Made by a program: the position numbers and the translations under genes. DNA of 50,410 nt from Mesonia aestuariivivens (GTDB lineage: Bacteria > Bacteroidota > Bacteroidia > Flavobacteriales > Flavobacteriaceae), in contig NZ_JAHWDF010000018.1 in the NCBI RefSeq assembly GCF_019311235.1, positions 1 through 50,410 on the forward strand, written 5' to 3'. The notes beneath the pieces were generated by a model. The model was given only the letters and a program-made list of their open reading frames with translations. It ran no database searches and had not been told where the DNA came from. Each line of letters opens with the position of its first letter. Positions within the stretch are counted from its first letter, which is position 1. Below, one piece after another: positions 1-50,410 of this stretch.

Positions 1-262
1 TAAAAAAGCAGCGAACTCTGTGGTCATACGGGTTCCCTGTGCTACTACATTCCAATCACGCTGAATAATTTGCTTACTTTGTTTGTTGAGCCAGCGTCGT
101 CGCTTTATATGCAAAAACACCTTTTTATCACGAACAGGAAAATCCTGAATTGTTATTTCTTGGTGGAATCCGTGGGCTATGACCAAGTTTGAGGAAAATT
201 CTTTGGGAACCTCTGGTTGCTCTTCAAAATGCAAGTGAAGTATGTCTGCATCTGTTTGATGT
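1..262 (-). pseudogene. ISAon1-type (ISL3 family) transposase N-terminal ORF, remnant
   Basis: The minus strand is open and reads DTHQTDADILHLHF, then EVPKEF, then FPVRDKKVFLHIKRRRWLNK and RDWNVVAQGTRMTTEFAAFL, running off the left edge. This is the helix-turn-helix type N-terminal ORF that accompanies ISAon1-family transposases in Bacteroidota. Its 5' part is missing because the IS66 inverted repeat starts inside the codons for the conserved H-Q-T-x-G/A-D stretch. A related copy with the residues GHQTEGDILHLHFEEKPEVP lies at the other end of the window near 50210-50270, in the same orientation. Inactive fragment. Confidence 0.75.
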
Positions 263-284
263 GTATCCGGCCCACCAACCCCAT
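263..284 (+). repeat. IS66 left terminal inverted repeat
   Basis: GTATCCGGCCCACCAACCCC-type end; pairs with 2630-2651 with three mismatches. It defines the outer boundary of the element next to the 3' end of tnpC. Confidence 0.8.
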
Positions 285-342
285 CTTTTAAGTTTGCATA
301 ATTTTATTTACGGGTTTACTTTCTGGTAAGCTTGATCTAATT

Positions 343-1890
343 CTAAACTTGCTGTAATTTCTTGTATTGCTGTGGGTAGAGATTCCGGATGTCTTTGTGG
401 TTGATGGAGATGATATGCTCCAGGGTATATTTGAGCCACTGATATGGGTTTACCTCGTGTTTTTTGCAGATGGCAAAGAAGGAATAGATTCCTGCGGCTC
501 TTTCTGCTGCTGAATGAGAACCTGCAAAGAGGTAATTCTTTCTACCCAGGGCCAATGGCCTGATGGCATTCTCCACTAAATTATTATCGATCTCCAGAAT
601 ACCATCAAAAAGGATAGGCGCTGAGCCGGTCCCAACGATCCATAGAATACTTAAAGGCTTTTCCGATAGGACTCTTGGGAAGGATCAACTGATGTTTCAT
701 CTGATCGAACATCCATTTTCCAAATTCATTGATAACAGGCAGTGCTTTTTCCAGGCGCAGCGATTTGCGCTGCTGCGGGCTTAAGTCTTGCTCTCGTGCC
801 TGGGCTTCTACCGCATAAAGTTTCTGGATAAAGCTTAGGGCTTTTTCAGCGCGCTCCCTGTCATTATCCTTTGCTTTATCAAATTCCCTTCTGGCGTGGG
901 CCCAGCAGTTCAGGTGGGTAACCCCTTCACGCTTGCGATTGTATCATAAGCGGCATAGCCATCACTTTGAAGGTAGCCTTTAAACCCAGACAATATATGA
1001 TCGGCAGCCTCACGGCTACGCCCGGGCTGATAATCAAAGAGTATGCTGTCATCTATGGGACAATGATGGACCCAATAATAGCCTTGGTGTGTTTTTCCTT
1101 TTTTAGAGGGATCCATCACCTTTATGGATGTTTCATCACTTTGCAAATAGCCTTTGGAGCGAATATCCTCCAGCAGGTGCTGATAAAGGATATCGATGAT
1201 TTTAAGACTTTGCCTGGTCCAGCCTTCCAGGGTGGAAGATGCTATAGGGATCGCTGCCCGTTTAAAGCGTTGAAGCTGCCGGTAGAGCGGAAGGTGGTCC
1301 TGGTACTTATCGACTAAAATCGAAGCCAGAAGTCCGGCTCCCGGGATTCCTTTTTCAATCACCCGCTAGGAAAGTTCCCCGATGATCACTCCTTCTTTAC
1401 TTTTAGGAGCATACTTATAGCGGATATAACGCTTGATATAGTATTTAGCAGGCTCGTATTCCAGTTCATCGGTCACTTCTTTACCGATACAAACCATATC
1501 GGTAATATCCTCTTCAGGAAAGATCTCGATCTCTTTGACCTCAAGATGCTTCGGAAGGGCTATTCTTCCTTTGTGGTTGGAAGTTCTTTTACGCTGTTCA
1601 CTGCGCTTTTCTTTGAACCCGGCTTTTTGTGCTGCTGCCTTTTGGGGTTCCATCGCAAAGGGAAGGCTCATCTGGTTTTTATCCCCTTCGAAGCGTTCTC
1701 TTTTTTGGCCAAAGGCCAGGCGTTTGTAATACTCCACCTGGAATTTCAGGTCAGCAATCTTATGCTCTGCTTTTTCAACTTCTTGTTCCCTTTTAGAAAC
1801 ACTTTTTTCAGCTTTTTCTCTCTTTTTTGTCTCCTTCTTCAACAGGGTCAAAAGCTGATCTTTCGTAAGGTTTTCTAAGGGTTCTTGCAT
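343..1890 (-). pseudogene. tnpC: IS66 family transposase TnpC, three lesions
   Basis: Reading from 1890 downwards, an N-terminal leucine-zipper-like coiled coil and a zinc-finger-like linker lead to GVIIGELS, where an in-frame TAG (1366-1368) interrupts the gene. The same frame continues with RVIEKGIPGAGLL and the DDE catalytic core (QSDETSIKV, SDGYAAYD). A one-base loss in the C run at 922-925 shifts the frame into THLNCWAHARREFDKAK. A second shift near 607-616 restores the frame of the C-terminal part, IDNNLVENAIRPLALGRKNY, which carries the catalytic Glu. The catalytic residues are still present, so decay is recent, but no full-length transposase can be made without recoding at three places. 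Confidence 0.9.
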
Positions 1891-1965
1891 GGGTTAAAGA
1901 TACAAAAACAACCCTATTAAACCTACTGCCAACTCTTGTCTTTACTGATAAAATGTAATTATTTT

Positions 1966-2307
1966 CTAGCGAGAATAGCGCAGTTTCTGAACACTTTTTT
2001 CAACGGTAATACCCTCGATCATCAGCACCAATTGCGGCCAGGTAAAACTGGTCTGACTTTCTTTAATTGCAGGCGGAGTGAAGCTTCCCCGCTCCAGGCG
2101 TTTGTAGTACAAAACAAAGCCGCCCCGCTCCCAGTGCAGCAGCTTGAGATGGGTGCGGTTCCGGTTAAGAAAAACGAACACATCACCGCTGGTGGGCTCC
2201 CTGCCCAGTTCATTTCTTACCAGTCCGCTCAGGCCATTAAATGATTTTCGCATATCACAAGCCTTTCGATAGAAATGATAGGTGTTAGAAGAGCTAAGGC
2301 TAAACAT
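1966..2307 (-). CDS. tnpB: IS66 accessory protein TnpB
   Basis: A 113-residue protein with the hallmark IS66 Orf2 sequence: YHFYRKACDMRKSFNGLSGL near the N terminus, then GDVFVFLNRNRTHLKLL and the W-x-x-x-G-F-V-L-Y-Y-K-R-L-E motif. Length and motifs are normal for the family, so this ORF appears intact. It overlaps the end of tnpA by 8 nt, the usual translational coupling in IS66, and is separated from tnpC by about 75 nt. The TnpB family is needed for transposition although its biochemical activity is poorly defined. Confidence 0.9.
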   Translation of the reverse strand: MFSLSSSNTYHFYRKACDMRKSFNGLSGLVRNELGREPTSGDVFVFLNRNRTHLKLLHWERGGFVLYYKRLERGSFTPPAIKESQTSFTWPQLVLMIEGITVEKSVQKLRYSR

Positions 2308-2581
2308 GCCGTAACTGCACCAGTTTAGCTATAAAATCAGGATCTAATCCGTTCATTCTAAGTTGTACGCCGTTAGGAAAAATAAGTTCCACTTCCTTTG
2401 AAACAGAAGGTCTTGGAGTTATTGTTACAAACCCTGCACTACCGTTCTGACCATATCTTTTCTTCTTCCAGTAATAAAAAGTTGAGGGCACCACGCCTTT
2501 GGCTTTGCAAAAGTCCCTTGCGGTTAAGGAACTGTTGTCAAATTCATCGATCATAGCAAACATTTCTTCTTCTTTACTCAT
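2300..2581 (-). CDS. tnpA: IS66 accessory protein TnpA
   Basis: A 93-residue protein with a predicted helix-turn-helix: the segment SLTARDFCKAKGVVPSTFYYW is the typical TnpA (Orf1) HTH in which a recognition helix ends in a Y-Y-W-K/R motif. The C terminus (VELIFPNGVQLRMNG) is also family-typical. It is the first gene of the element, starting about 70 nt inside the right inverted repeat, and overlaps tnpB by 8 nt. It appears intact. It is probably DNA-binding; the function is taken from family knowledge. Confidence 0.85.
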   Translation of the reverse strand: MSKEEEMFAMIDEFDNSSLTARDFCKAKGVVPSTFYYWKKKRYGQNGSAGFVTITPRPSVSKEVELIFPNGVQLRMNGLDPDFIAKLVQLRHV

Positions 2582-2629
2582 GATAACTATTTTTGAGCAA
2601 AGCTAAATGCAGTATATGTATTTAACAAT

Positions 2630-2651
2630 ATGGGGTTCGTGGGATGGATAC
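2630..2651 (-). repeat. IS66 right terminal inverted repeat
   Basis: The reverse complement begins GTATCCATCCCACGAACCCC and matches the left end at 19 of 22 positions. It lies upstream of tnpA. Confidence 0.8.
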
Positions 2652-2659
2652 TTTGTTAG

Positions 2660-2846
2660 CAATACTGACTACTACAATAGTAACCGTTGCACAAGTCTAA
2701 ATTTCTAAGAAAAGAGGGTTATTCTGATTTTTATGAATAGTTAAATTTTTGATTTATAAGGGTATGGTGTTATTGAAGTCTACTATTAATTTTAAATTTG
2801 ATTAAGAAAGAGGTTGTGCAACAGGCACAATAGTAGTCAGTATTTT
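2660..2846. repeat. Small palindromic element (MITE-like) or IS end remnant
   Basis: Two imperfect inverted arms, about 2660-2694 and 2813-2846, share AATACTGACTACTA at the outer side and GTTGCACAA at the inner side, and enclose about 120 nt of AT-rich sequence without a credible ORF. The element directly abuts the IS66 right end (8 nt away) and the beheaded gene that follows. It is most likely a non-autonomous element or the fused ends of a deleted IS; no family is recognised. Confidence 0.5.
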
Positions 2847-2847
2847 T

Positions 2848-3372
2848 ATTTATAATGTTTTTACAATTTCAAAAACTGACTCCTCAAAAGAAGAAATAAC
2901 TAAAAATAGTCAAACTGAAAAAATAGAAAACGAATCTGATTCAGAACCCAAAATTGAACTAAGAACAGGCGAAAAAAAAGTAAATTCTGAAAACCGAATT
3001 ACAGTTGCTGATACAATCACGAATTGGCAATTTTATAAAGATTCAGAGCTGTTGTTTAAAAGCAATATGTTCGACTCAAACCGATTTACAGCGGAAATCA
3101 AAACTTCTGAAAATTACGAATATCTGATTTTAAATATGTTTTACGACTTCAATAACGAAATAATGAAACGGAAAATCGACTTGGTTTATAAAGACAAAAT
3201 CTTCGCAACTTTTACGGACGAGAATAGAAGTCATTCACCTTTTCGTATTCGAAAACAAGAAATAGATAAAATAATAAGTGCAAACGTTGGAAAAGAAATT
3301 TTTATAAATTATACCGACCGAATTAATGAAAACGGAATGACAGTCGGAATTTTAAAATTTTCGGACGAATAA
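2848..3372 (+). pseudogene. 5'-truncated hypothetical gene
   Basis: The frame ending at the TAA at 3370-3372 is open upstream as far as the palindromic element and reads IYNVFTISKTDSSKEEITK, then a charged Lys/Glu/Asp/Ser-rich stretch, then a compact domain (FNNEIMKRKIDLVYKDKI, ending VGILKFSDE). The start of the frame looks like the tail of a membrane anchor or signal sequence, so the natural N terminus was probably lost where the palindrome inserted. A TTG at 3052 would give only 106 residues and is unlikely to be the original start. Family not recognised. A group II intron remnant lies just 12 nt after the stop. Confidence 0.5.
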
Positions 3373-3384
3373 AAACGCAAGGTA

Positions 3385-4043
3385 ATCGAGTAGACGGCTC
3401 CGCCAGTAACTGACGGAGTGCGCCTCTCACACCACCGTACATACGGGTCTCGTATACGGCGGTTCATAATCCATCTTTTCACTCGCTCTTTACACCAATT
3501 GAAACTATTTCGTACTTTATGAATAGGCTACAGATTTTCTTGGGATTCGCTCACCCAATGAATGAAAAACAATGTTCCTATTCTAATTTCCGAAAGGATT
3601 ATGTTCAGTCCTTTCCCATTTGTGAGACCTATGCAGTTTGCTGCACCTCGTTCCCTATGGGTACTATGACCTCTGCTGACTTCTCAACCTAGCCATCTCG
3701 TGGCTGTGGAGACCTCCCAAGGTAAGGACATCTTCTTTCCCCTGATTCCTGCCGGATCTACTACTTCGGTATTCATTTCCAAAGAAACGTTTAGGACATC
3801 ACAATGATGTGCTTGCTCATCCAACCTTATAGCCTCTTATCCGGTTCCTGTTCGTCAGTACCAGGGTTTGTAGTCCCGATTCCTTCACTTCCCGCCTCAC
3901 GACAGACAAGCTTGCGGCTTACTAATGGTTCAAAGAGCCTGTCCTGAGCCTAGTCGAAGGGTTACCCCTGCCCATAAGGGACTTGCACCCTATAGATTAA
4001 TATCATATCTTAGATATGATAAAGATGCCCATGCTGGGCACAC
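3385..4043 (-). mobile_element. Group II intron remnant lacking its reverse transcriptase ORF
   Basis: On the minus strand the segment begins GTGTGCCCAGCATGGGC (4043 down), a GUGYG group II 5' end, followed by CTATAGGGTGCAAGTCCC near 3990. Further on, GAAGTCAGCAGAGGTCATAG (around 3680) is the kind of sequence seen just upstream of intron-encoded reverse transcriptases. Near the 3' end come a domain V-like hairpin (GCCGTATACGAGACC / CGTATGTACGG, about 3465-3425), a domain VI-like stem (CTCCGTCAG / CTGGCGGAG) and a terminal CTACTCGAT. Full introns are about 2-2.5 kb with a ~1.3-1.8 kb RT gene in domain IV; here only about 0.66 kb remains and no RT fragment is readable. Its GC content is clearly higher than that of its surroundings, which supports a foreign origin. 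Confidence 0.72.
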
Positions 4044-4106
4044 ACAACTTATGTATCTCATAGCCAATGGGTTGCTTAAAAAAAGTTAAGGTATATTTGG
4101 AAAGTC

Positions 4107-4169
4107 GCCAAATTTTTAAATTTTACTATTTCCAAAAAAAAGATAAATAGTAAAATTTAAAAATCTGGC
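4107..4169. repeat. Near-perfect 25-bp inverted repeat
   Basis: The arms 4107-4131 and 4145-4169 match at 24 of 25 positions (GCC-A/G-A, then ATTTTTAAATTTTACTATTT) around a 13-nt purine-rich loop. The stem is too AT-rich and lacks a U tract for a convincing terminator. It may be a folded recombination site or a dispersed intergenic repeat. Confidence 0.6.
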
Positions 4170-4527
4170 TTGTGCTTAATCCGAAAATAATCGCTAATTT
4201 ACACGATAAGAGCCACATACAAACACTTTAACTAAAATACGAAACAAAAATCAGCGAGTTAAATTGCAACTTTTGTTTTTACTCATAATTTATTTCAAAT
4301 CTGCAAATTAAGGCTTCTTTAAAATTTTGACGGAAAAACTTACTCAAAACGCAAAACAGAAACAGATTAAATTGACTGAAAATCTTTGCGCAGAGAAATT
4401 AAAAATTAAATAAAAAAATTAGAACTCGGCAGATTTAAACTTACTCGGATCGATAAATTGGAATGGATAAAATGTTTTGGATAAAAAATGCTCAGCACTA
4501 CATAAACTGGCTATTTTAAATTTTTCA
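4170..4527. other. AT-rich non-coding stretch
   Basis: No ORF, RNA or clear repeat seen on either strand. It probably belongs to the same decayed accessory segment as the preceding hairpin. Confidence 0.5.
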
Positions 4528-4564
4528 TAAAAAAGCATCTCTTTGTAATTAAGAGATGCTTTTA
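4528..4564 (-). terminator. Rho-independent terminator after the aldehyde dehydrogenase gene
   Basis: The stem AAAGCATCTCTT / AAGAGATGCTTT with a short loop is flanked by A and T runs and lies about 20 nt beyond the stop codon. Confidence 0.8.
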
Positions 4565-4584
4565 TCTTCAAATGTGATATTAAA

Positions 4585-5967
4585 TTAGCTATTCAAAGCC
4601 ATAATTGCTTTAGCATTCACAAATTCTTTCATTCCGAAGCCTCCGTGTTCTCTACCATAACCTGAGTCTTTGATTCCTCCAAATGGCATATTTGGTTGTG
4701 CTACTCCGAATGAATTGATAAATACCATTCCTGTATCAAAATGATTTTTAGCTAAATTAAAAGCTTTCTTTTCATCTTTAGTGAAAATTCCTCCACCTAA
4801 TCCAAACTTACTGTTATTGGCAATTTTAAAAGCATCTTCTTGGTCTTTAGCTTTGATTAAAGAAGCTACAGGACCAAATAATTCATCATCATAAGCAGGC
4901 ATTCCAGGTTTTAAATTATCTAAAACAGTTGCTGGATAATAAAATCCTTTTTGTTTAGGTATTTCTCCACCGCATAAAACTTTAGCTCCTTTTTCTACAC
5001 TTTTAGTTACTTGGTTATGAAGCTCATTTCTTAAATCTTCACGAGCCATTGGTCCGATTTTAGCTTCACTCCCTGTAGGATCTCCAAAAGTGATTTTTTT
5101 CATTTCTTTTACATATGCTTCTTTAAAATCGTCGTAGATTTCACTTTCAACAATAAATCGTTTTGCAGCCACACAGGTTTCACCGTTATTATAAGTTCTT
5201 CCCTGTACACAATATTTAACAGCCTCATTTAAATCTGCATCTTTTAAAACAATGTAAGCATCATTAGATCCTAATTCTAATACTGTTTTCTTTAATTTTT
5301 TTGCCGCTTTTTCTGCAATAATTCTCCCCGCTTTAGGGCTTCCTGTTAAGGTTACACCTCTTACCAAATCATGATCTATAATAGCATCTGATTGATTGTG
5401 GTCTATAAGTAAAACTTTAAATAAGTTTTCTGGTAAATCTGATTCTTTTAATATTTTCTCTATAAGCAAGCCACTCCCTGTAACATTTTCTGCATGTTTC
5501 AATAACACACCATTACCTGTCATTAAATTAGCAATTGCGTAACGTATAACTTGATAGGTAGGAAAATTCCAAGGTTGTATACCGTAAATAACTCCTAAAG
5601 GTGAATAGGCTATTAACCCTTTTCCTCCATTAGGTAATACTCGTTCTTCATCTTTTAATTCTTCTGGACCAATTTTAGCGGTATGTTCACAAATAGCAAT
5701 ACATAAATCTATTTCTTGTTCACTTTGTTTTATTAATTTACCCATTTCTTGAGTCATTAATTTAACAAGTTCATCTTTATGTTTTTTTAAAGATTTACCA
5801 ATAGATTGTATTACTTTTGCTCTATCTTCTAAAGAAACGTGTCTCCAAGATTTAAATGCATTATGGCATTCTTCAACAGATTTAATAGCCTTCTCTGTAG
5901 ACATTAATTCATAAGAATTAATTATTTCTTCTGTAGCAGGATTAATCGTTTTAATTTGATCTGACAT
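4585..5967 (-). CDS. Aldehyde dehydrogenase, succinate-semialdehyde dehydrogenase type
   Basis: 460 residues of the NAD(P)-dependent aldehyde dehydrogenase superfamily. Visible landmarks are the oxyanion Asn in QPWNFP (N134), the cofactor-contacting Lys157 in LLKHAEN, the general base Glu231 in LELGSNDAYIV and the catalytic Cys265 in NNGETCVAAKRF. The C-terminal PFGGIKDSGYGREHG is also conserved. The short length without an N-terminal extension and the overall pattern fit the GabD/Sad-like group, which oxidises succinate semialdehyde to succinate, but substrate choice cannot be proven here. It is a single-gene unit, divergent from the signalling operon across about 200 nt, with its own terminator downstream. 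Confidence 0.88.
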   Translation of the reverse strand: MSDQIKTINPATEEIINSYELMSTEKAIKSVEECHNAFKSWRHVSLEDRAKVIQSIGKSLKKHKDELVKLMTQEMGKLIKQSEQEIDLCIAICEHTAKIGPEELKDEERVLPNGGKGLIAYSPLGVIYGIQPWNFPTYQVIRYAIANLMTGNGVLLKHAENVTGSGLLIEKILKESDLPENLFKVLLIDHNQSDAIIDHDLVRGVTLTGSPKAGRIIAEKAAKKLKKTVLELGSNDAYIVLKDADLNEAVKYCVQGRTYNNGETCVAAKRFIVESEIYDDFKEAYVKEMKKITFGDPTGSEAKIGPMAREDLRNELHNQVTKSVEKGAKVLCGGEIPKQKGFYYPATVLDNLKPGMPAYDDELFGPVASLIKAKDQEDAFKIANNSKFGLGGGIFTKDEKKAFNLAKNHFDTGMVFINSFGVAQPNMPFGGIKDSGYGREHGGFGMKEFVNAKAIMALNS

Positions 5968-6055
5968 AACTTTTTTTTGTAAAATTAGTCAACATAAATC
6001 CAAGTATTCCTAATATTATGTTAGGTAACATTTTTTTTGGTTTTTATGTTAAAAA

Positions 6056-6145
6056 CCATTCAACGACAATTAAAATCGATTGATCGAATATAAAGCTGGC
6101 TTAAACGATTAATAGAAATTTTATACTAATAATTATTCATATTTG
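6056..6145 (+). promoter_or_regulatory. LytTR-like box array and -7 element of the NO-sensing operon
   Basis: Three boxes occur at exact 21-bp spacing: CCATTCAACGA (6056), CGATTGATCGA (6077) and GGCTTAAACGA (6098). A -7-like CATATTTG (6138-6145) starts 32 nt after the core C of the last box. Because the regulator encoded at the end of this operon is a LytTR protein, autoregulation is the simplest reading. Confidence 0.6.
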
Positions 6146-6168
6146 TTATAGAAATTAATCTCACTAAA

Positions 6169-6582
6169 ATGACAAATAAACTTAGAATATTACTTATAGA
6201 AGATGATATGATTGAAGTAATGAAACTCAATCGTACCATATCTTCATCTCAACTTCCACACGATGTTATTGAGGTTAAAAATGGAGAAGAAGCTTTAGAG
6301 TTTTTAAAAAGTAATCAGTCCCTACCAGACATTATTCTTTTAGACCTTAACATGCCTAAAATGAATGGCATAGAGTTTTTAAATATATTAAAGAAAGATG
6401 AAATTTTAAGATATTTACCCACTATAATTTTAACAACGTCTGCCAACCAACGAGATATTTTAGCGTGTTATGAAGCAGGAATTGCAGGTTACATTATTAA
6501 GCCTCTTAAATATGAAGACTATGTGGTAAAACTTAAATCACTTTTAGATTACTGGTGTTTAAATGAATTAATTAAAGGTTAA
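6169..6582 (+). CDS. REC-only (CheY-like) response regulator
   Basis: 137 residues consisting of one receiver domain. The acidic pocket is EDD near the start (E11-D13), the phosphoacceptor is Asp59 in IILLDLNMPKMNG, the conserved Thr/Ser region is ILTTSA and the Lys is in YIIKPL. There is no output domain, so it probably acts as a phosphate shuttle or by protein contact. It is the first gene of a seven-gene operon with intergenic gaps of 5 nt or less or overlaps. The H-NOX gene begins 4 nt after its stop. An upstream array of LytTR-like boxes suggests control by the regulator at the operon's end. A related REC-only protein occurs at 47689. Confidence 0.92.
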   Translation: MTNKLRILLIEDDMIEVMKLNRTISSSQLPHDVIEVKNGEEALEFLKSNQSLPDIILLDLNMPKMNGIEFLNILKKDEILRYLPTIILTTSANQRDILACYEAGIAGYIIKPLKYEDYVVKLKSLLDYWCLNELIKG

Positions 6583-6586
6583 TAAG

Positions 6587-7135
6587 ATGAAAGGAATTGT
6601 TTTTACAGAGTTTTTAGAAATGGTCGAAGATAAGTTTGGATTAGAAACGCTAGATTATATCATCACAAATTCAGAACTAGAATCTGAAGGAAGTTATACC
6701 GCTGTGGGAACTTACGATTTTTTTGAAATGCAACAACTCTTAACACATTTAAGTGAAGTTTCTAAAATACCAGTAAATGATCTTATCTATACTTATGGTT
6801 TGTTTTTCTTTAAAACCCTAACTACCCACCACTCAGATATATTTAATTATTATACATCTCCTTTAGATTTAGTTGCATCAATAGAAAACCATATTCACGT
6901 ACAGGTTAGAAAAATATATCCAGATGCAGAACTGCCTAGCTTTACTGTAAAAAAAGAAAATGACCATGAATTATCACTTTTATATAGCTCTGAAAGAGCC
7001 ATGTTCATGTTTGCGAAAGCATTAATGGAAAAAACATTTGAATATTACAAAGAAAATGTCGAAATTAAATACGAATTAATGAATGAACAAGGAACCCAAG
7101 TCAAGTTCTTAATCAAATCGTATGGACCTAATTAA
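6587..7135 (+). CDS. H-NOX heme nitric-oxide-binding sensor
   Basis: 182 residues matching the full-length stand-alone H-NOX (HNOB) domain. The start MKGIVFTEFLEMVEDKFG is typical. The proximal heme ligand is most likely His104 in ENHIHVQVRKIYPDAELP, and the heme-propionate clamp YxSxR is visible as Y133-S-S135-E-R137. Bacterial H-NOX proteins of facultative aerobes bind NO at ferrous heme and control a partner kinase or cyclase in trans. Here the stop overlaps the start of a multi-PAS histidine kinase by 14 nt, which strongly predicts that kinase as partner. No distal-pocket Tyr is evident by eye, which would fit NO rather than O2 binding, but this is not certain without a structural alignment. 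Confidence 0.92.
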   Translation: MKGIVFTEFLEMVEDKFGLETLDYIITNSELESEGSYTAVGTYDFFEMQQLLTHLSEVSKIPVNDLIYTYGLFFFKTLTTHHSDIFNYYTSPLDLVASIENHIHVQVRKIYPDAELPSFTVKKENDHELSLLYSSERAMFMFAKALMEKTFEYYKENVEIKYELMNEQGTQVKFLIKSYGPN

Positions 7136-9488
7136 AAAAGTAGAACTTCTTGAACGCGCTCTAAAGCGCGAAAAAAATGCTAGAAAGAAAGCCGAATCTA
7201 TACTTGAAGATAAATCTTCGGAGCTTTATAAGTTGTCAGAAGCACTTAAAAACTCTAACCAAAAGCTCTCTAAGCACCTAAAGCAAACCACCAATCAATT
7301 AGAAGGGGTATTTACAAATATTATTGATGCTTATATTGTCATAGGCATTGAAGGCTATATTATGAATATGAATAAAGCCGCTATAAAATTGCTCGGGTTT
7401 GATAATAAAGAAGAGAATATTAATGTTTTTAACCTACTCAAGAAAGAATACAGAGAATATACAAAAGAGGCCTTTAAACAATTATATAAAAATGGAACAT
7501 TTTCTAACTACAAAGCAGAACTTATTACTAAAAGCGGTGATGAGAAAGTAGTACAAATAAATGCGAGTCTAATTTATAATGAAGACGGAAAACCAATTGC
7601 GGCGCAAGGTATTGCTCGAGATATTACTAATGAAACACTTCTAAAACAAGAACTACAAGAGCAAAAAAGACAATTAGAAATCATTATGGATAACTCTCCA
7701 ATTGGTATAAGTCTTTCAAAATCCAATGCTGAAGGTTTGACGATTGCCAATAAAACACTGGTAAAACTCTTAGGTTATTCCCGAGATGAATTAAATAATT
7801 TAGATCCAAACTTAATTACTCATCCCGATGATCGTGAATGGTCATTAAAATATTTAGAAGCGTTAAGAAATGGAAAATTAGACCACTACTCCGTAGAAAA
7901 AAGATACATAAAAAAAGACGGTGCTATTATTTGGGTAAAAACTTCAGCTAGAGCAGTTAGAGAAAAAAATAAAAAATATTATTATCAAGTAGCCACTATA
8001 GAAGATATTTCTAAAGAAAAAGAAGCGCTGGAGAAATTAAAAGAATCTCAAAATAGATTAGCAGCACTCATTGTAAATCTACAAACCGGAATTTTACTTG
8101 AAGATGAAAATAGAAATATACTTCTTACCAATGAGCGATTTTGCAAAATGTTTGGGATAAATGCACTCCCTAAAAGTATGATTGGGCAAAATTGTAGCAA
8201 TTCTGCAGAAGAAAGTAAAAAATTCTTTAAAAATCCAGATGGATTTGTTAAACGCATAGAAAAACTTTTAGAAGAAAAAAACACTGCTTTAAATGATCAG
8301 CTTTATTTAGAGGATGGACGCATATTTGAAAGAAATTATATACCTATATATCTTGAAAATGAATATAAAGGGCACCTCTGGAGTTATACAGATGTAACCA
8401 TTCAAAAGAAATATAAAGAAAGTTTAAAAGCCCAAAAAGAAAAATACAGTAGCATCATTGCTAATATGAACCTTGGTCTATTAGAAAATGACTTAGATGA
8501 TATTATTGTTTTTTGTAACCAAAGTTTTTGTGAAATGAGTGGTTATAAAAAAGAAGAACTAATAGGAAAAAAAGCAACCGATCTATTTTTAACTTCAAAA
8601 TCTGAAAAGTTTTATTACGATAGAATAGAAAACAGAAAAAAAGATAAAGGCGATTCTTATGAGTTATCAGTTAAAAACAAAGCAGGAAAAATAAAACATT
8701 GGTTAATAAGTACTGCACCTAATTATGATGTTAAAGGGAAAAAAATTGGGTCTATAGGAATTCATCTTGATATATCTGAAAATAAAGTATTAGAAAAACA
8801 AAAAGAACAATTACTCGTTAGTTTAGAAAAACAAAATGAACAGCTAAACGAATATGCACATATTGTATCTCATGATCTTAAATCACCACTTAGAAATATT
8901 TCTGCTTTATTAAGCTGGACAAAAGAAGATTTTCAAGATAAATTAGGTAAAGATAGTCTTGCTAATCTCGACTTGATGCAAAATAAAGTAGAAAAGATGG
9001 ACTTATTAATAGGTAATATCTTAAAATACTCTAGCATTGACAATGATATATTAATAGAAGAAACTATAGATTTAAACGAATTAATAAACGCTATTAAAGA
9101 TTTAATCTATATACCTGATTATATTTCTATAAGTGTAAAAAACGAACTACCTCATATTAAAGCAGACAAGACCAGAATACAACAAGTTTTTCAAAATTTA
9201 ATTGGCAATGCGGTTAACTATATAGATAAAGAAAAAGGCCTTATAGAAATAGATTACTCTGAAAACAAAACTCATTATATTTTTTCTATAAAAGATAACG
9301 GTATTGGAATTGCTGAAGAACATCATGAAAAAATCTTTAAGATCTTTAACTCTTTAGGCTCTTACGAAAAATCTACAGGTATTGGTTTAAGCATTGTTAA
9401 AAAAGTAGTTCAATTATATAAAGGTAAAGTCTGGTTAGAAAGCGAATTAACTAAAGGAACTACATTTTACTTCAGCATTAAAAAATAA
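7122..9488 (+). CDS. Multi-PAS sensor histidine kinase, predicted H-NOX partner
   Basis: 788 residues without membrane segments, so cytoplasmic. Order: N-terminal coiled coil (about 1-60), then four PAS-like domains (about 62-175, 182-300, 310-430, 440-555), the first, second and fourth with PAC tails and the third more divergent. A HisKA domain follows with phosphoacceptor His584 in IVSHDLKSPLRN, then an HATPase_c domain with N box FQNLIGNAVNY (690-700), G1 DNGIGI and G2 GIGLSIVKK. It overlaps the H-NOX gene by 14 nt and precedes the FIST gene by 4 nt. The second kinase of the operon has a nearly identical catalytic core, suggesting duplication. No receiver domain is attached, so phosphate must go to separate REC or Hpt proteins of the operon. 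Confidence 0.92.
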   Translation: MDLIKKVELLERALKREKNARKKAESILEDKSSELYKLSEALKNSNQKLSKHLKQTTNQLEGVFTNIIDAYIVIGIEGYIMNMNKAAIKLLGFDNKEENINVFNLLKKEYREYTKEAFKQLYKNGTFSNYKAELITKSGDEKVVQINASLIYNEDGKPIAAQGIARDITNETLLKQELQEQKRQLEIIMDNSPIGISLSKSNAEGLTIANKTLVKLLGYSRDELNNLDPNLITHPDDREWSLKYLEALRNGKLDHYSVEKRYIKKDGAIIWVKTSARAVREKNKKYYYQVATIEDISKEKEALEKLKESQNRLAALIVNLQTGILLEDENRNILLTNERFCKMFGINALPKSMIGQNCSNSAEESKKFFKNPDGFVKRIEKLLEEKNTALNDQLYLEDGRIFERNYIPIYLENEYKGHLWSYTDVTIQKKYKESLKAQKEKYSSIIANMNLGLLENDLDDIIVFCNQSFCEMSGYKKEELIGKKATDLFLTSKSEKFYYDRIENRKKDKGDSYELSVKNKAGKIKHWLISTAPNYDVKGKKIGSIGIHLDISENKVLEKQKEQLLVSLEKQNEQLNEYAHIVSHDLKSPLRNISALLSWTKEDFQDKLGKDSLANLDLMQNKVEKMDLLIGNILKYSSIDNDILIEETIDLNELINAIKDLIYIPDYISISVKNELPHIKADKTRIQQVFQNLIGNAVNYIDKEKGLIEIDYSENKTHYIFSIKDNGIGIAEEHHEKIFKIFNSLGSYEKSTGIGLSIVKKVVQLYKGKVWLESELTKGTTFYFSIKK

Positions 9489-9492
9489 AGTT

Positions 9493-10623
9493 ATGAAAAT
9501 TGTACAAGCCTATTTGCATAAAAATAATTGGAATTATTCAATCGAAAAAAAAGAAATTAACAACCCTTTAGTATTAGTGTTTGGAGAAAGAAAAACACTA
9601 CAAGATCAAAAAGTAATAGATGCTATAAATGATGAGTTTCCATATAAAAATATAATTTTCGGGTCCACCGCTGGAGAAATTTTAGGAGCGAGAGTTTTAG
9701 AAAATTCTGTAACAGTTACTGCGTTAGAATTTCAAAAAAGTGATTATCTTATTAAAACTGCTAATATTTTAGACTTTAATAAAGATTCTAAAACTTTAGG
9801 AGAAAACCTTATAAAGCAACTCCCCGCAAAAAACTTAAAACACATTTTCATAATATCTGAAGGTAGTTATGTTAATGGAAGTGCACTCATCGAAGGGATT
9901 GAAAAACATAATTCTAAACTGGTGAAAATTTCTGGTGGTTTATGTGGTGATAATGAACGTTTTGATAAAACATTAGTTTCGTTTCAAGAGAATCCAAAAG
10001 AAGGGGAAGCAGTAATTATTGGGTTATATGGCGAAGAATTAGAAATAACATGCGCTAGCTCTGGAGGATGGATACCTTTTGGACCAGAGCGAATTATCAC
10101 AAAATCTGAAGGAAATATTCTTTATGAAATAGACGGCGTTCCTGCGTTAGATATTTACAAGAAATATTTAGGAGATAAAGCTCTAGATTTGCCTCACTCT
10201 GCCCTACTCTTCCCATTAAACGTTAAAGCAAAAGGGAAATCATACCCTGTCGTAAGAACCATTTTAAATATAAACGAAGAAGATAAATCTATGATTTTTG
10301 CTGGAGATGTGCCAGTTCAATCTCAAGTACAACTAATGATGGCATCTATTGATGCTATTGTTGAAGGCGCAGGAACAGCAGCAAAAAAAGCTTTAGAAGA
10401 CAGAAAAAAAGCTCCAGAGGTTGCGCTACTTATTAGTTGCATTGGTAGAAAATTAGTCATGGATCAGCAAACTGAAGAAGAAATTGAAGAAGTTTTAACC
10501 ACTATAGGCAATCAAACCCCTTGTACTGGATTTTACTCTTATGGTGAAATAGCTCCACATTTAAATGAAGAAAATTGCGAGTTACATAACCAAACAATGA
10601 CGTTAACTTTAATAAGTGAATAA
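9493..10623 (+). CDS. FIST-domain sensor, NosP-like
   Basis: 376 residues with an N-terminal FIST domain (about 30-225, with the GSTAGE motif at 58-63 and SGGLCGDN) and a FIST_C domain (about 225-370, ending GFYSYGEIAPH and CELHNQTMTLTL). No signal peptide or membrane segment is present. FIST proteins next to histidine kinases include NosP, a heme protein that senses nitric oxide. The heme ligand cannot be identified reliably from sequence alone, so NO sensing is an inference; small-ligand sensing such as amino acids is the alternative for FIST domains. The stop overlaps the start of the second kinase by one base (TAATG), pointing to that kinase as its partner. Confidence 0.88.
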   Translation: MKIVQAYLHKNNWNYSIEKKEINNPLVLVFGERKTLQDQKVIDAINDEFPYKNIIFGSTAGEILGARVLENSVTVTALEFQKSDYLIKTANILDFNKDSKTLGENLIKQLPAKNLKHIFIISEGSYVNGSALIEGIEKHNSKLVKISGGLCGDNERFDKTLVSFQENPKEGEAVIIGLYGEELEITCASSGGWIPFGPERIITKSEGNILYEIDGVPALDIYKKYLGDKALDLPHSALLFPLNVKAKGKSYPVVRTILNINEEDKSMIFAGDVPVQSQVQLMMASIDAIVEGAGTAAKKALEDRKKAPEVALLISCIGRKLVMDQQTEEEIEEVLTTIGNQTPCTGFYSYGEIAPHLNEENCELHNQTMTLTLISE

Positions 10624-11654
10624 TGAGTTCTTTACTGAATAGACAAATAAGAAAATTTTTACCCCAAGAATTTGCTGAAGACGAAAGAATTCAGAATTTT
10701 TTAGAGGCTGTAAAAAAATCCTATCTTATTCAAGAAGAGCAATTTAATATGTTGCAAAGAGCTATGCAAATAAGCTCTGAAGAATTATTTGAAGCCAATC
10801 AAAAACTACAAGAAGAAAGTAAAGCACAGCAAGAAATATTAAATAGTTTAAATTTAGTAATTCAATCACTTCAACTTAAAAAACCAGAAAAAAATAAAAA
10901 TTTAGAGGTTATAGATTTAGCTAATTACTTAAAAGATCAAAGTGAAGAGCTTAATAGAATAAGCAAAGATCAAGAACTTTTATTAAAAAATTTAGAGCAA
11001 AAAAATGAAATTCTTTCAGACTATGCTCATATGGTTTCTCACGATCTAAAATCTCCATTAAGAAGCATTAATACCTTAATAAATTTCATTTTAGAAGACA
11101 ATCCAAAACTTGCAGAAAATTCTAAAGAATACCTTGATCTTATTCTTAAAAATCTTGAAAAAATGGATGCTTTAATTAGCGGAATTTTAAACTATTCAAC
11201 ATTAGAAGAGAACCAACTTAATGCAGAAAAAATAGATTTAAACAAACTGCTTAAAGCTATTAAACAATCTATATATAAGCCACCAAACGTAAAAATTAAA
11301 ATTTACGATAATTTTCCTGTGATTACAGGAGATAAAATAAGAATTCAGCAGCTATTTCAAAACATCATACAAAATGCCATTAAAAGTATTGATAAAGGCG
11401 AAGGCATCATAAAAATAGATTTTTTAGATAAATTAAGTTTTTGGGAATTTTCTATTCAAGATAATGGAAGAGGAATTCCTAAACATCAATTTGAAAAAAT
11501 ATTCAAAATTTTTGAGAAGATTGATGACAATAATAATTCTACTGGTATTGGACTTTCAATTGTAAAGAAAATTATAGATTTTTACGGAGGGAAAATATGG
11601 TTAGAAAGTAAATTAGATCAAGGAACTACATTTTTTTTCACACTTCCAAAATAA
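10623..11654 (+). CDS. Soluble histidine kinase, predicted FIST/NosP partner
   Basis: 343 residues. The N-terminal 130 residues are helical and coiled-coil-like with no recognisable sensory domain, consistent with an input delivered by a separate protein. HisKA follows with His140 in MVSHDLKSPLRS, and HATPase_c has N box FQNIIQNAI, G1 DNGRGI and G2 GIGLSIVKK. The start overlaps the FIST stop (TAATG), and an Hpt gene follows after 5 nt. This arrangement resembles NosP with its associated kinase NahK in Gammaproteobacteria, although here the kinase lacks PAS domains. The core closely resembles that of the PAS kinase two genes upstream, so the two may share phosphotransfer partners. Confidence 0.9.
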   Translation: MSSLLNRQIRKFLPQEFAEDERIQNFLEAVKKSYLIQEEQFNMLQRAMQISSEELFEANQKLQEESKAQQEILNSLNLVIQSLQLKKPEKNKNLEVIDLANYLKDQSEELNRISKDQELLLKNLEQKNEILSDYAHMVSHDLKSPLRSINTLINFILEDNPKLAENSKEYLDLILKNLEKMDALISGILNYSTLEENQLNAEKIDLNKLLKAIKQSIYKPPNVKIKIYDNFPVITGDKIRIQQLFQNIIQNAIKSIDKGEGIIKIDFLDKLSFWEFSIQDNGRGIPKHQFEKIFKIFEKIDDNNNSTGIGLSIVKKIIDFYGGKIWLESKLDQGTTFFFTLPK

Positions 11655-11659
11655 AAATC

Positions 11660-11983
11660 ATGAAAGAACAACCTAATTTTTCATATATAAATCAATTATC
11701 TGGTGGCGATAAAGCCTTCGAATCCAAACTTATAGCTATTGTTAAAAGAGAATTTCCTGAAGAAGTTAAAGAGTATCAACAATACCTTTATGAAAAAAAA
11801 TATGAAATAGCAGCAGATAGTGTGCATAAAATTAAACATAAAATTAGTATTTTAGGATTAGAATTAAGTTATCAGCTTGCTATAGACTATGAAAACGATC
11901 TTAGAAATGAAGATTTATCTAAGAAAAATGAATTTGATGAAGTCTTAAATGCTATAACTAGTTTTATAAAAGAGATAAACTAG
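11660..11983 (+). CDS. Histidine-containing phosphotransfer protein (Hpt)
   Basis: 107 residues, all-helical, with the Hpt signature centred on His56 (AADSVHKIKHKISILGL), where the H-K-x-K pattern marks the phosphorylatable histidine. Stand-alone Hpt proteins pass phosphate between receiver domains. In this operon the available partners are the REC-only protein (first gene) and the REC-LytTR protein (next gene, 5 nt away). Both kinases lack receiver domains, so a His-Asp-His-Asp relay through the REC-only protein and this Hpt to the LytTR regulator is plausible. The exact route is inferred. Confidence 0.85.
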   Translation: MKEQPNFSYINQLSGGDKAFESKLIAIVKREFPEEVKEYQQYLYEKKYEIAADSVHKIKHKISILGLELSYQLAIDYENDLRNEDLSKKNEFDEVLNAITSFIKEIN

Positions 11984-11988
11984 ATTTT

Positions 11989-12711
11989 ATGAACTGTATT
12001 ATTATTGATGATGAAGAAATGGCAAGAGCCATAATTGAGCAATTTACTTTGCAGAACGAAAATCTCTCTTTAGATGCTCAATTTTCAGATGCAATTCAAG
12101 CCATCAAATACTTAAATCAAAACCATGTAGATCTTATTTTTTTAGATATACATATGCCAACCTTTAGTGGTTTTGATTTAATTCAAACTTTAAAAAACCC
12201 GCCAAATATAATTTTAACAACTTCAGATAGAAATTTTGCTATAGAGGCATTTGAGTATGATTGTATAAAAGATTATCTCGTTAAACCAGTCACTAAAGAT
12301 AGGTTTGACAAAGCTGTAAATAAAGCATTAAATGCTGCAACAGCTACACCCTCTGTAACAAATAACTCTGATCATAAACAAGAAGGTAAACAAGAGTCTG
12401 AAAATGATTTGTATGTTAATATTGATCGTAGACTTATTAAAATAGATATTCCTAGTATTTATTTAATTGAAGCTAAAGGTGATTATATACTCATTAAAAC
12501 CTTTGGTAAAAATTACACGGTGCATTCTACTCTAAAAAAGATCGAAGATAAACTACCCAAAGATACTTTTTTGAAAATCCATAGATCTTTTATTATCAAT
12601 GTTAAAAAAATTATTGATATTGAAGATAATAGTGTTTTAATAGAAAAAGATGTTATCCCAGTAAGCAGATCAAATCGTCCAGAGTTAATGAAAAGATTGA
12701 ATCTACTATAA
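11989..12711 (+). CDS. LytTR-family response regulator
   Basis: 240 residues: an N-terminal receiver domain (acidic pocket DDEE at 7-10, phosphoacceptor Asp53 in LIFLDIHMP, Lys in YLVKPV), a Gln/Asn/Ser-rich linker (about 118-138) and a C-terminal LytTR DNA-binding domain (about 140-240) with IYLIEAKGDYILI and FLKIHRSFIINV. LytTR proteins bind direct repeats of about 9-11 bp spaced one to two helical turns apart. Such repeats, 21 bp apart, occur upstream of this operon, immediately after this gene and at several other promoters in the window. It is the last gene of the operon and the natural candidate to bind them; this is untested. Confidence 0.93.
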   Translation: MNCIIIDDEEMARAIIEQFTLQNENLSLDAQFSDAIQAIKYLNQNHVDLIFLDIHMPTFSGFDLIQTLKNPPNIILTTSDRNFAIEAFEYDCIKDYLVKPVTKDRFDKAVNKALNAATATPSVTNNSDHKQEGKQESENDLYVNIDRRLIKIDIPSIYLIEAKGDYILIKTFGKNYTVHSTLKKIEDKLPKDTFLKIHRSFIINVKKIIDIEDNSVLIEKDVIPVSRSNRPELMKRLNLL

Positions 12712-12799
12712 TTCAACGTTTTAAATTAACCAATGGTCGATAGTTTACATTTAATCAACGAAATATAAATAAATAGCATGTAAAACTTACTTAAATTTG
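12709..12799 (+). promoter_or_regulatory. LytTR-like box array and promoter of small RNA copy 1
   Basis: Boxes TAATTCAACGT (12709), CCAATGGTCGA (12730) and TTAATCAACGA (12751) are spaced exactly 21 bp apart. The -7 element TAAATTTG (12792-12799) matches TAnnTTTG perfectly and begins 33 nt after the last core C. No good TTG -33 element is seen, which would suit an activator-dependent promoter. Confidence 0.6.
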
Positions 12800-12802
12800 A
12801 AC

Positions 12803-12874
12803 TAAGGTTAAGTAATTTTTATTTCATAAGTTTTTATTGGTTTTTAGCCGGGAGAGGAGTCTTCCGGCTTTTTT
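12803..12874 (+). ncRNA. Predicted small RNA, copy 1 of 3
   Basis: A transcript of about 70 nt is predicted from just after the TAAATTTG element to the T tract of the hairpin at 12846. It has an AU-rich 5' part (AGTAATTTTTATTTCATAAG) and a terminator stem AGCCGG / CCGGCT whose loop contains GAGAGGAG. It has no ORF of note. The same body is repeated twice downstream. The purine-rich loop could pair with CUCC-type sequences. The hairpin could also serve as the terminator of the signalling operon. Confidence 0.5.
12846..12874 (+). terminator. Terminator 1 (operon end / small RNA 1)
   Basis: GC-rich stem AGCCGGGA / TCTTCCGGCT followed by six T. Confidence 0.85.
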
Positions 12875-12920
12875 GTGTTCTCAACAAATCTATCTTATAA
12901 CATTCATATATAAAATTTAT

Positions 12921-13011
12921 AGGTTAATCGGGTTGATCTGACAGCTGAACTAAACCAAGTGCATATCCATCGAAAATGATCTCTAAGCAATACATAACTT
13001 AACGATCTTTG
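12921..13011 (+). promoter_or_regulatory. LytTR-like box array and promoter of small RNA copy 2
   Basis: Boxes AGGTTAATCGG (12921), CAGCTGAACTA (12942) and ATATCCATCGA (12963) lie 21 bp apart. The -7-like GATCTTTG (13004-13011) starts 33 nt after the last core C, as in copy 1. Confidence 0.55.
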
Positions 13012-13014
13012 AAA

Positions 13015-13087
13015 TGAGATTTAGTAATTTTTATTTCATAAGTTTTTATTGGTTTTTGGCCGGGAGAGGAGTCTTCCGGCTTTTTTT
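13015..13087 (+). ncRNA. Predicted small RNA, copy 2 of 3
   Basis: The body runs from after GATCTTTG to the T tract at 13081-13087. It is practically identical to copy 3 and differs from copy 1 mainly in the first 15-20 nt and in one base of the stem (GGCCGG instead of AGCCGG), with the loop unchanged. Confidence 0.5.
13058..13087 (+). terminator. Terminator 2
   Basis: Stem GGCCGGGA / TCTTCCGGC with seven T; repeat of terminator 1. Confidence 0.85.
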
Positions 13088-13133
13088 ATGTTCTCAAAAA
13101 ATCTATCTTATAACATTCATATATAAAATTTAT

Positions 13134-13224
13134 AGATTAATCGGGTTGATCTAACAGCTGAACTAAACCAAGTGCATTTCCATCGAAAATGATCTCTAAG
13201 CAACACATAACTTAACGATCTTTG
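13134..13224 (+). promoter_or_regulatory. LytTR-like box array and promoter of small RNA copy 3
   Basis: Boxes AGATTAATCGG (13134), CAGCTGAACTA (13155) and ATTTCCATCGA (13176) lie 21 bp apart. GATCTTTG (13217-13224) begins 33 nt after the last core C. Spacing is kept exactly from copy to copy. Confidence 0.55.
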
Positions 13225-13227
13225 AAA

Positions 13228-13299
13228 TGAGATTTAGTAATTTTTATTTCATAAGTTTTTATTGGTTTTTGGCCGGGAGAGGAGTCTTCCGGCTTTTTT
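13228..13299 (+). ncRNA. Predicted small RNA, copy 3 of 3
   Basis: Third copy of the about 70-nt AU-rich body plus terminator hairpin. The next downstream element is another box array belonging to the T9SS protein gene. Confidence 0.5.
13271..13299 (+). terminator. Terminator 3
   Basis: Stem GGCCGGGA / TCTTCCGGC followed by six T. Confidence 0.85.
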
Positions 13300-13320
13300 A
13301 TTATATAAGATTTCAATTTA

Positions 13321-13410
13321 ATTTTTATCTTATAAAATAAACCATTCAACGCTCTATATCAAACTCTTATCGAAAATTTATGTACCTAAGAAACTTCAAA
13401 CATAAATTTG
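13321..13410 (+). promoter_or_regulatory. LytTR-like box array and promoter of the T9SS protein gene
   Basis: Boxes ATTTTTATCTT (13321, weak), CCATTCAACGC (13342) and ACTCTTATCGA (13363) lie 21 bp apart. A perfect -7 TAAATTTG (13403-13410) starts 32 nt after the last core C and 18 nt before the ATG at 13428. Confidence 0.6.
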
Positions 13411-13427
13411 TAACAAATACTATAATT

Positions 13428-15863
13428 ATGAAAAAACTAATACAACTTTCGCTTTTATTTATGGTTCAATTTTGCTTGAGCCAAAATTATAGTTTTTTAG
13501 GTTCATATAATTATAACGGTACACCATTGTATTTAGAACCAGTTGATGATACAATCTCTCCACAAACTATGCAAATGATTCAAGACATCGTTCCTGAAAG
13601 TTATCCTGTGCCAGAATATAATCCTCATTATATTTCTTCAGGTTATGATACCGATATTATTTTAGATGAACCAGCAGATGTTTGGGTTACTTTTGTACAA
13701 GAAGGTGCTGGCTATAAAAATGTGCTTGGTTTCTATTCTTATGATATAAACAACCCACAAACCACTACTCCTACTCCATCAGAAATTACTATAATTTTTC
13801 CTAATGTTTCTGCTAGCGGTTCTGGCGGCGAACTGGTAGCTGGTAATAAAGTAAAAATAGGCTCTTTTCCTGCAAATACAGGAATTGGTTGGGTACTTTT
13901 AGCAGATGGTTGGGATGATGCTACATCCAGTGTTACTGCAGGAAACTGGCAGTTATTTTCTAATCCAGATTTTAATCCAGAAGCTAATGAAAAACTTAGG
14001 TATCATAATGTACTTATTTCAGACCCTGAAAATGAAAGAATTATTTTAGGTTTTGAAGATATTAGAAGAGATTATAATTCTTGTGATAATGATTTTAATG
14101 ATGCATTATTCTATGTTAGCGCAAATCCATATTCAGCATTAAGAACATCAAATTATGCAGATACAGAAAGTGCTAATGATGTAAGTTCTGGTAATTCTGG
14201 TGGATTAGAAAGTAATGGAAATTTGGCTGAATTAATTGCCAAAAGAAATTTTACACGCTTGAAAAAAAATACTTTTGCTCATAAAAAAAGCTTACAACAA
14301 ACTTTTGTTAAACCTCTAATTACAAGTAGAAATGCGAATACTACTTCTAATTTATCAAACTTGTTCCCTAGCTCTGGTATGTTTGGTACAGAAGAAGCTT
14401 TACAATCTACACCTATAGATCTTTTACAAATTACAAACGCTACAGATGTCTTTTCTGTAGATTATTATGAAAATGAAAATCGTGTTGCTGCTGCTTTAGC
14501 TACTAAAACAATAGGAAGTGTTTATAACCATTCTAAGATGATTTGTGACCGTTTAAATGGTTCAACCTTAGAAGATATAAGACAAATCACCCTACAAGAA
14601 CATGACTTGGTGATGATTAAAGTAAGAAGAGCTAATGAAGAAATTGAATATGCCATTTTATTTTCAGTCACAGAAAATAATCAGCAATATAACTTGCACA
14701 GCTATTGGAATATTTTTCAATACCCTATGGAAGACTATACTAATTTTCAAATTTGGGGATCAACCATGGGTCAGGTAAGCCATATTACTAATCATATTTT
14801 AAATGAATACCAAGACGCAAGTAATTTAACTAGTAACGAAATGTTAGATAGAATTCCTTCTGTTTTTATAAAAAAAGGAACTTATCATCACGGACAAATA
14901 ACTTTAGATATCGTAAATAAAACATTAGACAACCAATTACAAATTACAGCAAACGCTAGAATAAATGAATTAGCTGGAGAAACAGAAATGGCAAATAGTG
15001 TTTCTTTATCTGGAGAATATGAAGAACAAATTACATTTACTACAGGAAGCCTTTTTGATATTAATTTAACTCTAGTAGGAAATAATTCTCCACAAGCTGA
15101 TGCTTTATATCTAGCAGATGGCCCTTGGGGATTAGATTACAGTGAAAATGAATCTTTAATTACAAATTTTGAAATAGAGAACAATAGTAATTACACAGGA
15201 AATGGTTATGCAGTAGAAAGAAACCCTAGTGTGAGTGGAGATGTTTTAGGAACGGTAAATTTATTTAGAACGATAATGCCAGGAGAACTTAGTTTTAATG
15301 CAAGTAGCTTTGGTGCTATAGAATTTAATATTAAAAACAATTTACCTGTAGAATTAATTTTAGTTACTAATGATTTATCTGATTGGAGTCAAAGGTTTAC
15401 TTATCAAATTCCTGCTAACAACGAGTTTACAACCTATAATATTTCTTTTACAGATTTTACAAATTCATTAAATGAAAGTTTAACTACTGAAAATTTAAAA
15501 ACAATTGTGTTTTCTACACAAGGAAATTATCAAAACCTTGAAACTTTTAATTTAGCTGTAAATCAAGTTGCCTTTACAGAAGAAACTTTAAGTGTTGACA
15601 ATGATGAATCAAAAAACAATCTAAAACCTATAAATTACCCCAATCCATTTCAAACTACAACAACATTGCAATTTGCAGAAGAAACAACTTCAGCTCAAAT
15701 TAGAATCTATGACATACTGGGAAGAATTATCTATGAAAAAGAACACGCTGTCATCGATAGAAAAATTAATTTGAATTTAGCTAGTTTACCGTCTGGAGTT
15801 TACGAATGTATAGCCGTAACCAATACAAAAGATGAGTTAAAGCTAAGGATGATGAAGATGTAA
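13428..15863 (+). CDS. Secreted DUF4114 protein with T9SS type A sorting domain
   Basis: 811 residues from the ATG at 13428. This start is preferred over the upstream in-frame ATG at 13380 because it begins a clean signal peptide (MKKLIQLSLLFMVQFCLSQ) and because the -7 element lies between the two. A DUF4114-like domain ends with the acidic, possibly calcium-binding SCDNDFNDALFYV motif (about 220). The middle 300-700 is unrecognised; it has a segment about handling input (LVMIKVRRANEEIEYAILFS) and a DUF-like beta-rich part. The last 80 residues, from YPNPFQTTTTLQF through IYDILGRIIYE to LPSGVYECIAV, form a type IX secretion C-terminal domain. Export to the cell surface or medium is expected, perhaps as an adhesin or matrix protein. 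A terminator follows. Confidence 0.85.
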   Translation: MKKLIQLSLLFMVQFCLSQNYSFLGSYNYNGTPLYLEPVDDTISPQTMQMIQDIVPESYPVPEYNPHYISSGYDTDIILDEPADVWVTFVQEGAGYKNVLGFYSYDINNPQTTTPTPSEITIIFPNVSASGSGGELVAGNKVKIGSFPANTGIGWVLLADGWDDATSSVTAGNWQLFSNPDFNPEANEKLRYHNVLISDPENERIILGFEDIRRDYNSCDNDFNDALFYVSANPYSALRTSNYADTESANDVSSGNSGGLESNGNLAELIAKRNFTRLKKNTFAHKKSLQQTFVKPLITSRNANTTSNLSNLFPSSGMFGTEEALQSTPIDLLQITNATDVFSVDYYENENRVAAALATKTIGSVYNHSKMICDRLNGSTLEDIRQITLQEHDLVMIKVRRANEEIEYAILFSVTENNQQYNLHSYWNIFQYPMEDYTNFQIWGSTMGQVSHITNHILNEYQDASNLTSNEMLDRIPSVFIKKGTYHHGQITLDIVNKTLDNQLQITANARINELAGETEMANSVSLSGEYEEQITFTTGSLFDINLTLVGNNSPQADALYLADGPWGLDYSENESLITNFEIENNSNYTGNGYAVERNPSVSGDVLGTVNLFRTIMPGELSFNASSFGAIEFNIKNNLPVELILVTNDLSDWSQRFTYQIPANNEFTTYNISFTDFTNSLNESLTTENLKTIVFSTQGNYQNLETFNLAVNQVAFTEETLSVDNDESKNNLKPINYPNPFQTTTTLQFAEETTSAQIRIYDILGRIIYEKEHAVIDRKINLNLASLPSGVYECIAVTNTKDELKLRMMKM

Positions 15864-15888
15864 TGTTAAGCGTTGTTATTGTCGTGAT

Positions 15889-15920
15889 AAAATGCCAGAA
15901 AAATTCTGGCATTTTTTTAT
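15889..15920 (+). terminator. Rho-independent terminator
   Basis: AAAATGCCAGAA / TTCTGGCATTTT stem with T tract, 26 nt after the stop codon. Confidence 0.85.
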
Positions 15921-15983
15921 TTTTTAAAAGCAACCTTTTATTAATTCATACATCTAATAATTGATAATCAACACCTTATAATT

Positions 15984-16418
15984 ATGAAAATATATATATT
16001 CTTTAGTTTAATTGGGTTATTATATGCATGTCAAGAAGATGATGATAACAACGTTATTATCAAAACAAATACTTGTGGAGAAAGTATTATTATAGATGCA
16101 GAGAATTATAATAATGCAGAATCTGATGCTGTTACGATTACCGATATTACCATAGATAATGATTGCCTTATTGTAAGCTTCTCTTCTAGCGGTTGTGATG
16201 GTAATACTTGGATCACACAGTTAATTGATTCTGAAGCAATTTTAGAATCTAATCCACCGCAGCGAAAATTGCGAATCATACTCAATAATAATGAAGCTTG
16301 TCTTGCGGTTATAACTAAACAAAAAGTTTTTGATTTAACAGAACTACAAATTGCAGAATCAAATTCTATATTTTTAAAATTTGATTCTTTAGATGAAGAA
16401 TTTTTATATGAATATTAG
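15984..16418 (+). CDS. Small lipoprotein, function unknown
   Basis: 144 residues with a lipoprotein signal (MKIYIFFSLIGLLYAC, lipobox Cys16) followed by an acidic Asp/Asn linker (QEDDDNN) that in Bacteroidota often acts as an export signal to the cell surface. The mature part has three further cysteines (in NTCGES, NDCLIV, SGCDG and NEACLAV contexts), which could form disulfides. No family is recognised. It converges with the TPR/beta-barrel gene, overlapping its 3' end by 4 nt. Confidence 0.7.
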   Translation: MKIYIFFSLIGLLYACQEDDDNNVIIKTNTCGESIIIDAENYNNAESDAVTITDITIDNDCLIVSFSSSGCDGNTWITQLIDSEAILESNPPQRKLRIILNNNEACLAVITKQKVFDLTELQIAESNSIFLKFDSLDEEFLYEY

Positions 16419-18487
16419 TTTCTTTTGAATACAGGTTGTTTCGTAAACCACCACTTTAATCGTAAACCAAGTTCTGTAAACGTAAAACCCGCAGCTGTAG
16501 CTGAAGCAATATTACTATGTATGCCATATGCATTTAATAACACCCTATTAGAAAACTTATAACCTATTTTACCTTGTAAACGATAGGTAGATTGCTTTTT
16601 ATCATTTTCAATAAACTGAAACCCTGTAGCCGCAGTTGCTCCATAATAAAAAGATTTTATTTGAGCACTATTTTCATCTTTTAAAAAATCTGCGAAAATT
16701 TCTACAGCATTAAAATGCGATGGACTAAAGTAAATACTTGGAACTTGATTTTTAAAACTAATGTATTGGTAATTTATCCCTCCTTTTAAAACTGGTTGAG
16801 ATAAAAAATTATAATACAAAGAAGTAAATAATAAGTTACGTTTATTTTCATCAGATTGGAAGGTATAAAAATATTGAGTAAACCAACCTATTCTTTTGTT
16901 AGTGCTTAAATTATAATTTAAATATAAATTGTTTGCGGTAATGTTACGATTTAATAAATCGGCATTAAAGTTTTGTACATCACGCATAAAACCAATTTCT
17001 AAATCTTGCAACCTGTAAGGTTTTATATTGAAAAAAGCTTTACCCAGAACTGCTGTATAGTCATTTGAAAAAGATTTAGCAGAAGTGACACCTCCTATTA
17101 CACTAAATTTCACTTTGGGATGAAATTGATAACTTATCCCTACATTAGCACTATTTGAAGTAGCTTCATTTTTAGTAACAGAATTTTTAGTGTTTCTATA
17201 ACTATAATCTCCCATTAAAGTAAGTTTTAAATTAATAGGAACCTCTATTGAAGTTTGCGTAGAGTAAGCTTTATTATCACCATTATCAAACGTATAATTA
17301 ACTTTTTCTTCTACAAATGGAGTAAATTTTTGATCAATTTTAGTTTTAAATGTTAAAGCATCTTTTTGATTTTCAAAAACAATAAGTGTTTGATCTATAG
17401 CTTTATAAGCTTTTTTTGTTTCGCCATCTGCAAAATAGGCATTGGCACTTCCTAAATTACCATCAAAAGAAAGGGAGTCTTTTGCTAAAATATTTTTATA
17501 ATCAGTTATGCTCTGTTTAAAATTACTGGTGTACATACCTAGTGTAGCTCGTAAAGAAAGAATCCAATTTTTATCACTATATTCAATTATAAGAGCATCG
17601 ATCTTTTCTTGGGCATCTTCATAAGCCCTATTCCATATTAAAGATTGTACATAGCGTTGTTCTGTTTTTTCTACTAAATCATCATCATCCCGATGAGCTT
17701 TCATTTTAAGTAATGCTTGTTTACTTAAGACTAGCGCTTTTTTATCGTTTTTACCTATATGCGCAGCTAATGCCATGCCATTAAGCGCTACAATACTGTC
17801 TTTAGATGTGGTTGCTAATTTTAAATATACATCTGTTGCTTCTTCACTATTTTGCATGATTAAATACAAATTTGCCTTATTAAGAAGGGTTTCTCGATCT
17901 AAAGGAAAATCGTTTAAGTTTTCATTTAGTAATTGAATAGCATTTTCATAATCTTGTAATTGTGTCTTAGAATAAGCAAAGCCCAATCGCATAAACTTCT
18001 TAGAAGTCATTGCATTAGGATTATTAGGTGAAACCTCTAAAGCTTTATTTACATAGTCTAAAGCATATTCATATTCTTTTAGGTTAGATAACGTATTAGC
18101 ATAACCTAAGAGCGCTGCAAAATTTTCAGGATTTTCATTTACCAAATTTCCATAATATGCCTTGGCTTCTTTATAATTTTTAGTCCATAAAAGAGATTCT
18201 GCATAATTTAATTGAACTTCTAAATCTTCAGGATAAATTTTAAGTAAATCTGTAAAAATTTTAACCGCTTCATTTGCATCACTATTAAGCCCTACAGCTC
18301 TACCATAACAGACTCTTGCCGTTTTGTTTTCAGGATAGTCTTCAAGTATTTTTTTAAAAAAAACTTCTGCCTTATTAAAATCACCATTCTCTAAATACTC
18401 AAAACCTTTATTCATTTTTTGCCCTAACAAGTTAAAACTCATTAATAATAAAAGTATACTTATATAAGATATTCTTTTTAAATTCAT
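16415..18487 (-). CDS. TPR-rich outer-membrane beta-barrel protein, candidate polysaccharide exporter
   Basis: 690 residues: signal peptide (about 1-22, ending NLLGQ), a long array of tetratricopeptide-like helical repeats (about 25-395; for example YLENGDFNKAEVFFKKILEDY and ALLGYANTLSNLKEYEYAL) and a C-terminal outer-membrane beta-barrel (about 400-690) of the YaiO/BcsC-PgaA type, with the motif PSIYFSPSHFNAVEIFADF. A periplasmic TPR scaffold joined to a barrel is the architecture of the exopolysaccharide porins BcsC, PgaA and PelB. It is divergent from the STAS/flippase unit, sharing an intergenic region that contains LytTR-like boxes. Role in export is inferred from architecture and neighbours. 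Confidence 0.75.
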   Translation of the reverse strand: MNLKRISYISILLLLMSFNLLGQKMNKGFEYLENGDFNKAEVFFKKILEDYPENKTARVCYGRAVGLNSDANEAVKIFTDLLKIYPEDLEVQLNYAESLLWTKNYKEAKAYYGNLVNENPENFAALLGYANTLSNLKEYEYALDYVNKALEVSPNNPNAMTSKKFMRLGFAYSKTQLQDYENAIQLLNENLNDFPLDRETLLNKANLYLIMQNSEEATDVYLKLATTSKDSIVALNGMALAAHIGKNDKKALVLSKQALLKMKAHRDDDDLVEKTEQRYVQSLIWNRAYEDAQEKIDALIIEYSDKNWILSLRATLGMYTSNFKQSITDYKNILAKDSLSFDGNLGSANAYFADGETKKAYKAIDQTLIVFENQKDALTFKTKIDQKFTPFVEEKVNYTFDNGDNKAYSTQTSIEVPINLKLTLMGDYSYRNTKNSVTKNEATSNSANVGISYQFHPKVKFSVIGGVTSAKSFSNDYTAVLGKAFFNIKPYRLQDLEIGFMRDVQNFNADLLNRNITANNLYLNYNLSTNKRIGWFTQYFYTFQSDENKRNLLFTSLYYNFLSQPVLKGGINYQYISFKNQVPSIYFSPSHFNAVEIFADFLKDENSAQIKSFYYGATAATGFQFIENDKKQSTYRLQGKIGYKFSNRVLLNAYGIHSNIASATAAGFTFTELGLRLKWWFTKQPVFKRN

Positions 18488-18536
18488 AATTTAAGTGTTT
18501 CAATTAGACAAGAGCAATTTACATATACTATGGAGA

Positions 18537-18606
18537 TATTTCATCTATAGAAAATATCCGTTCATCGAAACTAAGCAAATTTTCATTGAATTAAGGTAGA
18601 TATTTG
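18537..18606 (+). promoter_or_regulatory. LytTR-like box pair and promoter of the STAS/flippase unit
   Basis: TATTTCATCTA (18537) and CCGTTCATCGA (18558) lie 21 bp apart, with a degenerate third box ATTTTCATTGA at 18579. The -7-like GATATTTG (18599-18606) begins 33 nt after the core C of the second box. CCGTTCATC differs from the AlgR consensus CCGTTCGTC at one base. The divergent TPR gene may share the site. Confidence 0.6.
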
Positions 18607-18636
18607 AAATAACATTAACATAAAAACTTTTAAATT

Positions 18637-18942
18637 ATGGCTTTTGCAATCACAGAAAACAACGGAACTTTTGGGTTAAGAGGAAATCTTACTGTAGGTA
18701 ATGCCTATATTCTAAGAAAACATTTTGAACTCATATTTAAAACTAAAGAAATGCTAACTATTAATTTGTCTGCATTAGACAGTATAGATAGCGGTAGTGT
18801 ATTTGAACTTGAAAATTTGAGAAATTTTGCCTATCAAAATCACAAAGTTATTGTCTTTGTGGGCGAAAAAAACTCTAAAATTAAAGGTGCATTTTTAAGA
18901 GCAAGAATCAATATTTTACAAAACTACCAAAAAAGCGCATAA
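18637..18942 (+). CDS. STAS-like domain protein
   Basis: 101 residues with the alternating strand-helix pattern of STAS (anti-sigma-factor antagonist) proteins: a beta start (FAITENNGTFGLRGNLTVGNA), a central strand LTINLSALDSIDSGSVFELENL, where the D-S-x-D/S-G-S region corresponds to the phosphorylatable loop, and a following KVIVFVG strand. Similarity is weak and no partner anti-sigma kinase is present. A switch or scaffold role for the flippase encoded 22 nt downstream is possible. Co-transcription with that gene is likely, under the LytTR-like box promoter. Confidence 0.65.
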   Translation: MAFAITENNGTFGLRGNLTVGNAYILRKHFELIFKTKEMLTINLSALDSIDSGSVFELENLRNFAYQNHKVIVFVGEKNSKIKGAFLRARINILQNYQKSA

Positions 18943-18964
18943 TACTAACTCAAAACCAATAGCT

Positions 18965-20221
18965 ATGCTAACTTCTCAATTCTCTATACGTAACATTAAT
19001 TTTAAATCTGAACAAGTTTTTATGCTTAGCGCCCTATTGGTTAATGGCGGTAATTATTTATACAATTTAATCTTGGGTAGAATGTTAGGTCCCACCCAAT
19101 TTGCTGATGCTGCAATCTTAATAACTTTACTGATGGTACTTTCATTTATGGCAATGACATTTCAGTTAACTGTTGCTAAGTTTACAGCAGGTTCTGTAGA
19201 TGAAGACCAAACTGTATTTGTGAATTTTCTAAAAAAAATAAGTTTATTTATAGGCGTTATTTTAGGAATAGTCATTGCTCTTTTTGCAGAGAACCTTCAA
19301 ATACTATTACAAACTAGTTCTAAAGCGATGTTTTATTTTTTTGCAGCTGGTATACCTTTATATTTTTTAATGAGTGTAAATAGAGGTTACTATCAAGGAA
19401 ACAAAAACTTTTTTAAACTCTCTGTCACTTATCAAGGAGAAATGTTAAGTAGGTTAGGTATTACCATAATTCTATTGTGGACTTTAAATACTGACAGTTC
19501 TCTATTAATAGCCATAGGGATTTTAGCATCTTTTATCTTTGGTCTACTTCCTTATAAAAAAACAACTTCAACCTCAATAAAAAAGTCGGTATTAGATAAT
19601 AAAAACACCAAAAGTGTTTTACTTTTTATAAGCATTACGGCGTTTTATGAATTTACTCAAATCATTATAAACAACAGTGATATTATTTTAGTGAAACATT
19701 ATTTTGAAGCTTATGAAGCGGGACTTTATGCTTCTTTAGCCTTAATTGGCAGGATGGTGTATTTTGTAGCTTGGATGTTTGTGATGATTTTACTGCCAAC
19801 GGTTGTGAAAATGAAAAAAAATGGAGAAAACACCTTACCAGTATTTTTTAAATACCTGAGCTTAATAAGCTTATTAGCCGGAAGCATTGTTGTAGCTACT
19901 TATTTTATTCCCGAATTTATTATTCAGCTTATGTTTGGGAAAGCTTACTTAGCGATGGCACCTCTGTTATGGAAATATGCATTAGCAACTTCTCTATTTG
20001 CTATTTCTAATGTATTTGTGTACTACTTTTTATCTTTAGAAAAGTATATTCCTGTAATTGCTTCAGGAGTGTTTGGAATTGCTCAAGTATCTTTAATTAT
20101 ATTTTTTCACAAAAGCCTAGAACAAGTAGTTGAAATTCAAATTATTGCTATGGTATTACTATTGGTTATTCAATTAATACTATTCTTTTATCAGCAAAAT
20201 AAAAATGTTGAACTAAAGTAA
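18965..20221 (+). CDS. MOP-superfamily polysaccharide flippase
   Basis: 418 residues with about 12 hydrophobic segments. The N-terminal pattern GNYLYNLILGRMLGPTQFADAA is typical of Wzx/PST-type oligosaccharide flippases (Polysacc_synt family). It would move lipid-linked sugar units or polymer across the inner membrane. It lies 22 nt after the STAS-like gene and next to a GT4 glycosyltransferase. With the TPR/barrel protein and the soluble GT4 enzyme, the set is reminiscent of the Pel system (PelG-like flippase, PelF-like GT, PelB-like porin), but orthology is not claimed: other Pel genes are not seen. Confidence 0.85.
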   Translation: MLTSQFSIRNINFKSEQVFMLSALLVNGGNYLYNLILGRMLGPTQFADAAILITLLMVLSFMAMTFQLTVAKFTAGSVDEDQTVFVNFLKKISLFIGVILGIVIALFAENLQILLQTSSKAMFYFFAAGIPLYFLMSVNRGYYQGNKNFFKLSVTYQGEMLSRLGITIILLWTLNTDSSLLIAIGILASFIFGLLPYKKTTSTSIKKSVLDNKNTKSVLLFISITAFYEFTQIIINNSDIILVKHYFEAYEAGLYASLALIGRMVYFVAWMFVMILLPTVVKMKKNGENTLPVFFKYLSLISLLAGSIVVATYFIPEFIIQLMFGKAYLAMAPLLWKYALATSLFAISNVFVYYFLSLEKYIPVIASGVFGIAQVSLIIFFHKSLEQVVEIQIIAMVLLLVIQLILFFYQQNKNVELK

Positions 20222-20273
20222 ACGTCCACTCATCGAAGAAAAATAATTTTAAGCATTTAAATAAAGAAATTTA
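20205..20273 (+). promoter_or_regulatory. LytTR-like box pair and weak -7 of the GT4 gene
   Basis: ATGTTGAACTA (20205, inside the end of the flippase gene) and CCACTCATCGA (20226) are 21 bp apart. GAAATTTA sits at 20266, at the same 32-nt offset as elsewhere, but is a poor -7 match. The weakest of the arrays at the -7 position. Confidence 0.42.
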
Positions 20274-20310
20274 CCTCAACAAACATCAATAACCATTAAA
20301 AACTACTACT

Positions 20311-21507
20311 ATGAAACTTGCTATCGTAACCGCCTTTCCTCCTAGTAAAGTAACCTTAAATGAATATGGTTACCACTTAGTAAAAAATTTCGCACAAAAA
20401 AAAGAAATAGATGAATTGGTTTTAATCACAGATGTAACCGAAGATCCTAAACAATTAGATTTTGACACACAAGGATGTAGAATCACCGTAAAGGATTGTT
20501 GGAAGTTTAACAGCTATAAAAACATCTATACCATTTACAAAACCATTCAGCAGGAGAAGCCAGACGCTATCTTATTTAACTTACAGTTTATGAAATTTGG
20601 TGATAAAAAAGTTGCTGCAGCACTTGGATTATTATTACCAATGATCTTTAAACTTAAAGGTTTAGCTACTATTGTGTTATTACATAATATTTTAGAGCAA
20701 GTAGATTTAGGTAGCGCCGGGTTCACTTCAAATAAATTAATGCAAAAAGCTTATAATTTTATAGGTACAAGTCTAACTAAATTAGTTTTAAAAGCAGATA
20801 TTGTAGCTGTCACTATTAGTAAATATGTAACTATTTTAGAAGAAAAATATAAAGCAGATAATGTGGTGCTTATACCTCACGGTTCTTTTGAAACTCCACC
20901 ATTACCTAATTTTAATTTACCCGAAGGACCCAAGAAGGTAATGACTTTTGGAAAATTTGGAACGTATAAAAAAGTAGAAATTTTAATTGAGGCTGTAGAA
21001 CAAATTAGAGCTAGAACACAAGAAGATATTGAAATAGTAATTGCTGGTACAGACAGCCCAAATACACCAGGTTATTTAGCTGAAGTTAAAGAGCAGTATA
21101 AAAATGTATCTAATATTACATTTACGGGTTACGTAGAAGAATCTGACGTACCTGTAATTTTTGGAGAAAGTGCTGTAGTTGTTTTTCCTTATACATCAAC
21201 GACGGGAAGCTCTGGAGTTTTACATCAAGCAGGAAGTTATGGCAAAGCTGTAGTTTTACCAGACTTGGGAGACTTGGGTATTTTAGTTAGAGAAGAAGGA
21301 TATAGAGGTCAGTTTTTTGACCCTAATAAAACAGAATCTTTAGCAGAAGCTATTGAAGATATTATTTGTAACGATGGTTATAGAAGAAAGCTAGCTAAAG
21401 CTAATTATGAAGCTGCTTGTTCTTTACCTATGACTACAATTACAGATATGTATTTGCAAAAATTTAATAAATTGATAGAAGCAAAATTAACTGAAGTATT
21501 AGTTTGA
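20311..21507 (+). CDS. Family 4 glycosyltransferase
   Basis: 398 residues with the GT-B fold of the GT4 family: N-terminal nucleotide-fold start MKLAIVTAFPPSKV with EYGYHLVKNFA, a C-terminal domain beginning KKVMTFGKFGTYKKVEILIEA, the strand IVIAGTDSP, and the donor-binding segment FPYTSTTGSSGVLHQAGSYGKAVV, which replaces the usual E-x7-E with a Ser-rich version. No membrane segments are seen, so it acts in the cytoplasm, adding sugars from a nucleotide donor to a growing chain. Its 3' end overlaps that of the convergent glycoside hydrolase gene by 9 nt. It has its own predicted LytTR-like promoter. Confidence 0.88.
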   Translation: MKLAIVTAFPPSKVTLNEYGYHLVKNFAQKKEIDELVLITDVTEDPKQLDFDTQGCRITVKDCWKFNSYKNIYTIYKTIQQEKPDAILFNLQFMKFGDKKVAAALGLLLPMIFKLKGLATIVLLHNILEQVDLGSAGFTSNKLMQKAYNFIGTSLTKLVLKADIVAVTISKYVTILEEKYKADNVVLIPHGSFETPPLPNFNLPEGPKKVMTFGKFGTYKKVEILIEAVEQIRARTQEDIEIVIAGTDSPNTPGYLAEVKEQYKNVSNITFTGYVEESDVPVIFGESAVVVFPYTSTTGSSGVLHQAGSYGKAVVLPDLGDLGILVREEGYRGQFFDPNKTESLAEAIEDIICNDGYRRKLAKANYEAACSLPMTTITDMYLQKFNKLIEAKLTEVLV

Positions 21508-23049
21508 TATAAATTTTAATGCTGGCTTAGGGTTACTTTCAATATCTAAGAAACCAAAATGTTTTTGCCTACTTTTTCTCCAAGGCAATTTCCCCACAAC
21601 ATCGCTTGGTACTTGTGTAAAATCATACAATGTCCAAGACATAAATGCAAGTTCTTCTTTTTTTAAGAAAGCTTGCATTTTTTGATGATAATTGGCTTGA
21701 TCTTGTTCATCTGTGCCCCAAAAATTCCATAGACCGTGATAAGAAGACATGCCATATTCTTGTAAAACTAAAGGTTTACTTACTTTTTTATTAAGTAGTT
21801 GATAATCTTTTGGTAACTCAGATAAATCTTTGTAAAAATGAAAAGAAACAAAATCTACTTTATCGCTTAAATGAGTGGCTGATTCTGGATTAGACCAACC
21901 AATAGTAACTAAATGATTAGGATCATAAAATTTCACCTCATCTATGATATGAGACAGCCAAGCTATTACGGTTTGTTTGTTTCTAGATTCAAAATCTAAA
22001 TCTGGTTCATTTTTTATATCCCACGCCAAAATAGCGCTATGATTTTTAAAAGCACTTACTATTTTTTCGGCATGACGATGCGTTAATGTCCAATCTAAAA
22101 CTGAATAATCTCCGTAAAAATCAAATAAAGTAACTACTACTTTAAGTTCATTTTCTTCTGCTAAATCAAGTACTTTTTTTAATTTATTGAGTTTTTCAGG
22201 TAGCACTTCTGCTTTTCCAAAATCTTCATATTGAATAAAAATTCGAATACTATTTAAGCCTTCATTATTTATAAATTTAAAATCTTTACTAATTATCTTT
22301 TCATCAAAATTTTCTCCAAACATATCCCATGGAGTTTTTTGGGGATAATAATTTATTCCTTTTACTAAAAAAGGTTTCCCTTCTTTAAATAATTGTTTTC
22401 CTTTTACTATAATCTCAGAAGTATCTACTTTTTTAAGTTGTTTTAACTTGGGGTTAGTTCTTACCAAATGTCTTATTCTCCAAAAGCCATCTTCTAAAAG
22501 AAGCATTACTTGATAGGCTGAAGTATCTTGATGAACCGTCATTAAATTATGATTCTGAAAAACTTTTTGGTATTCAATTACTTGCTCGTCTGTAAGCACC
22601 ACTAATTGTCCGTCTGCACTAAAAAATTCTACTTTGGGCTGGTGGCTTGTTGTGGTGGTTTCTATATTAATAAAGTTATCTTTATGTTGTTGTATATTTC
22701 TATATAAATTTACCCGAGCACTATCTGTATAAAAATCTGCAATGCCGTGTATATTGTTTGTTTGGTAAGCAACATTCCTAACATACCAAGCTTTTAAATA
22801 ATTATTCTCTACTTCTTGAAGGGTTTGTTTATCCATGGGTCTTCCTTCTTGATTAGAAATATCCCAAGTTACTTTAGGTTGATAAACTTCTTCTTTAAAC
22901 ACTTCTGCATGTAGCATTGTAGAGCGGTCTGCTCCCGTATTTAAATATCCTAGAATAAAGCTAATTCCCCAAATTACAAATGCATTAACCGCCACAAATG
23001 TGATGATTAATAATGCACGATATAAATTTCTATTTAGCCTTTTACTCAT
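21499..23049 (-). CDS. Membrane-anchored glycoside hydrolase (GH5/clan A type)
   Basis: 516 residues. A single N-terminal membrane helix (about 11-36) anchors it with the bulk outside. Residues about 70-200 form an NTF2/IMS-like alpha+beta module. From about 210 a TIM-barrel hydrolase follows (GKPFLVKGINYYP), with the clan A acid/base in WDIKNEP (Glu348) and the likely nucleophile in LVLQEYGMS (Glu431). Clan A enzymes cut beta-linked glycans. Hydrolases of this sort are standard members of exopolysaccharide loci (BcsZ, PslG, PelA), where they trim or release chains. Its start overlaps the upstream gene by 4 nt (ATGA), forming a three-gene minus-strand operon. Substrate unknown. Confidence 0.82.
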   Translation of the reverse strand: MSKRLNRNLYRALLIITFVAVNAFVIWGISFILGYLNTGADRSTMLHAEVFKEEVYQPKVTWDISNQEGRPMDKQTLQEVENNYLKAWYVRNVAYQTNNIHGIADFYTDSARVNLYRNIQQHKDNFINIETTTTSHQPKVEFFSADGQLVVLTDEQVIEYQKVFQNHNLMTVHQDTSAYQVMLLLEDGFWRIRHLVRTNPKLKQLKKVDTSEIIVKGKQLFKEGKPFLVKGINYYPQKTPWDMFGENFDEKIISKDFKFINNEGLNSIRIFIQYEDFGKAEVLPEKLNKLKKVLDLAEENELKVVVTLFDFYGDYSVLDWTLTHRHAEKIVSAFKNHSAILAWDIKNEPDLDFESRNKQTVIAWLSHIIDEVKFYDPNHLVTIGWSNPESATHLSDKVDFVSFHFYKDLSELPKDYQLLNKKVSKPLVLQEYGMSSYHGLWNFWGTDEQDQANYHQKMQAFLKKEELAFMSWTLYDFTQVPSDVVGKLPWRKSRQKHFGFLDIESNPKPALKFISN

Positions 23050-24266
23050 TGTTTTTTAATTTCTATAGATTTAGTTAACCCCAACGTACTAACTTCTAAT
23101 AAGTACTCTTTTTCGGGATAAAAGTTACTGGGTAAATTAAAAATCACTTCACCATGATTTGAAGTTGATTTTTTACTTTCAATATAATTACCTTCGTGAT
23201 AAATAGATAGATTTACTCTAGCACCATCAGGTATAACCTGCCCCATATAGCTTTTTAAAAGACCTACTTTTAAGATTTCTTTATTTTCTATAAATTTTAG
23301 TTCAAAATCTGCCAATATAGATTGATAGTTTACGGTAATTACGTCACTCTCTGCCATACCTATAATATAAGCTTTCACCTTCCAAGTTTCAGGATGATCT
23401 GGATGTAACATTTTTGCCTTGGCTACCCCATTGATGGTTGCTGCTGCGGTTTTTAAATAATAATTATTTTGATCTTTAATTACAAATTCTACCGTAGTGC
23501 CGTCTGCAATGGTATTGTCAAATTCATCTTTAATTTCTGAAGTTACAAATTCTGTTAATTGGTTTCCATCTGCATAAGCATGATTTCTATTAAAATTAAT
23601 AGTGAAATCTGTTGCTGTAGAAGGAAATATTTGACTCACCAACTCTTTAGATGAAGATTTAAAACAAGTAGACATGACCGCCATTAGACCTGCTTTTTTT
23701 TCTGTATAGATATTTTTCCAACCCATAAGATTTTCTGTAAAAACTTCTCTTTCTGAAATACTCTGTAAAAATTGTTTTTTAATATGAATAGGTGTATTAT
23801 CTGGTAACGGATTATCGTAATGATCTGTAGGTACTACCACCAGCATTGAGTAATCTCTATCTCCCGCTTGAATACTTGTTGGTCCAAAATAACTTTCTAA
23901 ATAGGGATAGGCAGTGTTCTTTGGAGTAATCTTAAAAGTTCCTTTTAAAATCGTTTTTTTTGTTGTTATTAATTTCCAATCTACTTGCCCTGTTTTAGTT
24001 GAAATATTTTCAGGAATGGTAAACTTTATATCATTATTATTTAATCGCTCTGCTTTAATTAATGTACTCCCATAAGAATAATGTAAAAATAGCTGTGGGT
24101 TTTCTAAAGCTGAAGCTTTAAATTTTAAAACAATACTTCCTGCTTCATATTCTGTTTTTTTTTCGAGTAGTTTTGCTTCAGGTAACTCTTCAATATAAAA
24201 ATTAGAAAATGAAGAAAAACCTATCGCTAGTCCAACAATTAATATGTAAATAAACTTTCTGTTCAT
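23046..24266 (-). CDS. Secreted protein with Ig-like (Big_1-type) domains
   Basis: 406 residues with an N-terminal signal or anchor (FIYILIVGLAIGFSSFSNFY). The rest is beta-rich. The segment from DGNQLTEFVTSEIKDEFDNT through IADGTTVEFVI matches the invasin-like bacterial Ig domain pattern (D-G-x-x-x-x-x-V-x-V/A ... D-x-x-G-N-x-x-x-x-x-x-V-x-F). The last 100 residues look like a second such domain (VGLLKSYMGQVIPDGARVNL). There is no enzyme motif. It overlaps both neighbours (4 nt and 1 nt), so it is made together with the glycoside hydrolase and the large membrane protein and may be a periplasmic scaffold for polymer export. Unrecognised otherwise. Confidence 0.7.
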   Translation of the reverse strand: MNRKFIYILIVGLAIGFSSFSNFYIEELPEAKLLEKKTEYEAGSIVLKFKASALENPQLFLHYSYGSTLIKAERLNNNDIKFTIPENISTKTGQVDWKLITTKKTILKGTFKITPKNTAYPYLESYFGPTSIQAGDRDYSMLVVVPTDHYDNPLPDNTPIHIKKQFLQSISEREVFTENLMGWKNIYTEKKAGLMAVMSTCFKSSSKELVSQIFPSTATDFTINFNRNHAYADGNQLTEFVTSEIKDEFDNTIADGTTVEFVIKDQNNYYLKTAAATINGVAKAKMLHPDHPETWKVKAYIIGMAESDVITVNYQSILADFELKFIENKEILKVGLLKSYMGQVIPDGARVNLSIYHEGNYIESKKSTSNHGEVIFNLPSNFYPEKEYLLEVSTLGLTKSIEIKKQ

Positions 24267-27200
24267 TAATGAGGGTTTCCTATATAGTTATTGATTTCAA
24301 TTTTAAAAAAACTAAAATTCAACCTTTCTACTTGCTGTAAGTTTTCTCTTTGATGAGTTTCTATACGATTAGGTATAACTTTATCTGCAATATCTTTATT
24401 TGGTAAACCATTTACAAATGTATTTTCTAAAGATGAATTGATGAGGTATAAACAATTTAGACGTTTCAGTTTAAAATTAAAATCTTGTTTACGCTGAACT
24501 CTTACTCCTTCTTGCATAAATTGACTATCTACCCAAATTAATTCTTTATTTTCATCATAGTAAGAAATTAAAAGCTGTGGTATAGTTACTTCTTGTATTC
24601 CATAATTAAATAATGTGCCTTCTACATTTTCTTTTTCTACTTTCAACGAGGCTAAAGAAACTTGCTTATACAAATCTGTAGTAGCTACATTGCCTGCAGT
24701 TTGCAAATTAAACTGTGTAGGGATATCTTTTAACTCGATAGGTGTAAATTCATCTGGATTAAAAGTTTCTGGTATGCTCGTATTGGTATCTAACCAAGCC
24801 ACCCCTTCAAAATCTATTCTAAATGAAGTGGTTTCTTTAGGCAAGAGTTTATGTTTTATCATATATTTTGCATTGTAGTTAGCTAACTCCTCATTATTAT
24901 CATTATACAAAGTTGCCTTAATCACTACATCTGCTGGTACATTATCTATATTTTGCAATTCACCTATAATAGAATAATGATCCTCGTTTTGAACTAACTT
25001 AGCACTTAATATTTCTAATACGGGTTGTTTTAAAACATCTTCATGATAAGTTTCTTGGGTCGTAATTCTTCTTCTTCCATGATTATAAAATTGAGTAGAA
25101 TTATTTGAAAATAACTGATCTGGCGGAATGTCTCGATCATAACTTGAAGGTTCTATATACCATTTCCCTCTAATTTTTATTAATTCATGAGTAAATGTTT
25201 TTTCTATCTTTTCTAAAGGTGTAATCCATTTTGTCTTTGCTATAGCTTTGGCATGATGTTTAGCTGTAGTGATAATCTCTACTTTTATTTCATCCATCTT
25301 AGCATAAGAACTTAAAATACCATCGGTAACAGAAACCTCTAACATATATTGAGCTATGCTTACATCGCTTTTTGGATTTAGATAAGAATGTGCTCTCTCA
25401 AATTCTTTAAAGTCTAAAGCATCATAATAAGATCTCACTACATTTTCTCCGGTTAATTGAGTGGTATTCTTTACATAGAAAAGATAAGCCCCGTAAGCCA
25501 TAAAACCTAAAATTATTAAGGCCCATAAATGACTAATACGAAATATATTTTTATTAAATTTATGATACGAATTAGTGAATTTTAAAAATGCAGGTTTACT
25601 AACCACTTTTGTCTTTAAGGTTTGATACCAAATTACTTGTAGGTTAATGATAAAAGCTATAACCACCATTAACATAGGTATGATTCCCCACATTAATTTT
25701 AAAAAAGTAGGCACATCTTCTTTAGGTAAAATTTTAGATAAGGGAGGTACATTAAGTTTTTCCCAAACCATAATTCCATTCTCTAATTGTTGTAATCGCT
25801 GCCAACCACAGAAATATAACAAGGGATCGTAAAATTTATCGTTAGAGAATATATATTTAAGGTTATATTTTTCAGGAACACTTAAAAATTGCTGTAATGA
25901 ACCAATACCTTCAATTCCTCTAAATTTTGAATTTTCTAAACGCTCTACTGCTCTAGTAGTAAGTTCTGGCAATCTTCTTGCAGAATGATAATTTCCGTCT
26001 ACCGTTAAGGCATTAGTCTGGGCAGAGAGCCAGGCCATTTGGTCTCCAAAACCTAATGTTAAAAAACGCCAATGATCATGTTGATCTTGATTTAAAAAAT
26101 TAGTAATAGGTAAGGTTGCTATTTTTTGAGGCTGCATAGGTCTAAAATAGCTTAATGTAATTGTAAAAACAGACATCAATAAAAATAAACCTACCAAAAA
26201 GCCACCTAATACACGATGATAGATAGCTCCATATTTAAGCTGAATTAAGCTTCTCAAATCACCTTCTGCAAAGCGATAGGCAAATTCTCCAAAAATAGGT
26301 AAAGACATAATAGATGCCCAAAGTGTAAACCTATCTAAGGTTAATATATTAAAAGCAGTATCGCCCAACATTAATTTAGGAATGGGTGTGGTACCTCCTG
26401 TTCCTAAAATAGTGAGCAGAGTAATAGATAATCCAAAAAATAAATATCGTTTAGCATAAAACCTATAAAAAATATAAGGCAAAAGAAATAGTAATATTCC
26501 CCAGGGTATTAAAAAAAACACTAATCCAGAGGAAGTTACTTCTAGAAAATTATCTCTACTGCCATGCGGTATGGGTACTTGAGTGATTGGATTTTTCTTT
26601 GTATTAATCCAATATGGTAAAATACAAAATACGATACTAACTAATGACAACCCACCAAATACTATAATTCTTTTAAAAAGCTTAAAAAATGAAGCTATAA
26701 AAATTTTGAGTTTTACCTTTTTAACGTCCTGAACTTTATCGGTAGCATCATCCATAATAGCCATGCCTATCAAAGGAAAAATAAAAAATACCATTCCAAA
26801 AATAGGAGTGACATGATGAGAAGTTACGGTCACAGAGATTAAAGAAATAGCTCTTATTAAATACTTATATTTTCCAGTTTTAATCCATAAATAAATTTCG
26901 GGTAAAGAATGCATTAAAAGTGAAATTCCTATAATACTGGGAAGCTGTCCAAATATATGTAAGGTTTCTATAAATGTAGAAGAAAATACAGCAAGTAATG
27001 CTGCATACCCAGCAGCTTTTTTACTAGCGGTCATTAATAATGAAAACCTATAAACACCCGTTATAAAGAGAACAACGGCAATTAGTCCTACCGTAAATAA
27101 GCCAAACTTTAATCCTCCTAGCAGTGAAAACAAACCAATAGCTTGATGCACTAATGGTGGGTAACCCATCACTGTAAAACCTGTATACCATTTATAATTC

Positions 27201-27355
27201 CAAGGTTCAAACCAATTATTAGCATAATGTTCTGCAAAAAATAAATGAATTAATGCATCGTAGGTATTCTCGATAGTAAAGAATATGGTTGACCCATGAA
27301 AAACCAATCCTAAAATAAGTGCTGCAATTAGGTATTTGTTTGTTTTTTCTTTCAA
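24266..27355 (-). CDS. Large GT-C-like membrane protein with periplasmic C-terminal domains
   Basis: 1029 residues. The first 415 or so contain about 10-11 hydrophobic helices, and the first periplasmic loop has an acidic residue in the ENTYDALIHLFFAEHY stretch, followed by GYPPLVHQAIGLF. This is the layout of GT-C/YfhO-like membrane proteins annotated as PTPS-related. Further helices lie near 550-575 and 605-625. The C-terminal 400 residues are soluble: an NTF2-like domain (SYYDALDFKEFERAHSYLN ...) and beta-sandwich parts resembling FxLYD domains (YSIIGELQNIDNVPADVVIK). It could be a lipid-linked-sugar glycosyltransferase or a polymerase for the cluster. First gene of the three-gene minus-strand operon, divergent from the REC-GT2 gene. 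Confidence 0.72.
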   Translation of the reverse strand: MKEKTNKYLIAALILGLVFHGSTIFFTIENTYDALIHLFFAEHYANNWFEPWNYKWYTGFTVMGYPPLVHQAIGLFSLLGGLKFGLFTVGLIAVVLFITGVYRFSLLMTASKKAAGYAALLAVFSSTFIETLHIFGQLPSIIGISLLMHSLPEIYLWIKTGKYKYLIRAISLISVTVTSHHVTPIFGMVFFIFPLIGMAIMDDATDKVQDVKKVKLKIFIASFFKLFKRIIVFGGLSLVSIVFCILPYWINTKKNPITQVPIPHGSRDNFLEVTSSGLVFFLIPWGILLFLLPYIFYRFYAKRYLFFGLSITLLTILGTGGTTPIPKLMLGDTAFNILTLDRFTLWASIMSLPIFGEFAYRFAEGDLRSLIQLKYGAIYHRVLGGFLVGLFLLMSVFTITLSYFRPMQPQKIATLPITNFLNQDQHDHWRFLTLGFGDQMAWLSAQTNALTVDGNYHSARRLPELTTRAVERLENSKFRGIEGIGSLQQFLSVPEKYNLKYIFSNDKFYDPLLYFCGWQRLQQLENGIMVWEKLNVPPLSKILPKEDVPTFLKLMWGIIPMLMVVIAFIINLQVIWYQTLKTKVVSKPAFLKFTNSYHKFNKNIFRISHLWALIILGFMAYGAYLFYVKNTTQLTGENVVRSYYDALDFKEFERAHSYLNPKSDVSIAQYMLEVSVTDGILSSYAKMDEIKVEIITTAKHHAKAIAKTKWITPLEKIEKTFTHELIKIRGKWYIEPSSYDRDIPPDQLFSNNSTQFYNHGRRRITTQETYHEDVLKQPVLEILSAKLVQNEDHYSIIGELQNIDNVPADVVIKATLYNDNNEELANYNAKYMIKHKLLPKETTSFRIDFEGVAWLDTNTSIPETFNPDEFTPIELKDIPTQFNLQTAGNVATTDLYKQVSLASLKVEKENVEGTLFNYGIQEVTIPQLLISYYDENKELIWVDSQFMQEGVRVQRKQDFNFKLKRLNCLYLINSSLENTFVNGLPNKDIADKVIPNRIETHQRENLQQVERLNFSFFKIEINNYIGNPH

Positions 27356-27414
27356 CAGAAATAATAATTTAATTATTCACGATAAAGATAACTACTGCGA
27401 AAAGTTACAACAAT

Positions 27415-27505
27415 TTATTGGTCTATAGAAAACTTCCATTCATCTACAGAAAAACATAAGATAATCTAATTACCTGAAATTCAATAAACCTTTCAGCTAC
27501 ATTTG
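27415..27505 (+). promoter_or_regulatory. LytTR-like box array and promoter of the REC-GT2 gene
   Basis: TTATTGGTCTA (27415) and CCATTCATCTA (27436) are 21 bp apart, and AAGATAATCTA follows 22 bp later (27458). A perfect -7 TACATTTG (27498-27505) starts 32 nt after the last core C. It lies between divergent genes, so it could also act on the GT-C operon. Confidence 0.58.
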
Positions 27506-27548
27506 CTTTAACAAAACTCAAAAACAATAAACTTAAAAATCTAAAACT

Positions 27549-28745
27549 ATGAAAATCTTAACTATAGACGATCAGCAATTAGTCTTATTACCTTTAGAAA
27601 AAAAGTTAACAGAGTTAGGCTATGAAGTAACAACGTTAGTAGATGCAAATAGAGCTAAAGAAGTGTACAGCAGTTTTTTACCAGATTTAGTAATTGTAGA
27701 CATCAATATGCCTCAGGTTTCTGGATTAGAAATTATAAAGTATATTAAGTATGAAAAGAAACACAATACCCCAATTATGGTGTTATCAGGTAATACTGAT
27801 GATCATTTAATCGTTAAAGCTTTTGAAATGGGTATTGAAGATTATATGAAAAAACCTTTAAGCCTAGAAGAAGTTTGTGCGAGAGTAAAAAGACTTATAG
27901 GGGCTTCATATGGTAGTGAGAGTACTACCAAAACATTTTCTAAAACTATTATTGAAAAAAGATGTGTTGGGGTGGTCATCCCATGTTATAACGAAGAAGA
28001 ACGATTAATGAGTAAGGAGTTTTTAGACTTTGTAGAAAGTCATTCTGGTTATCACTTATGTTTTGTTAATGATGGCAGCAAAGACAATACCTTACAAATT
28101 TTAGAAAAACTAAGAAGAGGAAGAGAACATTATATTAATGTGTATGATTGCCCTAAAAATGGAGGGAAAGCAGAAGCGGTTAGATTAGGAATGCTACATA
28201 TGGCTAAATTTGAAGATTTAGATTACATAGGCTTTTTAGATGCCGATTTATCTACAGATTTACAAGATTTTGATGCTTTAGTAAACACAATAGAATCGTC
28301 AGATTTTAAGATTGTTAGCGGTTCAAGAATTAGCAGAATGGGTGCAGATATTACTAAAGAATCTGCAAGAAAGATTATAAGCTTAACCATTAACTTTATT
28401 ATTAGAACCATCTTGAAAATGAACTTTAAAGACACTCAATGCGGTGCAAAGATTATGAACAAAGAGATCATAGAAATTGCATTTCAACAAAAATTTGTGA
28501 CCAAATGGTTGTTTGATGTAGAAGTGTTTATGAGAATGAAACAGCACTTCGGAGCTAAAAAAGCCCAAAAATATATCTGTGAACAACCTCTAAAACGATG
28601 GATACATGCAGATGGCTCTAAACTTTCTATGAAAGATTCTATAAAAATTATTTTTCAATTAGGAGAAATAGCTTGGAAGTATAATTTTAAAAAAAAAGAT
28701 AAATCAGCTTACCTTATAAAAAGTACCCCAGAAGTTTCATTATAA
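27549..28745 (+). CDS. Receiver domain fused to family 2 glycosyltransferase
   Basis: 398 residues. Residues 1-120 are a complete REC domain (DDQ at 7-9, phosphoacceptor Asp51 in LVIVDINMP, Lys in YMKKPL). After a short linker comes a GT2 domain (about 138-380) of the dolichol-phosphate-mannose-synthase type: VVIPCYNEEERL, FVNDGSKDNT, the donor-binding Asp-x-Asp at 231-233 (GFLDADLS) and the acceptor-site region near DTQCGAKIMNK. No membrane helices are present at the C terminus. The fusion suggests that sugar transfer is switched by phosphorylation, presumably from kinases encoded elsewhere in this region. The REC active site appears intact. It has its own LytTR-like promoter and a terminator follows. 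Confidence 0.9.
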   Translation: MKILTIDDQQLVLLPLEKKLTELGYEVTTLVDANRAKEVYSSFLPDLVIVDINMPQVSGLEIIKYIKYEKKHNTPIMVLSGNTDDHLIVKAFEMGIEDYMKKPLSLEEVCARVKRLIGASYGSESTTKTFSKTIIEKRCVGVVIPCYNEEERLMSKEFLDFVESHSGYHLCFVNDGSKDNTLQILEKLRRGREHYINVYDCPKNGGKAEAVRLGMLHMAKFEDLDYIGFLDADLSTDLQDFDALVNTIESSDFKIVSGSRISRMGADITKESARKIISLTINFIIRTILKMNFKDTQCGAKIMNKEIIEIAFQQKFVTKWLFDVEVFMRMKQHFGAKKAQKYICEQPLKRWIHADGSKLSMKDSIKIIFQLGEIAWKYNFKKKDKSAYLIKSTPEVSL

Positions 28746-28780
28746 TACTCTTTTATGATGTATTAATTTACCCCACGTTA

Positions 28781-28815
28781 AAGTCGGTTTCAATTTAATT
28801 GAGCCGGCTTTTCTT
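28781..28815 (+). terminator. Rho-independent terminator
   Basis: Stem AAGTCGG...TCAAT / ATTGA..CCGGCTT followed by a T-rich tail, about 35 nt after the REC-GT2 stop. Confidence 0.75.
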
Positions 28816-28881
28816 GTTAAATAATCCTTTATTATTAGCTAAAATAGGTCCTTATTTTTAAATTAGATTTTATACTATAAA

Positions 28882-29736
28882 ATGAACGAAGAGAAAGATA
28901 AAACACAAAATGACATTGATGCTGAAATACATAATTCAGCATCAGATTCTAAAGAAAATGAAAGCGCTAAAAAATCTTATGGAGAAGTTCTAAAAGATCA
29001 AATCTGTGAAGGTCAAGAAGTATACAATAAAAAAACTAGCAGTATAATTTTAAGCTCGATAGCTGCAGGTTTAGAAATAGGTTTTAGTTACCTATTAATT
29101 TGTACACTACTTTACTTTTTCAAGGATAAAGTAGAAAAAGATACACTTTTCAAGTTAATTACATTTGTATATCCCATAGGTTTTATTTTAGTTATTCTAG
29201 GACAATCTATATTATTTACAGAACAAACCTCTCTACTAACCTTACCTGTTTTGAATAATAAAAGAGGTTTTGGCAGTCTTTTTAAAATTTGGGGACTTGT
29301 AATTTTGGGTAATTTAATTGGTGGTATTCTAATGGGGGTAACCTTAATTTGGGTAGGTCCAAAACTTGAAATTTTTGATTTAAAAACTATAGAAGAAATG
29401 GCCAATCACGTGCTAGCACCAAATTCTTTAACCATTTTCATAAGTGCTATTTTAGCAGGCTGGCTTATGGGGTTATTGTCTTGGCTTTTATCTTCAGCTA
29501 AAGAAACTGTGAGTAGAATTGTAATCATATTCATGATTACGGCTACCATGGCTTTTACGGGTTTACATCATAGTATAATTGGTAATATTGAAGTTTTTTC
29601 AGGTATGATTATCTCTCCCAATATTGAAGCTCTAGATTACTTAAGATTTCAGTCTTTTGCATTAATGGGTAATGCAATTGGAGGTGCTTTTTTTGTAGCT
29701 TTATTAAAATATAGAGCTTTTGTCTACAATGTGTAG
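28882..29736 (+). CDS. Formate/nitrite transporter family protein
   Basis: 284 residues: a charged cytoplasmic N terminus (about 1-50) and six hydrophobic segments. Family-typical pieces are GLEIGFSYLLICTLLYFF, the re-entrant region FTEQTSLLTLPVL, GNLIGG (twice as GNLIGG/GNAIGG) and FTGLHHSIIGNIEVF. It fits the FNT channels of the YfdC-like branch, which conduct small monovalent anions such as formate, nitrite or hydrosulfide. Nitrite relevance is tempting given the NO sensors upstream, but no shared regulatory boxes were seen here. Single gene, converging with a PAP2 phosphatase gene 7 nt away. Confidence 0.88.
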   Translation: MNEEKDKTQNDIDAEIHNSASDSKENESAKKSYGEVLKDQICEGQEVYNKKTSSIILSSIAAGLEIGFSYLLICTLLYFFKDKVEKDTLFKLITFVYPIGFILVILGQSILFTEQTSLLTLPVLNNKRGFGSLFKIWGLVILGNLIGGILMGVTLIWVGPKLEIFDLKTIEEMANHVLAPNSLTIFISAILAGWLMGLLSWLLSSAKETVSRIVIIFMITATMAFTGLHHSIIGNIEVFSGMIISPNIEALDYLRFQSFALMGNAIGGAFFVALLKYRAFVYNV

Positions 29737-29743
29737 CATTCGA

Positions 29744-30595
29744 CTAAAATGTACCTATCACCCCTATCCTATTTCCTCCAAATTGTAATCGCCATGAGAT
29801 TTTTTTATTATGTTCTCTATAAGCAGGGTCATCACTCATAGCTCTGTCTAAGTATTTATCTATAGAATCTACCACCACAACGGTTAATGCTGTGCTTAAT
29901 GCCACATCTGTTAACCAATGAGCTTGTTGCCATAGTCTTGACACAGGAGAAACCATTCCGCCTGCAATAAGTGCTCCTTTTACCCAAATATTATCAAACT
30001 GTTTAGAAAGTGCATAAAATGTGGTAAAAGATAAAATCGTATGTCCAGAGGGGAAAGAATGATAAGCTCCTTCTTTACTAAAAGGTTTAAATGTGGCTTT
30101 GCTACCTGCTTGTGGTCTTGCTCTTCCGGCTATATTTTTACTGAAGGTTTGTATTAAACCTGCTGCACTTGCTGAAGATATCATTAAAATACCAGTCTTT
30201 CTAAGTTTCTTGCTTTTTGTAAATAAACCGGTTAAATAAATTGCACCATTAACACCGTAATTATTTTGAGGTGAACCAAAATACCAACCAAACTCTTTAA
30301 TGACACCAGGTACTTTATCTTCCTGATTTGCAAAATATTGATGAGCATCTTCATCTATAATATTTAATCCTGCAGTACCTATTACAATACCAGCAGCAAT
30401 TGCCCAGTCATCTTGTTTCCATTGAAGCGGACTTGTATAAACTTGTTTAAAACCACCCCACATTAAACCAGCATCATTTTTTGCCAAGTCCCAAGTTGTA
30501 ATTTTTTCTTCTAAAGGAATTTGAAGCGAATCTATTTGAGCTGTTACTGAATTTAAAAAAAGAACTAAAAATAAAAATGATAAAAACTTCTTCAT
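29744..30595 (-). CDS. PAP2 superfamily phosphatase
   Basis: 283 residues from the ATG at 30595, chosen over a TTG 15 nt upstream because it begins a clean signal peptide (MKKFLSFLFLVLFLNSVTAQ). The three PAP2 phosphatase motifs are present: K-x6-RP (K153 to R160-P161 in SKNIAGRARP), PSGH (182-185) and SR-x5-HW-x2-D (S219 to D230). Catalysis needs His185 and His226. It likely acts on lipid phosphates such as undecaprenyl pyrophosphate at the membrane or in the periplasm. Substrate not determinable. It converges with the FNT gene. Confidence 0.88.
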   Translation of the reverse strand: MKKFLSFLFLVLFLNSVTAQIDSLQIPLEEKITTWDLAKNDAGLMWGGFKQVYTSPLQWKQDDWAIAAGIVIGTAGLNIIDEDAHQYFANQEDKVPGVIKEFGWYFGSPQNNYGVNGAIYLTGLFTKSKKLRKTGILMISSASAAGLIQTFSKNIAGRARPQAGSKATFKPFSKEGAYHSFPSGHTILSFTTFYALSKQFDNIWVKGALIAGGMVSPVSRLWQQAHWLTDVALSTALTVVVVDSIDKYLDRAMSDDPAYREHNKKISWRLQFGGNRIGVIGTF

Positions 30596-30698
30596 ACTTT
30601 TTTTCTGCAAAAAAAACTCTTTTTGCCAAGACTTGTAAACTTTTTAAGCTAAAGTTTCTATTTACTTGTGAATTCTAAATAACAGTTAGTGTTATTTT

Positions 30699-33020
30699 CT
30701 AAAAAGGGTAACCTATGGCGAAATTTAGAACTGGAGAATCGTATTCAAACTTCCAAGTTTTTGCTGGTCTCTTTATTGGTGATGCTAAATCTAATCGAAT
30801 AACAAATCCCTGAATATCTACTCTCACTCCTACTCCAGATCCTATTCCTAATTCATTAATAAAACTAGAGGTAAATTTCCCTCCTGGTAAAGCATCATTC
30901 TGATTTAATAACCAAACATTACCAGCGTCTGTAAAAATAGCGCCATTTACGTAATTAAATAAGGGAAATCTGTATTCTAAATTTGCTTCTAACCTAATAT
31001 CTCCTGCTCTATCAAAATAAGCATTGTAACTATTTTCATCTGTGGGTTGGTAAGAACCCGGACCTAAACCTCTAATTCTAAAAGCACGAACACTATAAGG
31101 ACCGCCTGAAAAATATTGTTTAATAAATGGCAAAGATTCAGAATTTCCGTAAGCATAACCTAAACCGCCATATAGTCTAGCAACAAGCACCTGGCCATCA
31201 TCATCTAATTTATAATGGTAACGAATATCTAAACCTCCTTTTGCGTATTGTGCATACTGTAAACCTAAAAACTTATTTACCTCATCACCATCATCGTTAG
31301 TTCCTTTTTTATCAAAAAGACTTAATGCATTACCAGCAATATCGAAATTAAAATTAACATATAAAGCGCCATTATTTTGAGTAACTCCTAATTCACTATA
31401 AGTAAAACTATAAGTTAATCCGGCTATAAATTGTTGCTCAAAACTTTGTTTAAGAAAAGGATTATCCTCTAAAATTTCATCAAACCTATCGGTGACATTT
31501 CCTAATTTCACATAATTTATGTTTAACGGATTTAATTGATGTGTAATAAACCTATTGGCTTTCCAGATATAACCAAAAGAAGCTTGATAAGAGTTTAAGC
31601 TATAAAGTTCACTTCTATTTAGATAATCTATACCTAGTTTTACTTCGGTCTGCGGAATGCTATATTTAAATCGTTTACTTTTATTGATATTTAAAATTGG
31701 AAATAAAAGTCGGGGAAATCTTACCGAGGTTTCTAAACCTAATTGCAAACTACTTAAACCCGATTGCTCTCCAGAAGAAAATTGTTTTTCATAACCTACG
31801 CTCCCTCTAATGTTTAATTGTTCTCCTCCCTTAAACCAATTTCTATTGGTATAGGTTAATCCTAAACCAGGACCTGTAAAGTTATTAGATTTTGTTACCC
31901 CCTGCAATTCGGCTCTAAGTGATCTTTTTCTTAAGGGTGAAAGCTCTATAATCGCATCTAAATGCATAAAACCATTTTCATCTATGATAGAGTCTTTTTC
32001 TTCATAACGAATATTTACAAATTTATAAGTTCCTATAGAAGATAAACGCCTACTGGTATATTTAGAAAGTAATGGATTATAACGTTGACCAGGTTTTAAA
32101 AGAATATAAGGTGATAATCTTTTAGGTTTAAAAAAGGTTTCTGATTGTACAAAGTTTAAGCTGTCTAAGGTTATGGTGTCCTTTTTTACTTCTTTATTAG
32201 CTATGGTTTCATTTGGATAAACTTCTATTTTATCGATAAGATATGGTACTTTAGAACGATTAGGAATCTCTTCCTTCATTTTAAGAAATAGGTCGTACTT
32301 TCTTTGATCGTAGGTATTTGTATCGGCTTCAAAAATTAAAAAATTTGCATTAAAGTTATAAAATCCTTCATGCTTTAAGTAATCATCTATACGCTCACGT
32401 TCAGATTTAAAATTCTCTAAATCAAAACGCATACCTTTTTTTAAGATTGAATTTTCATCAAACATTACTTTTTCAAGATTCTTAACCAACATAATACTAT
32501 CGATGTTTTTAAGACTATCTTTTTCTAGTTGATAAGTTTCCATTACGTAAGGCTCTCTTAGCGTAACCAAATATTCAGCTTTAGCAGTTTTTGAAGTAGA
32601 ATCTATAATAGAATTAGAATTGATAACGGTATAGAAAAAACCTCTATTTTCTAAACGATTATTTATCAATTCTTCAGTTTCTGAAAGGTTTGCATCAGAA
32701 AAATAAACGGGTTCTTCTCCTATTTTTTTATTTAAAAATTTATTAATAATTCCAGGATTTTCTCGCTGCGCTTTGTAATGAACATATAAACCAGGATAAA
32801 TCCCTAAAAACTTAGAATTAGGCTTAGGGTAAAGAACTCCTTTAGTTTCAGCTTTTACTTCACTATATTTTTTTTTGAGAACAGTATCTATATAATTAAT
32901 ATGGCCGCCACGGTATAAGTATTCTCCTTCAGGGATATACTTTTTCACGCTACAAGAATATCCTAAGAATAATAGGACAAACATCACGCATACAGGATAT
33001 TTTTTTAAAATTGATTTCAT
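30699..33020 (-). CDS. tamL: TamL, BamA-family outer-membrane lipoprotein
   Basis: 773 residues. A lipoprotein signal with lipobox LGYSC (Cys23) is the feature that separates TamL of Bacteroidota from proteobacterial TamA. POTRA-like repeats follow (about 40-360). The C-terminal half is a 16-strand Omp85 barrel: GPGLGLTYTNRNWFKGGEQL near its start and the FSGGPYSVRAFRIRGLGPG segment with the conserved R-G-x/F loop motif. It ends in the aromatic IGYPF. Its ATG immediately follows the tamB stop codon, so the two are co-translated. Together they form the translocation and assembly module linking inner and outer membranes, involved in envelope lipid or protein delivery. Confidence 0.9.
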   Translation of the reverse strand: MKSILKKYPVCVMFVLLFLGYSCSVKKYIPEGEYLYRGGHINYIDTVLKKKYSEVKAETKGVLYPKPNSKFLGIYPGLYVHYKAQRENPGIINKFLNKKIGEEPVYFSDANLSETEELINNRLENRGFFYTVINSNSIIDSTSKTAKAEYLVTLREPYVMETYQLEKDSLKNIDSIMLVKNLEKVMFDENSILKKGMRFDLENFKSERERIDDYLKHEGFYNFNANFLIFEADTNTYDQRKYDLFLKMKEEIPNRSKVPYLIDKIEVYPNETIANKEVKKDTITLDSLNFVQSETFFKPKRLSPYILLKPGQRYNPLLSKYTSRRLSSIGTYKFVNIRYEEKDSIIDENGFMHLDAIIELSPLRKRSLRAELQGVTKSNNFTGPGLGLTYTNRNWFKGGEQLNIRGSVGYEKQFSSGEQSGLSSLQLGLETSVRFPRLLFPILNINKSKRFKYSIPQTEVKLGIDYLNRSELYSLNSYQASFGYIWKANRFITHQLNPLNINYVKLGNVTDRFDEILEDNPFLKQSFEQQFIAGLTYSFTYSELGVTQNNGALYVNFNFDIAGNALSLFDKKGTNDDGDEVNKFLGLQYAQYAKGGLDIRYHYKLDDDGQVLVARLYGGLGYAYGNSESLPFIKQYFSGGPYSVRAFRIRGLGPGSYQPTDENSYNAYFDRAGDIRLEANLEYRFPLFNYVNGAIFTDAGNVWLLNQNDALPGGKFTSSFINELGIGSGVGVRVDIQGFVIRLDLASPIKRPAKTWKFEYDSPVLNFAIGYPF

Positions 33021-36000
33021 TTAATTTTCTTCTTCTTCCACAGCTTTTTTATTGGCAGAATCTTCTGTTTTCTTCTTTTTTTGTTCTTTTTCTTCTTGCT
33101 TTTGTTCTTGGGCAAGTTCTTCTGCGGTCTTTTTAAACAACTCTTTAAATTTGTTAAATTCTCGCGTAAAAATTAAAGCTACACCATTTACAAAAACTTG
33201 ACCATCAATAATATTTTCATACTGGCTTTTTCTAAACCCTCTAATTCGCCATCTTCCATCTTCGGTAATAAGGTATTCTATACTAACATTACCAATTAAA
33301 GCGTTAGTTTCTCCAGGACGGTTATCGCCTTGTACACCAATCTCACTACCTGCTTGCACAACCAATCGATCGTCCAACAATTTTTTACTAGCACTTACAT
33401 TTAAATCTGTACGATCTTGTGGAGAGTTACCTTGATAATCTGTATAACTATTTAAGCCGAAACTTAATTGTATGCCTGTATTGCCTGTAAGCTTATCTGA
33501 AAATACATTTAGTTGATCTGAGAGTGCTTGATTTAGATTATCTCTTGCCATGGTTGCAGGACCTCCTTGACTACCATCTGCACCTTGTTCTGGGTAAAAA
33601 CGATTTAAGACTAATAATGAAAATACTTGTTGGTTAAGCTGCCCTTCTTGCTGATTTAACTGACGTATTCTCCCATACACTGTACCTCCAATTGCTCCCT
33701 GTTCATCTTCAGGCATATCTAAGCCAAAATTTAATTGAGGTTGCATCAATTCACCATCTACATTTAAATAGACTAAAAACGGTAATTTTTGTCTGTATTT
33801 ATCTTGAACATTACCATCTATTCCTGCAGTCTGACTAGCCATTAAAGATGAAGCTGAGGTTTCTATTTTATAGATTGCTCGTACATCAAGTTCTGCATTC
33901 ATAGGGTCTCCGCTCCAAGAAATGCTACTGCCTTGTGCAATATTAAATTTACGCTTTACTAAATTATAAAGATTCATTTCATAATGGCCATCATCTACTT
34001 GGTACCTTCCTGTAAGAGTTATTCTTCCGTTTCGTTCTATATTAAAACGTAAATCACCTTCACCTATCAATTGTAAATTATCACCTGTACGTTCATTAAT
34101 AATAATATTTATAGTGGCTCCTGGTTCTATGGTTAGGTTTGAGTTTAACTCTATTCCTGTTAGTTTTGCGGTAAGGTCATCTTTATCTGTTCTGGTGATA
34201 ATGGCGTCAGGGTTTTGTTTATTTACAAAAATTACGACTCCTTCTTTTTCGTTCATCCCCACTTGTGAAGGTGGTACGATATAAGTAACATTTGTATTTT
34301 TATTAATGTTTAGGTCTACATCAAGAATAGGGAAACTCAGTGTACCGGTGAGTTTTGCATCTACATCGAAAATTGCTTTTCCGTAGTACAAATCATTATC
34401 TTCTTCTGTTGAATTTAAGGCTTGAAAATCTTCAGCATTAATTGCTAAATTAAAAGTTGGATCTAAAAAATTTTCTTGTGTTGAAATAGCTCCTTCAATT
34501 AAAAATTCATCGTTTTTAGCATCTAAAATTGAAAATCTAGAAAAGTTGATACCGTCGTTATTTACTTTAATGATTTCATCAGAAATTGAAAATTCAGAAT
34601 TTAATCTGCTTACCACAAACTGTGTGTCATTAAATTTAAACTCTCCAGAAAAATCAGGTTTTGCAGTGGTCCCTTTTATATTTACACTTCCGCTTAAATT
34701 TCCTTTTGATTTTTCTAGTTCTTCAGGTATAAATTTTTCTATTAAAGCTAAACCTAGTTTCTCTAACTCAAAATTGAGATCTAAACTTGCCGCATTTTTA
34801 TTGGCTTTATAATCGCCTTTTAGAGCAAACTTAACTTCATCTCCGTTTAATCCTAAATTAAAATCATAATTGCCGCCTCCTTTAGATTTAGCGTCTATTT
34901 TTAAATTACCCAACTCAACTTCAGTTGCTTTTAAGTCTTGTATGGTTAAATCTGCTATCATTCCTAAATCTTCAAAAGGATTTACCAACACAAAATTTCC
35001 CTGTACCACTCCAGATGCTAAATATTCATCTGGATTAAAATAGCCTAAGAACGTAGAAAGTTTAAAATTTTCTATATCTACACCAAAATGGGTTTCAGGA
35101 ATATCAAAATCGTTATTAAAATTAACACGTTGATTATTTCTACTGAATTCAAAATTGGTATAGACAAAAGTTTTATCTTCAAATACAATAGAGTTATCGC
35201 TTGGGATTTGCCAAGGATTTTTATTTAAAACTAAATTTTCAGGATCTATAGAAAATTGTATTCGCTCTTTATTTCCTGTAAGTATGCTTGAAAGGTGATA
35301 AAGCTTTTCTTCACCTTTATCTGAATTAAAGTCTAATTGAAGTGTATCTCTGGTTAAGCGACCTTCAAAATAAGTTTTTTCTATAGATAATGGTCCCGCA
35401 TCGAGTCCTCCAAATCCAAAAGTAAAATCGGCATCTTTTGCGGTAGAGTTTAACTTTAAGGCAAGGCTATCTAATTGATTTCCGTTATAATTAATGTAAG
35501 GTAAATCTATATCTGCCGTTAGTTCTTGCTTCTCTTCATTAAAAGCTACTTTAATATAGAGGCTATCCATTTCTTCAATTCCGTCTATAAAAACTTTAGA
35601 AATAATGGGGCGTTCGGCAATACTAGCTTCAGCCACTAACTTCACAGGTTGATGTGTGCTATCTCTAGCCGATACCGTTTTAAAATAATGAGCGCCATGA
35701 CGTTGCAATGCTTCCAAAAACTGAGTAGGACTGGCATTAGAAAGTAATTTGGCTTTTAGAAAGTTACTCTTAAGTGTAAAAGCGGTACTATCTTTAGCGA
35801 TTCTTGAATGAATTTTTAAATCGCCAACATAATAAGGATTGCTGTCATAAACAGCGGTGATTTCATCTATTTTAGCATCTACAGTAAATGCATCTTTTCC
35901 GCCTTTATAACTACCATCAAGCAGTAATTGCCCTCTAATTTCTTTTTGGGTAAAACCAAGTGCATAAAGATCTATACCTTTTAAATCTAATTTAAAATCT

Positions 36001-38081
36001 ACTTGTGGAGCAACACTATCTAATTGTACAAATGCATCTAAATTTAAGTTTACATTTTTATCTTTAAATGCTGCAGTTACATTTCCCTCTCCATTATTTA
36101 ACTCACCTGAAAGTTTAATATCTGATAAATCGTAATCGTTATACGTTAACTGTGTAAATTCTGAATTTAATTTAGCACTTAGCGAATTAATGTTTTGACC
36201 CCTTCCTTGCAATTTAATTTCGGCTGATATTTTCCCTAACTTTTCATTTTGTAATAATTTACCTAAGTTTAATTCTACTGTTTTAACTTTAGTATCAAAC
36301 TCGAGTTCTTCTTTATCTTTAAACGTACCAGCTACCTCTATGCTACCTTCTGGCATTTTTAATGTAACATCTGCAGAAAGTTCTTCTAAACTCCCATTAA
36401 GTTCACCTGTAAGTTGTAGTTTTTTAGGTAAAGAAATGCCTAATTCTTTTTCATTTACAAAATAACTTAAATCTTTTTTTGTTGAATTAATTTTTATAGC
36501 TCTTAAATCAAGATTTAACTTTTCTAGACGAGTAATCGCTAACAATTCACCTTTTGTACTTATGCTTGTTTGGTTTCCCCAATTTAATTGAAGATGCTGA
36601 AGACGAAAATCATTAATATTACCTTGTATTGAAATATGACCAGTAATTGGTTTTCTTTTTAACTGTTTAACATATTCATTGTTATTTAATGTGGGATTAA
36701 CTTTAGTAACATCTGCTAATTGAAGATAGATAGAATTGATATTTGCAGAAATTTGGACATCCTGATAATTTTGAATCGCTGCCGTCAAACTAGTATAATT
36801 AGCAGTAACCTGACCAGCAAGTTTACTACTACCAGTACTAAGTTCTAAACTTTTAAGTTGAAATTTTTCTGAAGATAAATTGGCCTCAAAATTTAATTTT
36901 TCTAAATTGAAGTTACTATTATTTTCTGTAAAATTAAGTTCTGAAACCTCAATTTTAGCTGTTTGCTCTTTCGAAAGTTGAATGTTTTTTACTTTAAAAT
37001 TAAAGTTTGATAACTGTATATGCTGAGGATCAAACTGATTGGCTTTTGGTGGATGATCACCTTGCTGATAAAGCAACTGATTATTAACCAAGTTTATTGC
37101 TCCAACCTCTATATTCCATGCTGGCCATATTTCTTCTATGTTTAATTTTTCAGAAGACGCTTCAGTAGATTTGTTTTCTACTTCTGGTAATTGTAATTGA
37201 ACCCAAGAATTTTTTAAATTGATAATATCAAAATTAATTTCTTGACGTTGTAAATCTAAAACCGGCATTTCAGTATAAAAGTCTTTAAAATCACCCTTAA
37301 ATTTTATTTGCTGTGGAAGCGATTCAAAATTGGCTTTTACATTTTTCAACGTAAATTCATCTACTTTAAAATTAGGCAATACCGTAGATGTTGTATCTTC
37401 TGAACTGGTAAGTTTGGTTTGAATAATATTTGCCTCAGTATTTTCTAATCGAACCTCGTGAGCTTCAAAATTCATTTTTTGTAAATCAAAATTGTCACCG
37501 CTATAATACAACTTCCCTAGTTTAACCTCTGTATCTATTCCGGTCACTGCATCTTTATAAAAAATGTCAAAATCTAAAAGATTTAGATCACCTATAGAAA
37601 TTTGCATAGGTTTAGTTTCTTGAGTTTGTGAAGTATCGCTAGTGGCTAAAGCATCTAATATAAACTGAAAATTAAAACCAGAAATAGAATCTTTTCTAAT
37701 TACGTTAGCTTTTACTCCTTCCCATTCTAAGTAATCTAAACTAAAAGAATTCCCTTTGATTAAAGGCCAAATAGGTATATCTGCTTGTAAATTTTTAGAG
37801 TAAACTAAGGTATCTCCTTTTTGGTCTTCTAAGTATAAACCCTCTAAAGAAACATCTCCAGAAAAAGTGATAAAAAGTTTATCTATAGCAATTTCTGTCT
37901 TTGTTTTATTAGAAATATAACTAGTAAGTTTATTAACAATAATGTTTTGACCCCAAGGACTTTTAATAAAAAGAACTAGTAAAATAAAGACTATAAGCAA
38001 AGTTAAAATAACTTTTGTTATAATATTAATTGCCTTTCTAAAGCGTTTTTTAAAAGTACCAGAAGTGTTTTTTTTATTCAC
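33021..38081 (-). CDS. tamB: TamB, translocation/assembly module protein
   Basis: 1686 residues beginning with GTG at 38081. An N-terminal membrane anchor (about 18-42, VILTLLIVFILLVLFI) is followed by a very long repetitive beta-helical AsmA/TamB body (for example TEIAIDKLFITFSGDVSLEGL and repeated x-L-x-x-x-F-x-L patterns). The conserved C-terminal TamB (DUF490) domain (about 1230-1610) includes LTLTGRYQVDDGHYEMNLY and SFGLNSYTDYQG. The last 60 residues are rich in Lys, Glu and Gln. It spans the periplasm as a hydrophobic groove and works with TamL, encoded directly downstream. A candidate structured RNA is encoded just upstream on the same strand. Confidence 0.92.
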   Translation of the reverse strand: MNKKNTSGTFKKRFRKAINIITKVILTLLIVFILLVLFIKSPWGQNIIVNKLTSYISNKTKTEIAIDKLFITFSGDVSLEGLYLEDQKGDTLVYSKNLQADIPIWPLIKGNSFSLDYLEWEGVKANVIRKDSISGFNFQFILDALATSDTSQTQETKPMQISIGDLNLLDFDIFYKDAVTGIDTEVKLGKLYYSGDNFDLQKMNFEAHEVRLENTEANIIQTKLTSSEDTTSTVLPNFKVDEFTLKNVKANFESLPQQIKFKGDFKDFYTEMPVLDLQRQEINFDIINLKNSWVQLQLPEVENKSTEASSEKLNIEEIWPAWNIEVGAINLVNNQLLYQQGDHPPKANQFDPQHIQLSNFNFKVKNIQLSKEQTAKIEVSELNFTENNSNFNLEKLNFEANLSSEKFQLKSLELSTGSSKLAGQVTANYTSLTAAIQNYQDVQISANINSIYLQLADVTKVNPTLNNNEYVKQLKRKPITGHISIQGNINDFRLQHLQLNWGNQTSISTKGELLAITRLEKLNLDLRAIKINSTKKDLSYFVNEKELGISLPKKLQLTGELNGSLEELSADVTLKMPEGSIEVAGTFKDKEELEFDTKVKTVELNLGKLLQNEKLGKISAEIKLQGRGQNINSLSAKLNSEFTQLTYNDYDLSDIKLSGELNNGEGNVTAAFKDKNVNLNLDAFVQLDSVAPQVDFKLDLKGIDLYALGFTQKEIRGQLLLDGSYKGGKDAFTVDAKIDEITAVYDSNPYYVGDLKIHSRIAKDSTAFTLKSNFLKAKLLSNASPTQFLEALQRHGAHYFKTVSARDSTHQPVKLVAEASIAERPIISKVFIDGIEEMDSLYIKVAFNEEKQELTADIDLPYINYNGNQLDSLALKLNSTAKDADFTFGFGGLDAGPLSIEKTYFEGRLTRDTLQLDFNSDKGEEKLYHLSSILTGNKERIQFSIDPENLVLNKNPWQIPSDNSIVFEDKTFVYTNFEFSRNNQRVNFNNDFDIPETHFGVDIENFKLSTFLGYFNPDEYLASGVVQGNFVLVNPFEDLGMIADLTIQDLKATEVELGNLKIDAKSKGGGNYDFNLGLNGDEVKFALKGDYKANKNAASLDLNFELEKLGLALIEKFIPEELEKSKGNLSGSVNIKGTTAKPDFSGEFKFNDTQFVVSRLNSEFSISDEIIKVNNDGINFSRFSILDAKNDEFLIEGAISTQENFLDPTFNLAINAEDFQALNSTEEDNDLYYGKAIFDVDAKLTGTLSFPILDVDLNINKNTNVTYIVPPSQVGMNEKEGVVIFVNKQNPDAIITRTDKDDLTAKLTGIELNSNLTIEPGATINIIINERTGDNLQLIGEGDLRFNIERNGRITLTGRYQVDDGHYEMNLYNLVKRKFNIAQGSSISWSGDPMNAELDVRAIYKIETSASSLMASQTAGIDGNVQDKYRQKLPFLVYLNVDGELMQPQLNFGLDMPEDEQGAIGGTVYGRIRQLNQQEGQLNQQVFSLLVLNRFYPEQGADGSQGGPATMARDNLNQALSDQLNVFSDKLTGNTGIQLSFGLNSYTDYQGNSPQDRTDLNVSASKKLLDDRLVVQAGSEIGVQGDNRPGETNALIGNVSIEYLITEDGRWRIRGFRKSQYENIIDGQVFVNGVALIFTREFNKFKELFKKTAEELAQEQKQEEKEQKKKKTEDSANKKAVEEEEN

Positions 38082-38159
38082 AAATTATAAAGCTAAATAA
38101 GAGGGGCAAGATAAAGTGAAGAAAATTGGCAATGAAAACTTTATTGTTGGAATTTAGTT

Positions 38160-38305
38160 AAAATTTAAAAAGAAGACTGCCATAAAAACATATTTACCCC
38201 ACATAATTGTTTTTACCAAAACAACAAATCCTGCAGCGGTTTGCTGAGATCTTGTACTAAAAGCACAAAAACGGTTAGCAGTCTTCCTTTTAAATTTGAG
38301 GATAT
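38160..38305 (-). ncRNA. Structured RNA, candidate 6S-Flavo type
   Basis: Arms 38161-38180 and 38278-38297 pair over 20 bp with a single mismatch and close a roughly 97-nt interior with smaller hairpins (GCAG/CTGC around 38232-38247). On the minus strand, two TAnnTTTG-type -7 elements, TAAGTTTG (38318-38311) and TATATTTG (38329-38322), lie immediately upstream. The RNA would end in a T-rich stretch just after the closing stem. A long interrupted stem with an open centre about 140 nt long fits 6S-type RNA, and a flavobacterial 6S class exists, but I cannot confirm family membership by eye. An alternative is a long leader of tamB. Confidence 0.42.
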
Positions 38306-38555
38306 AACCCCAAACTTATCACAAATATATACTATGCAAACATAATAACCTCACTCATTTATATAAATTATAACGTTTTAGTAATATTTTCACAATTACA
38401 CAAAAACAAATCATTTTTCAATCCATTCTGAAATATATTTTTTCTAAATTATTTCTAAAAAAGTTATATCAAATGTTATAGTGCGTTAAAGTTCTTATCT
38501 ATTAAAGTTTTTTTTTGAAAATTGAACCGTTTAAAACAAACGCTTTTTATTTTAT
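38306..38555. other. Intergenic region upstream of the phosphoesterase-like gene
   Basis: Apart from the two minus-strand -7 elements noted for the structured RNA, only AT-rich sequence. No clear box array or ORF. Confidence 0.4.
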
Positions 38556-41500
38556 ATGAAAAAACTACATTTGTTCAAATGGCTATTTACATTAGTTGTG
38601 TTAGGTTCTTATATTTCTGTTTCAGCACAAACAGAAAATGATAAAGAAATTTCTAAAACACTATTTATTACAGCTAATACTGGGTTTAATAAAAATTCTG
38701 CTTCTAAAGAAGTATTAAATGCAATTACTAAAGCTTCTCAAGATGCCACTAACGCTTCTTTTTTATTAGTAGGTAATCTTACTCCTAAAGGAGGATTTCC
38801 ACAAAGAGGAGAAGAAAAGAAACGAGATGAAGTAAAAAAATACCTTACTGAAGAATTATTAAATCCTCTTAAAGATTTTAATGGGAAATTAATTTTAGGT
38901 CCTGGAGTTAATGAGTGGAATAAAACTGGTCATGAGAATATTGATGACATGGAGTCATTTTTGCAAGACAATAGCAATTCAGACTTTTGGCCAAACGATG
39001 GCTGCGCCAGCAAAAGTAAAACGCTTAACGACGATGTCGAGTTAGTGATGGTCGATTCTCAATGGTTTTTAGAAGATTGGGACAATCATCCTTACATTAA
39101 TAATAAATGTGAAATCAAAACCAGAAGTCAATTCTTTGCTGAATTTAAAGACGACATTAAAGATGCGCAAGGTAAAACAGTAATTGTGGTTGTTCATCAT
39201 CCAATTATGTCTAACACCAAACAAGGTTTTTTTGGTAAAATGGGAGGATTTGGTTCGCAAGCATTTTATGGGGCAAAACGCCAAGAGCTTGCTGGAAGAT
39301 TAGAAACACTAGCCAGCCAGTTTGAAGATGTTATTTTTGTATCTGGAAACGATGAAAATTTACAATATTTAAAAGATGATGCTATTCCACAAATTATTAG
39401 TGGTACAGGACTGAAAAAAACAAAAAATACAAGAAAACCAGATGAAGGTCATTTTGCATCTTCAGAAGTAGGTTACGCAAAACTTATAGTTTATAAAGAT
39501 GGTAGCTCTAAAGTAGAATTTTTTAAAGTGGCTAACCAAGATTCAGAAAAAATTGGTGAAAATATCATCAAGAGGCAACGTATTTCTATTGACGAGGTAA
39601 CGTATCATACTAAAGATGAATTTGGAGATACTTACAAAGCATCTGTTTATACCGATAAAGAAACAGATAAAAGCAAGTTATATAAATGGTTTTGGGGAGA
39701 TCACTATAGAGATGTTTATCAGAAAAAAATTGAAGTTCCCGTTTTATGGATAGATACCATTGCTGGTAATCCAAAAGGAATGAGAGAAGGCGGTGGCCAC
39801 CAATCAAGATCTGTAAGAATTAAGGGGGATGATGAGCACGAATACACCTTAAGAGAAGTTAAAAAAAGTGCTTTACGCTTTATTCAATCATTTATTAAAG
39901 ATCACTATATCTATAATTATATGAATGAAACATTGGCTGAAGATTTGGTACAAGATTTTTATACTACGGCTCACCCATTTGCTCCGTTTGCTGTTGGAGA
40001 TATGTTTACAGCCGTAGATATTAACTACTCTCAACCAGATATTTATTACCTACCAAAACAAAAAAACTTAGGTATCTATAATGAAGATTATGGTGATAAA
40101 TTATATATGCTAGAAGCTCATGCTGGAGATGAAAACAAAGATTTTGAAAGATTTGGGAATGCAGATGATATTTTAAGTACATCAGACATGTTACTGGAAA
40201 TTAGAGAAGGCAGAACCAAGGTTAAAATAGATGAAGACGTTTTTATAAGAGCCCGTTTAATGGATATGCTTTTTGGAGACTGGGATAGACATAGCGACCA
40301 ATGGAGATGGGCAGAGTTTGAGCAAGAAGATGGTTCTAAACTTTATAAATCTATACCAAGAGATCGTGATCAAGATTTTCCTAAATATGATGGTATAGCT
40401 ATTAAACTTCTAAAATTAGGAATAACAGATCTTAGACCTATGCAATCTTATGGACCTGACGTTAAAAATGTAAAATGGCTTAACAGAGATGGTTCACATT
40501 TAGATAAAGCACTAATTAACAAAGCAAACTGGAAAGACTGGAAAAACCAAGCAGAATTTATTCAAAATAATTTAACAGATCAAACGATAGATAAAGCATT
40601 TGCAAGTCTCCCAAAAGATACTCAAGATGAAACTATTGCACAAATCAAGAAAGATTTAAAGCTTAGGAGAGATAATTTAATAGATATTACAAAACGTTAT
40701 TACACTTATCTAAAAAAATATGAAACTTTAATAGGAAGTGAAGATGATGATGAATTTTTAATTACACGTAAACCAGATGGTGTTACTCAAATTCAAATTA
40801 CCAACGAAGATGGAAAATTAGTTTTTGATAATGAATATCTTAAAGATGAAACTAATGAAATTTGGATTTACGGTTTAGATGGTGAAGACACTTTTAAAAT
40901 TGAAGGAGAAGGGGATCATTACATTCGCTTAAATATTTTAGGAGGAGAAAATAATGATATCTATGATTTCGCTAATACTAGAAAAACTAAAATCTACGAT
41001 TATAAAAGCAAGAAAAACACCATTAAAAATGCAAGAAAAACATGGCTAGTAGATTCTTATGATGTAAATACCTACGATCCAGAAAAGAAGAAAATTAATG
41101 AGAATGTAGTTTTACCAAGTATTGCTTTTAATCCAGATGCAGGTTTTCAAATTGGGGTAAGAGATACGTATACTAAATATGGTTTAACCAACAACCCATA
41201 CTCTTCTCAGCACACTTTTGACGCTCGTTATTATTCAGCAACTACTGGTTTCTCTTTTGACTATTCTGGTGAGTTTGCACATTTTTTCTATAATTGGAAT
41301 TTTGGTTTAGACGCTAGATTTACAAGTGCTAATTATGCCATTAACTATTTTGGCGCTGGTAATAGAACTACTTATAATGAAGATGATGTTACTATGGATT
41401 ATAACCGAGTTAAAATTGGCCAATGGAGTGTGGCTCCTTCTTTAATTTGGAGAGATAAAATCGGTTATAAATTTTACGTAAAACCTTCTATAGAATCTTA

Positions 41501-42143
41501 CGATGTAAAGTACAATGATAATCAAGTAACTGGTCTAGAATTTAATGCTAATGATCCAGTATTCAACAATCAATTATATGCTGGTGCAGAAGTTGGTTTT
41601 CAATTTAAAAATAAACCTGGTCAATTAGCATTTATACGTCGTGGTATGGAATTTGGAATTGTTGGTGGTTACAAAACCAACATCGATGATAATGACAACA
41701 AATTTGGCTACATTGAACCAACTATTTCATTTGACTACCCTTTACACGAAAGCGGATTAGCTGTTTTGGCTACAAAAATTCAAGGTAAAGCCATTATTGG
41801 TGATGACTACGAATTTTATCATGGAGCAACTATTGGAGGAAATACAAGCCTTAGAGGTTTTAGATACCAACGTTTTAATGGTAAATATTCCTTCTTTCAA
41901 AGTTCAGATCTTCGTGTAGGAGTAGCCAAGTTTAGAACCAATTTTATACCGTTAAGATTGGGTGTAACTGCAGGTTTTGATTATGGTCGTGTTTGGGAAG
42001 AGAATGATGATTCAGACAGGTGGCATAATAGTTACGGTGGGTCTGTATTCTTAAACGGCTTCCAAGCGTTTACAGGAAACTTAGGTTTTTACCACAGTAA
42101 AGACGGTAACCGAATTGTTTTTACACTAGGCTTTAAATATTAA
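38556..42143 (+). CDS. Metallophosphoesterase-like outer-membrane beta-barrel protein
   Basis: 1195 residues with signal peptide (about 1-25, ending VSA-Q). The N-terminal 330 residues have the strand order of calcineurin-like phosphoesterases but altered metal-site motifs: ITANTG in place of the first D-x-H, LVGNLT for GD, LGPGVNEW for GNHD and SGNDENLQ for G-H-x-H. Only VVHHP (about 212-216) is normal. A central segment has FGDWDRHSDQWRW (about 574) and IPRDRDQDF (about 600), which recalls the D-x-D-R-H and D-R-D/DFG-like motifs of Fam20/CotH-type kinases. The last 350 residues form an outer-membrane barrel with an Omp85-like LRGFRYQRF motif near 1097. Located at the outer membrane; enzymatic role uncertain. 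Confidence 0.75.
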   Translation: MKKLHLFKWLFTLVVLGSYISVSAQTENDKEISKTLFITANTGFNKNSASKEVLNAITKASQDATNASFLLVGNLTPKGGFPQRGEEKKRDEVKKYLTEELLNPLKDFNGKLILGPGVNEWNKTGHENIDDMESFLQDNSNSDFWPNDGCASKSKTLNDDVELVMVDSQWFLEDWDNHPYINNKCEIKTRSQFFAEFKDDIKDAQGKTVIVVVHHPIMSNTKQGFFGKMGGFGSQAFYGAKRQELAGRLETLASQFEDVIFVSGNDENLQYLKDDAIPQIISGTGLKKTKNTRKPDEGHFASSEVGYAKLIVYKDGSSKVEFFKVANQDSEKIGENIIKRQRISIDEVTYHTKDEFGDTYKASVYTDKETDKSKLYKWFWGDHYRDVYQKKIEVPVLWIDTIAGNPKGMREGGGHQSRSVRIKGDDEHEYTLREVKKSALRFIQSFIKDHYIYNYMNETLAEDLVQDFYTTAHPFAPFAVGDMFTAVDINYSQPDIYYLPKQKNLGIYNEDYGDKLYMLEAHAGDENKDFERFGNADDILSTSDMLLEIREGRTKVKIDEDVFIRARLMDMLFGDWDRHSDQWRWAEFEQEDGSKLYKSIPRDRDQDFPKYDGIAIKLLKLGITDLRPMQSYGPDVKNVKWLNRDGSHLDKALINKANWKDWKNQAEFIQNNLTDQTIDKAFASLPKDTQDETIAQIKKDLKLRRDNLIDITKRYYTYLKKYETLIGSEDDDEFLITRKPDGVTQIQITNEDGKLVFDNEYLKDETNEIWIYGLDGEDTFKIEGEGDHYIRLNILGGENNDIYDFANTRKTKIYDYKSKKNTIKNARKTWLVDSYDVNTYDPEKKKINENVVLPSIAFNPDAGFQIGVRDTYTKYGLTNNPYSSQHTFDARYYSATTGFSFDYSGEFAHFFYNWNFGLDARFTSANYAINYFGAGNRTTYNEDDVTMDYNRVKIGQWSVAPSLIWRDKIGYKFYVKPSIESYDVKYNDNQVTGLEFNANDPVFNNQLYAGAEVGFQFKNKPGQLAFIRRGMEFGIVGGYKTNIDDNDNKFGYIEPTISFDYPLHESGLAVLATKIQGKAIIGDDYEFYHGATIGGNTSLRGFRYQRFNGKYSFFQSSDLRVGVAKFRTNFIPLRLGVTAGFDYGRVWEENDDSDRWHNSYGGSVFLNGFQAFTGNLGFYHSKDGNRIVFTLGFKY

Positions 42144-42162
42144 TTAACTCTACATATATTTC

Positions 42163-42193
42163 AAAAAGGCGTGATATTAATCACGCCTTTTTT
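42163..42193 (+). terminator. Rho-independent terminator
   Basis: AAAAAGGCGTGAT / ATCACGCCTTTTT hairpin with T tract 20 nt after the stop. Confidence 0.88.
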
Positions 42194-42262
42194 GTTTTAC
42201 CAATTCAAATTATAACTTAAAAAATTATTCGTTTCACTATATAATCTTTACTTTTGAGACGG

Positions 42263-42338
42263 CTTTAGGGGTATTCTAAAAAGAATTGAGAGAGTCCCTT
42301 TGAACCTGATTCGGTTAGCACCGGCGTAGGGAAAAGTT
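42263..42338 (+). promoter_or_regulatory. TPP riboswitch (THI element)
   Basis: Conserved landmarks in order: TTTAGGGGTAT, a short variable stem, GAGAGAGTCCCTTTGAACCTG (the CUGAGA-like and ACCUGAU pyrophosphate/pyrimidine core), then CGGTTAGCACCGGCGTAGGGAA. It lies about 70 nt upstream of thiM and should repress the thi operon when thiamine pyrophosphate is plentiful. A TAATCTTTA -7-like element at about 42240 could start the leader. Confidence 0.93.
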
Positions 42339-42405
42339 ATCATTACAGTTCTTCATATTCTTGAGGAAGTATCCTTCAGCCATTTATAAAACTCTAAAAA
42401 ATTAA

Positions 42406-43212
42406 ATGATGAAAGAACTCCTTTGGAAAAATATTACTCAACTTAAAAAAGAAACTCCTCTAATTCAAAATATTACCAATTATGTGGTAATGAATAATAC
42501 CGCAAATGCGTTATTAGCAGCAGGTGCCTCTCCTATTATGGCTCATGCACACTCAGAAATGGAAGATATGATGAATATCTGTCAAGCTCTGGTGATAAAT
42601 ATTGGAACTTTAGATGAATATTGGGTTACAGCTATGAAAAAGGCAGCCAAACAAGCCAACAAACTTCAAAAACCTTGGGTACTCGATCCCGTGGGTGCAG
42701 GAGCTACACCTTATAGAGATGAAATTTTAGCAGACTTACTTCGTTTAAATCCTACAATTATTCGTGGTAATGCTTCAGAAATTATGGCATTAGCCAAACA
42801 TAACACAACTATAACAAAAGGTGTCGATAGTTCTGCTGATAGTAATGAAGCTATTACTGCCGCTAATTTTTTAGCTAAAAACTTTCAAACTACAGTTTGT
42901 ATATCTGGAATAACTGATATTATTTTAAATGAAGAAAAAGAAGTTCATCTTTCTAACGGAAATAAAATGATGGCTAAAATCACAGGTATGGGTTGTTCTG
43001 CTACCGCATTAGTTGCTGCATTTTCTGCCATCATAAAAGATACTGCTGAAGCAACTGTATCTGCAATGGCTTTGTTAGGAGTTGCAGGTGAATTAGCCGC
43101 AAAAGAAAGTAAAGGCCCAGGTAGTTTACAATTAAATATAATTGATAAACTCTACAACCTATCTGAAGAAGAATTTATTTCTACCTTAAAAATTGAAATA
43201 AAACGTGGATAA
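42406..43212 (+). CDS. thiM: Hydroxyethylthiazole kinase
   Basis: 268 residues, normal for ThiM. It phosphorylates 4-methyl-5-(2-hydroxyethyl)thiazole with ATP for thiamine salvage. Visible motifs are the substrate region NITNYVVMNNTANALLAAGASPIMAH, the GNASEI segment and the ATP/anion-hole motif GMGCSATALVAAF with its conserved Cys. It starts with ATG at 42406 (a second ATG follows at once). It is the first gene of the thiM-thiE-thiD-tenA operon behind a TPP riboswitch. Its stop overlaps the GTG start of thiE. Confidence 0.95.
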   Translation: MMKELLWKNITQLKKETPLIQNITNYVVMNNTANALLAAGASPIMAHAHSEMEDMMNICQALVINIGTLDEYWVTAMKKAAKQANKLQKPWVLDPVGAGATPYRDEILADLLRLNPTIIRGNASEIMALAKHNTTITKGVDSSADSNEAITAANFLAKNFQTTVCISGITDIILNEEKEVHLSNGNKMMAKITGMGCSATALVAAFSAIIKDTAEATVSAMALLGVAGELAAKESKGPGSLQLNIIDKLYNLSEEEFISTLKIEIKRG

Positions 43213-43840
43213 TTCATTTCCTTATAAATTATACCTCGTCATTTCTGAAGAATCCTGTATAAATGATCATTTTCTCAAAGTGGCGGAACAAGCGGTAAAA
43301 GGCGGTGTAGATTTGGTTCAACTTCGAGAAAAAAATGCATCTTCGGCAGAATTTCAGCATAAAGCATTTCAATTAAAAGAAATATTAGATCGGTATAACG
43401 TTCCGTTAATCATTAACGATAATTTAAAAGTAGCTCAACAAATAGAAGCTTTTGGTATACACGTAGGTACTTCAGATACACCACCAAAACAAATCCGTCA
43501 AAATTGGAAAAAAGTTAAGTGTTTGGGATATTCTATTGAAGATAAAAATCAGTTAAATTCTTCAGAAAGTTTAACTTCAGATTACCTTGCCGTAAGTCCG
43601 GTTTTTAAAACAAGTACAAAAACAGATACAATTATAGAATGGGGATTAGCTGGAATTGAAGAAATTCGTTCAATCACCCAAAAACCTTTAGTAGCCATTG
43701 GCAATATGAATGCTAAAAACGCTGATGATGTTATAAAAGCTGGAGCCAATTGTATTGCTGTTGTATCTGCAATTTGCGCAGCTCAAAATCCTAGAAAAGC
43801 TGCAGAAGAATTGAGAAATAAAATTGAAAAATATGAATAA
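43205..43840 (+). CDS. thiE: Thiamine-phosphate synthase
   Basis: 211 residues from a GTG start that overlaps the thiM stop by 8 nt. It joins HMP-pyrophosphate to thiazole phosphate to give thiamine monophosphate. The TIM-barrel motifs are clear: VDLVQLREKN (pyrophosphate-binding QLR), LIINDNLKVA, FGIHVG, YLAVSPVFKT and PLVAIGNMNAKNADDVIKAGA with the terminal phosphate-binding AVVSAI. The sequence IHVGTSD has Thr where many homologues have Gln in the HVGQ-D motif, a tolerated variation. Translationally coupled with both neighbours. Confidence 0.93.
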   Translation: MDNSFPYKLYLVISEESCINDHFLKVAEQAVKGGVDLVQLREKNASSAEFQHKAFQLKEILDRYNVPLIINDNLKVAQQIEAFGIHVGTSDTPPKQIRQNWKKVKCLGYSIEDKNQLNSSESLTSDYLAVSPVFKTSTKTDTIIEWGLAGIEEIRSITQKPLVAIGNMNAKNADDVIKAGANCIAVVSAICAAQNPRKAAEELRNKIEKYE

Positions 43841-44675
43841 TAAAAAATATACTTATCCATCAGTTCTTACAATTGCTGGTTTTGATGGTAGCGGCGGAGC
43901 AGGAATTCAAGCAGATATAAAAACTATTTCTGCATTAGGTTGTTACGCGACTTCTGCGTTGACTGCATTGCCAGTACAAAATACAACTGGTGTAAAATCT
44001 ATTTTTAGTATTCCTGAAAAAGTAGTGGGTGAACAAATTGAAACCATTTTAGAAGATATAAAACCCGATGCCATAAAAATTGGAATGGTTCATACTTCAA
44101 AATTAGTAAAAACAATTACTAAAAAATTGAGCCACTCCCCTAACCTACCTATTGTTTTTGACCCCGTTATGGTGGCTACAAGCGGTGATCATCTCATTGA
44201 TAAAGAAACCATAGAAATTATTATTCAAGAATTATTTCCTATCGCGAATGTGATTACTCCAAATCTAGATGAGGCTGCAATTTTAGCTGATATGAAAATT
44301 GAAAATGTAGAAGAAATGAAAATTGCCGGCAAAAAGATTATGGAACTTGGTTGCCAATCGGTACTCTTAAAAGGTGGGCACTTAAAAACTGAAAAACTTA
44401 CTTCACTTTATTTTTTACCCGATGGAAGAATAGAAAGTTTTGAATTTTCTAAATATGAAACTAACAACACACACGGGTCTGGTTGTACACTTTCTTCTGC
44501 CATAGCTTCCTATTTAGCGCAAAGAAAATCGTTATTAAAAGCGGTAAGCTTAGGGCAAAACTATATTCATCAAGCTATTTTTTATGGTAAAGATGTTGCT
44601 ATAGGAAATGGAAACGGACCTGTAAATCACTTTTTTAATCCTCAAAAACTTATCAAAAATGAAATGGACAGCTAA
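43833..44675 (+). CDS. thiD: HMP / HMP-phosphate kinase
   Basis: 280 residues from the ATG at 43833, which overlaps the thiE stop by 8 nt; a TTG three codons upstream is less likely. It carries out two phosphorylations of hydroxymethylpyrimidine to HMP-PP. Motifs include TIAGFDGSGGAGIQADIKT (S/D-x-S-G-G-A-G-x-x-A/Q-D), the substrate loop ATSALTALPVQNTTGV, DPVMVATSGDHL and the anion-hole THGSGCTLSSAIASYLA with the catalytic Cys and upstream Gly-Ser-Gly. Its 3' end overlaps tenA by 17 nt. Confidence 0.94.
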   Translation: MNNKKYTYPSVLTIAGFDGSGGAGIQADIKTISALGCYATSALTALPVQNTTGVKSIFSIPEKVVGEQIETILEDIKPDAIKIGMVHTSKLVKTITKKLSHSPNLPIVFDPVMVATSGDHLIDKETIEIIIQELFPIANVITPNLDEAAILADMKIENVEEMKIAGKKIMELGCQSVLLKGGHLKTEKLTSLYFLPDGRIESFEFSKYETNNTHGSGCTLSSAIASYLAQRKSLLKAVSLGQNYIHQAIFYGKDVAIGNGNGPVNHFFNPQKLIKNEMDS

Positions 44676-45312
44676 AACCTGGAAAAACATCGAACCTATT
44701 TATCAAAAAATTATTGAAATGCCATTTATTAAAGAGCTTCAGAATGGAACACTTCCTATGGAAAAATTTCAATTTTATATGGGACAAGATTCATTTTATT
44801 TAGAAAACTTTTCTCGAAGCCTAGCGTTAATTGGTGCACGTGCAGAAAGTATTGATCACGCTCTAGATTTTATTCGTTTTGCAGAAGGCGGCATTGTTGT
44901 CGAAAAAGCATTGCACGATTCATACTTTCAAGAATTTGGATTAACAGATCGCGGAAATATAGAGCCTACTACACACCATTATCTTAATTTTTTAAAAAGT
45001 AGTGCTGCTTTAGATCAAGTTGAAGTTGCAATGGCAGCAGTTTTACCTTGTTTTTGGATTTATAAAGAGGTGGGTGATTATATTTATGCTAATAAAATAA
45101 ATGAAAATAATCCATATCAAAAATGGATTGACACTTATGCGGGTGAAGAGTTTGAAGAATCTGTTGTTAAAGCAATAGAAATTTGCGATGCTGTTGCTGA
45201 AAAGTCCACGGAAGCACAACAAGAAAAAATGACTCAAGCATTTATCGCAGCTACTAAATTAGAATATATGTTTTGGGAAAGCGCTTATCAATTAAATACT
45301 TGGCTTGTATAA
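44659..45312 (+). CDS. tenA: Aminopyrimidine aminohydrolase (thiaminase II)
   Basis: 217 residues with the TenA all-helical fold. Catalytic Cys131 is in AAVLPCFWIYKEVG, the pyrimidine-contacting Asp44 is in YMGQDSFYLENFSR and the C-terminal acid is in MFWESAYQLNTW. TenA salvages thiamine breakdown products by deaminating aminomethyl-aminopyrimidine to HMP, which then feeds ThiD, matching its place in this salvage operon. No thiamine biosynthesis genes for de novo routes (thiC, thiG) are in the operon. Confidence 0.93.
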   Translation: MKWTAKTWKNIEPIYQKIIEMPFIKELQNGTLPMEKFQFYMGQDSFYLENFSRSLALIGARAESIDHALDFIRFAEGGIVVEKALHDSYFQEFGLTDRGNIEPTTHHYLNFLKSSAALDQVEVAMAAVLPCFWIYKEVGDYIYANKINENNPYQKWIDTYAGEEFEESVVKAIEICDAVAEKSTEAQQEKMTQAFIAATKLEYMFWESAYQLNTWLV

Positions 45313-45314
45313 AA

Positions 45315-45345
45315 GAAAAAGGGAAGTTTAAATACTTCCCTTTTA
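45315..45345. terminator. Bidirectional terminator between tenA and the WrbA-like gene
   Basis: AAAAGGGAAGT / ACTTCCCTTTT hairpin with A and T runs on either side, serving both converging genes. Confidence 0.85.
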
Positions 45346-45351
45346 GAATAT

Positions 45352-45951
45352 TTATTTATTTATTTTTTCTGCGATTTCTAATGTTCTTTTCACTTGAAAA
45401 CTAATGGCTTGTTTGTGTTTTCCAGTAAGATCTGTACCACCAACTACACTAAAGCCGTAAGGATTCCCTCCTACTTCAAAAATAATTGGATCTGCATATC
45501 CTGGAGCAGCTACTATAGCCCCCCAGTGCATCATAGTCTTGTAAAGTGAAAGTAAAGTACCTTCTTGCCCACCATGAGGATTTCCGGCACTTGTCATTCC
45601 GCTAACTACTTTATTAACTAATTTACCGTTTTGCCAAAGCCCACCAGTAGAGTCTATTAAACTTTTTACTTGAGAAGGAGCATCTCCATAACGAGTAGGA
45701 AAGCTAAAAATTATAGCATCTGCCCAATTTAAATCATTTACTGTTGCTGTTTCAATATCTTTGGTAGCTTTGTAATGCTCATACCAATCTTCATTTTGCT
45801 TAATCACATTTTCTGGTACTGTTTCTTCAAATCTTCTAAAACGTATATTTTCTACTCCTAAATTTTTAGCTGCTGTTTCTGCTTCTCTAGACAAATTATA
45901 ATTAGTCCCTGTTGAGCTATAATAAATGATAGCTAGTTTTAAATTTTCCAT
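45352..45951 (-). CDS. wrbA: WrbA-like NAD(P)H:quinone oxidoreductase
   Basis: 199 residues from the ATG at 45951; an earlier in-frame start would add a 12-residue leader without support. Flavodoxin-like fold with the FMN phosphate loop YYSSTGTNYNLSRE (less canonical than S-x-T/Y-G-x-T), the isoalloxazine-contacting PTRYGDAPSQVKSLIDSTGGLW and the region SAGNPHGGQEGTLLSLYKTMMHWG, which is diagnostic of WrbA. It reduces quinones by two electrons, limiting oxidative stress. It converges with tenA over a shared terminator. Assignment to the WrbA family is firm; the physiological substrate is not. Confidence 0.9.
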   Translation of the reverse strand: MENLKLAIIYYSSTGTNYNLSREAETAAKNLGVENIRFRRFEETVPENVIKQNEDWYEHYKATKDIETATVNDLNWADAIIFSFPTRYGDAPSQVKSLIDSTGGLWQNGKLVNKVVSGMTSAGNPHGGQEGTLLSLYKTMMHWGAIVAAPGYADPIIFEVGGNPYGFSVVGGTDLTGKHKQAISFQVKRTLEIAEKINK

Positions 45952-46035
45952 GATTATTATTTTTATTTTGAAGATAACACTAAACAAAAGCTTATACTAA
46001 AAACAATATTTAAAATTTTTATAAAAATATGATAA

Positions 46036-46126
46036 CAAGTTAGCGTTTCAATTTTACTTTTCGACTTCACAAAAAAACTACTTACCGAAAAAATTGATAA
46101 ATTAATGTGGAATCAACTTAAATTTG
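46036..46126 (+). promoter_or_regulatory. LytTR-like box array and promoter of the second kinase/REC pair
   Basis: CAAGTTAGCGT (46036), CTTTTCGACTT (46057) and CTACTTACCGA (46078) lie 21 bp apart. A perfect -7 TAAATTTG (46119-46126) begins 33 nt after the last core C. Individual boxes are more divergent than elsewhere, but the geometry is the same. Confidence 0.45.
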
Positions 46127-46214
46127 TATTTAAATATTAGTACTGTTACAAGATTAAAATTTTATTTGATGAAATCTAGATGCTTGAAAAGTTCGTAAAT
46201 ATTATCTAATTATT

Positions 46215-47699
46215 ATGATTGCCATGCCCCAAAATAAAAATTATAAATCACTCTTAGAAAAAACAACCCTTTATGCTAAAATGGGAAGTTGGGAATTAGA
46301 TTTAAAAAGTCATGAATTGTATTGGAACCGTGTTACCAAATTAATTCACGGTGTAAGTGAAAATTTTGAATGTAATATTAATGAGGCATTAAAATTTTAT
46401 AAAGATGCTTACTCTAAAAATTTAATGATAAATTCTTTAAAAAATGCTATAGAAAAAAATGAAGAGTTTGATATTAAAATAAAATTAACCACGGCTTTAA
46501 ACGAAGAAATTTGGGTTAGGTCTGTAGGTATACCTGTGATCGAAGATGGTGTATGTACTAGCGTTTATGGACTGTTTCAAGATATTGATATAGAAGAAAA
46601 AAAGAAAGAAAAATTACATAAGCAAATACAATTTATTAGTCATGTTTTAGAAAACACCAGTATTGGTATTGCCTCTTTTGATGAGTTTGGTCATATTGAA
46701 AAGGTAAACAGTGGGCTTTGCGAAATATTGGGTTATCGTAAATACGAAATGAAAAAGCTCACATATAAAGATGTAATCTTTAAAGAAGACATAAATAAAT
46801 TTCTTATTGGTTTAAATAAACTTAAAAATAATAAAATACAAAGTTATACTAGCAAAAAAAGATATAGACATAAAAATGGTAATATTTTATATGTTCATCT
46901 GGTATTAACGGTTATTAGAAATATAAATAAAGAACCTATTAACTATTTAGCACAAATTATAGACCTTACACCGCAATACAAAAATGAAGAAAAATTAAAC
47001 TCTTATTTAGATATTACCACCGACCAAAATCAAAGATTATTAAACTTTGCAAATATTGTTTCACATAATCTTAAATCACATTCTGGAAATTTAGAAATGC
47101 TATTAGAACTATTGCACGAAGAACAACCACAATTATTAGATAACGAATTAATGTATCTATTAGGAAAATCTGTAGAAAATTTAAGTGAAACAATTCAGCA
47201 TCTTAATGAGGTGGTTTTAATGCATAAAGCAAATGATAAGAATATCGAAACTTTAAATTTGAGTCATTTCATAGATAAAACGATAGAAAATGTTTCTGCA
47301 TCGATAAAAGCTGAAAATATTCAAGTAGACATTCAAGTAAATAATGAGCTTACGGTTAAAGCTATACCTGCTTATTTAGAAAGTATATTACTTAATTTAA
47401 TAACAAACGCGATAAAATATAAAGATGAAAATAAAAAAGCTTTATTAAAAATAGTTGCAAATAAAATAACTAATTATATAGAAATTAATTTTGTAGATAA
47501 TGGTTTAGGTATAGATATTGAAAAAAATAAATCTAAATTATTTGGTATGTACAATACTTTTCATAGTAATGAAAATGCTAGAGGAATTGGATTGTTTATT
47601 ACAAAAAACCAAGTTGAAGCTATAGGCGGAACCATAGATTTAGAAAGTAAAGTTGGTGTAGGTTCAACTTTTAAAGTGAAATTGCTGAATGGAAAATAA
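46215..47699 (+). CDS. PAS-PAS sensor histidine kinase
   Basis: 494 residues, cytoplasmic. A first PAS-like domain (about 15-128; PAS fold with MGSWELDLKSHELYWNRV), a second PAS with PAC tail (about 138-256), then a HisKA-like helix with His284 in IVSHNLKSHSGNLEMLL, and HATPase_c with N box SILLNLITNAIKY, G1 VDNGLGI and G2 GIGLFITKN. The H box is unusual: N and S-H replace the D and S-P of SHDLKSP, a pattern found in several Bacteroidota kinases. It overlaps the downstream REC gene by 11 nt, its obvious partner. Start at ATG 46215; ATG 46224 is equally possible. A LytTR-like promoter lies upstream. Confidence 0.88.
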   Translation: MIAMPQNKNYKSLLEKTTLYAKMGSWELDLKSHELYWNRVTKLIHGVSENFECNINEALKFYKDAYSKNLMINSLKNAIEKNEEFDIKIKLTTALNEEIWVRSVGIPVIEDGVCTSVYGLFQDIDIEEKKKEKLHKQIQFISHVLENTSIGIASFDEFGHIEKVNSGLCEILGYRKYEMKKLTYKDVIFKEDINKFLIGLNKLKNNKIQSYTSKKRYRHKNGNILYVHLVLTVIRNINKEPINYLAQIIDLTPQYKNEEKLNSYLDITTDQNQRLLNFANIVSHNLKSHSGNLEMLLELLHEEQPQLLDNELMYLLGKSVENLSETIQHLNEVVLMHKANDKNIETLNLSHFIDKTIENVSASIKAENIQVDIQVNNELTVKAIPAYLESILLNLITNAIKYKDENKKALLKIVANKITNYIEINFVDNGLGIDIEKNKSKLFGMYNTFHSNENARGIGLFITKNQVEAIGGTIDLESKVGVGSTFKVKLLNGK

Positions 47700-48093
47700 A
47701 ACAAACCATATCTGTATTATCGATGATGACCCACTATTTAGATTTAGTTCTAAAAAAATGATCGAAATAGGAAGTTGTTCAAATACTTGCTTTTTAATTT
47801 TTGAAAATGGCTTAGAAGCTTACTCTTATTTTGTAGAGGCTTTAAAAACAAATTCTAAATTACCAAATCTAATATTATTAGATATTAATATGCCTGTTAT
47901 GGACGGATGGGAATTTTTAGAAAAAATAACTCTATTAGAAAATAGCAAAAATTTAAAGATTACAGTGGTTTCTTCTTCCTCAGGTTCTGATGATATTTTA
48001 AAAGCTAAAAATTATGCGATTGTTAATGATTACATTACCAAACCCTTTAATATGGCTAAAATAAAACGAATTTTATCAAAATTAAAAAACTAA
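47689..48093 (+). CDS. REC-only response regulator
   Basis: 134 residues, a single receiver domain: DDD at 12-14, phosphoacceptor Asp65 in LILLDINMPVMDGWEF, Ser-rich VVSSSSG in place of the usual Thr/Ser strand end and Lys in YITKPF. The start overlaps the kinase gene by 11 nt, so the two are translationally coupled and form a cognate pair. It has no output domain. It resembles the REC-only protein at 6169, and the two might exchange phosphate with the same Hpt, which is speculation. Confidence 0.9.
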   Translation: MENKTNHICIIDDDPLFRFSSKKMIEIGSCSNTCFLIFENGLEAYSYFVEALKTNSKLPNLILLDINMPVMDGWEFLEKITLLENSKNLKITVVSSSSGSDDILKAKNYAIVNDYITKPFNMAKIKRILSKLKN

Positions 48094-48114
48094 AATTATC
48101 AACAGATATAAGTA

Positions 48115-49218
48115 TCAACTATTAAACTTTCTTTTTTTAGATTGATAAGTTTCATTTAATTGCTTTGTGTATTTATCTAATTCATCAGATGCGATTTGTA
48201 TATAACTCATATATTCCTTTAATTCTTTTTTAGTAGCTTTATTATTACTCTCTGCTAGATTAGTGAGTCCCAATAAATTAGTTACTGGCTTTCTTAATTT
48301 ATGAGAAATATCAAAAGATATTTGTTCCATGGCTAGCTCATATTCATAATGATCTGTAATATCATTAAAAACACCATATAAAATTGTATCGCCATCATTT
48401 GTTTTTTCTGGATGCGCTTTAATTGAATGCCAATAAATTTTATTATCTTTTAAGACTCTATATTCATGATATAAATTTATATTAGCAGTTACAGCTTTAG
48501 AAACTTGTAATTTCAGTTCCATAACATCATCAGGGTGTATTAAAGAAAAAACTATATGAGGATCATTTAACCACTTTTCTATAGATAAATCTGCATGAAA
48601 ATTTTTAATCCCTTCACTAATAAACTCAAATTTAAAAGCTAAATCTGGTTGAACACGAATTTGAAAAATACCACTAGGCACATTTTGTGTAAGTTTATTT
48701 AAACGATTCGCCCCCATTGCTATGGTTTCATTTTTATGAATTAAGATTTTTCTCAGCTCTAAATGCCCCATTGCTTTTTTAGCCAGAATTTGTAAAGCTC
48801 TTTTTTGATTTTCTGTAATGGTTCTTGGTTTAGTATCTATAATACAAAGTGTACCTAGAACATTACCTCTGCTAGATTCTAATGGTGCACCAGCATAAAA
48901 TCTAATATTAGGATCATTTAAAACCAGTTCATTATTTTTAAAACGTTCATCTTCTAATGAATCATTTACAACAAAAACTTCGTTAGGATTTTCAAGTGCA
49001 AATCTACAAAACGCCTGTTTTATATCGGTTTGTTTTTTTGCAAGCCCTTTTTTAGATTTAAACCACTGCCTTTTATCATCCAACAAGGTAAGTAAAGAAA
49101 TTGGCGTTCCACAAATTAAAGTAGCCAACTCTGTAATTAAATCTAGTTCTTCCTCAGGTGAAGTATCTAATATGCGGTAAGAATTTAAATCTTCTAAACG
49201 GTTTTTATCATTAATCAT
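48115..49218 (-). CDS. GAF-PAS protein with a histidine-kinase dimerisation segment but no ATPase domain
   Basis: 367 residues from ATG 49218, preferred over a TTG 39 nt upstream because GAF proteins of this type begin just before RLEDLNSYRILDTSPEEELDLIT. GAF domain about 5-150 (LLDDKRQWFKSKKGL, YAGAPLESSRGNVLGTLCIID), a PAS domain about 175-300 and a final helical part with ISFDISHKLRKPVTNLLGL (His306), which is a clear DHp H-box. The protein stops about 60 residues later without N, G1 or G2 boxes, and no remnant of them is readable downstream. It could be a phosphate acceptor for another kinase, or a dominant partner. It converges with the REC gene at 47689. Confidence 0.8.
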   Translation of the reverse strand: MINDKNRLEDLNSYRILDTSPEEELDLITELATLICGTPISLLTLLDDKRQWFKSKKGLAKKQTDIKQAFCRFALENPNEVFVVNDSLEDERFKNNELVLNDPNIRFYAGAPLESSRGNVLGTLCIIDTKPRTITENQKRALQILAKKAMGHLELRKILIHKNETIAMGANRLNKLTQNVPSGIFQIRVQPDLAFKFEFISEGIKNFHADLSIEKWLNDPHIVFSLIHPDDVMELKLQVSKAVTANINLYHEYRVLKDNKIYWHSIKAHPEKTNDGDTILYGVFNDITDHYEYELAMEQISFDISHKLRKPVTNLLGLTNLAESNNKATKKELKEYMSYIQIASDELDKYTKQLNETYQSKKRKFNS

Positions 49219-49671
49219 TAACTCGTTTGCGTTTTGTAATAGTTTAATTGAATACAAAATTATAATTTTTCAAGAATATTGAAGATGCTTTCTAAATTTA
49301 TTCTAATGCTTGTTATATAGTGATATTCTGAATGTCTCTTTTTAAGACATTGGCAAGATGCATAGAATTATAAAAAAATACAATATAAATTTTTAAATTA
49401 TATATTTTTTTAACATAAATACATGAAAAATAAAAATTTTAATTCTATGCAGTTCGTACCAAGAAGATATTGAAAGGATTATTACATCAATAAGAGTGTA
49501 CCCAATATACAATCTAACTTTCGGTAAATTATTTTATAACGCTTATACCTTATTACTTAATTTTTCAAAAAAGATGAAGTTGAAAAGTAATCTTAATAAA
49601 AATTTCGGCATTAATTGAAAGGAATCACCGCAGATTAAAATTGGAACATTTATACTTTACATACTATCATT
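49219..49671. other. AT-rich intergenic region
   Basis: A CAAAnnTA match at 49255-49262 could be the minus-strand -7 of the GAF-PAS gene. Otherwise no ORF, RNA or repeat was recognised. Confidence 0.4.
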
Positions 49672-50069
49672 TTAATTTAGCTCAATTGGCAAATTCATTC
49701 CGTAATCTTCATCTGAAATAATTGCTTCAAGTTTAATATTTTTGTGTTCTGCCTGATTCCAAATATATTCTAACCATTCACCAACCACGTCTGAAAGAAC
49801 ATGATTTACTTCAAAGCTCGAATTAATTGGATCTAAAAGTGTAACTTCAGGTATTAATCCATCTTGTGAATGAACTATATTTATTAATTCTGCAGAATTC
49901 TAAATTGCTTGATTCAAAACATACAAATTAGGTCCAGAAAGAAAAACACTTACTTTAAAAGTTTCTTCTCCTACTTGATCAGGAAAAATAATTAACTCAA
50001 TACTTTTAGTTTCTTCAAGTAAAGACGGATCAATCCTAATTATTGTGTTTAAGCAAAAATTGTAGTTAA
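49672..50069 (-). pseudogene. Unrecognised gene remnant with in-frame stop
   Basis: One minus-strand frame runs from about 50069 to a TAA at 49672-49674, interrupted only by a TAG at 49900-49902. It reads IRIDPSLLEETKSIELIIFP, then DQVGEETFKVSVFLSGPNLY up to the stop, and continues NSAELINIVHSQDGLIPEVT, SDVVGEWLEYIWNQ, SDEDYGMNLPIELN. Composition and size recall small immunity-type proteins (the G-E-E-T-F-x-V-x-V segment resembles Imm8-like families), but this is a weak hint. Its 5' end is lost in a fusion with a transposase tail. Confidence 0.5.
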
Positions 50070-50410
50070 TCTGTATAAGAAAGAATTCTATGTTTTTTAC
50101 TCCTCTAAATTGGCTTCTAAATGCTTTTATTTTCGCATTAAAGGACTCAGCTGAAGCGTTAGTACTTCTGTTGATAAAGTAATTCAGTATTGATCCAAAA
50201 AAACTCTTTAGGAACCTCTGGTTTCTCTTCAAAATGCAAGTGAAGTATATCTCCCTCTGTTTGATGGCCAGTAAGCTTAAAATGGATCAATCTCAAAAGT
50301 TGGGTCTAAATTGAAAAATAACTTTCTTTGCGTTTTAAATTCCATTGATGAATAAAAGCACTGAGTTTTCCTTGTTAAGTTTAATATTACCAGAAGGAAT
50401 ATTAGAGTAT
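50070..50410 (-). pseudogene. ISAon1-type (ISL3 family) transposase remnant with internal deletion
   Basis: The minus-strand segment at about 50270-50201 reads GHQTEGDILHLHFEEKPEVP then KEF, the N-terminal ORF. It is joined out of frame, within about 20 nt, to the C-terminal end of the transposase, NYFINRSTNASAESFNAKIK and FRSQFRGVKNIEFFL (50180-50075). The whole catalytic middle is missing, so an internal deletion produced a miniature derivative. Upstream sequence towards 50410 has stops in the frames tried and no intact start. Same family and orientation as the remnant at 1-262. Confidence 0.75.

Follow-up and report, generated by a model that had tools for sequence, protein, structure and literature searches.

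The 50,410-nt stretch analysed here (the window) covers positions 1 to 50,410, forward strand, of contig NZ_JAHWDF010000018.1 from the assembly GCF_019311235.1 of the marine bacterium Mesonia aestuariivivens (Flavobacteriaceae). It holds a signalling operon in the order REC, H-NOX, multi-PAS kinase, FIST, kinase, 107-aa Hpt and REC-LytTR, three short RNA units next to the LytTR gene, and genes for a secreted protein, polysaccharide functions and a second sensor kinase (Table 1). An earlier note on this DNA, which made no mention of H-NOX, FIST or Hpt in the operon, had described nine promoters with a common array of short boxes, and all nine lie where it placed them, upstream of 6169, 12803, 13015, 13228, 13428, 18637, 20311, 27549 and 46215. 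Re-checking each promoter gave box steps of 21 bp, with one of 22 bp, and a distance of 32-33 bp from the core C of a box to a TAnnTTTG-like element, which is perfect at 12792, 13403, 27498 and 46119 and poor at 20266. The first box of the glycosyltransferase promoter falls inside the 3' end of the flippase gene. The start of the DUF4114 gene was set by its position after the -7 element, the longest open reading frame beginning at 13380.

Table 1. Genes, promoter arrays and short RNAs of the window
Feature	Position	Strand	Evidence
Three-box array (6056, 6077, 6098) and -7-like CATATTTG (6138-6145), sensor operon promoter	6055..6145	+	matrix, profile
Single-domain receiver (REC), first operon gene	6169..6582	+	Pfam PF00072, E 1.8e-22
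H-NOX haem NO-binding sensor (predicted)	6587..7135	+	Pfam HNOB, E 2.1e-36
Multi-PAS histidine kinase	7122..9488	+	Pfam
FIST protein, NosP-like	9493..10623	+	Pfam FIST N and C
Second histidine kinase	10623..11654	+	Pfam HisKA, HATPase_c
Hpt phosphotransfer protein (predicted), 107 aa	11660..11983	+	invariant His, Hpt fold
REC-LytTR response regulator, proposed box reader	11989..12711	+	Pfam LytTR (PF04397), E 1.3e-20; Response_reg
Box array and perfect -7 (12792-12799), short RNA 1	12708..12799	+	matrix, profile
Short RNA 1, hairpin terminator	12804..12876	+	repeat comparison, fold, covariance model
Box pair and -7 GATCTTTG, short RNA 2	12941..13011	+	matrix, profile
Short RNA 2, hairpin terminator	13016..13088	+	repeat comparison, covariance model
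Box pair and -7 GATCTTTG, short RNA 3	13154..13224	+	matrix, profile
Short RNA 3, hairpin terminator	13229..13301	+	repeat comparison, covariance model
Box pair and perfect -7 (13403-13410), DUF4114 gene	13341..13410	+	matrix score 12.4; missed by profile
Secreted DUF4114 protein, type IX secretion tail	13428..15863	+	Pfam DUF4114, Por_Secre_tail
Box array and -7 GATATTTG, STAS-flippase unit	18536..18606	+	top genome match, E 3.3e-6
STAS-like protein	18637-18942	+	Pfam STAS just under cut-off
Polysaccharide flippase	18965-20221	+	Pfam
Box pair and poor -7 GAAATTTA, glycosyltransferase gene	20204..20273	+	profile E 1.8e-5
Glycosyltransferase	20311..21507	+	Pfam Glycos_transf_1
Three-box array, final spacing 22 bp, with perfect -7 TACATTTG (27498-27505)	27414..27505	+	matrix, profile
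REC-GT2 (receiver fused to family-2 glycosyltransferase)	27549..28745	+	Pfam
Box pair and perfect -7 TAAATTTG (46119-46126)	46056..46126	+	matrix, profile
PAS histidine kinase	46215-47699	+	Pfam
Receiver after PAS kinase	47689-48093	+	Pfam

The proteins of the operon suggest a phosphorelay. The 6587 protein combines the HNOB domain and haem-ligand region of H-NOX proteins with a YxSxR-type motif (YSSER, with NHIHV as the proximal-His region, both kept in an alignment to solved H-NOX), and is predicted to bind nitric oxide (NO) and to control a kinase; the haem-binding histidine is assigned by the usual H-NOX numbering. Its closest solved relatives, 6bde/6bdd (E 4e-58), we take to be an NO-binding H-NOX of Kordia algicida. 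The FIST protein matches the NosP equivalog NF041558 (NCBIfam) at E 2e-19 and 69.9 bits, far below the 450-bit cut-off, which places it outside NosP as that model defines it. For the 11660 protein, which has no Pfam match, the AlphaFold2 model (pLDDT 92.6) predicts a four-helix Hpt fold with a conserved histidine (His56, invariant across 35 sequences); the best Foldseek match is Hpt 3myf (TMq 0.77, E 0.024), and no match reaches E 0.001, though the nearest solved folds are Hpt.

Comparable operons occur in many relatives. Among 67 with full flanks, 38 carry both H-NOX and FIST, 16 H-NOX only, 8 FIST only and 4 neither, one further locus has none of the sought operon genes upstream, and H-NOX and/or FIST are thus present in 62 of 67; because the second-kinase tblastn query also matches the PAS kinase, the second-kinase count was left unused. 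The M. aestuariivivens genome (99.47% complete) has four LytTR genes and gave no match to GGDEF (PF00990), a domain matched in 8 of 14 control genomes; of the c-di-GMP-related domains, this search covered GGDEF. Its gene content suggests that the operon is a nitric-oxide phosphorelay that leads directly to transcription and feeds back on itself.

A spaced box pair at a fixed distance from the -7 element

Lone boxes are not enriched in the window, with 12 matches to CCATTCATCGA at up to two mismatches against 8.25 expected, as would be the case if the boxes were chance matches in AT-rich sequence. The above-chance signal is in the spaced pair. As the earlier note had suggested, we scanned with a matrix that includes the spacing and compared the result with shuffled sequence, and the paired motif rose above the control in the window and in held-out loci of relatives. 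The two-box matrix (35 bp) was built from 16 sites in other genomes' loci around LytTR orthologues, window sites being excluded, although its seeds were chosen by eye with the motif of the earlier note in mind; expectation-maximisation over entire loci had given a matrix that moved towards GC-rich coding regions, and the curated seeds were used instead. Fifteen matches in the window score above 10, whereas 100 Markov shuffles averaged 2.8 and never gave more than 7. The nine promoters account for 11 of the 12 best matches, each of these 11 on the + strand, and the remaining one lies at 41285 on the - strand, within the open reading frame 38556-42143.

A sequence profile of 71 positions, built from 26 sites of 20 other genomes, was then compared with the 3.33-Mb genome. 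Its ranks 1-8 are eight of the nine promoters (E 3.3e-6 to 0.0113, all +), so that the strong sites are confined to this contig; the 13428 promoter, with a weaker pair and a perfect -7, is absent from the 50 profile matches at E<=10. The next matches in this genome, C23:204749 (E 0.0133, matrix 9.5) and C19:10790 (E 0.073, matrix 14.6), are intergenic, correctly oriented and weak, and are possibly minor targets at most. The DUF4114/small-RNA, REC, STAS and flippase promoters have counterparts among the training sites, so the cleanest tests are the promoters of 20311, 27549 and 46215, which have none.

The -7 element was left out of the matrix, and its distance is therefore scored on data outside it. 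Among 33 sites in relatives that score above 15, 26 have TAnnTTTG (at least five of six fixed bases) exactly 27 or 28 bp after the 35-mer, and no other offset in the range 0-45 occurs more than twice. Held-out loci (80 named, less 4 with profile-training sites, leaving 76, with one matrix seed, G051, unscreened) hold 262 sites scoring above 18, whereas five rounds of shuffling each gave 0 or 1; 258 of the 262 lie on the same strand as the LytTR regulator, and the -7 offset is 27/28 in 118 and 48/49 in 79 (three-box arrays), every other offset having 11 or fewer. TAnnTTTG is placed at -12 to -5 in Flavobacterium psychrophilum (PMC9723704), which puts the core of the proximal box at about -44/-45. 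Matrix, profile rank and -7 distance, together with the co-occurrence and target-gene counts below, refute on held-out data an origin of the boxes by chance, to which we attach virtually no probability.

Target genes and short RNAs beside the regulator

We surveyed 119 loci for sites upstream of homologous genes, training loci included, counting homologues once by their first 60 residues and sites up to 520 bp upstream. A site precedes REC in 89/99 cases, DUF4114 in 56/61, STAS in 18/20, flippase in 28/31, glycosyltransferase in 15/23 and REC-GT2 in 7/9, and several of these genes retain boxes in other genera. Operon-internal and neighbouring controls are empty: Hpt 0/99, LytTR 0/106, FIST 0/53, PAS kinase 0/59, second kinase 0/66, TPR 0/52, GH2-like 0/18 and Big-like 0/14. 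H-NOX, with a site in 34/81, reflects spill-over from the short REC gene that precedes it, and numbers are few for orf15984 (2/4) and a formate/nitrite transporter (1/3). Other open reading frames of at least 200 aa have a site upstream in 21 of 349 cases; five of these 21 start with the sequence of UDP-glucose/GDP-mannose dehydrogenases, with Pfam consulted for one of the five, and another two look like Wzc on visual comparison only, the one tested having no Pfam match. The coherent regulon of sensor, small RNAs and polysaccharide genes that the earlier note envisaged is thus supported by comparative data across genomes.

The short-RNA units include two 213-bp tandem copies that are 97% identical, and a 91-bp stretch is common to all three. 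Each has boxes, a -7 element and a leader of roughly 42 nt whose core hardly varies, and closes with a 10-bp hairpin followed by a T run (one copy was folded); in ten sequences, 4 of the 10 terminator pairs are changed on both sides. A 5' hairpin proposed by RNAalifold in model R2 is absent from the single-sequence fold and was not relied on. With a covariance model at 56 bits or more, one to three short RNAs of this family are found beside LytTR, downstream of boxes, in 7 of 16 Mesonia genomes: five with a LytTR operon that includes H-NOX (G000, G002, G003, G009, G014), one with an operon that does not (G013) and one with a decayed operon (G011). They are absent from G006 (LytTR without operon) and G012 (broken operon). 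Over 299 family genomes, an even draw that omitted the other six positive Mesonia, only the genome studied here scores strongly, four others reaching 38-39.5 bits. Rfam matches in the window are limited to one group II intron and one TPP riboswitch, the short-RNA region giving nothing but sub-threshold chance matches.

Elsewhere the same place is taken by RNAs of other sequence. G132 has three 238-bp tandem short-RNA copies of unrelated sequence (two under the strict filter), and Winogradskyella (L210, L218, L256) and Bizionia (L192) have single RNA-plus-terminator units; ten of 212 distinct sites passed that filter, six being from Mesonia, and L192 and L210 were added by eye. At the level of sequence, there is good support for the short RNAs as transcription units. 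As the units follow LytTR, precede the DUF4114 gene and each close with a terminator, they might instead be transcription attenuators before that gene, but boxes and a perfect -7 belonging to the gene itself lie beyond the last terminator, and the RNA core is kept in relatives in which other genes follow (for example, G009 and G013), which makes attenuation rather unlikely. The antisense-target pattern of the RNA core is not enriched: it gave 44 matches forward and 38 in reverse, and the control 35 and 40. A duplex search of 27 start regions in the window gave one lead, the 20311 glycosyltransferase, that was not kept in the other Mesonia examined; 2 of 200 shuffles were equally good, so about a quarter of a match is expected among 27.

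The regulator, its signal and known systems

The earlier note named the LytTR protein at 11989 as the candidate reader, and its distribution backs this choice, binding itself being a prediction. With the orthologue called at E 1e-70 or better (112 of 299 family genomes) and the motif at E 1e-4 or better (87 of 299), the motif occurs in 84 of 112 genomes with the orthologue versus 3 of 187 without (Fisher 2e-45), or 71 of 97 versus 3 of 187 once training genomes are removed (Fisher 1e-40). One of the three exceptions, G132, has a LytTR protein at 52% identity that missed the E cut, together with REC, H-NOX, PAS kinase and Hpt; the others (G032, G046) have one match each and no operon within the fetched stretch. 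Conversely, 28 of the 112 orthologue genomes have no site at E 1e-4, and the best profile matches in the same-genus G003 and G006 are weak (E 0.055 and 0.022). H-NOX is found in 105 of the 299 genomes, and this LytTR accompanies it in 98. Where LytTR occurs without H-NOX (14 genomes), nine keep the motif; where H-NOX occurs without the LytTR orthologue (seven genomes), one has it (G132 again). The motif thus follows LytTR and not H-NOX.

Another regulator acting in the same cluster, a paralogous LytTR or an unrelated protein, could also read the boxes, given that the genome has four LytTR genes and that G011 retains boxes in a locus where no LytTR ORF is left and the search found just REC plus pieces of H-NOX and of the PAS kinase. 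However, motif presence tracks this orthologue, genomes with only other LytTR proteins (for example, G001 and G005) lack it at E 1e-4, and the G011 sites can be relics because its operon has decayed; in G012, too, sites are still present with the operon broken, a pattern as after recent operon loss. We therefore consider a different reader improbable, and the shared layout very probably marks a single regulon of the operon-encoded LytTR, here and in many relatives.

Our main reading, to which we give a probability of roughly three in four, is that the boxes are direct-repeat operators of the 11989 LytTR, through which an NO phosphorelay governs a polysaccharide regulon. H-NOX and/or the NosP-like FIST protein would sense nitric oxide and alter kinase activity, and phosphate would pass through Hpt (11660) to the LytTR receiver, as operon content and the Hpt fold suggest. 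Phosphorylated LytTR would then bind the box pairs and probably activate sigma-A promoters, with the promoter-proximal box core at the position given above and the next box about two turns upstream; the layout is observed, and binding and sign are predicted. The output would comprise the operon itself (feedback), the secreted DUF4114 protein, the STAS, flippase and glycosyltransferase genes, the second sensor kinase and, in Mesonia, one to three short RNAs. This gene set is observed across genera, its effect being proposed; as the genome has no GGDEF domain, output via c-di-GMP is unlikely.

The nitric-oxide signal is the weakest step. The same regulon might answer to something else, with H-NOX/FIST sensing oxygen, redox or another ligand, or with the PAS kinase deciding: forms of H-NOX that respond to oxidation are described (PMC8738867), and five of the 67 full-flank loci have neither H-NOX nor FIST, among them that of M. 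phycicola (G013), whose operon keeps boxes and short RNA, so NO is not the sole signal everywhere. Against this, the other 62 loci have one or both sensors, and the window's H-NOX keeps its proximal-His region and YxSxR-type motif; a signal other than NO is a minority prospect, if a serious one, and NO our preferred signal. More tentatively, and with somewhat less than even confidence, we extend the proposal to the Flavobacteriaceae as a c-di-GMP-free NO phosphorelay that acts through LytTR on a compact surface-polysaccharide regulon with one fixed promoter code, unrelated short RNAs having come under that code beside the regulator separately in different genera (as tandem triplets in Mesonia and G132).

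Titles and abstract openings listed by searches of the open-licence literature gave no description of an H-NOX/LytTR regulon in Bacteroidota. For the proposed H-NOX/FIST phosphorelay of Flavobacteriaceae, the analysis provides a list of targets and a promoter code that can be read; it could offer a testable route from a gas signal to surface polysaccharide in bacteria without GGDEF enzymes, and it points to the place beside the regulator as a recurrent site for small RNAs. In having several short RNAs under one regulator, the system resembles Qrr, a set of regulatory small RNAs present in several copies and governed by a two-component system, but the Mesonia short-RNA region matches no Rfam family at gathering score.

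The pair spacing and the position before the -7 element fit the LytTR operator format recognized in the earlier note, and the box is presumably one base from the AlgR site. As in AgrA, the LytTR Regulatory Systems and AlgR, a LytTR regulator goes with direct repeats that are spaced by about two helical turns and precede a promoter. Autoregulation, which we propose for the Mesonia operon, is described for the LytTR Regulatory Systems (PMC6193735), and AgrA repeats lie upstream of P2/P3, the promoter-proximal ones centred near -60 (PMC4227749). Unlike these operators, those of Mesonia belong to a Bacteroidota sigma-A promoter at a locked distance to TAnnTTTG; the operon promoter has arrays of three boxes, and the proposed phosphorelay includes Hpt as well as H-NOX/FIST genes. 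In the nitric-oxide phosphorelays of Proteobacteria, biofilm traits are controlled by kinases, phosphotransfer proteins and response regulators that have H-NOX or FIST/NosP as neighbours (PMC8738867), the same kinds of protein as in Mesonia. Whereas those relays are described as acting mostly via c-di-GMP enzymes or quorum-sensing parts (PMC8738867), the endpoint proposed here is a LytTR transcription factor in a genome without GGDEF, with H-NOX and FIST in one operon.

Decayed operons and second regulator copies in Mesonia

In two other Mesonia genomes, G011 and G012 (loci L111 and L112), the operon is decayed and the boxes are retained, as is the short RNA in G011. From their sequence, these loci look as they would after recent loss of the regulator. 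Two further Mesonia genomes, G002 and G014, each carry a second LytTR gene with a short-RNA copy behind it that has diverged further (table).

Coordinates of features in and outside the window
Feature	Position	Strand	Detail
Second LytTR copy, then short-RNA copy	G002:C3:37074-37982		LytTR 74% identical to the window's
Second LytTR copy, then short-RNA copy	G014:C19:35006-35918		LytTR 73% identical to the window's
Three tandem, near-identical 238-bp units	L259:11441-12070 (G132:C1)		Each: boxes, -7, predicted short RNA, terminator
Weak box site outside window	G000:C23:204749-204820 (L132:5749)		First box good (ACCATTCATCTATACTTTATT); second shifted by one
Group II intron D1-D4 match	3727-3906	-	Rfam
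TPP riboswitch	42257-42349	+	Rfam

Other putative targets

The weak site elsewhere in the Mesonia aestuariivivens genome is a possible minor target; it precedes a membrane-channel-like ORF by about 280 bp. Within the window, a family-2 glycosyltransferase with a fused receiver domain (27549-28745) has its own box-carrying promoter, and this enzyme might be under direct relay control as well.

Short RNAs outside Mesonia

The tandem units of G132, which adjoin its H-NOX/LytTR operon, are by their predicted parts a second tandem triplet of box-driven short RNAs; their RNA sequence is unrelated to that of Mesonia. In Winogradskyella (L218, site 8737) and Bizionia (L192, site about 411 bp 3' of LytTR), the predicted short RNAs whose promoters carry boxes have ATAGCAAGGTAA in common in their leaders; the G132 RNA (L259, 11441) has TTAATAGCAA. 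Perhaps all three belong to one wider, weakly kept family.
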